Positions 1 to 29,069 of a DNA stretch of 29,069 bases are shown in pieces. Made by a program: the position numbers and the translations under genes. Source of the DNA: a virus; the IMG/VR virus record IMGVR_UViG_3300025769_009168, positions 1 to 29,069 of that record; one strand, written 5' to 3'. Under the pieces are notes generated by a model. It ran no database searches, was not told the DNA's origin, and saw only the letters and a program-made list of their open reading frames with translations. Position 1 is the stretch's first letter. Each line of letters starts with the position of its first letter.

Positions 1-433
1 CACGAAGCAAATGAGTCTTTGCAATCTTAGTAGGACAGAGATGAATATCAGTAATGCGAGAGAGCATCTGTCGGTATCCCTCTTCGGGGTATGGATGTTC
101 AAGATCGTAAGTTCGCAGTCCCGCTTCTAGATGAATTACGGGAATCTTATGATTAAAGGCAGTCAAACCAACTGCAAGGCAAGTAGCCGTATCACCCTGT
201 ACCAGAACGGCACTTACCCCATCAAAGTTCATACTGTTCATAACAGAAGAGAAAATTGAGTCCAGTCGATTGGTCCCCTCTGTAATTTTCAACTTATCGT
301 GATACCACCCACCAGAAATATCTGCATGTTGTCCAGTGAACAAGACTCGGAAGGGAATCTTACCCTCAAAGGCTTTGATCAGGGGTTTAATTTTTATCCA
401 CTCAGGACGAGTGCCATAACATAGTAAGATCAT
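1..433 (-). CDS. wecB: UDP-N-acetylglucosamine 2-epimerase (WecB-like), cut by left edge
   Basis: This gene runs off the left edge; 144 N-terminal residues of a family usually near 370 are visible. WecB-type non-hydrolysing enzymes interconvert UDP-GlcNAc and UDP-ManNAc in the cytoplasm. The N-terminus MILLCYGTRPEWIKIKPL matches the family's GTRPE-IK opening. The three catalytic acids known from the first half of bacterial WecB are recognisable: Asp in VQGDTAT, Glu in HLEAGLRT and Glu in HPYPEEGYRQ. The PTKIAKTHLLR segment matches the family's next block. The ATG overlaps the stop of the upstream SDR epimerase (ATGA), so the two are probably translationally coupled. It is the last visible gene of the sugar island. 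Family assignment is firm; product use is inferred. The missing C-terminal half, including the catalytic His, cannot be judged. Confidence 0.9.
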   Translation of the reverse strand, partial: MILLCYGTRPEWIKIKPLIKAFEGKIPFRVLFTGQHADISGGWYHDKLKITEGTNRLDSIFSSVMNSMNFDGVSAVLVQGDTATCLAVGLTAFNHKIPVIHLEAGLRTYDLEHPYPEEGYRQMLSRITDIHLCPTKIAKTHLLR

Positions 434-1386
434 TGATTTGTGAATAACCTATTATTATATGAAATAATTTCGTAAGCTTCTATTAGTTCTTTTATACCCA
501 CATGTAAATCAACAGATGGTTTCCATCCAAGAGATTCTATTTTATCATTACTCACGATATAATTTCTCTTATCTGGGTCGTTGTCAATTTCAGATTCTTG
601 AATAGAGAAGTTTGGAATGTATTTTTTTATAGTCTCACATAATTCCATCTTTGAAAGATTGGCACTACTGAGTCCTACGTTGAATGATTCGCCCTTCATT
701 TTATCATAATGTTCAATAGCAAAAATCATTGCACCAACTACGTCTTTGACATGAATGAAGTTTCTCTTGAAGGAACTTTCGAAAAGAACAATGTATTTAT
801 CTGTACACGCTTTGTATGTAAAGTCATTTACAAGTAAGTCGAGTCTCATTCGTTCGGAAATTCCAAACACCGTTGCAAGTCGAAGACAAACTGCACCTGA
901 TGTTTCCTTAAGATAGTTTTCTGCATTTACTTTAGTTGTACCGTAAAGACTTAAAGGGGCGAGTGGAGTTTCTTCGTTACAGTGAACAAGTTCTCCATCT
1001 TTCATTTCCCCGATCCCATAACCAGAATTGGTAGTTGGGAAAATAATTTTCTTATTATTACCAACAATATCCGCTATGTGTTTCACTGCGTCTTCATTAA
1101 CTTGAACCGCGGCTCTCTCGTCCTTCTTACAAGCAGGCATTCCTACGATACAAGCAAGAGGAATAATAATGTCATGTTCTTTAATGAGAGGATCAATTAA
1201 ATCATAATCTCTAACATCTCCTTTTACAAATTTAAACTTGGGATTGAAACAATGTGTAGTTAGTGTTGTTTGTCTATACATTAGATTATCAACTACTGTA
1301 ACATCATATCCCATATCCAATAATACTGGAACAAGAGTTGTTCCAATATATCCAGCACCACCCGTAATCAAAACACGATCATTCAT
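430..1386 (-). CDS. NAD-dependent nucleotide-sugar epimerase/dehydratase (extended SDR)
   Basis: A 318-residue extended short-chain dehydrogenase/reductase that probably acts on a nucleotide sugar with bound NAD. The N-terminal Rossmann glycine motif GGAGYIGTT (residues about 9-17) is intact. The catalytic set is visible as Thr/Ser in FPTTNSGYG (about 116-124) and Tyr/Lys in YGTTK (about 148-152). The C-terminal part has the usual substrate-side features (RNFIHVKDVV, FNVGLSS, LGWKPSVDL). Length is normal for UDP-glucose 4-epimerase-like enzymes. Substrate cannot be told from sequence; UDP-hexose 4-epimerases and related dehydratases are equally possible. It overlaps its neighbours at both ends by ATGA junctions and lies directly before the WecB-like gene, so a UDP-HexNAc pathway is a reasonable inference. 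Confidence 0.85.
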   Translation of the reverse strand: MNDRVLITGGAGYIGTTLVPVLLDMGYDVTVVDNLMYRQTTLTTHCFNPKFKFVKGDVRDYDLIDPLIKEHDIIIPLACIVGMPACKKDERAAVQVNEDAVKHIADIVGNNKKIIFPTTNSGYGIGEMKDGELVHCNEETPLAPLSLYGTTKVNAENYLKETSGAVCLRLATVFGISERMRLDLLVNDFTYKACTDKYIVLFESSFKRNFIHVKDVVGAMIFAIEHYDKMKGESFNVGLSSANLSKMELCETIKKYIPNFSIQESEIDNDPDKRNYIVSNDKIESLGWKPSVDLHVGIKELIEAYEIISYNNRLFTNQ

Positions 1387-1592
1387 TTATCACAAACCTT
1401 TCCATATGGAATTTTATTCCATATTCTTTCGTAAAAAAAGTAAACAAAAAAACCACTAACATTCATAAACACTGCGTTCCATATATGTTTGTCGGTCATA
1501 GCCAAATACAAAATTATAAAACTATTAAATGTAGCAAACAATCTCCACAATATAGTTTTTAGAATTGTTCGTAACTTAGTCTCTTTGTACAT
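1383..1592 (-). CDS. DUF2061-type small membrane protein
   Basis: A 69-residue protein with two hydrophobic helices (about residues 13-33 and 40-55) and a conserved-looking start and end: LKTILWRLFATFNSFIILYL and YERIWNKIPYGK. This matches the pattern of DUF2061 membrane proteins (K-T-W-R near the N-terminus, hER-WN-I at the C-terminus), which occur in bacteria and in marine T4-like phages, sometimes next to sugar- or sulfate-activation genes. Function is not established. I chose the ATG at 1592 because AGGA lies seven bases upstream; a TTG codon directly before it is in frame. The gene overlaps the heptose adenylyltransferase gene by 17 bases and the downstream epimerase by ATGA. As an inner-membrane protein in a glycan operon it could assist export or anchoring, but that is inference. 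Confidence 0.7.
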   Translation of the reverse strand: MYKETKLRTILKTILWRLFATFNSFIILYLAMTDKHIWNAVFMNVSGFFVYFFYERIWNKIPYGKVCDK

Positions 1593-1983
1593 CAAGTATT
1601 CCTGTTGTAGAGTAGTCTGCTATTCTATCAAAGAAAAGAATTTCTCCAGAGTACTCTTTCCCCACAATGGGGAGTTTCCTATAATCACCACCTATCACTC
1701 TATACACAGGACACATTTCTTTCAATAAAGAGATCAGTTCTTCGTTACTACCAAATGAAACTACCCCCTTTACATATTTGATCGAACGAACAAGTTCCAT
1801 CCTATCATCCAATGTATTTATTGGACGAGAATTACCTTTTAATTCTTTAATTCTCTCGTCTGTATCCAATCCCACTACGACTCTTCCGCCGAGACTACTT
1901 GCATACTTGAACATCTCAATATGACCTCGATGCAAGATATCAAAACAACCATTTAGCCAGATTGTTTGATATTTTTCAACCAT
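1576..1983 (-). CDS. hldE: D-glycero-beta-D-manno-heptose 1-phosphate adenylyltransferase (HldE C-terminal domain-like)
   Basis: A 135-residue cytidylyltransferase-fold protein equal in size to the second domain of bacterial HldE (RfaE), which transfers AMP to heptose 1-phosphate to give ADP-heptose. The nucleotide-binding motif is NGCFDILHRGH (residues 11-21, HxGH type). It is followed by VVVGLDTDERIKELKG, RPINTLDDRMELVRSI, VIGGDY and the C-terminal YSTTGI, all of which align by eye with the HldE adenylyltransferase domain. In most Gram-negative bacteria this domain is fused behind the kinase domain; here the kinase is a separate gene two positions upstream, with a cupin between them. It overlaps the cupin gene by eight bases. 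Glycerol-3-phosphate cytidylyltransferase (TagD) is a relative, but LKG, GGDY and STT favour the heptose enzyme. Confidence 0.87.
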   Translation of the reverse strand: MVEKYQTIWLNGCFDILHRGHIEMFKYASSLGGRVVVGLDTDERIKELKGNSRPINTLDDRMELVRSIKYVKGVVSFGSNEELISLLKEMCPVYRVIGGDYRKLPIVGKEYSGEILFFDRIADYSTTGILDVQRD

Positions 1984-2347
1984 ACTGACTGTCTCCTCGT
2001 TCTACCCTATAACTATCTTCGTCGAAGTGTGTAGTGGACACTTCAAAAATAACTGCATCACTGAGTGCTTCTACTTGGTGGGGTTCGCCTGGGCGATTTC
2101 GTACTACTTCACCTTCTCGAAGTACTTCAGTTCTCTTCGAAGCATCGGTAGTATCAATCCAGTTGAGTCGAATGGCTCCTTCTGCAAGATACCAAGTTTC
2201 ATCTTTTTTCATATGAAAGTGCATACTGAATCTTGCACCCTTATTGAATCGAAGTAATTTACCACAATACATTTCATTGTTTGCAAAGATAACTTCACTT
2301 CCCCAACCCTTTTGTACAATTTCTGATTGTTCTTTCTTAGTACTCAT
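1976..2347 (-). CDS. Cupin protein, type II mannose-6-phosphate isomerase-like
   Basis: A 123-residue single-domain cupin. The opening KGWGSEVIFANNEMYCGKLL and the metal-binding motif SMHFHMKKDETWYLAEG resemble the C-terminal cupin domain of type II phosphomannose isomerase/GMP enzymes. Likely metal ligands are His43, His45, Glu50 and His90. The C-terminus VSTTHFDEDSYRVERGDSQ is also typical. If it isomerises fructose 6-phosphate to mannose 6-phosphate it would feed GDP-mannose and so GDP-fucose, whose synthase is encoded upstream in the same island. Stand-alone cupins of this shape also serve as sugar-phosphate or nucleotide-sugar isomerases of unknown substrate. Position between the two heptose-activation genes is suggestive of a heptose-phosphate substrate, but nothing in the sequence proves it. 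Start codon ATG overlaps the previous stop. Confidence 0.75.
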   Translation of the reverse strand: MSTKKEQSEIVQKGWGSEVIFANNEMYCGKLLRFNKGARFSMHFHMKKDETWYLAEGAIRLNWIDTTDASKRTEVLREGEVVRNRPGEPHQVEALSDAVIFEVSTTHFDEDSYRVERGDSQYG

Positions 2348-3084
2348 AGGTAGTCTCCTATTACCTTTACGCCCTTTTGTTGGACTATTAGTGTTGCATA
2401 TTCGTTTGCAGTTTGTATTGATTTCTCAATGTCTTCCGTGTCAATATACGATGAAACTAATCCAGAAAGAAAGGTGTCACCGGCTCCAGTCATATCTTTT
2501 ACATCCACTGAATCTACCGAATAGTCCTTGTCCAGATATCTACACCCCTTATCACTAAGAGTCACAATAAGTTTCCTCTTAATCTCAGGAGTCACTGTTT
2601 CTACTGTCTTTTCATATTCAAATTGATTTATCTTTATGAAGTCAATTCCACAACACCACTTTCCTAGTTTCTTTTTTGTGTCTAGAAAAGTAGTTCCTGT
2701 TGCTCGGTTAGAAATATACTCAATGTCATCTTCTGTTAGAAATCCGTGGTCATAATCAGAGATAACGATAGCAGAATAATTTTCAAATGGAATTGATTCT
2801 ATGTTCTCTATCCTGTTGACCTTTCTTTCGTTTGAATCTACTCGTAGAAGTATATGATTAGTTCTGTGTTCTACAAATCTAGTCTTTGTAATATCTTCTG
2901 GATTAGTTATTATATCACATCTCTTCTTCAATGAAAGAATATTATCGTAAACATTTCTTGCCATTCCACCGTTGGTTTCTTCTTTCAATGTCATAAAGAC
3001 AGGAACAGGCGCTTCGGGAGCGAGTCTGTTGCAATATCCATAAAGATATTTGTCAATGCAAGAATCACCAATTACAAGTATCAC
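2344..3084 (-). CDS. hldE: D-glycero-beta-D-manno-heptose-7-phosphate kinase (HldE N-terminal domain-like, PfkB family)
   Basis: About 246 residues of the PfkB/ribokinase family. HldE kinase phosphorylates heptose 7-phosphate at C1. HldE-like marks are the N-terminal GDSCIDKYLYG, RLAPEAPVPV (the HldE RLSPEAPVPV block), GGMARNVYDN (nucleoside-family GGxxN block), ISDYDHGFLT and the PfkB catalytic/anion-hole signature DMTGAGDTFLSG near residue 200. It is shorter than the usual roughly 310-residue kinase domain of HldE, with compressed middle segments. I place the start at the GTG at 3084, which overlaps the upstream TGA (GTGA) and has GGGAGG seven bases before it. With the adenylyltransferase gene downstream it reconstitutes both HldE activities as separate proteins. 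Other PfkB sugar kinases are possible, but the EAPVPV block favours heptose. Confidence 0.85.
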   Translation of the reverse strand: MILVIGDSCIDKYLYGYCNRLAPEAPVPVFMTLKEETNGGMARNVYDNILSLKKRCDIITNPEDITKTRFVEHRTNHILLRVDSNERKVNRIENIESIPFENYSAIVISDYDHGFLTEDDIEYISNRATGTTFLDTKKKLGKWCCGIDFIKINQFEYEKTVETVTPEIKRKLIVTLSDKGCRYLDKDYSVDSVDVKDMTGAGDTFLSGLVSSYIDTEDIEKSIQTANEYATLIVQQKGVKVIGDYL

Positions 3085-3476
3085 CAACTGACCTCCCAGT
3101 CCTTAAAGTCACTACCAAGACAGTCTATCTTGTGGTCTTTTCTTCCACCAACGACTTCTTCAATTTTGTTCTTAGCAGTGTTGCGAATTCCATTCAATCC
3201 GTGAGTAAGTCTCAGGTCTGCTTCACCGTCACCTCCTCTGGCAGCAGATTCATTGTGCCAGATATGAAGATTCATTTGAGACAATACAACGATTGCTCTT
3301 ATGGTTTCTGCGGTGATTTCGGAATTCTGTAGGAGAATGTCGATGTCGTGAAGAATGTCGGCTATTTCTTCCGCATATTCTTCCTTATGGTCTACTATAA
3401 AAACCTCTTTCAGTTGATTAATACTGAGTCGGTCAATCAACTCACTGAGAGTCGGAAGATATTTTCTGTTGCTCAT
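3081..3476 (-). CDS. Hypothetical protein inside heptose/epimerase operon
   Basis: A 131-residue soluble, probably mostly helical protein that I do not recognise. Visible features are an N-terminal LPTLSELIDRLSINQLKEVF helix region, an acidic DILHDIDILL helix, a WHNESAARGGDGEA segment and a C-terminal LTHGLNGIRNTAKNKI helix followed by GGRKDHKIDCLGSDFKDWEV. No signal peptide or membrane segment. The ATG at 3476 is preferred over an upstream in-frame GTG (3491) because AAAGG precedes it with suitable spacing. The gene overlaps the epimerase upstream by 35 bases and ends in GTGA with the heptose kinase, so expression is almost certainly coupled to heptose activation. A role as a small accessory or regulatory subunit is conceivable, but there is no motif to support a specific function. 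Confidence 0.8.
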   Translation of the reverse strand: MSNRKYLPTLSELIDRLSINQLKEVFIVDHKEEYAEEIADILHDIDILLQNSEITAETIRAIVVLSQMNLHIWHNESAARGGDGEADLRLTHGLNGIRNTAKNKIEEVVGGRKDHKIDCLGSDFKDWEVSW

Positions 3477-4497
3477 TCTGTAACCTTTCACATATATTCT
3501 GGTAAACCCGTTTAAGACCTTCTTTGAATGAGGTTTCGGGATACCATCCTAGTTCATTATTTACTTTAGTCAAATCGCAGGACTGTCCTAAAATTGATGC
3601 CTTAATTTCTGGTTTGGTTTTGATGTCCATTCCCTTTTCGGAAACTTCAGCAATGAGTTCTGCAATTTGTCTCACTGTATATCTTACATCCGAACCAACA
3701 TTATAAGGACCAACAAACGATTCTGTCTTCATTTTATTTATCATCATCTTTGTTGCTTTTACTGCATCGTCAATATAACAATACGACCTAGTTTCAGTTC
3801 CATTTCCCCTAATCGAATATGGTTCTTCTGGATACTTGGCTGCTCGGTGACATAGTGCAGGAATTAGTGATGCATTTTCTAAATCCATATCTTGGTCTGG
3901 ACCATAGATTCCACAGTATCGGGCGACTGCAATATTAAACTTGCTTGTGTTGTCTTCGTCTTCTTCCTCTGCATACCAAGACAAGAGTTCCTCTGCATAC
4001 ATTTTTTCGGCACCATAAGAAAGAAACTGTCCCCCGAGTTTTGCATCACTTTCCTTTAGGGCGGGTGCATCTGGTCTTAGTTGCAGGTCGTGTGGATAAA
4101 CGTGCGTGGTGCTTGCGTAAAAAAGATTATTTACATTTGCAACACACAAAGAGAAAAGAACATTATTGTCAATTATTGAATTCTGAAACGCAACACTGAA
4201 CGGTTTGTTTTCATATAAACCAATACCACCAACTACGGCTGCAAGGTGTATTACCGTGTCTGCTCCCTGAAAACATTCAATAGTTTCTTCTATAGAAAGT
4301 AAATCTGCGTGGACTACAGACACATTATCTTTTATGTCTTCTATGTTCTTTTCTGAGCCTCTATTGCAGTTGTCAACCAGAAGGATTTCATCAAACTCAC
4401 CAGACTCCACATAACTTCTGGCAATATTTGAACCGATAAATCCAAGACCACCTGTAATTACTAGTTTGTTTCTTGTTGGTTCGCACATTTCAAACAT
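3442..4497 (-). CDS. GDP-mannose 3,5-epimerase-like SDR (catalytic Cys replaced)
   Basis: An extended SDR of about 351 residues. The Rossmann motif is GGLGFIGSN. SYGAEKMYAEELLSWY carries the Tyr-xxx-Lys pair and resembles the YGLEK...EEL block of GDP-mannose 3,5-epimerase (GME). Further GME-like blocks are LKESDA, RYCGIYGP, GNGTETRSYCYIDDAV, YNVGSD and LGWYPETSFKEGL. GME has a catalytic Cys in SSACIYP; here the aligned segment is STTHVYP, with His at that place, so the reaction may differ (for example 4-epimerisation or a different GDP- or ADP-sugar). The start at 4497 is chosen because GAAGG precedes that ATG and it overlaps the upstream TGA; another in-frame ATG lies 15 bases further up. 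The gene sits between an FkbM-like protein and the heptose genes. Confidence 0.75.
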   Translation of the reverse strand: MFEMCEPTRNKLVITGGLGFIGSNIARSYVESGEFDEILLVDNCNRGSEKNIEDIKDNVSVVHADLLSIEETIECFQGADTVIHLAAVVGGIGLYENKPFSVAFQNSIIDNNVLFSLCVANVNNLFYASTTHVYPHDLQLRPDAPALKESDAKLGGQFLSYGAEKMYAEELLSWYAEEEDEDNTSKFNIAVARYCGIYGPDQDMDLENASLIPALCHRAAKYPEEPYSIRGNGTETRSYCYIDDAVKATKMMINKMKTESFVGPYNVGSDVRYTVRQIAELIAEVSEKGMDIKTKPEIKASILGQSCDLTKVNNELGWYPETSFKEGLKRVYQNICERLQNEQQKISSDSQ

Positions 4498-5143
4498 TTT
4501 TAAAACCTTCATAACTAAACATTTTATCTATTCCTCGACCATCTGGACAATCCTCAATAAATTTAAATCCAGACTCTTTCATATAATCTAATATTTCTTC
4601 TTGTTTTGGTGCATCAATATATTCATTCCCTGTGCTTGATTCAATTTCTATCAATGGAAATTTGCTGTGGAAGTCCTTCGCATTTTTCATAATATTCAAA
4701 TCTTTGCCTTGTGTGTCTATTTTTAGGTACTCCACTTCTTTGAATTTCTTCCAATCTATTTTAGAGAGAATTGAAGAAAAAGGAAAAATATCTACAACTT
4801 CTTCTCTTAGTTTAGAATAAGGATGGTCAAGAGATATTTCAAATAAACTAGAACATCCAACATCGGTTGCAGTAATGTTCATTTTCATTTTCGTAGGAGT
4901 CTTTATATTATCTAATCCACAATTTAACATTACCAGTGTATTGTTATTCTTGTCTTTATGTTTTCTTAAGCAAGCCTCGCTCAATTCAAATGACAGTTTA
5001 ACTGGTTCTACTGCAATAATAAAAGTATCCTTGCAATCGTTTAACCACAAGGTAGTATTGGGAGGACAATGAGATAAACCAATATCAATTCTTAGTTTGC
5101 TTAACTCTGTTGTCGCCATTTTTTCTTCAAGTTCTTGCAACAC
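4490..5143 (-). CDS. FkbM-family methyltransferase-like protein
   Basis: A 217-residue protein with the layout of FkbM-type SAM-dependent methyltransferases, which methylate hydroxyls on sugars or polyketides. Visible are a short SAM-site-like start (RIDIGLSHCPPNTTLWL) with the following FIIAVEP strand (acidic residue for the SAM ribose), and the conserved late block EYLKIDTQGKDLNIMKNA, equivalent to the family's D-x-K-IDVEG-E. The glycine-rich loop is weak compared with the second FkbM protein at 7833-8519, so activity is less certain. Start: a GTG at 5143 has a strong AGGAG seven bases upstream and overlaps the previous gene by 17 bases; an ATG at 5119 is the alternative. It follows GDP-fucose synthase and could methylate a fucosyl or other glycan residue. 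Confidence 0.7.
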   Translation of the reverse strand: MLQELEEKMATTELSKLRIDIGLSHCPPNTTLWLNDCKDTFIIAVEPVKLSFELSEACLRKHKDKNNNTLVMLNCGLDNIKTPTKMKMNITATDVGCSSLFEISLDHPYSKLREEVVDIFPFSSILSKIDWKKFKEVEYLKIDTQGKDLNIMKNAKDFHSKFPLIEIESSTGNEYIDAPKQEEILDYMKESGFKFIEDCPDGRGIDKMFSYEGFKNV

Positions 5144-6062
5144 TATAATTCTCCTCGTACCATTTTACGGTTTCTCTGATACCGTCAGACAGAGGAGTAG
5201 AAGGAACATATCCAACCGCTCTTTTGAATTCAGTCATATCATAAAATCTTCTAGGTTGTCCATTTGGTTTCGAGGTATCCCACACAATGTTACCTTCATA
5301 ACCAACACAGTCTCGAATAGTTTCAATCAGTTCTTTAATAGAAGTCTCTACACCTGTTCCGAGATTAAACGGGCCGCTTTCATTGCAGTTCTCTGCCATC
5401 TTGATAATTGCTTCTGCGGTGTCATCAACATATAGGAACTCACGCGAGGCACTTCCGTCTCCCCAAACAACCACTTCACTCTTTCCTTCGTCCCGTGCTT
5501 CAATAAACTTTCGAATCAGTGCGGGTACAACGTGAGAGTTTTCTAGATGGAAGTTGTCGTGTGGTCCATATAGGTTAGCAGGAAGAAGAACAGTAGAATC
5601 AAATCCATACTGGTCTCTATACGCCCAAGACTGAACGATTAGATTTTTCTTTGCAAGAGAATACGCATAGGAGTTTTCGTCGGGGAAACCATCCCAGAAT
5701 TCATCTTCTCGGTATGGAACTTCTAGATGCTTTGGGTATCCGCACCCTGCGGCAAGAGTCACCAACTTATCTACTCCGTGCAGATAAGAATAATGAGTAA
5801 TAAGAATACTCATCATCGCATTATCATAGAAAAACTCTGCGGGGTATGTTTTGTTCGCCAAGATACCACCGACTCGACCTGCAATATGCAAGACCACTTC
5901 TGGTTTGTTTTTCTCGAAGTATTCTGCAACGGAATCTTCTTTTGTTAAATCACATTCTTTGTGAGTAGGAGCCAGTAGTTCGAAATCTAGTTTATCGACC
6001 AAGTTCTTACCGACAAATCCACTTGCACCAGTAACCATTACTTTCTTATCACTTAAGTTCAT
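5127..6062 (-). CDS. fcl: GDP-L-fucose synthase
   Basis: A 311-residue SDR that converts GDP-4-keto-6-deoxy-mannose to GDP-L-fucose with NADPH (3,5-epimerase and 4-reductase). The N-terminal GASGFVGKNL nucleotide motif is present. The catalytic set known from E. coli Fcl/WcaG is intact: Cys in AAGCGYPK, Tyr and Lys in YSLAK, and His in LENSHVVPALI. The diagnostic blocks NLYGPHDNF, VVVWGDGSASREFLYVDD and DTSKPNGQPR also fit. Length is normal (family about 310-320). The previous step, GDP-mannose 4,6-dehydratase, is not in the window and must come from the host or from outside it. The product is the donor for the GT11 fucosyltransferase two genes upstream in the same operon, which strongly supports a fucosylation role. 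Confidence 0.95.
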   Translation of the reverse strand: MNLSDKKVMVTGASGFVGKNLVDKLDFELLAPTHKECDLTKEDSVAEYFEKNKPEVVLHIAGRVGGILANKTYPAEFFYDNAMMSILITHYSYLHGVDKLVTLAAGCGYPKHLEVPYREDEFWDGFPDENSYAYSLAKKNLIVQSWAYRDQYGFDSTVLLPANLYGPHDNFHLENSHVVPALIRKFIEARDEGKSEVVVWGDGSASREFLYVDDTAEAIIKMAENCNESGPFNLGTGVETSIKELIETIRDCVGYEGNIVWDTSKPNGQPRRFYDMTEFKRAVGYVPSTPLSDGIRETVKWYEENYSVART

Positions 6063-6976
6063 ACTACCAATTCTCCTTTTTTCATAACATCGAACATCTT
6101 ATTTATCTCAAAATTATACACTCTTTCATATGCACTTTCTACCATAGATTCGTAGTTCTCATAATTCTCTACTACATCTTTTAGTTTTTCCTGCAAGTCT
6201 GTAATATCATCCCAATAAACAAAATGTTTTCCTGGCTCAAACCAACGCTCAATAACATTCCAAGAATCTCGCTTTACTAAGTTCACCGTCTTTGCACACA
6301 TTGCCTCAATGACTCTTGGTTTGAACTGGGGAATGTATCCACTTTCAAGATTATTGAACGCTCCAATTTTATCCCAATTTTCATTTGCTATGATGTGGTT
6401 AATATGTTCAGTTCCTATTGGACACATATTAATTGCAACAGATGCTTTAGTCTGCGCCAGGACTTTCCATTTTTCTTGGCTGGTAACATTAAGCATAGTG
6501 GGTTCTCCAGCAGGCGACAAAGATGAAAAATTATACTTATACGGCTTCATTGACTCTACTATGTCGGCGTGTTCTTTACACATCATTGCTCCCATATAAA
6601 TCACATCTAATGTTTTATTGGTATCCAGTCCATTAAAACAAGAACCTTTGAATGGAAAGGGAATGGGAATGAATTTTGTGTTTGTTTGGTGCGAATTCAT
6701 AAACTCACAAGTATAAGGACACAAAGTATAAACGTGAGTGAAGTAACTCTGCTCCTGAAGACAAGTAGTGGTTGAAGCATAGGCACAGGGTGCTTCTAAG
6801 TTTAAATATATTCTTGTTGGTACTTCTTTATACTTTTCCCTAATATCTTCGTTCACTGATGTTCCGTACCCTTGGAAAAGAACACAATCATCTTTACCGT
6901 CATTATACTGTTCTAGTTCATAGTATGAATTGATTACATCCGCGTACTCTCCCCTTTTGTCGTGTGCTATAATCAT
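6059..6976 (-). CDS. GT-B glycosyltransferase-like protein (group 1_2 type)
   Basis: A 305-residue protein whose C-terminal third has the pattern of the Glyco_trans_1_2 domain of GT-B glycosyltransferases: FKPRVIEAMCAKTVNLVKRD, FEPGKHFVYWDDITDLQEKL and a final YERVYNFEINKMF. The Arg-x-x-Glu and the W/F-E-PG-HF blocks contribute to donor binding in that class. The N-terminal half is unusual, with many Tyr and Cys residues (EAPCAYASTTTCLQ, CPYTCEF), and shows no recognisable acceptor-domain motif. No signal peptide or membrane segment. It overlaps GDP-fucose synthase and the fucosyltransferase by ATGA junctions. Donor and acceptor are unknown. Confidence 0.7.
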   Translation of the reverse strand: MIIAHDKRGEYADVINSYYELEQYNDGKDDCVLFQGYGTSVNEDIREKYKEVPTRIYLNLEAPCAYASTTTCLQEQSYFTHVYTLCPYTCEFMNSHQTNTKFIPIPFPFKGSCFNGLDTNKTLDVIYMGAMMCKEHADIVESMKPYKYNFSSLSPAGEPTMLNVTSQEKWKVLAQTKASVAINMCPIGTEHINHIIANENWDKIGAFNNLESGYIPQFKPRVIEAMCAKTVNLVKRDSWNVIERWFEPGKHFVYWDDITDLQEKLKDVVENYENYESMVESAYERVYNFEINKMFDVMKKGELVV

Positions 6977-7836
6977 ACTAAAGTAAACTCCTCTGGATAA
7001 AACTCTGTTCTGTGTTCAATATTTACGCCTGGGTGGTAGTGCTTGGGTGCAATTACCTTCTTGTTCTTGTTCTGGTTTAGAAAGGCTGCCCACCACCCAA
7101 AGGAACTAATAGGAGACATTATGTTGTGGTCGCAATGCATAATCCTACAAAAATCGGAAAGTTCGTCTGATGAACTTGCAACAACGAAGTTGTCTTCTGA
7201 AAAGTTATTCTTGCACCATTCTATATCTTTGTTATTGTTTCCGTCTCTGGAACCTCCAGTAAACACTACAAACAAACAGTCTTCGCCCTTGAATTGTTCC
7301 AATGCTAGTTTAATGTAACCACCCATAAAACTGTTTGGGTCGAGTTTATCTGTGGTTCCGTATGAAGTTTGCTTTGCCACTTCACCGTCTGTGTTATCAC
7401 AGTTGTCGCCTCTGCGGAGATGCAAACTCACTATGGTTTTGTCTTTTGGTAGAGAATCTCTCCACTCTTTTGCCTTTTCCATATGAACTTGCTTCGGTGT
7501 TAGTTCTTTCTTAATCTCTTCTGTTCTGCTTCCAAAATACCAAACACTTTGGAAGTAACCAAAAACATCCACTCCGTCAGGAACAGAAAAGAAATGCTCA
7601 TCATATTCCCACGGGTTTGGTTCTTGGTATCTCATCTGTGGAAGGAAAGTAGAATCTAGTTTGGCAGATATATTAAATTCACCCAACAAACACTGCTGAT
7701 TATGATGTTCCCTATCTTTTGGATTAGGAATACAGAAATCATAACCATTATGTTTAGCAAGACTGTATAATGCCGCGTATTGGAAAAGTTGATTTCCCAA
7801 TCGACCTGCACTACCTAGTTGGGTAAAGGATATCAT
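6973..7836 (-). CDS. Alpha-1,2-fucosyltransferase (GT11)
   Basis: A 287-residue glycosyltransferase of family GT11, transferring fucose from GDP-L-fucose to a galactose-like acceptor by an alpha-1,2 link. The three family motifs are clear: GRLGNQLFQYA at the N-terminus, SLHLRRGDN in the middle (the HxRRGD donor-binding motif shared by GT11/GT23-type enzymes) and MSPISSFGWWAAFLN near the C-terminus. Length equals that of bacterial enzymes such as WbsJ or FutC-type proteins. Cytoplasmic, no signal peptide. Co-location with GDP-L-fucose synthase gives donor supply and transferase in one operon. The acceptor is not deducible; O-antigen-type polysaccharide or a virion glycoprotein are possible. 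Confidence 0.93.
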   Translation of the reverse strand: MISFTQLGSAGRLGNQLFQYAALYSLAKHNGYDFCIPNPKDREHHNQQCLLGEFNISAKLDSTFLPQMRYQEPNPWEYDEHFFSVPDGVDVFGYFQSVWYFGSRTEEIKKELTPKQVHMEKAKEWRDSLPKDKTIVSLHLRRGDNCDNTDGEVAKQTSYGTTDKLDPNSFMGGYIKLALEQFKGEDCLFVVFTGGSRDGNNNKDIEWCKNNFSEDNFVVASSSDELSDFCRIMHCDHNIMSPISSFGWWAAFLNQNKNKKVIAPKHYHPGVNIEHRTEFYPEEFTLV

Positions 7837-8519
7837 TTTGCAAAAACCATTCCGTAGTTTACTCTTCGTTCTTCATCGATTAGTTTTTCCATCTCCAGTT
7901 CTTCCCACGAATAGTAGTTCTCAGGGAAGGTTAGATATGAATCACCTCGGGGGTCAAATGTAGCCTTATCGAATACATCTCCTTCGTCGAACCACCCACA
8001 CACTCCGAACTGAGTGTAACCTAATTTTCGAAGATGTTCAATACAACCATACAGCACATTTGACATTTCTTCGTGCCATTCAAAGAATAATTCAGGAGTC
8101 TTTTGAGTCAATCCCTTAATGACATTCAACTCCCCTCCTTCAACATCAATCTTGATATAATCAGGAACACCATACTCTTCTATGAGTTGGTCAAGTGTAG
8201 TACTTTGAATTGCAGAATCAAGTGACCAATAAACCGACTTGGGTCGTAGATTTTTACTTCCCATAGTAAATCTAGATATTTCCATAAATTCCTGTGATGT
8301 AGTAGAAACACCATTGTCGAACGGAGCCGTATAAAAGGAAACTTCACCTATTTCAGAAGATACCGCTTTCTTTACTAATGTAAAATTTTCTTTATCACTA
8401 TGAATAGAATCGAGTGCAGGATTTGGTTCTACTGCTACTATTATAGTATCGTTACCAAATTTATCAAACGATGCGGTAGTAAATTCACCTTTGTTATAAC
8501 CGATGTCGAATATTTTCAT
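7833..8519 (-). CDS. FkbM-family SAM-dependent methyltransferase
   Basis: A 228-residue FkbM methyltransferase. SAM-binding motif I is FDIGYNKGEFT (residues 4-14), followed by IIVAVEPNP (acidic residue for the ribose). The family block TTLDQLIEEYGVPDYIKIDVEGGELNVIKG lies at about residues 107-136 and is an almost textbook match. The C-terminus (FFEWHEE, FGVCGWFDEGD) is less conserved. These enzymes O-methylate sugars in glycans, lipooligosaccharides and nodulation factors; methylated fucose is a common product in bacterial surface glycans, but the substrate here is unknown. Both ends overlap neighbours by four bases. Confidence 0.9.
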   Translation of the reverse strand: MKIFDIGYNKGEFTTASFDKFGNDTIIVAVEPNPALDSIHSDKENFTLVKKAVSSEIGEVSFYTAPFDNGVSTTSQEFMEISRFTMGSKNLRPKSVYWSLDSAIQSTTLDQLIEEYGVPDYIKIDVEGGELNVIKGLTQKTPELFFEWHEEMSNVLYGCIEHLRKLGYTQFGVCGWFDEGDVFDKATFDPRGDSYLTFPENYYSWEELEMEKLIDEERRVNYGMVFAK

Positions 8520-9118
8520 TTGTTTTTAAATACCGTAAACTCTCGCAAGTCTCGGTAACCTCCTTCTTCAATAAGATCTGGTACGTTCTCTGGATAGTTT
8601 TGCATGAGTGCTAGACCATGCGCCGCCTGTTGTGGAGTCATATACATGTTCCATCCGAGCATTGTAATATCATCTTCCTTATATGGTACTGCGTGTCGTC
8701 CTTCGTATCGTGCAACACGAAGCCAGTCTACAATATATTTGTTGTCAGTTAGAATCATTCCACCCTTACCAATTGCGAGGTGTTTTTTGACATGAAACGA
8801 TAGACACATGTTTGTGCCTTCGATATACATGTTAGAAGTGAATCGTTTGGCAGAATCATAAATCGGATATGGTTTGAGTTGGTAAACACCACACCATTTT
8901 TCATCGCTAAACTTTACTGTGCCACCAGAATGAATAATAGACTGAGGTACTGAGAGATAAGTCTTTGCAGGTATTTCAACTTCCTTAACATTAAAAAATT
9001 TACAACAAAGAAAAAGAGCATCGGTACAAGACGTAACAGCAACAGCATAAGGCGCACCAGTGTAATCAGCAACTGTTTCCTCAAACATTTCTACAATTTT
9101 AAAAGGGTTATGTTTCAT
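8516..9118 (-). CDS. Shortened DegT/DnrJ/EryC1/StrS-type aminotransferase
   Basis: About 200 residues, roughly half the 370 usual for PLP sugar aminotransferases, yet it keeps the key parts: FEETVADYTGAPYAVAVTSCTDALFLCC (start of the large domain and phosphate-binding Thr region), EIPAKTYLSVPQSII, IYDSAKRF (Asp pairing with the pyridine nitrogen), LSFHVKKHLAIGKGGMILTD (Schiff-base Lys) and YMTPQQAAHGLALMQ. The segment between the second strand and the Asp is compressed, and the C-terminal small domain is missing. There is no frameshift, and the stop overlaps the next ATG, so this is a compact gene rather than an obvious pseudogene. The ATG at 9118 overlaps the GNAT stop; a TTG 15 bases upstream is possible. 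With the adjacent acetyltransferase it could make an N-acetylamino sugar. Confidence 0.72.
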   Translation of the reverse strand: MKHNPFKIVEMFEETVADYTGAPYAVAVTSCTDALFLCCKFFNVKEVEIPAKTYLSVPQSIIHSGGTVKFSDEKWCGVYQLKPYPIYDSAKRFTSNMYIEGTNMCLSFHVKKHLAIGKGGMILTDNKYIVDWLRVARYEGRHAVPYKEDDITMLGWNMYMTPQQAAHGLALMQNYPENVPDLIEEGGYRDLREFTVFKNK

Positions 9119-9498
9119 TTTTCCATTAACCAATACTTAATTTTAAATCCACAACTTTCAAATAGTTTTCTACTTGCTTCGTTTTCAATTTTCACTTTAG
9201 CAAAAGAATCTGGGAATCTTTCCATCAGTTCTGCTATTAGAACTTTTCCTACACCTTTACCCTGATAATCAGGATGTACACACACGCGAATGTCATTATC
9301 TAAAGACCCTGCAAACCCAGCAGGTTCATCATTGTACAAGGCGACAATGTATTTGGAACGATGCTTCCGCATGTATTTATCCTGTTGATTTTTGGTTATG
9401 TTCACGACTTCTATGAATCCATCTTGGACTCTTGGATCACTACGAAGTAGTCGTATGAAATCATAATACTTAGGATCATTGTTAACTATTTTTATCAT
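9115..9498 (-). CDS. GNAT-family N-acetyltransferase
   Basis: A 127-residue GNAT protein transferring an acyl group from acetyl-CoA to an amine. Motif A for CoA pyrophosphate binding is VCVHPDYQGKGVGKVLI (Q-x-x-G-x-G/A), and the C-terminal motif B region is KIENEASRKLFESCGFK. The N-terminal half (YYDFIRLLRSDPRVQDGFIE) is the usual acceptor-binding region and gives no specificity clue. The ATG at 9498 (TGATG junction with the upstream gene, GAGG seven bases before) is preferred to an ATG six bases upstream. It directly precedes the sugar aminotransferase gene, a pairing common in pathways for N-acetylated amino sugars; that role is inferred. Confidence 0.85.
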   Translation of the reverse strand: MIKIVNNDPKYYDFIRLLRSDPRVQDGFIEVVNITKNQQDKYMRKHRSKYIVALYNDEPAGFAGSLDNDIRVCVHPDYQGKGVGKVLIAELMERFPDSFAKVKIENEASRKLFESCGFKIKYWLMEK

Positions 9499-10274
9499 CA
9501 CCATGCCTCATTTCTCACAAGATAACTGGACATGTCCCACATACCTCTCTGCTTGACTCCAGCCCAAGCAGACAAATATCCCCTATCAATTCCCAATCCA
9601 AGATCGGGATTTAGGGCAGAACCCAAGTCAAGATATGTGTTGTTTGGTGCAATTTCATGAAGTTTATGAATACAAATATTTCCAAGACTACTCGCACAAA
9701 ACAAAAACAATTTACCTTCTGGTTTAGTCTCTCGGGTATATTGAACTATCTCTTCTATCTTATCATCATCGTTTATAATGCAGTTTGATCCGACTCTAAA
9801 ATCTTTTATCACATTCTTGAATTTATCTAACTTAGAATTTTCATTACACATGATAACGATTTCATACTCGTCAAATGTAGGTAAAACCTTTTCACGAAAA
9901 TTATAATAGTTAGAGTTAATAAACAAATTGGCAAAAGTTATATTTTCAATGTCAGAAGCACTATTATCAATCATCCAGTCCCGTGGACTATACCCAACGA
10001 TTCCCGCATCAGAATTTGTAGTTATGCCAATGTGATAGGTTTTAGACTTGTATCTAAAAGCATCCCACAGTTTATCATGATGAAATTTATGTGTTTCAGA
10101 ATTGAACTCTTTCTGATCTTCTGGATTCAAATAACCATGAGAAGTAGGACTTAGAGAATAAGATTTATTCTCAAGAATCCAAAGTTCACCATCTGCCCAT
10201 CTACTAAATGCGAAAGGTTCATGTAGTTGTAACTTTGTTAGATACTTATAAAATTCTTGTTTAAAATCTTTCAT
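9498..10274 (-). CDS. Putative GT-D-fold glycosyltransferase-like protein
   Basis: A 258-residue protein. The segment FAFSRWADGELWIL (about residues 21-34) resembles the R-x-G/A-DGE motif that marks the GT-D (DUF1792) glycosyltransferases. The C-terminal part (KLFLFCASSLGNICIHKLHE, TYLDLGSALNPDLGL) fits the second half of that fold, where a Rossmann-like strand ends in a D-x-G-S loop. Length is close to the family's 260-270 residues. No signal peptide or membrane helix. Its place between a GT-A glycosyltransferase and an acetyltransferase in a sugar operon supports a glycosyltransferase role. Resemblance is from short motifs only, so another carbohydrate-related function is possible. Confidence 0.55.
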   Translation of the reverse strand: MKDFKQEFYKYLTKLQLHEPFAFSRWADGELWILENKSYSLSPTSHGYLNPEDQKEFNSETHKFHHDKLWDAFRYKSKTYHIGITTNSDAGIVGYSPRDWMIDNSASDIENITFANLFINSNYYNFREKVLPTFDEYEIVIMCNENSKLDKFKNVIKDFRVGSNCIINDDDKIEEIVQYTRETKPEGKLFLFCASSLGNICIHKLHEIAPNNTYLDLGSALNPDLGLGIDRGYLSAWAGVKQRGMWDMSSYLVRNEAW

Positions 10275-11029
10275 TCTGCTTCCAACATTTTGAAACCATC
10301 ATCAACAGCCCTAGCAAGACAAATACCCATCAACTGACCCGCTCTAAATGGTTTTCCATTTGGACCTTGAAAAGTAGTCATTGAGATTCCTTCTTCACTG
10401 TGACCATATTCAGAACCTTTCGTACTACCCCACATAGAAAGATCATCCTTTGGGTGAGGAGGAACATAGGTTGCAAAGTCCGTATACTTCTGAATCATAT
10501 GAGAGAAATGAATGTCTTCACCGACAATTGGCGGAATATCAACATGAGGCAGTTCTCTCCACAGAACACTTAGAAGTTCTCTTGGAAAGAACCAAGAGTG
10601 ACCAACAATGTCTACCTTTGTAGTTTCTTCGTTTGGATCACACCATCCAACCCGTCTAAGTTTTTGCCACGAGTAATGTTTGTCACCAAACAGAACACCG
10701 ACAGTTCCAAGAAGACCGGGAGTCTTCTCCATAGTGTCTAGGCAATTTTGCAACCAGTTTTCACCGGGAATAGTGTCGTCATCTAGGACGCAAATATAAT
10801 CAGCCTTTGAGTTAAGAGCGTAAGCAAATCTAGACCAGACTCCAAGATTGTAATTGCAATCTGCAAAGATCAGTTGTTTCTTTATTTCTTCTGGAACTTC
10901 TTGTTCACTATTGTTTCGCCAAGCATAGATTCCAGACACATCAACACTCTGATTGTTTACGGCTTCTATCTGTTCGGGCAACCAACGTGTTCTTCTATAA
11001 CAATTTAAAAATACATCAACCGTTGCCAT
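10271..11029 (-). CDS. GT-A family glycosyltransferase with DDD motif
   Basis: A 252-residue protein with a GT-A outline: an N-terminal VDVFLNCYRRTRWLPEQIEA strand-helix, an NLGVWSRFAYAL segment and the metal/nucleotide-sugar-binding ICVLDDDTIPG (about residues 79-89), where the DDD acts as DXD. Later residues include FFPRELL and DIHFSHMIQKYTD, the latter giving an ED-type catalytic region (VGEDIHFSH), as in GT2/GT64-like enzymes. It overlaps the GT32 gene by 14 bases and the following gene by ATGA. Substrate unknown. Family could be GT2 or a GT64-related group; the DDD motif and Asn-Leu-Gly-Val block make the glycosyltransferase call fairly safe. Confidence 0.75.
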   Translation of the reverse strand: MATVDVFLNCYRRTRWLPEQIEAVNNQSVDVSGIYAWRNNSEQEVPEEIKKQLIFADCNYNLGVWSRFAYALNSKADYICVLDDDTIPGENWLQNCLDTMEKTPGLLGTVGVLFGDKHYSWQKLRRVGWCDPNEETTKVDIVGHSWFFPRELLSVLWRELPHVDIPPIVGEDIHFSHMIQKYTDFATYVPPHPKDDLSMWGSTKGSEYGHSEEGISMTTFQGPNGKPFRAGQLMGICLARAVDDGFKMLEAE

Positions 11030-11666
11030 ATGTCATTCCCATTTTACCTTGCACAGTCTCGGTACTACCCCAATACTGTTCGGAATAGATCTTATCATTA
11101 CCCTTATATTCTACACCAGTGTAATGCTTTGGCAAGAAGTAATGCGAAGGATAAATTTTGATCTTATCGTAACCAGTTTTCTTGGTCATCTCTGTGAGGA
11201 ATTTGGGACCAACAACTTGCCATGCAGTTAGGTTTGGTAACTTGGAAAGTTCTTCTGGATTCATCTCACGGATTCTCCAAACCATATCATCCAACAACTT
11301 GTTGTTTTGTGAACATGCAAGGTATCCATTGCACATTAATCCCTCGCGGACCTCTTCGTTTTCCCAACAACAGAATGCTTCATTCTCTACGAAGAAATCA
11401 TCGAGTGAATTTACACAGACAGAATCAGCATCAATGAAAAACCCACCGTAGTTATAAAGCAGTTCATACCGAAGTATGTCTGCCTTACCGGCGAGTTCAT
11501 TCATAGCATCAAACTGTGCTTGATTACGCAGAGGAGGCATATTCTCCTCAGACCAAAATCGATAGTCCCATGTTGGGTTCTTTTCTTTCCAAGTCTCCAT
11601 CATTTCGACGGGACGTTTGGATTGATCACCCACCCATATCTGGTGGATAATTTTTGGAATGCTCAT
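11016..11666 (-). CDS. GT32-like glycosyltransferase (OCH1/DXD sugar-binding type)
   Basis: A 216-residue glycosyltransferase opening the sugar island. IPKIIHQIWVGD at the N-terminus and YRFWSEENMP match the Gly_transf_sug (GT32) family, and the core KADILRYELLYNYGGFFIDADSVCV contains the family's R-Y-x-x-L-x-x-x-GG-x-Y/F-x-D-x-D motif (DXD = DAD). The C-terminus ends with HHxx-like region SHYFLPKHYTGV, also usual. Bacterial GT32 proteins of this size add hexoses to capsules or lipopolysaccharide. A good AAGGA lies before the ATG. Only 24 bases separate it from regA, without a visible promoter, so it is probably read through from the regA transcript. Confidence 0.85.
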   Translation of the reverse strand: MSIPKIIHQIWVGDQSKRPVEMMETWKEKNPTWDYRFWSEENMPPLRNQAQFDAMNELAGKADILRYELLYNYGGFFIDADSVCVNSLDDFFVENEAFCCWENEEVREGLMCNGYLACSQNNKLLDDMVWRIREMNPEELSKLPNLTAWQVVGPKFLTEMTKKTGYDKIKIYPSHYFLPKHYTGVEYKGNDKIYSEQYWGSTETVQGKMGMTYGNG

Positions 11667-11690
11667 TATATAAATCCTTCACTAGTTGCA

Positions 11691-12098
11691 TCATTTACGT
11701 TTACCGATATGATATTTAGGTATCAGTTCCCACTCACTTTTCTCACGATGAGAAATTATCTTAATGTGATTGATTGGAACCTTGTCTTCGGCTTTGGTAG
11801 GGTCTACAATTTCTAATAGACCCCATTCTTCCAACAGACTTGCAATCATATTTCTTCTTGAAACATCACTCTCGGAAAGATTACTTGGTAGACCATCAAG
11901 AGCAAACAACTCTTTAAAGTGTACGATGTAATACTTTCCCTTCTTGTGTAAAATATGGCAAGACTGCCATAATTTATTTTCTGTTCTAGACGATACGCCT
12001 ATTCTTGTTAAGGTTTCTCTCACTTTGAGAAAGTCATCCTTTTCACTGAGCGTAACTTCTAACAAATCTTCTACGCCTATATCAATATATTCTTCCAT
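11691..12098 (-). CDS. regA: RegA translational repressor
   Basis: A 135-residue homologue of T4 RegA (122 residues), an RNA-binding protein that represses translation of early phage mRNAs by covering their start regions. The match is clear throughout: DDFLKVRETLTRIGV, SCHILHKKGKYYIVHFKELF, LDGLPSNLSESDVSRRN, LLEEWGLLEIV and the C-terminal SEWELIPKYHIGKRK. It has about 13 extra residues at the N-terminus compared with T4. A sigma70-like promoter lies just upstream, and AGGTG precedes the ATG. In T4 relatives regA is followed by other replication genes; here the sugar island follows directly. Confidence 0.95.
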   Translation of the reverse strand: MEEYIDIGVEDLLEVTLSEKDDFLKVRETLTRIGVSSRTENKLWQSCHILHKKGKYYIVHFKELFALDGLPSNLSESDVSRRNMIASLLEEWGLLEIVDPTKAEDKVPINHIKIISHREKSEWELIPKYHIGKRK

Positions 12099-12127
12099 AT
12101 CATAACACCTTTTGTTAAATAAAAGAC

Positions 12128-12156
12128 GTTATATTTAGGATTTTACTCGTTTTCAA
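12128..12156 (-). promoter_or_regulatory. Sigma70-like promoter for regA
   Basis: On the minus strand TTGAAA (12151-12156) and TATAAC (12128-12133) are separated by exactly 17 bases, five of six matches each to the consensus. The gp62 stop codon TGA lies inside the -35 box. The predicted start is about 12120, giving a short leader with a ribosome site before regA. It would allow regA and the sugar island to be expressed apart from the clamp-loader genes. Confidence 0.7.
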
Positions 12157-12530
12157 CCCCCGTATTGATACAAGGAACGGATGTCTTCAATTTGATTTGG
12201 GGTAAGAACCCTAAGCACCTCTGTGGCTCTCTCGTTAGAGTAGTTATAATGGTCCTTAATCAACTGCAAATCGTCTTCTTCTTGTGACTTAATCCACTTA
12301 CTAAATCGTTTTCTTGGTCGGATAGTTAAACTAAGATAGTCAAACTGCATCTTCTTGTCCATCTGATTATAGTAATTTACCTGATTTGCATAGAGAATCG
12401 TATCAGGAAAATAAGAAAGTGATCGATTGATTACAAATGGAACATACGCCCTTTCCTGAAGATCATCTTCTAGAAGAGACGTTTTATTGTGGTTTATTGC
12501 ATTCAAAACTTCGGATAGGTTCATCTTCAT
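12153..12530 (-). CDS. 62: gp62-like clamp loader small subunit
   Basis: A 125-residue protein that matches the small-subunit clamp loader of T4-like phages, which together with gp44 opens and loads the gp45 ring. Recognisable are PFVINRSLSYFPDTILYANQ, the MQFDYLSLTIRPRKRFSKWIK block with the conserved basic R-x-R-K-R-x-x-K-W run, and the helical C-terminus (YNYSNERATEVLRVLTPNQI). It is clearly shorter than T4 gp62 (187 residues), mostly at the N-terminus. Position close to gp44 and just before RegA agrees with the conserved order. The ATG overlaps the stop of the DUF4338-like gene. The weakly conserved family makes this slightly less certain than gp44 or gp45. Confidence 0.85.
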   Translation of the reverse strand: MKMNLSEVLNAINHNKTSLLEDDLQERAYVPFVINRSLSYFPDTILYANQVNYYNQMDKKMQFDYLSLTIRPRKRFSKWIKSQEEDDLQLIKDHYNYSNERATEVLRVLTPNQIEDIRSLYQYGG

Positions 12531-13660
12531 CGGATAATATCAATTCCTTCTAGGTTGTCTGACTTCCAGACTTCCATCTCATGTCGTATTCTACCATCTG
12601 CATTTAGATTGTCAAATCGTTTCTGAGCTTTCTTCTTCCACCAATTGATTGCATTTTCTAGTTCATAGTTGTCGTAGTTTGGTTTCTTAATCAGTGCATC
12701 GGTTTTACCATTTACATAGTCAACTACATTCTCAAAACCATAGTTAGAGAAGTATTGTAGTTTCTGTGTGTTGAGGTCGATTGCCTTCTTGATGAAGTCG
12801 TTGAAGTCCGCCAGATCCGTTGTACGTCCCTGTGAACGAAGACTGGCCTTAATGATTGCAATCATTTTGGTCTGTGTCTTTAGTTTACGACTGGACGCAT
12901 CTTTCTTGATCAAGTGTTCTCCACCATTACGATTAATGAACCACTCGTTCAATTCAGCATACCACTTGTCAGCCATAGTGAGCAGAAACTTGCTGTCGGT
13001 CAATCCCACGTTTCGCAGGTAAGGTTTCATACCATCATACTGGCTACAACCCTTCAAATTACCATACAGGGAAGTGGTCTCAAACGCACAAATTTCTACA
13101 CCATACTTCTTGTTCAAATACCGGCGAGTAAAATGCGAACAACAAATCATTGTAAGAAGTTTACCACCGAGGTAATTGAAACCGAAAGGTTGAGCAGGAA
13201 CAATATGAAACCCCATGATAAAGTGGCGATTCAACGCAGTAAGATCGGGGGTGTTACCCAACATCTTATTACGAGGCGCACTGTTAATCGTAGGAGAACC
13301 GAGACGGACAAACCCGGCAATCGTGTTGGTGTTTGTCTCCTTGATCAAAAACCGAACATTCTTGCCGGGATTGTCGTCTGCGGGGAACGACGAAACCTGA
13401 CAGAAAAGATTGTCGTAAACTTCTTTCGAAGTTTCAGTTACGGCAAAATTCATATCCATCGGGTTCATCGTAAAGTCGTTAAAGAACTCATTCTCAACGG
13501 GAAAGAGAGAAGGAGTGACCCCCTCCAGTCTCTCCTTCTTTCGATCCCGAAAGTAACCATCAATGCGATCAAAGTTTTCGTAGTAATCACGAACTCTCGA
13601 CATAGCATAGTCTGTATCACTTTGATTGAGAATCAGTTCAGCCAATCTTGGTTTCTCCAT
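12527..13660 (-). CDS. DUF4338 (DruA)-like protein of unknown function
   Basis: About 377 residues. Several blocks parallel DUF4338, the family of the DruA protein in the Druantia defence system. They are GFVRLGSPTINSAPRNKMLG, NRHFIMGFHIVP, FNYLGGKLLTMICCSHFTRR and KYGVEICAFETTSLYGNLKG, then the K-PYLRNVGLTDSKF stretch; DUF4338 has R-LGSP, N-RFLIxP, LxSKxLAL, YG-xx-x-ETFVD and GxT at the corresponding places. The C-terminal 130 residues (WWKKKAQKRFDNLNADGRIRHEMEVW) are helical and basic. DUF4338 biochemistry is not established. It sits between gp44 and gp62, two subunits of one complex, so it is probably expressed with the replisome. Start: ATG at 13660 or an in-frame GTG at 13678; both overlap the upstream gene and neither has a good ribosome site. 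Confidence 0.6.
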   Translation of the reverse strand: MEKPRLAELILNQSDTDYAMSRVRDYYENFDRIDGYFRDRKKERLEGVTPSLFPVENEFFNDFTMNPMDMNFAVTETSKEVYDNLFCQVSSFPADDNPGKNVRFLIKETNTNTIAGFVRLGSPTINSAPRNKMLGNTPDLTALNRHFIMGFHIVPAQPFGFNYLGGKLLTMICCSHFTRRYLNKKYGVEICAFETTSLYGNLKGCSQYDGMKPYLRNVGLTDSKFLLTMADKWYAELNEWFINRNGGEHLIKKDASSRKLKTQTKMIAIIKASLRSQGRTTDLADFNDFIKKAIDLNTQKLQYFSNYGFENVVDYVNGKTDALIKKPNYDNYELENAINWWKKKAQKRFDNLNADGRIRHEMEVWKSDNLEGIDIIR

Positions 13661-13931
13661 CCAAGACTGCAACGACACACCTCTGATCCATCATAACAAA
13701 ATCTCCAAAGAACTGATGGTCTTTTCGGTTTTCGTAAGCGACACGTTGTCCCTCACAAAAGTCTGGAATCAGTTCTTTACCACTGTCTAGTATAACAGGA
13801 TTTCCTAGACTGGCAACATATCCTACACCATAAAGTCCAGTGTTTTTCTCTTCGTAGATGATCGGACCTTCAGCTTGCTTTGGTTCTTCCATCTTAATGG
13901 CAACTTTGCCTCTTGTTGGATAAAACTTCAT
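13638..13931 (-). CDS. GroES/gp31-like co-chaperonin
   Basis: A 97-residue protein of GroES length. The start FYPTRGKVAIKMEEP corresponds to GroES (I-R-P-L-x-D-R-V-x-V-K), the middle GVGYVASLGNPV to the roof-side G-x-V-x-A-V-G-x-G strand, DFCEGQRVAYE to the V-x-x-GD-x-V block and MDQRCVVAVL to the C-terminal strand. The segment PIIYEEKNTGLYG sits where the mobile loop that docks on GroEL would be. T4 encodes gp31, a GroES replacement needed to fold gp23; this protein could serve the same role, but the similarity is a pattern match, not proof. It overlaps neighbours on both sides in the replication block. A beta-barrel protein of other function is the alternative. Confidence 0.62.
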   Translation of the reverse strand: MKFYPTRGKVAIKMEEPKQAEGPIIYEEKNTGLYGVGYVASLGNPVILDSGKELIPDFCEGQRVAYENRKDHQFFGDFVMMDQRCVVAVLDGETKIG

Positions 13932-14149
13932 TGGAAAAATACCTCAATACAAATAACATTTTTATCATTAATCATTATCATACTTCCGTCTTCTCTTTCT
14001 AGTTTCGTGAACTGACCTTGCTTAATATTTTCGGTCAATATGTCCGTGAATGTTCTCTTCTCTCCACTAGAAAAATGAATAATCTGTGTGCAAAGTTTAG
14101 AGTTTGAAGAGAGTGTTGACTTAGTATTAGTTTTCATGCCATTGATCAT
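13928..14149 (-). CDS. Small hypothetical protein after gp44
   Basis: A 73-residue protein not recognised. It has a Ser/Thr/Lys-rich N-terminus and then a compact, beta-looking part: CTQIIHFSSGEKRTFTDILT, IKQGQFTKLEREDGSMIMIN, DKNVICIEVFFQ. This strand pattern, with a short SG-x-x turn and a terminal NDKNV-x-x-IEV strand, would suit a small barrel, but I cannot name a family. The ATG at 14149 overlaps the gp44 stop; a second ATG at 14137 is possible. It ends overlapping the GroES-like gene, so it is one of a coupled chain of small genes in the clamp-loader block. Confidence 0.75.
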   Translation of the reverse strand: MINGMKTNTKSTLSSNSKLCTQIIHFSSGEKRTFTDILTENIKQGQFTKLEREDGSMIMINDKNVICIEVFFQ

Positions 14150-15084
14150 TTGAATTCACACTCCATCATAATTTCAATAAGACATGCCGTAAGATTGATC
14201 TCCGCATCGGCAACAAACGCAGCCTTGTATTGATACTCGGCGATTACGAGAATTGCCTGTGGAATACTGTGCGATGTAAGATTGTCGTAAAGAGAATCAT
14301 ACAACTTACGGAAGATTTGCACTGGATCATTGTCTAGGTTTTCAACGACCCACTTTCTAACATTGGTGAAGTCCTTACTCTTCATGGACTCCATCAAATT
14401 CTTGATGTTCACTTCACCGATCTGAGTAAGGATACCCTCATCGATCTGACCAGAAACAGAGTACCGCTGAAGTTCGTTTAGAATTCTACGGAAGTCTGGG
14501 AAGTGCTTGATGACCAGTTCACCGAGGGCCTTTTCTTTGAACGGAACTTCTTCGTCCTTTAGGATGTTACTGCACCTGTCGAAGAATTGTTTTCCAAGCT
14601 TTGGTTTGTCGGATGACTCAATCTTAAATTCGATGTTAGTACATCGTGAATGAATAGGTTCAATGATTCTGTTCTTGTAGTTACAAGTCAAAACAAACCT
14701 ACAGTTCTTGGAAAACTCTTCGATGAAACCACGAAGTGCCGGTTGGGTAGACTGGGCATTCGAGTAATCAAACTCGTCCAGAATCACCACCTTCTTCTGG
14801 TCACTGAATGAAACTGTACTTGCGAAGTTTCGAATCTTAGTTCGGAGTGTGTCGATGTTTCCATCCTCCGAACAGTTGATCAGAATGTTCTCACAACCAA
14901 GTTCATTGCACAAGGCACGGGCAACGGTAGTCTTACCGCACCCAGCCTTGCCGGAGAGAAGTAGGTTCTGCATCTCTCCTGAATTTACAATGTCCTGAAA
15001 TGTACTCTTAATAGAGACAGGAAGAATACACTCTTCAATTGTTCTGGGACGATACTTCTCGACCCATAGATGTTCTTGCTTCAC
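14146..15084 (-). CDS. 44: gp44 clamp loader large subunit (AAA+ ATPase)
   Basis: About 312 residues, like T4 gp44 (319). It is the ATPase subunit that with gp62 loads the gp45 clamp at primer ends. Visible motifs are WVEKYRPRTIEECILP at the N-terminus, Walker A LLSGKAGCGKTTVARAL (about residues 44-60), Walker B VVILDEFDY, sensor 1 FVLTCNYKNRI and the arginine-finger motif HSRC. I place the start at the GTG at 15084 because GAGG lies seven bases before it; a TTG two codons upstream overlaps the gp45 stop. Order gp45-gp44-gp62 follows T4, but here three extra genes are inserted between gp44 and gp62. Confidence 0.96.
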   Translation of the reverse strand: MKQEHLWVEKYRPRTIEECILPVSIKSTFQDIVNSGEMQNLLLSGKAGCGKTTVARALCNELGCENILINCSEDGNIDTLRTKIRNFASTVSFSDQKKVVILDEFDYSNAQSTQPALRGFIEEFSKNCRFVLTCNYKNRIIEPIHSRCTNIEFKIESSDKPKLGKQFFDRCSNILKDEEVPFKEKALGELVIKHFPDFRRILNELQRYSVSGQIDEGILTQIGEVNIKNLMESMKSKDFTNVRKWVVENLDNDPVQIFRKLYDSLYDNLTSHSIPQAILVIAEYQYKAAFVADAEINLTACLIEIMMECEFK

Positions 15085-15086
15085 GT

Positions 15087-15764
15087 TCAACCCTCATACT
15101 TAGAAGTGTTATCTAATGCGATCCAGTATGTTACATCAATATTTTTGTTTGTCAACTGACTTACAAACTTATCTGTGATGTCTACATCGTAATCGCCCGC
15201 GATCATCTTCATGTTTTCAGTCTTGTAATTGAAGGTGAATCGCCCACCGGGATTGTCACCCAGTGTAACACTGTAAGTATTGCAACTCGAATCCTTAAGA
15301 TCGAGAGCAACGAGTTCAATCTCCGATTCATCATCGGATGAACGAACGGCAAGATCAGGAAGTCCGAGAACCGAGGCTGCCTTGAGAACCTGAGAGAGAT
15401 CCTTGTTGTATAGAACAAAGGAAACTACGGGTTCGGGCATCTGCACATCCTTGTCCACACTGGAGATCAGTGATGACTCGGCGTACCGATACTTTGTCTT
15501 TGACTTTCCATTCTCTTCTGAGATGATAACATGATCATCCCGAAACTCAAACACTGGCTTCTCGTAAAGAGAAACCGTTCCGAGAAACTTGTTGAGATCC
15601 CAGATAGAAACTTCAGTGTCAAATGTCTCTTCGATGCTAGACTTCGACATGATGTTCTTCATGGGCGAAAGAGTCTTGATGGTAGAACCCTGATCAATCT
15701 TGATGTTAGAATTGATCGTCGAATAGTTCTTCAGTATTTCCAATGTTTCTCTTGATAATTTCAT
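15087..15764 (-). CDS. 45: gp45 sliding clamp
   Basis: A 225-residue processivity factor (T4 gp45 has 228), forming the trimeric ring for the polymerase and, in T4, the mobile activator of late transcription. The start MKLSRETLEILKNYSTINSNI aligns directly with the T4 N-terminus, SIWDLNKFLGTVSLYE with its domain-1 helix region, and YSVTLGDNPGGRFTFNYKTENMKM with the domain-2 block containing TLGD and N-F. The open frame extends 24 codons further upstream, but the homology and a stop codon of the preceding gene four bases before this ATG place the start at 15764. Its ribosome site is weak. Confidence 0.93.
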   Translation of the reverse strand: MKLSRETLEILKNYSTINSNIKIDQGSTIKTLSPMKNIMSKSSIEETFDTEVSIWDLNKFLGTVSLYEKPVFEFRDDHVIISEENGKSKTKYRYAESSLISSVDKDVQMPEPVVSFVLYNKDLSQVLKAASVLGLPDLAVRSSDDESEIELVALDLKDSSCNTYSVTLGDNPGGRFTFNYKTENMKMIAGDYDVDITDKFVSQLTNKNIDVTYWIALDNTSKYEG

Positions 15765-15768
15765 AGTA

Positions 15769-16473
15769 TCAACTTTCACTGTTGTCATTAGTGTCTCCAT
15801 TTGGTTTGACAGGATCATATGCAGGTGGGATTTCAATTCCTCGGGCTTTCAAAACAACTTCTGTCAATTGCTTTCTCTTCATGCCTTCAGGTAATTTATC
15901 AATCGACTCCTGCGTTTCTTCAGAGAAGGGTTTGTAATCTCCAAACCCGGGCATTCTAACTGGGCAAGAAACCCAAGGGTAATCCAGTTTGGTATAGGCA
16001 CCACTGTTGTCTGGATCATTTAAGAACGCTCTTGGTTTATCACCACATCCACATGCGGTGCAGAAGTACGCACCTTCTCTGGTATTACTCGCACTTCTAT
16101 ATGGACATGGTACTACTTCATTGTCGCCATGGCAAGAGAGAACTCGCAACTTAATTAAGTCCTCGTCAGCCTTTCCTTGGGTTACTCTAGAGGCAACAGA
16201 CTTACCAAGGTTCTTTACCTTATCAAACAAAGAAGGAGTTTCTGGTGTCGTTTCTGGTGTTTCAGACTCTTCTTGTTTCGGTTCTTTATCATCAATTACT
16301 TCAATTACTTTTCTTGTTCGTCTATCCGACTGCAATTGTGGAATAGAGGGAAAAGTAGGTTGATTAACACTTGGATCAGGCTCTAATTTTTTTTCTTGAG
16401 CTTTCTTCAAATTAGCAGAAGCTCGAGCTTCATCTGGATTAGAACTTTTATTCTTACCGCATCCGCATCCCAT
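15769..16473 (-). CDS. Cys-rich hypothetical protein, possible zinc-binding
   Basis: A 234-residue protein starting MGCGCGKNK, chosen because AGGAGG lies nine bases upstream of this ATG; an in-frame ATG 48 bases further up would overlap the previous gene. The N-terminal half is low-complexity and charged (a DDKEPKQEESETPETTPETP stretch) and probably disordered. The C-terminal half has a cysteine cluster of the form C-x8-C-x14-C-x2-C-x-C (SCHGDN, VPCPYR, YFCTACGCGD), then WVSCPVRMPGFGDY, which suggests a metal-binding ribbon. I do not recognise a named family. Position next to the clamp gene suggests a role in replication or late transcription, without direct proof. Confidence 0.8.
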   Translation of the reverse strand: MGCGCGKNKSSNPDEARASANLKKAQEKKLEPDPSVNQPTFPSIPQLQSDRRTRKVIEVIDDKEPKQEESETPETTPETPSLFDKVKNLGKSVASRVTQGKADEDLIKLRVLSCHGDNEVVPCPYRSASNTREGAYFCTACGCGDKPRAFLNDPDNSGAYTKLDYPWVSCPVRMPGFGDYKPFSEETQESIDKLPEGMKRKQLTEVVLKARGIEIPPAYDPVKPNGDTNDNSES

Positions 16474-16474
16474 A

Positions 16475-16657
16475 TCACCAATCCTCCTGAAATTCGGTGT
16501 CCCATTCGTTTTCGATGTCATCTTCGGAAAGATTCTTTAGATCTCTAAGACACTTCTTCTGGTTATGTCTTTTGCTTTTCTTTTGACTCTTCTTAATTGA
16601 ACGTGAATTTATGTCACGGGTATCGTCATATTCGTCGTAGTAGTATTGTTTTTTCAT
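16475..16657 (-). CDS. Small charged hypothetical protein
   Basis: A 60-residue protein with a Tyr/Asp-rich start (YYYDEYDD), a very basic middle (SIKKSQKKSKRHNQKK) and an acidic end (LSEDDIENEWDTEF). Likely disordered; the basic patch could touch nucleic acid. AGGA lies eight bases before the ATG, and spacing to RNase H (one base after its stop) and to the Cys-rich gene fits a real gene. Function unknown. Confidence 0.7.
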   Translation of the reverse strand: MKKQYYYDEYDDTRDINSRSIKKSQKKSKRHNQKKCLRDLKNLSEDDIENEWDTEFQEDW

Positions 16658-16658
16658 C

Positions 16659-17495
16659 TCAGAATTCCTGTATATCTCCCATGAGATTTTTTAGTTTGTG
16701 TTCGATAAAGTAATTAAATACTTTGGACTTTGAACCGACAATAGGGGTGTCCCATTCTTCCACTACCAGATCTACAATTTCATCTGGGATCTTGTCTAGG
16801 TTGATAAGCGTATCATTCCTATTCCAATTTTCAGTGCAAGCGACAGGAGCAAGGTTTTCCATTAAGGAATTAATTTTCTTTTCGCCACATGGCTTTTGTC
16901 GTTTATCTTCGCAGACAAACACATCGTCTTCGGATAAAACATTCGGAATGCCATCACTAGCATCCCCCTTGATAATGTGATGAATCAGGAACTTCTCGGG
17001 GTCATCACACTCGATCATGTTCTTTTGAACAGGTGAATACTGGTGAACATTTGGAAACTTCTGCAACTGTTTGAAGTCCTTGTCACCAGACACAATCATG
17101 ATAGGTTCCTTGTCGTGAAACATTCGAGTTAAGATTGCGATGATATCGTCTGCCTCGGTTCTAGGAATTCTCATGTTCTTGTATGGAAAGTTATCTCTGA
17201 TTTCGTTTCGCACTTTGGTAAGTGTGTCATAAACCGATGACCAGTCTACATCAGATTTACTCTGGCTCTTCTTTCGATTTGCCTTGTAAAGCGGAAAGTA
17301 GTCTTTACGCCAACAGTTACCAGAATCTTCGCAGATTACCAGTTCGCCAAACTTATCAGAAAACTTATTTTTAAAATTTCTATAGGCATTGAGAGTCATG
17401 TGTCGAACAAGAGACTCATCAATTCCGTTTATACTGCCTTTAGTTTGGGCAAAGATACTCGAAAGTATCACCTGACTGTTATCAATTAAAATCAT
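16659..17495 (-). CDS. rnh: RNase H (T4 Rnh-type 5'-3' exonuclease, FEN-1 family)
   Basis: A 278-residue homologue of T4 RNase H (305 residues), which removes RNA primers from Okazaki fragments with 5' nuclease activity. Metal-binding acids are in the expected motifs: ILIDNSQV at the N-terminus, CEDSGNCWRKDYFPLYKANR, RTEADDIIAILTR, MIVSGDKDFKQLQ and IIKGDASDGIPN (the helix-hairpin-helix approach). The end is slightly shorter than in T4. The ATG overlaps the stop of the 376-residue gene. Position in the same block as gp45 and gp44 fits lagging-strand synthesis. Confidence 0.93.
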   Translation of the reverse strand: MILIDNSQVILSSIFAQTKGSINGIDESLVRHMTLNAYRNFKNKFSDKFGELVICEDSGNCWRKDYFPLYKANRKKSQSKSDVDWSSVYDTLTKVRNEIRDNFPYKNMRIPRTEADDIIAILTRMFHDKEPIMIVSGDKDFKQLQKFPNVHQYSPVQKNMIECDDPEKFLIHHIIKGDASDGIPNVLSEDDVFVCEDKRQKPCGEKKINSLMENLAPVACTENWNRNDTLINLDKIPDEIVDLVVEEWDTPIVGSKSKVFNYFIEHKLKNLMGDIQEF

Positions 17496-18622
17496 TTGAA
17501 CGCCTGTAGAATCACAACATTACTATTTAGTCGTGGACTCGGAACAGATTCCTTATTTTTAAGATTTTTATATGCGTTATTAATGGCTCTAATTCCACTA
17601 GAACTAGCAACCTTCACAATAGACTTATCCCTACCAACCCTCTTACAGACCGACTTAGCATTGTCAATACCCACGATGGTGGTTCCCTTAACTGAAAGTC
17701 CATCAACCATTCGGGTCTTCTCATAGACACAGAACTGATCTGTCTTCGTGTTATAGGTTACAAGTTTCGTTGCACCAATAATTTGCTTGGGATCAATGGA
17801 CTTGATCTTTCCGTCCTTCGTCTCTAACATATACTTAACACTCTTAACAAGACTTGCCTTCGTTCGCAACTTCTTCTTACGAGGCTTACGAGTCTTCTTA
17901 AGAACAGTAGAGTATTCCTCACATGTATCGACAATGTTCTGCACAAAGTCTCGATACTTCTTCAGTTGCGGGCGGGAAAGAAAACCCCATCCTTCCATTA
18001 GTTGTTTGTCTTCCTTGTTGTAGACCATATTCAGTTCATCAACAAGTGACTTGAACTCCAAGGAAATCATTCCAGATTGAATGGACTTTACTTCATTGTC
18101 CTTCAACCATTTGACAACATCCATTTGAGGCTTCTTCTTTTCAAGAATCTCGTCGAGAGTCTTATCGAGAATTATATTGATGTCACCAGAGTATTCGATG
18201 ACCTGTTCCTTCATTCTGTCCTGAATAGAAATCTTAGGTTTCTCTACCACTTCCTTCTTTTCCACTCTATACCTACTGCCAAGAACGATCATCTCCTGAA
18301 CATGATCCTTCACCTTCTCGACAAGAACTTCTGGAAGAGGAACTTGGTTGGATAACATTCTACAGTTATGACCGAAAAGAAACTTTCGATAATCAACACG
18401 GTTGACTTTCTTAATATCTTCCTTTTCGTAACCGTTATCCTTCATCCATTCCAGACACCACTTCTTGTAGTCCTTGATATTGGACATGGCATTGTACCAA
18501 GCATAGGACCGCAGGAGAAAGGCATCAATATCCGTATCCCCCGACTCGTCCCACGATGGTTCTTCGCCGTAATGAATCTTTTCAATAGTGGCGCCACGCT
18601 TAATTTTTCTTTTGGTCTTCAT
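17492..18622 (-). CDS. Hypothetical basic protein (376 residues)
   Basis: Not recognised. It is strongly basic, mainly helical and without membrane segments. The N-terminal 90 residues (FLLRSYAWYNAMSNIKDYKK, KFLFGHNCRMLSNQVPLPE) look like a compact helical domain. The middle is predicted-helical and charged (DRMKEQVIEYSGDINIILDK). A linker KKTRKPRKKKLRTK at about residues 240-253 precedes a beta-looking C-terminal part (FCVYEKTRMVDGLSVKGTTI, then CKRVGRDKSIVKVASSSGIR). The basic linker could bind DNA or RNA. It lies between gp46 and RNase H in a coupled row of replication genes; similar-sized unknowns occupy such places in other marine T4-like phages, but that is memory of layout, not a checked homology. 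Confidence 0.8.
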   Translation of the reverse strand: MKTKRKIKRGATIEKIHYGEEPSWDESGDTDIDAFLLRSYAWYNAMSNIKDYKKWCLEWMKDNGYEKEDIKKVNRVDYRKFLFGHNCRMLSNQVPLPEVLVEKVKDHVQEMIVLGSRYRVEKKEVVEKPKISIQDRMKEQVIEYSGDINIILDKTLDEILEKKKPQMDVVKWLKDNEVKSIQSGMISLEFKSLVDELNMVYNKEDKQLMEGWGFLSRPQLKKYRDFVQNIVDTCEEYSTVLKKTRKPRKKKLRTKASLVKSVKYMLETKDGKIKSIDPKQIIGATKLVTYNTKTDQFCVYEKTRMVDGLSVKGTTIVGIDNAKSVCKRVGRDKSIVKVASSSGIRAINNAYKNLKNKESVPSPRLNSNVVILQAFK

Positions 18623-18623
18623 T

Positions 18624-19400
18624 TCAGATCCACTCAGAGTAAACTTCTTCTCGGATTCCTTCTTGTAAGGGAAACTTGTAAAATATCTTCTTCAAACGAA
18701 TTTCATCTTTCAGAAGAGAGTTCTTTCTCTCAGCTTGAGTTAAATCGTTAACTTTCATGTTATCAGTATACCTTACTTCTTCATGAATGGCAAGTGTATA
18801 ATGAGAATCGTTTTCCCAAGAGATGAATTCCTCGTAAGGAAAATTTATTCTCTCACCAATTTCCTTCCATGGCAAGTCCATAACATCAGAAAATTTATAA
18901 AATCTTATTTCCCTGTACTCTAATTTATCTTTTGGTTTGTGTTTGACATACCCCTCAACGGCAATAACTTTGGCATTTTCCGAGGTGTGTAATTTCTGCC
19001 AGCAGAATTCTATGCCGCGTTGCGACTTTTCACTGATAAAAGATCTGGCTTTAGATGTGTTTAATTGCACAACGGTTCTAGCTTGATTGTCTTCTGCACA
19101 GAGAAGATAATCGAACCCATCTTCATGACCCTCCACGAAAAGATATGGAAAATCAGGAGCGTTTCTGTGGACGTTAAATATCATCTTACCGTCTTGGTAA
19201 ACCGTACCGATAGTATAGACGTATTTTGTTTTCTTGTTTCTAAATCTAAATTCAACAGGCGTAACTACCACAGTATACTTACCCGAAGGTGACTTATACT
19301 TTTTAACTCTATTGGATAGAGGTTTAGCAATTTTAAAATGATCCATAATTTTCTTTCGGTGTTGAGAATACCAATCTTCCCGAACATTGTTTATGGTCAT
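18624..19400 (-). CDS. Hypothetical protein (258 residues) after gp46
   Basis: Not recognised. The N-terminal third looks like antiparallel beta strands (YTVVVTPVEFRFRNKKTKYV, TIGTVYQDGKMIFNVHRNAP), followed by FVEGHEDGFDYLLCAEDNQA and a C-terminal helical part (YREIRFYKFSDVMDLPWKEI, SLLKDEIRLKKIFYKFPLQE). No membrane helix or signal peptide and no obvious catalytic motif. The ribosome site AAGAGGA lies seven bases before the ATG. It is co-transcribed with gp46 and the 376-residue protein. Confidence 0.8.
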   Translation of the reverse strand: MTINNVREDWYSQHRKKIMDHFKIAKPLSNRVKKYKSPSGKYTVVVTPVEFRFRNKKTKYVYTIGTVYQDGKMIFNVHRNAPDFPYLFVEGHEDGFDYLLCAEDNQARTVVQLNTSKARSFISEKSQRGIEFCWQKLHTSENAKVIAVEGYVKHKPKDKLEYREIRFYKFSDVMDLPWKEIGERINFPYEEFISWENDSHYTLAIHEEVRYTDNMKVNDLTQAERKNSLLKDEIRLKKIFYKFPLQEGIREEVYSEWI

Positions 19401-19412
19401 CGGATTCCTCTT

Positions 19413-21134
19413 TTAAGTTCGAATGATTCGACTGAAATTGTTCTTCTTCTCAAAGGTGATCGTGTGTTCGAACTTATCTGACAGTTGATCAGTTCTATGA
19501 GAGATAATGAATACGTTTACTTTCTTACCCAAATTATATAGCAGTTTCATGAACTCATCTGTTCCCATACTGTCCAAAGATGAATCAAAAACTTCATCTA
19601 AAATAAGAAGATTGGTATTGGCACTGTTCTTTAGTCTTGCAACTTCTCTCCAAGACAAAAGCAAAGCCAAATCAATTCTCATCTTTTCACCTTCACTGAA
19701 ACTCATGTAACTGAATTCGTCACGGTGTCTGGACTTGATTGTCTCGTTGAAGTTTTCATCCAAATGAAACTGTGCAAAGAAGTCCATAGATCCGAGATAC
19801 TTATTAATCAACCTATTCATAATAGGCAGATAATACTTAATGATCTTTGACTTGATACCACTGTCCTTCAACAACCCAGACACAATCCCGTAGTCGTGCA
19901 TCTGAGAGGTGTTAGATTCTTTGACCGAATCTAAATCGGCAAGTTCCTTTACTAATTCCTTGAGTCTTTCTTTCTCTTGTGTATCATCCGTGTCCTTGGA
20001 CTTTATACTGTTGATTCTTTTGTTTGCAGTTTCAATACGATCCTTTTTAATGGAAAGTTCTGTGTTTAATTCGGAATGTTCTTTTTCCTTCTCTGCAATA
20101 TCAGACATTACTGACTGAACAACACTGAGTTCGTCACTCAAAGTTTCTAGTTTCAAATTAATCTGAGATAGTCCCTCGTTGTATTCAACTATCTTTTTCT
20201 TTTTATCGTTGATCATTTCATGTCGATGATCGTCTTGAATATTTTGATGGCAAGTTGGGCAATTTGTATTGTCCATGTAGAACTCTATATCGTTTTCCGT
20301 GTTCTTAATGTTCTTGTCAATGTTATCCTTGAGTTTGTTAATCTTACTCAAAGAAGCAGACAGAGAATCTCGACAGAGTATTTCTTCTTTCAGTTCATCA
20401 ATCTTTGACTTGAGAGAACTCATAGAAGTTGTTACCTCTTGAGCTTCACCAATTATCGTCTTGATGTCTTCTTGTATTTCCTTAATCGACTCTTGACTTT
20501 TGTCTTGGACTTTCTTGATGTGTTTGTTTTGTATGTCGATCTTTTCTTTCGCAATACTAATTTCATAACCAAGTTCTCTTTCTTCTTCCTTTAGAGTGGC
20601 GATTCTCGTTTTTAGAATTCCGTTCATCAAAGAGAAAACATTAATATCAAGAATGTCTTCAATGACACTTCTCCTGTCCGCAGCTGTTAATTGCATAAAA
20701 GGCACAAACGAAGAACTACCCAGAATCACCACCTGCGTGAATGACTTGTAGTTCATCTTGAGAATCTGTTCCTCAAGCATTCGTTGGTAATCTTTGGCCT
20801 TTGCGGACTGGTCAATCAACTTCCCGTCCTTGAATATTTCAAAGATCTTTGGTTTGAGTCCGCGTCTAATTTTGTATTCGTCCTTACCGATGAAAAAATC
20901 AACCTCGACCATACAGTCCTTTTGATTCACACTGTTGGTCAATTGAGGAATATTGATTTTTCTGAATGGTTTACCAAACAGGGCAAAGGTAATAGAATCC
21001 AATAGAGCAAACGACTTCCCATGTCCATTGTTTCCAGACACAAGAACGAAGTTATGTTTGTCCAAATTGATCTCAGTATCGTTGTTACCGAAAGATCCGA
21101 AGTTTCGAAACCTAACGGTTTTGAAATTTATCAT
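19413..21134 (-). CDS. 46: gp46 recombination nuclease subunit (Rad50/SbcC-like)
   Basis: About 573 residues (T4 gp46 has 560). With gp47 it forms the end-resection nuclease for recombination-dependent replication and host DNA breakdown. Walker A is VSGNNGHGKSFALLD (near residue 35), the Q-loop region is FTQVVILGS, and the middle is coiled coil interrupted by the zinc hook CPTCHQNI. The C-terminal ATPase half has the ABC signature FSEGEKMRIDLALLLSW and Walker B NLLILDEVFDSSLD, ending with the switch His in FIISHRTD. The start is the ATG at 21134, which overlaps the previous stop and matches the T4 N-terminus (I-x-F-K-x-V-x-x-x-N-F), not the in-frame codon 30 bases upstream. Confidence 0.97.
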   Translation of the reverse strand: MINFKTVRFRNFGSFGNNDTEINLDKHNFVLVSGNNGHGKSFALLDSITFALFGKPFRKINIPQLTNSVNQKDCMVEVDFFIGKDEYKIRRGLKPKIFEIFKDGKLIDQSAKAKDYQRMLEEQILKMNYKSFTQVVILGSSSFVPFMQLTAADRRSVIEDILDINVFSLMNGILKTRIATLKEEERELGYEISIAKEKIDIQNKHIKKVQDKSQESIKEIQEDIKTIIGEAQEVTTSMSSLKSKIDELKEEILCRDSLSASLSKINKLKDNIDKNIKNTENDIEFYMDNTNCPTCHQNIQDDHRHEMINDKKKKIVEYNEGLSQINLKLETLSDELSVVQSVMSDIAEKEKEHSELNTELSIKKDRIETANKRINSIKSKDTDDTQEKERLKELVKELADLDSVKESNTSQMHDYGIVSGLLKDSGIKSKIIKYYLPIMNRLINKYLGSMDFFAQFHLDENFNETIKSRHRDEFSYMSFSEGEKMRIDLALLLSWREVARLKNSANTNLLILDEVFDSSLDSMGTDEFMKLLYNLGKKVNVFIISHRTDQLSDKFEHTITFEKKNNFSRIIRT

Positions 21135-21697
21135 ACAGAAACATCCTCCGTTATCGACCACCAATCCGGGACCAATCGATTAGTCCATTTAGCAAACCCA
21201 CTCTTCTCGCCCATGTAATAGTTTCGATAGGCCTGTGGTGCATTTCCTTTTACTTTGTATTCATCAGGCATTGCCTGTGCAAATTCCGTTAGATGAAACC
21301 CGTACAATTTATTGGGGTAGTTCTTCATAAACCACTTCACTAGACCTTCTGTTTTGTGATGTCGGTTGTATCGACGAGTATATTCACGACATAGGTGTAG
21401 TGCATGAGAAGACAACCAACAATAATTAGCCAGAGATTCTCTAGTCCAGATAGTACATGGATGGTTCAACATGACCGACTTAAACAACTTCATTTCAGAG
21501 TCAGATCGATCTGTATCATGTGTCCATCGTTTGATTCGGCGACCATTTTTACTGTATGAAATATATTCGTCACCGTCCAAATAACGATGAACAGTCGAAA
21601 GCATTTGAGCCGATTCGACAATCATTTTTACAACGTGCTTGTCACACATCATCTGTGCTGAGATTTTAGGATCTTTGTCCAGTACAAAGATATTCAT
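21131..21697 (-). CDS. Conserved-looking hypothetical protein between gp47 and gp46
   Basis: A 188-residue protein I cannot place in a named family. It starts MNIFVLDKDPKISAQMMCDK, followed by HVVKMIVESAQMLSTVHRYL, and further on has HPCTIWTRESLANYCWLSSH, LHLCREYTRRYNRHHKTEG, EFAQAMPDEYKVKG and AYRNYYMGEKSGFAKW. The abundance of invariant-looking His, Trp, Tyr and Arg residues with D-K-H and H-P-C-x-x-W suggests an enzyme or nucleic-acid-binding protein, not a structural filler. It overlaps gp47 and gp46 by four bases on each side, so it is translated with the recombination nuclease. A repair glycosylase or nuclease accessory role is possible, but I see no decisive motif. Confidence 0.8.
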   Translation of the reverse strand: MNIFVLDKDPKISAQMMCDKHVVKMIVESAQMLSTVHRYLDGDEYISYSKNGRRIKRWTHDTDRSDSEMKLFKSVMLNHPCTIWTRESLANYCWLSSHALHLCREYTRRYNRHHKTEGLVKWFMKNYPNKLYGFHLTEFAQAMPDEYKVKGNAPQAYRNYYMGEKSGFAKWTNRLVPDWWSITEDVSV

Positions 21698-22740
21698 AAC
21701 GAAAGACTCTCCATGTAAAGTTCACGCATCAGTGTTTTGATTCTAGACTTCTGTTCATCTACAACATTAGTCATTGCATCTACTTCATCATTGATGATTG
21801 AAACCGTATCCTTAGATATGTCTAAAGACTCTTCTTCGGAGTGGTCTACACCCATGTCTTCAATGACAGTAAGATTCGCAACCTTCACATCATACAGTTT
21901 GTCTAAAAACTTGTCAAACATATATGGATTGTTTTTCTCAAAAACATATACCTTCACATATGAATTTTCATACTGAGAGTAGTCTCGGTTCAACATGTCT
22001 GCATCTTCTTCGTATGTAATCGCATGGAAGATGTTCACGGGGTTCTCAACGAACCTCAGATCCCGAGTCTCCGTATCCAACACATGAAAACCTTTCTTCA
22101 CGTTTAAATCATTAAAGGTTAACTGGTATTGTGTTCCGAGGTAATGAACATTGTTCTTACTATGTTTGATATGGAAATGTCCAGACAGAACCATTTCACA
22201 TCTACTGAAAAGTTTATCGTCTAGTCCACCGTCATACTTTACACCACGCAGAACTTCATAACCATCAAGTTCAAAGTGACCAGCCATAATTGGGCAGGTC
22301 GAGTTCTTGATGAAGTCAATGCACTGTTCTGAATTGTTCTTGTTAATCCACGGAACCATTCCGATACAAAGGCCACCGAACTCCAACTCAACTGGATCTT
22401 CATATAGATGAAAATTATCAGTATCAGAAAACAACTCACGAATAGAATTGATTCTGTTAGTGTTTCGATAGTATGTGTCGTGATTTCCAAGAATACAGTG
22501 TACCTGTATTCCATACTCGTTGATCTTGTCGATGAATCGAGTGCGTACCTGTGAAAGAGTATTGAAGTTCACAAACTTTCTACGATCTAGGAAGTCTCCA
22601 AGATGCAAAACTGTTGTGATGTTGTTCTCTTTACAGTACGGGAAAAACTGTTCTTCAAAAAACTTGAATGACTGATCCAAAAACAACTGTGAATCATTTC
22701 TTGCACCAAAGTGCGTATCATTTATAATAGCAAGTTTCAA
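21694..22740 (-). CDS. 47: gp47 recombination nuclease subunit (Mre11/SbcD-like)
   Basis: About 348 residues (T4 gp47 has 339). It is a metallophosphoesterase that pairs with gp46 as exo/endonuclease. The phosphoesterase motifs are in order: INDTHFGARND (D-x-H), LHLGDFLDRR (GD), ILGNHDTYY (GNHD), MAGHFELDG and LSGHFHIKHS (GH-x-H). The C-terminal part would contact gp46. No ATG lies near the N-terminus; a TTG at 22740 has GAGGA six bases upstream and gives MKLAIINDTH, while a second TTG two codons earlier overlaps the gp55 stop. The non-ATG start may keep its level low. Confidence 0.95.
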   Translation of the reverse strand: MKLAIINDTHFGARNDSQLFLDQSFKFFEEQFFPYCKENNITTVLHLGDFLDRRKFVNFNTLSQVRTRFIDKINEYGIQVHCILGNHDTYYRNTNRINSIRELFSDTDNFHLYEDPVELEFGGLCIGMVPWINKNNSEQCIDFIKNSTCPIMAGHFELDGYEVLRGVKYDGGLDDKLFSRCEMVLSGHFHIKHSKNNVHYLGTQYQLTFNDLNVKKGFHVLDTETRDLRFVENPVNIFHAITYEEDADMLNRDYSQYENSYVKVYVFEKNNPYMFDKFLDKLYDVKVANLTVIEDMGVDHSEEESLDISKDTVSIINDEVDAMTNVVDEQKSRIKTLMRELYMESLSL

Positions 22741-22742
22741 TT

Positions 22743-23315
22743 TCAATCCTCAAAAAGTTTTCCTAGTGTACCACCGTCTGTGGTTTCTTCAGTTTTCTTT
22801 TTCTTTTTCTTTGGCTTATACTTTTCTAAATCATTATCCGAGAGTTTGAAGTAGTCAGCATAAGGGTTTTTTGAATTTGGATCAACTAACTCGTTGTCGT
22901 GGGCCCACTTTGTAAACTTGTTCTCTTCGTCTAACTTTTCCATCATCATATACTTAACGTATATTTGTTTCTTTTCTTTTTCTATCCTGCGTATAAAAGC
23001 ATAATAAATCATTTGAGTAAAATATGAAAATGGATTCTTAGATTTCTCTGGATTGAAGTTGTGTGCATACATCAAGCAGTTTTCGATCGCATCACCAATC
23101 ATCTCATCTCTGAATGGGTAGTTCATGAAATTGGGTTTGTACGAAAGTCGTTCAGCAATCTTCATGAAACACTCACCCATATAGTGAGTTGCAGGAGGCT
23201 TGGGATCTCCAAGTTCCTCTGCTTGATTTAATTCCTTTTTCCACTTTACCATTTCTTGAAAGAAAGCATCATTGTCTATGTAATGATCTTCCTTTGTTGT
23301 TTTTCTTTTAGCCAT
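22743..23315 (-). CDS. 55: gp55 late-promoter sigma factor
   Basis: A 190-residue homologue of T4 gp55 (185), the sigma-like protein that directs host RNA polymerase to TATAAATA late promoters. The match covers DNDAFFQEMVKWKKELN, LSYKPNFMNYPFRDEMIGDAIENC, HNFNPEKSKNPFSYFTQM and IYYAFIRRIEKEKKQIYVKY. The C-terminus TLGKLFED resembles the hydrophobic-acidic peptide (T4 LDFLYE) with which gp55 binds the gp45 clamp. Before it is a lysine run (KPKKKKKK) that T4 lacks. Strong sigma70 promoter and an AAGGGA ribosome site lie upstream. A TATAAATA site in front of the gp3-like gene in this window is a likely target. Confidence 0.94.
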   Translation of the reverse strand: MAKRKTTKEDHYIDNDAFFQEMVKWKKELNQAEELGDPKPPATHYMGECFMKIAERLSYKPNFMNYPFRDEMIGDAIENCLMYAHNFNPEKSKNPFSYFTQMIYYAFIRRIEKEKKQIYVKYMMMEKLDEENKFTKWAHDNELVDPNSKNPYADYFKLSDNDLEKYKPKKKKKKTEETTDGGTLGKLFED

Positions 23316-23342
23316 ATTGGTGTTCCCTTAAATTCATAGGTA

Positions 23343-23371
23343 AGTATACCTCATAAAACAAATATTGTCAA
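23343..23371 (-). promoter_or_regulatory. Strong sigma70-type promoter for gp55 operon
   Basis: Minus strand: TTGACA (23366-23371) and TATACT (23343-23348) with exactly 17 bases between, i.e. a perfect -35 and five of six in the -10 box. The predicted start is about 23336, giving a leader of some 20 bases with AAGGGA before gp55. This suggests early expression by unmodified host polymerase of gp55, gp47, gp46 and possibly the genes behind. Confidence 0.85.
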
Positions 23372-23400
23372 CCGTATAAAACATTTTTTAGATTTTCTGC

Positions 23401-23428
23401 TTGACAGGTTTTCATTCGGGGTTACACT
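23401..23428 (+). promoter_or_regulatory. Possible opposing sigma70-like promoter
   Basis: Plus strand: TTGACA (23401-23406) followed after 16 bases by TACACT (23423-23428; four of six). It points away from the gp55 promoter and into the 3' end of the acidic-tailed gene, so it would make an antisense transcript. No plus-strand gene follows; a perfect -35 box makes it worth noting, but the -10 box is weak. Confidence 0.35.
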
Positions 23429-23439
23429 ATGTGTGCTAA

Positions 23440-23475
23440 GAAAGAAAGGGGAAGCTAGGCCTATTAAAGGCCTCA
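23440..23475 (-). terminator. Probable intrinsic terminator after the acidic-tailed gene
   Basis: A six-base stem AGGCCT/AGGCCT with a five-base loop (23457-23473) begins at the stop codon of the preceding gene and on the minus strand is followed by a pyrimidine-rich run (TTCCCCTTTCTTTCTT). The uridine tract is broken by C residues, so termination may be partial. It would separate the uvsY-uvsW unit from the gp55 unit. Confidence 0.5.
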
Positions 23476-24102
23476 CTTAAGGTAGTCGTCGGCATCCCCA
23501 GACCAGTCTGACCAGTCATTACCCCAATCGGGTTCTTCTTTACTTCGGTCAGTTTTTTCTTCCTCATCAAAATCAAAATCGTCAAGTGGAATTTCATCGT
23601 CGAGTCCCATCTCGTCGAAGAATCCTTCCTGCATCATTTTCTCAAACATCTTTTTTGACATTGCGAAGTTCATCATAATCATCTCTTCTTCGGAGGTAGG
23701 AGGTTTTGGATCATCTTTACTTGAAATTCCTTTCATATCAATTCCAAGTTGTTTGTATAGATCTTCTAGTATACTATTTGGATCTATAGGATCAATACCG
23801 AGAGAAGCAATTTCATCTTCCTTTAACTTTTTTGATTCATATTGATCTATAATTTTTTGATTTGGTTTTATGGTAGTGACAACAAAATCGGTTGGAATAT
23901 CACAGGTAAGTTCTTCACTGTTGTTCATCCAGTCTCGGAGAACCCACATTTCTTTTTTGACTTCACCAGTGAGAGGATCGTGCATAGTTGTTAATTTCAT
24001 TTGCATCGGTCTATCTAGGACAATCTTTTTTGCACCAACTTGATTTACAATACTGATCAACTCTTCACCTGAACGAAGCTTAAGTATTTTGTATTCAACC
24101 AT
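23473..24102 (-). CDS. Hypothetical protein with acidic C-terminal tail
   Basis: A 209-residue protein without a recognised family. The N-terminal 95 residues look beta-rich and Sm-barrel-like (YKILKLRSGEELISIVNQVG, KKIVLDRPMQMKLTTMHD, IPTDFVVTTIKPNQKIIDQY). A helical part follows (MIMMNFAMSKKMFEKMMQEG), and the last 45 residues are strongly acidic (DDEIPLDDFDFDEEEKTD, then EEPDWGNDWSDWSGDADDYL). Acidic tails of this kind in phage replication proteins, such as gp32, recruit partner proteins; a partner role here is inference. AGGAG lies before the ATG. Located between uvsW and gp55. Confidence 0.8.
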   Translation of the reverse strand: MVEYKILKLRSGEELISIVNQVGAKKIVLDRPMQMKLTTMHDPLTGEVKKEMWVLRDWMNNSEELTCDIPTDFVVTTIKPNQKIIDQYESKKLKEDEIASLGIDPIDPNSILEDLYKQLGIDMKGISSKDDPKPPTSEEEMIMMNFAMSKKMFEKMMQEGFFDEMGLDDEIPLDDFDFDEEEKTDRSKEEPDWGNDWSDWSGDADDYLK

Positions 24103-24111
24103 TGGATTCTC

Positions 24112-25596
24112 CTATAGTTTTATTTTAATCGTCTTAAAAATAAATTCTTCTACCTTATATAGTTTGATTCGTTCAAAGAAATGACGCAGAGTGTGGTTCA
24201 TTTTCTTTTTCCATTGAAGATTGTCCCCAATATCAAACAACTTAGCAATCGATTTGCTTTCATGTTTTCTCAACTGCCTTCCGATTGACTGAAGAATTCG
24301 AATGCGAGACTTCGACGGAGAAGCAAATATAATGTTGTGTAGGTTCTTGATGTTGATACCAGTAGAGAATGTTCCATAAGAGGCAACGATGATCGCATCT
24401 TTTTGTTTCTCTGCAAGACCACGAACCCTTTCTCGATCATCTGTTTCCACTCCACCGTGAATAAGAAATACCTTCTTGTGTTGATTCTCTAACTTGATTC
24501 TTTCGTACAGTTGTTTTCCGTGGTTCTCCACGAACTGAAACAACACCAATGTATTTCCCTTTGTCTTACCTGCTAGAGTGGAGATAAACTTATTTCGTTT
24601 GTCATTGGTAATCAACCACTTCATCTCGTCCTGATACTTTAATGTTTTCACCAACTTCTTGTCTTCGTCACTGTAGTCGAGAAGGATGCAATCAATTTCT
24701 AGTTTTGATAGAATGTCTTTTTCCATCAGTTCTTTTGTGGTGGTCACATCCTTCACAGGACCGAACAGACCTTCGATGACTAACTTGTGAGTGAGGGCTC
24801 CGTCGAGTGTACCTGTAGTTCCAATCCTATACTTCGCGTTCTTTAGTTTGGACATGATAGAAGTCAGAGACTTGGCTTTGAACAAGTGACACTCATCACC
24901 AAAGGCAATTTCAAAGTCTTCAAAGTATTTTGCCGGTAATTTGTATAAACTCTGCCATGTAGAAATAACGATCTTTTTATCGGTAGACTTATCTTGTCCC
25001 GCATAAATCTTGTGACAGTTTCCTTCCACATCCCACCCGTTCATTTTTGAATAATCTTCAAAGTCTGAATACATCTGAGAAACCAAACCAGTAGTAGGTA
25101 CGATGATTAGAATCTTCTTGTTCGTTTTTTCCATGAGATGTCGAAGAAGACCGTAGATGATTAGACTCTTGCCTGATCCAGTAGGAGACAACAACAAACA
25201 TCGTTCATGTTTAATCGCATGAGAGATGGCTCGTATCTGGTGATCGTGTGGTACGATTAGTTTACCACCCGCAGATATCTTTAGGGTGTCTGTTAGGTAT
25301 CGTTTGACTAAATCATCACTGACTTTATTATGTGGTGTGTCAAAAGTTACCTGATAAGTGTAACCTCTTTCTTTGGCGAAAGTAGTTACATAGTCAAGTA
25401 ACCCAGAGTGAATCTCTTGGGAGAACATGTTGTAGAGTTTTATAGTACCATCCCATACCTTGTTACGGTATGCAGGCATAAACTTATGGCCGGGTACTTT
25501 GAAAGTAAAGAAGTCAGAGAGTTCTTTGGCGAAACTTCGTTCACATCGAACTCTGATATTTACTTCATCGATCTTTTCAATAACTAAGTCACTCAT
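24112..25596 (-). CDS. uvsW: UvsW recombination helicase
   Basis: A 494-residue SF2 helicase (T4 UvsW has 503) that unwinds R-loops and branched DNA and drives the switch from origin- to recombination-dependent replication. The N-terminal part (FTFKVPGHKFMPAYRNKVWDG) matches the UvsW DNA-binding domain. Helicase motifs are I LLSPTGSGKSLIIYGLL, II FGDECHLFKA (DECH box), III GTTGTLDG and VI SIGRQLRKHESKSI; IV-V region VASYGTFSTGINIKNL is also clear. The upstream sequence has no strong ribosome site (AGAG close to the ATG) and a TAAATA element about ten bases before the start. Confidence 0.95.
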   Translation of the reverse strand: MSDLVIEKIDEVNIRVRCERSFAKELSDFFTFKVPGHKFMPAYRNKVWDGTIKLYNMFSQEIHSGLLDYVTTFAKERGYTYQVTFDTPHNKVSDDLVKRYLTDTLKISAGGKLIVPHDHQIRAISHAIKHERCLLLSPTGSGKSLIIYGLLRHLMEKTNKKILIIVPTTGLVSQMYSDFEDYSKMNGWDVEGNCHKIYAGQDKSTDKKIVISTWQSLYKLPAKYFEDFEIAFGDECHLFKAKSLTSIMSKLKNAKYRIGTTGTLDGALTHKLVIEGLFGPVKDVTTTKELMEKDILSKLEIDCILLDYSDEDKKLVKTLKYQDEMKWLITNDKRNKFISTLAGKTKGNTLVLFQFVENHGKQLYERIKLENQHKKVFLIHGGVETDDRERVRGLAEKQKDAIIVASYGTFSTGINIKNLHNIIFASPSKSRIRILQSIGRQLRKHESKSIAKLFDIGDNLQWKKKMNHTLRHFFERIKLYKVEEFIFKTIKIKL

Positions 25597-25644
25597 TCTC
25601 TATTTAGGAGAAAAGTGAAAACCTGCCATTATCAGTAAATATAA

Positions 25645-25679
25645 AATTGATGAAATGTAAAACAGTATCATCATCAATT
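25645..25679 (-). other. Hairpin in the uvsY-uvsW gap
   Basis: The 113-base gap between uvsY and uvsW is AT-rich and has no gene. It contains a nine-base inverted repeat (AATTGATGA at 25645-25653, TCATCAATT at 25671-25679) with a 17-base loop, followed on the minus strand by TTATATTT. This could be a weak terminator or an mRNA-stabilising hairpin. No convincing sigma70 promoter was found in the gap. Confidence 0.4.
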
Positions 25680-25709
25680 CTGAATCAATAAAATTTAATA
25701 TCTTTTCTA

Positions 25710-26144
25710 CTAAGAACCGGATACGAACTTTCTCCATTCGATCGCGTTGCGAATCTCCCAGTTTCTCTGACCGATTTCCTTGATTACAGATTCAAGATAG
25801 AATACCTTTTCTTCTTGATATGTGATCTTCTGTTTCATCAAAATCATATCGTTGTCAGAATCAAGGTACATATCAATATCCGCCTTTAGAATCTTAAGGT
25901 CAAAGGGTTCCCACCCTTTTTCTTCGAGATCCTCTTCGGACATTTTACCTGTATAGTATTCCCACTTTGATCTTCGTAAGGAAGCAAAGTCGAAACCCAT
26001 TTTCTTTAGATTGAATCGTTCTTCTTGTAGGAAATTGAGATACTTATTGTGAAGTTGTGGGATCTTGAGAGACTCCAGATCCAACTGCGTGTCATCAACT
26101 TTCATATCTCGTTCTACATGTCGTTTTAAATCTTCAAAGTTCAT
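25710..26144 (-). CDS. uvsY: UvsY recombination mediator
   Basis: A 144-residue homologue of T4 UvsY (137), which loads UvsX recombinase on gp32-coated single-stranded DNA. The start MNFEDLKRHVERDMKVDDTQL aligns with the T4 N-terminus (M-R-L-E-D-L-Q-E-E), and KWEYYTGKM and the C-terminal IRNAIEWRKFVSG match its conserved blocks. The GTG six codons upstream in the open frame is rejected. No Shine-Dalgarno sequence lies before the ATG, and the -10 box of a sigma70-like promoter ends only six bases before it, so the early transcript may be leaderless. Position between gp3 and uvsW is the order typical of cyanophage-type T4 relatives. Confidence 0.88.
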   Translation of the reverse strand: MNFEDLKRHVERDMKVDDTQLDLESLKIPQLHNKYLNFLQEERFNLKKMGFDFASLRRSKWEYYTGKMSEEDLEEKGWEPFDLKILKADIDMYLDSDNDMILMKQKITYQEEKVFYLESVIKEIGQRNWEIRNAIEWRKFVSGS

Positions 26145-26150
26145 ACTGTA

Positions 26151-26179
26151 ATTATATACCACAAAGGCAGGTAAGTCAA
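26151..26179 (-). promoter_or_regulatory. Sigma70-type promoter directly before uvsY
   Basis: Minus strand: TTGACT (26174-26179) and a perfect TATAAT (26151-26156) with 17 bases between. The gp3 stop codon TGA lies within the -35 box. The expected start point, six or seven bases after TATAAT, coincides with the uvsY ATG (26144). It would permit early uvsY-uvsW expression independent of the late structural genes. Confidence 0.75.
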
Positions 26180-26769
26180 TATACGGTTACCTCATAATCT
26201 CTATATTGTAACGTGAGACTACAAGTTACTGGGGATGCTTCGCCGTCGGAAGCGTTCAGGTCAAGTTCTCCTAGACTGCTTGGATAAAGATCTTTAAATG
26301 TTATGGAAGCCTGTGGTAGGGAGTTACTATTGAGTAACACTAGTGTACCATCGACTTGGTAATCTGAGGGGTCGCCGGGTTTGGATGCGGCACTATAAGG
26401 ATCGTCGGAATTTGCAATACCACTTAGACGAATTTCTGATCGGTTTCTTGGTTCTAATGTTTCATCATGAATGGTAAATGATCGCATCCAGTTGTATATT
26501 TCCATCCAGTTGCCCATGTCTTCATTCACTAGAAATGATAGAGTAAGTGGATCATAATTTAATTTAGGATCGGCAAAATGAAGAGTAGGATGTTTACTTA
26601 AGACGGGGGTATCTATTACACTGATAGACGGAACAGACGCACTCTGGCAGAAGTACACGACTTCAGGTGCCTTTGTCATGACAAATCTAAACGCAGTTGT
26701 CTGTAATAAGTTTTCGTTGTCTGGTTGTCTGTCAAGGGCATACTTAACATACTGGTTATAACTTGGCAT
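26176..26769 (-). CDS. 3: gp3-like tail completion (tail tube terminator) protein
   Basis: A 197-residue protein of the tail-tube fold group to which T4 gp3 and gp19 belong. The block YDPLTLSFLVNEDMGNWMEI followed by YNWMRSF fits gp3/gp19 (D-P-L-x-x-x-F-x-V-D-E-x-x-x-x-W-x-x-x-Y-x-W). SLPQASITFKDLYPSSLGEL and the final SLTLQYRDYEV fit the C-terminal strands. I choose gp3 over gp19 because the gene follows gp23 and precedes uvsY/uvsW, as in cyanophage-type T4 relatives, whereas gp19 normally lies before gp20. It caps the finished tail tube and stabilises the sheath. GGAG lies before the ATG, behind a TATAAATA late promoter. Confidence 0.75.
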   Translation of the reverse strand: MPSYNQYVKYALDRQPDNENLLQTTAFRFVMTKAPEVVYFCQSASVPSISVIDTPVLSKHPTLHFADPKLNYDPLTLSFLVNEDMGNWMEIYNWMRSFTIHDETLEPRNRSEIRLSGIANSDDPYSAASKPGDPSDYQVDGTLVLLNSNSLPQASITFKDLYPSSLGELDLNASDGEASPVTCSLTLQYRDYEVTVY

Positions 26770-26784
26770 AGTGTTTCTCCAATA

Positions 26785-26792
26785 TATTTATA
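26785..26792 (-). promoter_or_regulatory. T4-type late promoter (TATAAATA)
   Basis: A perfect TATAAATA on the minus strand, 15 bases before the gp3 ATG and directly after the gp23 terminator. This octamer is the known recognition sequence of gp55-containing polymerase. The transcript start would fall almost at the GGAG ribosome site, so the leader is very short. I found no other perfect copy in an intergenic position in the window. Confidence 0.7.
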
Positions 26793-26794
26793 TA

Positions 26795-26830
26795 CAAAAA
26801 GAAACAGGGGAGACCGAAGTCTCCCCTGTT
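26795..26830 (-). terminator. Intrinsic terminator after gp23
   Basis: A perfect 12-base stem (AACAGGGGAGAC, 26803-26814, with 26819-26830) closed by a TTCG tetraloop on the minus strand and followed by TTTCTTTTTG. It starts 32 bases after the gp23 stop. A textbook rho-independent terminator that limits read-through from the highly expressed capsid gene. Confidence 0.93.
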
Positions 26831-26862
26831 CCTAGTGTCGGATCAAGTCCGAGATTCAGTTA

Positions 26863-28293
26863 TCACTGAGTTGCGCCACCGCCAGAGTTGATACCGTGGA
26901 GGTTATCAATTCTGAATGCACGGTAGTATTGGTTGACACGGTTGGTGAGGGTTTCACCGTCTGGGTTACCGTCAGCCTTCTTAACGAATGGGTTGGAGAC
27001 AAGACCGTAACGAGTCTTGAAACCAATCTTTGGCTGGAAGGTGTTCTCACCGACTGCACGAACCATCTGTAGTGGAACGTATGGGCAGTAGAAGAGTCCG
27101 GCGTCATACTGACTGGCACCCTTATAACCTACTACGCAGTAGTTGAAGTCGGCGTATGGGTCGATGTAGACCTTGAGACGACCGTTGAGTGTACCGACAA
27201 AGGTGTTGCCTGTGTCGTCAACTTGGAGACTTCCGCCACCCATTGGGGTTGACTGAAGTGATCCACTGAGTGCGAGTGCAGCAGCGACATCTGAAGAACA
27301 GATGACGATGTTACCCTTACCGCGACGAGTCTGTCGTGCGATGAGGTTACATTCGCGTTCGATTTGGAAGAGCAGACCACGGAAGCGTTCTGCACTCCAT
27401 CGACCGTCTGAGTCGGAGAGGATATCGTAGATACCACCGACACCACCGGCACCGAAGACGGCACTTGCACCCTTACCCTTGAGGTCAGCTTGCTGACAAC
27501 CGAGTTTAGCAACCGAGAGAATGGTACGAACGACTTCGCGGTTGATTTCGCTAAGAATCTCAGTGCTGAGGATGTTAGCGAGTTCGGTCTCGGCATCAAG
27601 TCCGTGAACAGCACGGAGGTCTTGAGCGAGTTCAGTTGAGTATTCGGCCTTGAGGGCGCGAGTCTTCGCCTGGACTGCGGTTCTCTCGATGGAGAATGCC
27701 ATTTGCTGGAATGCGTTTGCACCACTGTTGTCGAGTGCTTCAGCCTGACCGGTTGTGATACCGTGTTGAACGAAGTTGGTGATTGGATCACCAGTAGTAC
27801 CACTTGTAGTGAAGGTATTAGTACTTTCAAGTGCTGGGTCACCAGTTGTGACACCACCAGCGCGGGTGGCGTAACCGGTACGGGCTTCGTCGAAGAGTGC
27901 TTCGTCAGCGCGAGCACCAGCTGCGTCAACGTAGTTGCTCTTCATTGCAAAGATAAGTCCGGTAGGACCAGTCATTGGCTGGACACCGCAGATATCGTAT
28001 GCAATTAGATTTGGCATCGAACGACGAACGAGGCTGATGAGAACTGGGTCGAAGGACTGAACCTGACCGACTGCGGTAGAGTTGCTACCGATACCGTTAA
28101 CCATACCCATCTGCATACCACCGTTAGTTGGGATGGCTTCAGAGAGGTACTGTTCTTGGTTCTCAAGAAGAACGGCTGTGACATTCTTCTTGTATGGATC
28201 TTCGATTGTTGGGAGTTCTGGGTGTTCCAGAATTGGCTCCCACTTTGCTTTGATTTGCTCGGCTAGCGAGTTAGTTTGGTCGTAATTAGACAT
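26863..28293 (-). CDS. 23: gp23 major capsid protein
   Basis: A 476-residue major capsid protein (T4 gp23 has 521, cyanophage-type proteins are nearer 470). Recognisable blocks are DPYKKNVTAVLLENQEQYL at the N-terminus, VRRSMPNLIAYDICGVQPMT, RTRGKGNIVICSSDVAAAL-like RRGKGNIVICSSDVAAALAL, LKVYIDPYADFNYCVVGYKG and FYCPYVPLQM with the following K-x-R-Y-G-L region. A likely prohead-protease (gp21) site of the (L/I)-x-E type is LSE-A at residues 50-53. AAAGGAG lies seven bases before the ATG, and the gene ends at a strong terminator. Base composition is visibly richer in GC than the neighbours, in line with codon use for high expression. Confidence 0.97.
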   Translation of the reverse strand: MSNYDQTNSLAEQIKAKWEPILEHPELPTIEDPYKKNVTAVLLENQEQYLSEAIPTNGGMQMGMVNGIGSNSTAVGQVQSFDPVLISLVRRSMPNLIAYDICGVQPMTGPTGLIFAMKSNYVDAAGARADEALFDEARTGYATRAGGVTTGDPALESTNTFTTSGTTGDPITNFVQHGITTGQAEALDNSGANAFQQMAFSIERTAVQAKTRALKAEYSTELAQDLRAVHGLDAETELANILSTEILSEINREVVRTILSVAKLGCQQADLKGKGASAVFGAGGVGGIYDILSDSDGRWSAERFRGLLFQIERECNLIARQTRRGKGNIVICSSDVAAALALSGSLQSTPMGGGSLQVDDTGNTFVGTLNGRLKVYIDPYADFNYCVVGYKGASQYDAGLFYCPYVPLQMVRAVGENTFQPKIGFKTRYGLVSNPFVKKADGNPDGETLTNRVNQYYRAFRIDNLHGINSGGGATQ

Positions 28294-28316
28294 CTAAAAT
28301 CTCCTTTTGATTTAGA

Positions 28317-29069
28317 TTATTTTCTTGTTTGTCTTGAAATTGCTTGGGCGTAGTAACTCATTGGACCAGTTGTTTCCTGAATGGAAGTTGGTTCCTCTGA
28401 ATCTGATTCTTCTGTGATAAAAGTAACTTCATCAGAAGCTTTTGACTTGGTGAAGTAACCTTCTTTGAGAACTGCAAGTTTCTCTGCGAATTGTTCGGCG
28501 TTATCAAAGTCAATGCCTTCTGCGAGTGAACGAAGCTTCTCGACATCAGTGTCTACTAGATCTTCGGTCATTTCGGCAAAGACACCTTCGCAATAAAGGC
28601 CTTCCATTTCGTTTCTCATTTCCATGTTTCGTTCAATCTCTTCGTTGAGCTTGGCGGTAAGGTCTTCGAGTTCCTCGGCCATACCTTCAACGACATCGAA
28701 TTTCTCTTCTGGGATATCAATGAAGTGATTTTCAAAGACACCACGAAGGTCTTCCATGAATGACTCAGCGACTTCAGCACGAATGCCTCGTTCGACTGCG
28801 AGTTCATTTTCCTTCATCCAATTCTCAACGACATATCCGAGATAGTCATCAAGTTCTTTGGTAAGGTTCTCTTCGATTTCAGCGGCAGTCTCCAAGAGAC
28901 GTTCGTTGTAGTTCTCTTCGAGAGCTTCAGCGTATGTACCAAGTGAATCATTGATCGCGGCTTCAAAGATGACTGTTGCCTTCTCCTTGAAATCTTCGCT
29001 CAGTTCTTCACCATCAAAGAGAGCATCCATGTGCTCTTTCATGTGCGGCTTCTCGACCTTTGGAGAAGC
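28317..29069 (-). CDS. 22: gp22 prohead core scaffold protein, cut by right edge
   Basis: 250 C-terminal residues are visible. The frame stays open to the edge (ASPKVEKPH before an internal ATG at 29042), and that ATG has no suitable ribosome site, so the true start is probably outside the window. The protein is acidic and almost wholly helical. MKEHMDALFDGEELSEDFKE, then KATVIFEAAIND, NWMKENELAVERGIRAEVAE and the SLAEGIDFDN segment follow the pattern of T4 gp22 (WLAENKLAVDKGIKAE; ALVEGMDYSD). gp22 forms the inner scaffold of the prohead and is degraded by gp21 protease. The end TGPMSYYAQAISRQTRK is like the T4 C-terminus. The gp23 gene follows after 23 bases. Confidence 0.9.
   Translation of the reverse strand, partial: ASPKVEKPHMKEHMDALFDGEELSEDFKEKATVIFEAAINDSLGTYAEALEENYNERLLETAAEIEENLTKELDDYLGYVVENWMKENELAVERGIRAEVAESFMEDLRGVFENHFIDIPEEKFDVVEGMAEELEDLTAKLNEEIERNMEMRNEMEGLYCEGVFAEMTEDLVDTDVEKLRSLAEGIDFDNAEQFAEKLAVLKEGYFTKSKASDEVTFITEESDSEEPTSIQETTGPMSYYAQAISRQTRK

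What the first reader, a model, noticed from the sequence alone, without database searches (positions are those of the whole stretch)
1..11666. An 18-gene phage carbohydrate island inserted directly after regA
Eighteen co-directional genes, nearly all with ATGA-type or longer overlaps, encode nucleotide-sugar synthesis (fucose, heptose, two or three epimerases), five glycosyltransferase-like proteins of different fold classes, two FkbM methyltransferases, an acetyltransferase and an aminotransferase. Core T4 genes flank it on one side without any promoter or terminator in the 24-base joint with regA. This is far more than the single glucosyltransferases known from T4. It looks like a complete glycan-building system, whether for virion glycosylation, host envelope remodelling (superinfection exclusion or serotype change) or DNA modification.
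Basis: partly seen in the sequence, partly recalled or inferred. Interest (0 to 1): 0.82.

Follow-up and report, generated by a model that had tools for sequence, protein, structure and literature searches.

The report
Phage sugar operon beside fibre genes
An uncultured T4-like phage carries a large, swappable set of sugar-building genes in a spot that, in its close relatives, runs into an enzyme resembling protein glycosyltransferases and then tail-fibre genes, which suggests that such phages may coat their own fibres with sugars rather than (or as well as) repainting the host.

Summary
18 co-directional, overlapping ORFs (2-11666, minus strand) follow regA after 24 bases; the record ends inside the last. 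Two relatives from other metagenomes (G001, G023) have the same joint, so it is no chimera. The regA-gp43 gap is 0.08-5.9 kb in 13 named T4-like phages, 14-21 kb in seven sugar-bearing relatives holding both genes.

The genes make and transfer sugars: five glycosyltransferases, epimerase/dehydratases, heptose-type kinase and nucleotidyltransferase, aminotransferase, acetyltransferase, two FkbM methyltransferases. The middle is swappable: G001 has a formyltransferase in place of the acetyltransferase.

'Complete glycan-building system' is not supported: no multi-pass exporter, polymerase or initiating transferase was found. In 18 of 18 sugar-bearing loci long enough to tell, a glycosyltransferase-TPR protein, closest among solved structures to GmaR (flagellin O-GlcNAc transferase), is followed at once by a fibre-associated gene; in 6 of 18 a collagen-like or very large gene comes next. 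In 16 relatives without seen sugar genes the fibre-associated gene directly follows regA, without that transferase.

Best reading, inferred: cytosolic O-glycosylation of the phage's own fibre or baseplate protein. Related clusters are known in cyanophages, elsewhere in the genome, and read as host-LPS genes.

The parts
2..433 (-). orf01, UDP-GlcNAc 2-epimerase (WecB-like), N-terminal part, cut by the record end
   Evidence: Pfam PF02350 1.5e-25; NCBIfam wecB 1.6e-30, below cut-off; full-length 326 aa relative in G001
430..1386 (-). orf02, NAD-dependent epimerase/dehydratase, substrate unknown; identical protein in G001
   Evidence: PF01370 3.7e-32; dN 0, dS 0.04 against G001
1383..1595 (-). 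orf03, small DUF2061 predicted membrane protein
   Evidence: PF09834 9e-7; one KD segment
1576..1983 (-). orf04, HldE C-domain-like nucleotidyltransferase
   Evidence: PHROG 7878 3.2e-40; rfaE_dom_II 102 bits, cut-off 181.5; 44-49% to P-SSM2 and P-TIM68
1976..2347 (-). orf05, cupin of the cyanophage T4-GC 307 kind
   Evidence: PF07883 6.6e-9; PHROG 7851 1e-39; 45-49% to P-SSM2, S-SM2, P-TIM68
2344..3087 (-). orf06, HldE N-domain-like PfkB sugar kinase
   Evidence: PF00294 2.1e-16; PHROG 8133 2.6e-76; relatives in 32 of 50,697 named records
3081..3491 (-). orf07, conserved protein of unknown family
   Evidence: no Pfam, PHROG or NCBIfam hit; 74-78% relatives just before the kinase gene in G001, G022, G023, G025
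3442..4512 (-). orf08, NAD-dependent epimerase/dehydratase, substrate unknown
   Evidence: PF01370 5.4e-37
4490..5143 (-). orf09, FkbM methyltransferase
   Evidence: PF05050 5.6e-11
5127..6062 (-). orf10, GDP-L-fucose-synthase-like
   Evidence: NCBIfam Fcl 7e-90, 302 bits, below the 500-bit cut-off
6059..6976 (-). orf11, glycosyltransferase (Glyco_trans_1_2; GT-B by family, recalled)
   Evidence: PF13524 3.5e-9
6973..7836 (-). orf12, GT11 (fucosyltransferase-type)
   Evidence: PF01531 7.3e-22; PHROG 2644 4e-49
7833..8519 (-). orf13, FkbM methyltransferase
   Evidence: PF05050 8e-16
8516..9133 (-). orf14, compact (205 aa) DegT sugar aminotransferase, perosamine-synthase-like core
   Evidence: PF01041 4.5e-24; model pLDDT 92.3; Foldseek 3dr7 3.9e-11, TMq 0.66
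9115..9504 (-). orf15, GNAT acetyltransferase; a formyltransferase-domain protein stands in its place in G001
   Evidence: PF00583 8e-15; PF02911 6e-10 in G001
9498..10274 (-). orf16, GT-D fold glycosyltransferase
   Evidence: family R..DGE invariant; PF22882 in 20 of 37 members at E<=0.1; model pLDDT 93.3; Foldseek only 4phr/4pfx at E<=1e-3
10271..11029 (-). orf17, GT2 glycosyltransferase
   Evidence: PF00535 2.1e-6
11016..11666 (-). orf18, DXD glycosyltransferase (Gly_transf_sug, GT32-like), first gene after regA
   Evidence: PF04488 3.4e-10
11667..11690 (-). 24-base joint between regA and the island
   Evidence: same spacing in G001 and G023
11691..12098 (-). regA
   Evidence: PF01818 1.6e-43
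12153..12530 (-). gp62 clamp loader, core flank
   Evidence: PHROG 225 4e-38
14146..15090 (-). gp44 clamp loader, core flank (used for the tree)
   Evidence: PHROG 168 1e-126

Best explanation
The island is the variable, sugar-making half of a phage-encoded protein O-glycosylation locus that lies between regA and gp43. The window's genes make unusual activated sugars (an N-acylated amino sugar from aminotransferase plus acetyltransferase, a fucose-type and a heptose-type sugar), O-methylate them and link them with soluble glycosyltransferases. Just beyond the window's end, as seen in its relatives, lies a GmaR-like glycosyltransferase-TPR protein that would bind the acceptor through its TPR and attach the glycan in the cytoplasm to a virion protein: the neighbouring fibre-associated protein (PHROG 1084 family, 'p1084', with a Gly/Ser/Thr-rich loop) and/or Thr-rich collagen-like tail fibres. 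Exchange of the middle genes changes the glycan and so the virion surface. Shown: gene content, joint, cassette exchange, gene order in relatives, similarity to GmaR/SunS, no multi-pass membrane protein seen. Inferred: enzyme substrates, the acceptor, that the window's phage also has the glycosyltransferase-TPR and fibre genes, and the benefit (masking, adsorption, stability).
For: (1) Glycosyltransferase-TPR in 18 of 18 sugar-bearing loci long enough to tell, each followed within 140 bp by p1084 (two of the 18, L092 and L093, are near-copies). In G025 the sugar genes lie upstream of gp55 but glycosyltransferase-TPR, p1084 and collagen-like genes follow regA: it stays with the fibre genes. (2) In 16 other regA loci p1084 follows regA directly, and neither sugar genes nor glycosyltransferase-TPR are seen in the 0.6-10 kb held (three of them read through to gp43). 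(3) Its profile has 13 PDB hits at 1e-3: GmaR 1.9e-16, SunS 2.8e-10 and 4.5e-10, one more GT2-like protein 2.4e-9, and nine TPR or designed repeat proteins within residues 177-300: the architecture described for GmaR (GT 6-103, TPR 165-350; PMC3150276, passages). (4) Both nearest relatives, G001 and G023, have collagen-like genes next, tail fibre by PHROGs in G001. (5) p1084 holds 17-22 Gly/Ser/Thr in its richest 30 aa with the transferase (16 sequences) against 9-16 without (12 sequences). (6) No multi-pass membrane protein in 344 ORFs. (7) Acetyl- to formyltransferase exchange beside the same aminotransferase.
Against: The window does not contain the glycosyltransferase-TPR or the fibre genes. 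Only 6 of 18 loci have a collagen-like or very large gene right after p1084; in 12 of 18 short genes follow (one of them, in G002, was scanned as a dUTPase). In one further sugar-bearing locus (L022) the glycosyltransferase-TPR is split into two ORFs, broken or misassembled. In the sugar-less loci only one of four large ORFs tested matches a virion structural family well (8.5e-16) and one weakly a short tail fibre (6e-5), and p1084 there matches PHROG 1084 only at 3.5e-4 in the one tested. The sugar/no-sugar label needs only 2 changes on the gp44 tree, so points 1, 2 and 5 are few independent events; point 5 was looked for after seeing the sequences. The quartet orf17-14 occurs in other viruses mostly without a glycosyltransferase-TPR nearby (3 of 52 dereplicated loci have it). 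Published readings of similar clusters favour host-surface change.
Confidence: 0.52

Rival explanations
1. Host-envelope remodelling: the phage alters the host's LPS or capsule during infection and so excludes other phages.
For: HldE-type, cupin and kinase genes are shared with cyanophage 'LPS' clusters; published readings (PMC3037559, PMC2984593, PMC7029224, PMC7824862, passages); GT11, WecB and fucose-synthase families are typical of O-antigen loci (family knowledge).
Against: No flippase, polymerase, exporter or multi-pass initiating transferase in 344 ORFs, so it would have to feed host carriers; the constant partner is a GmaR/SunS-like glycosyltransferase next to fibre-associated genes.
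Confidence: 0.28
2. Both: one activated-sugar pool used for the fibre glycan and for host-surface decoration.
For: More sugar enzymes and more GTs than one short glycan seems to need (inference); the 17-16-15-14 quartet is also found without the glycosyltransferase-TPR nearby.
Against: No direct evidence for either target.
Confidence: 0.12
3. DNA modification: the glycosyltransferases decorate hypermodified phage DNA.
For: T4 and other phages do so (general knowledge); the locus lies among replication genes.
Against: No thymidylate-synthase-fold protein (the family that would include a dCMP hydroxymethylase) in 12 of 12 records, up to 150 kb, though the records are fragments.
Confidence: 0.05
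4. Passenger or stuffer DNA for headful packaging, without function.
For: Raised as a possibility for cyanophage LPS clusters in PMC3037559 (passage).
Against: dN/dS well under 1 against G001, dense overlaps, gene order kept at the distal end across the clade.
Confidence: 0.03

Closest known systems
Cyanophage 'LPS' clusters (P-SSM2, S-SM2, S-SSM7, P-TIM68)
   Same: T4-like core; orf04, orf05, orf06 correspond to T4-GC 304, 307 and 305 at 42-50% identity
   Different: Those clusters lie elsewhere (P-SSM2: about 194 and 239 kb, regA at 142 kb); the regA-gp43 gap is 1.3-5.9 kb in P-SSM2, S-SM2, P-TIM68 and in P-SSM2 holds hsp20, purine and carbamoyltransferase genes. The GT-D-like orf16 has no match in 50,697 named records at E 1e-5
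Pelagimyophage host recognition cluster
   Same: T4-like phages with glycosyltransferases beside tail-fibre genes (PMC7029224, passages)
   Different: Located between VrlC and gp14 in the structural module; HTVC008M has about 0.27 kb between regA and gp43
GmaR and SunS
   Same: Best solved relatives of the glycosyltransferase-TPR gene; GT2 followed by TPR as in GmaR
   Different: GmaR also has a C-terminal anti-repressor domain and modifies flagellin, SunS a bacteriocin (recalled); the phage proteins are 398-449 aa and lie before fibre-associated genes
Mimivirus autonomous glycosylation
   Same: Virus-encoded sugar aminotransferase plus N-acetyltransferase in a glycogene cluster, O-methylated amino sugar, glycosylated collagen-like proteins (PMC4691112, passages)
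   Different: Eukaryotic giant virus, unrelated host; there glycans and enzymes were measured
Mycobacteriophage virion glycosylation
   Same: Glycans on capsid and tail tube subunits (cited in PMC12619734, passage)
   Different: Few glycosyltransferases and no sugar-making operon of this size (recalled)

Membership tests
Cyanophage LPS-type sugar cluster | T4-GC 304, 305, 307 genes present | tested here: met
   42-50% identity to P-SSM2, S-SM2, P-TIM68 proteins
Cyanophage LPS-type sugar cluster | located near hli03 or phoH (as in PMC3037559) | tested here: not met
   located after regA; relatives show it between regA and gp43
Cyanophage LPS-type sugar cluster | phage infects cyanobacteria | tested here: inconclusive
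   no Photo_RC (psbA-type) gene in 12 of 12 related records, fragments up to 150 kb; host unknown
O-antigen/capsule biosynthesis locus | Wzx/Wzy or ABC exporter and membrane initiating transferase | tested here: not met
   0 of 344 ORFs with two or more TM segments, some intervals incomplete, single-pass enzymes not excluded (control; no known flippase was run as a positive control)
O-antigen/capsule biosynthesis locus | variable middle between conserved flanks | tested here: met
   window against G001
GmaR/SunS-type protein glycosyltransferase (gene beside the sugar block in relatives) | GT2 domain followed by TPR | tested here: met
   PF00535 5e-15 and a weak TPR_2 match below its cut-off; GmaR and TPR hits of the family profile
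GmaR/SunS-type protein glycosyltransferase (gene beside the sugar block in relatives) | transfers sugar to a protein | not testable with these tools
   needs an assay
GmaR/SunS-type protein glycosyltransferase (gene beside the sugar block in relatives) | present in the window's own phage | not testable with these tools
   record ends inside orf01; present right after orf01 in G001 and G023
Phage DNA glucosylation | pyrimidine hydroxymethylase of the thymidylate synthase fold | tested here: not met
   PF00303 in 0 of 12 records, records incomplete
DegT/DnrJ/EryC1 sugar aminotransferase (orf14) | PLP core fold and conserved Lys and Asp (motif roles recalled) | tested here: met
   D93, K116 and K117 invariant in 44 sequences; Foldseek 3dr7
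DegT/DnrJ/EryC1 sugar aminotransferase (orf14) | full length with C-terminal domain | tested here: not met
   205 aa; the 50 PDB matches listed are 357-442 residues long, TMt 0.32-0.41

The most novel reading that the evidence does not exclude
A clade of uncultured T4-like phages has turned the regA-gp43 interval into a self-glycosylation locus: a GmaR-like cytosolic O-glycosyltransferase fixed beside the fibre genes, fed by an exchangeable sugar cassette that swaps glycan 'serotypes' of the phage's own tail fibre. This would be a prokaryotic-virus counterpart of mimivirus autonomous fibre glycosylation, and would reassign some 'LPS' clusters of phages from host remodelling to virion decoration.
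Probability: 0.42. Interest if true: 0.8.

Novelty: new variant of a known kind. Interest (0 to 1): 0.64.

Why it matters
What the large sugar clusters of T4-like phages do is open: the passages read here treat them as host-surface genes or even stuffer DNA. If the target is the phage's own fibre, the glycan becomes part of the adsorption machinery and of the virion surface, and cassette exchange would be a way to vary that surface without touching the fibre gene. The claim can be tested with two or three cloned genes. It also adds soluble candidate protein glycosyltransferases and a half-size sugar aminotransferase as possible tools.

Tried and rejected
DNA modification: tested by family PF00303 in 12 records, 0 hits, set aside as unlikely, not excluded. 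Host from psbA: 0 of 12, so no support for a cyanobacterial host; host left unknown. Near DNA relatives among named phages: 18 records, only short matches in core genes (window 1-25000). A truncated, broken aminotransferase: rejected, because the short form is a conserved family (101 IMG/VR stretches encode a relative, best 80 kept; mean column identity 64% in 44 sequences) with dN/dS 0.10. Link of the 17-16-15-14 quartet to fibres in other viruses: looked for and not found (glycosyltransferase-TPR in 3 of 52, p1084 in 1 of 52, collagen-like in 1 of 52 dereplicated loci within the DNA held). Enrichment of GXT collagen repeats with islands: 6 of 19 records of the island clade (2 of the 19, G013 and G014, without sugar genes), 0 of 6 short-gap records, 2 of 5 named phages; backward-pattern control 0 of 30: too few and too fragmentary to use as a statistic. 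A first HMM pass let the orf15 profile pick up orf14 ORFs through a fused protein; those counts were replaced. In one search p1084 was missed in 4 of 18 sugar loci because of ORF tiling; one search replaces it. Loci not in the 18: other sugar-bearing regA loci end before the distal end; three of them (L007, L008, L022) reach the glycosyltransferase-TPR but not p1084. PDB searches with orf12, orf16 and orf17 alone gave nothing useful; orf18 matched distant DXD glycosyltransferases only and was not followed. Literature searches that returned nothing on point. Novelty statements rest on searches in an open-licence library only.

Full report
WHAT IS THERE. The window is a whole IMG/VR record of 29,069 bases, linear. 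All main genes lie on the minus strand. In the direction of transcription the order is gp22, gp23, a tail-tube-like gene, uvsY, uvsW, gp55, gp47, gp46, exonuclease-like, gp45, gp44, two small ORFs, a PHROG 19197 gene, gp62, regA, with unassigned ORFs between, then, after 24 bases, 18 ORFs down to the end of the record. The last (orf01) is cut. Every one of the 17 island joints overlaps by 4 to 50 bp. Simple promoter and terminator scans are at chance level.

THE GENES. From regA: orf18 DXD glycosyltransferase, orf17 GT2, orf16 GT-D, orf15 GNAT, orf14 compact DegT aminotransferase, orf13 FkbM methyltransferase, orf12 GT11, orf11 Glyco_trans_1_2, orf10 GDP-fucose-synthase-like, orf09 FkbM, orf08 epimerase/dehydratase, orf07 unknown, orf06 HldE-type kinase, orf05 cupin, orf04 HldE-type nucleotidyltransferase, orf03 DUF2061, orf02 epimerase/dehydratase, orf01 WecB-like. 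Substrate names are by similarity: the NCBIfam equivalog cut-offs were not reached for the heptose or fucose models. orf16 alone has no Pfam hit at 0.01; its family keeps R25, D28, G29, E30, 20 of 37 members match the Pfam GT-D-like model and 2 of 37 GT-D itself (best 7e-9), and the predicted structure (pLDDT 93.3) has only two PDB matches at E 1e-3 or better, both the DUF1792 GT-D enzyme.

IT IS REAL AND SELECTED. The nearest relatives are G001 (contig 3300001460_000016, 77 kb) and G023 (3300017706_000970, 89 kb). Both have regA followed by orf18 at the same spacing. G001 aligns at 88.95% over 12.6 kb across the joint. Nei-Gojobori dN/dS against G001 is 0.04-0.19 for orf01, 04, 06 (saturated dS), 14, 16, 17, 18 and 0 for orf02; orf03 and orf07 gave no estimate.

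SWAPPED MIDDLE. Between window and G001 the first three genes (orf18-16) and the end (window 1-2050, 94.1%) are shared, orf14 is shared at 89%, window 2366-3477 at 67%, and blastn finds nothing for the rest of the island. Where the window has the GNAT orf15, G001 has a protein with a formyltransferase C-terminal domain, next to the same aminotransferase; then a methyltransferase, a GT1-type glycosyltransferase, a protein without a Pfam hit, a C-methyltransferase and an epimerase. An acetyl-for-formyl exchange on an amino sugar is the simplest reading (inference). orf02 and orf03 have dS 0.04 and 0 while regA to gp45 have 0.26-0.65: that block was probably exchanged recently. G023 keeps orf15 and most of the island at 54-99% but lacks orf13 and orf09 in place; an FkbM-profile match lies between its orf18 and orf17 instead.

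A HOT SPOT. In 13 named T4-like phages regA and gp43 are 0.08 to 5.9 kb apart: T4, S-CRM01, Syn1, S-RIM32, P-SSM2, S-SM2, DSL-LC03, P-TIM68, HTVC008M, DLP6, S-SCSM1, S-SRM01, C48C1; the two longest gaps hold purine, hsp20, carbamoyltransferase and small genes (P-SSM2) and an N-acetyltransferase, a sulfotransferase and small genes (DLP6). Of the 80 IMG/VR regA loci, 22 have gp43 within 0.3-4.3 kb. From loci without a near gp43 I chose 22 records: 10 of them hold both genes in order on one contig, 14.4-21.0 kb apart in seven with sugar genes (G002, G005, G006, G008, G010, G011, G019) and 6.5-15.2 kb in three without (G013, G014, G015). Of 24 Epimerase-family matches in 12 chosen records, 16 lie inside the interval, which makes up 21% of the bases (binomial P 2e-6, matches taken as independent; without the window and the record found through an island gene 10 of 18, P 0.001); FkbM 7 of 7 (4 of 4). 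Seven of the eight outside matches lie within 7 kb of it; the eighth, in G003, is at the other end of a contig whose gp43 part is there too.

WHAT LIES AT THE OTHER END. In 18 of 18 sugar-bearing loci long enough to tell there is a 398-449 aa glycosyltransferase-TPR protein (PHROG 13126 in the three tested) and within 140 bp a 131-154 aa protein of PHROG 1084, also similar to PHROG 3304 'L-shaped tail fiber protein assembly' in three of the four tested. Then come collagen-like proteins in G001, G019, G023, G024, G025 and a 1,412-aa protein with a few collagen-like triplets in G016 (6 of 18). PHROGs calls them tail fibre in G001 and G019; the 1,412-aa protein has no PHROG hit and those of G023-G025 were not scanned. 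In the other 12 of 18 short genes follow. In G025 the sugar genes lie upstream of gp55, yet glycosyltransferase-TPR, p1084 and collagen-like genes directly follow regA. In 16 other regA loci (several near-copies) p1084 lies directly after regA, and no sugar gene or glycosyltransferase-TPR is seen in the 0.6-10 kb held; in three of these the whole stretch to gp43 was read and holds large ORFs, of which four were scanned: one matches a virion structural family (8.5e-16), one weakly a short tail fibre (6e-5), two nothing with a named function. The 22 short-gap loci have neither gene. The remaining loci end too soon to classify.

WHAT THE GLYCOSYLTRANSFERASE-TPR IS LIKE. A profile of 17 of them has 13 PDB hits at 1e-3: GmaR (1.9e-16), SunS (2.8e-10 and 4.5e-10), a GT2-like protein (2.4e-9) and nine TPR or designed repeat proteins within residues 177-300. 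GmaR is described with a GT domain at 6-103 and TPR at 165-350, and a 2006 paper titled it a bifunctional O-GlcNAc transferase (PMC3150276, passages and reference list). FlmG is another TPR-bearing cytoplasmic flagellin O-glycosyltransferase, with a GT-B domain (PMC7591256, abstract part and passages). Among named phages 10 of 50,697 have a match, 5 over at least 80% of the length.

A POSSIBLE ACCEPTOR. p1084 proteins that go with the glycosyltransferase-TPR carry a Gly/Ser/Thr-rich loop: 17-22 of 30 residues in the richest window (16 distinct sequences) against 9-16 (12 distinct) without it (Mann-Whitney on G+S+T fraction P 1.4e-5). I looked for this after reading the sequences, and the groups are related: on a gp44 tree of 50 rows the sugar label needs 2 changes. 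G019, which has sugar genes, transferase and loop, groups with the sugar-less phages (weak, 81/70), a possible independent case.

NO EXPORT MACHINERY SEEN. 0 of 344 ORFs in 18 regA-gp43 intervals (15 with sugars, several cut by contig ends) have two or more hydrophobic segments; the same scan finds such ORFs in L207 and L211, 2 of 7 control loci. So no Wzx, Wzy, ABC permease or multi-pass initiating transferase was seen; single-pass ones are not excluded. A glycan made by soluble enzymes can go to a cytoplasmic acceptor or to a host carrier. PF00303 is absent in 12 of 12 partial records, against T4-style DNA glucosylation.

THE QUARTET. orf17-16-15-14 recur in this order in other viral contigs: of 52 dereplicated orf14 loci, 20 have all three upstream, 32 have orf16, 27 orf15, 27 orf17, 18 orf01 (7 loci are short of upstream DNA). 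One with all four is a 362-kb contig (L190); contigs of 274-291 kb have orf15 and orf14 only. Each adjacent pair is found fused somewhere: 17-16 and 15-14 in L198, 16-15 in L202. orf14 is a 205-aa form of the DegT family: model pLDDT 92.3, best match GDP-perosamine synthase (E 3.9e-11, TMq 0.66, TMt 0.38). Relatives are in 7 of 50,697 named phage records, and the one genome scan gave 4 MAG contigs. Near the quartet in other viruses the glycosyltransferase-TPR is rare, so the quartet is not by itself a fibre system.

MECHANISM, AND HOW SURE. Best supported: cytosolic O-glycosylation of a fibre or fibre-adaptor protein, with the window's genes as the variable sugar supply and chain-building part (0.52). 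Host-envelope change is the main rival (0.28) and the reading given in the passages I saw for cyanophage and pelagimyophage clusters. Mimivirus shows that a virus can do the fibre version, with aminotransferase, N-acetyltransferase and collagen glycosylation (PMC4691112, passages).

NOVELTY. Large sugar clusters in T4-like phages are known, and three genes here are members of the published cyanophage set. New here, as far as my searches of an open-licence library go (listed under Tried and rejected), are the regA-gp43 location, its linkage to a GmaR-like transferase and fibre-associated genes, the acyl-transferase exchange, and the conserved quartet with a half-size aminotransferase.

Noticed in passing
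window 8516-9133; L129-L206: Half-size (about 205 aa) DegT sugar aminotransferase family lacking the C-terminal domain, conserved (mean column identity 64% in 44 sequences), in at least 80 IMG/VR loci including contigs of 274-362 kb.
   Followed up: partly
L198:6103-8651, L202:6811-8001: Fusions of neighbouring quartet members (GT2 with GT-D, GNAT with aminotransferase, GT-D with GNAT) in single ORFs.
   Followed up: partly
window 430-1595 against G001: orf02 and orf03 are nearly identical in DNA to G001 (dS 0.04 and 0) while regA to gp45 have dS 0.26-0.65: probably a recent exchange of this block.
   Followed up: no
G004 (L014/L099): Two different regA matches (72% and 62%) on one 32-kb record, and a second gp45-like match in L099: two replication modules or a joined contig.
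   Followed up: no
L022:9641-10849: The glycosyltransferase-TPR of this sugar-bearing locus is split into two adjoining ORFs (184 and 217 aa): frameshift, decay or assembly error.
   Followed up: no
L057, L049 (G019, G016): Epimerase genes also sit between gp45 and gp44, and in L049 between gp62 and regA, so sugar genes enter the replication cluster at more than one joint.
   Followed up: no
L107:10719-11063 and L110:5269-5607: Proteins annotated 'phosphoheptose isomerase' in P-SSM2 and P-TIM68 begin with DxDGT-type motifs that look like a HAD phosphatase (motif recalled; sequences).
   Followed up: no
window 3081-3491: orf07 has no family in Pfam, PHROGs or NCBIfam, yet keeps its place before the kinase gene at 74-78% identity in four relatives.
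   Followed up: no
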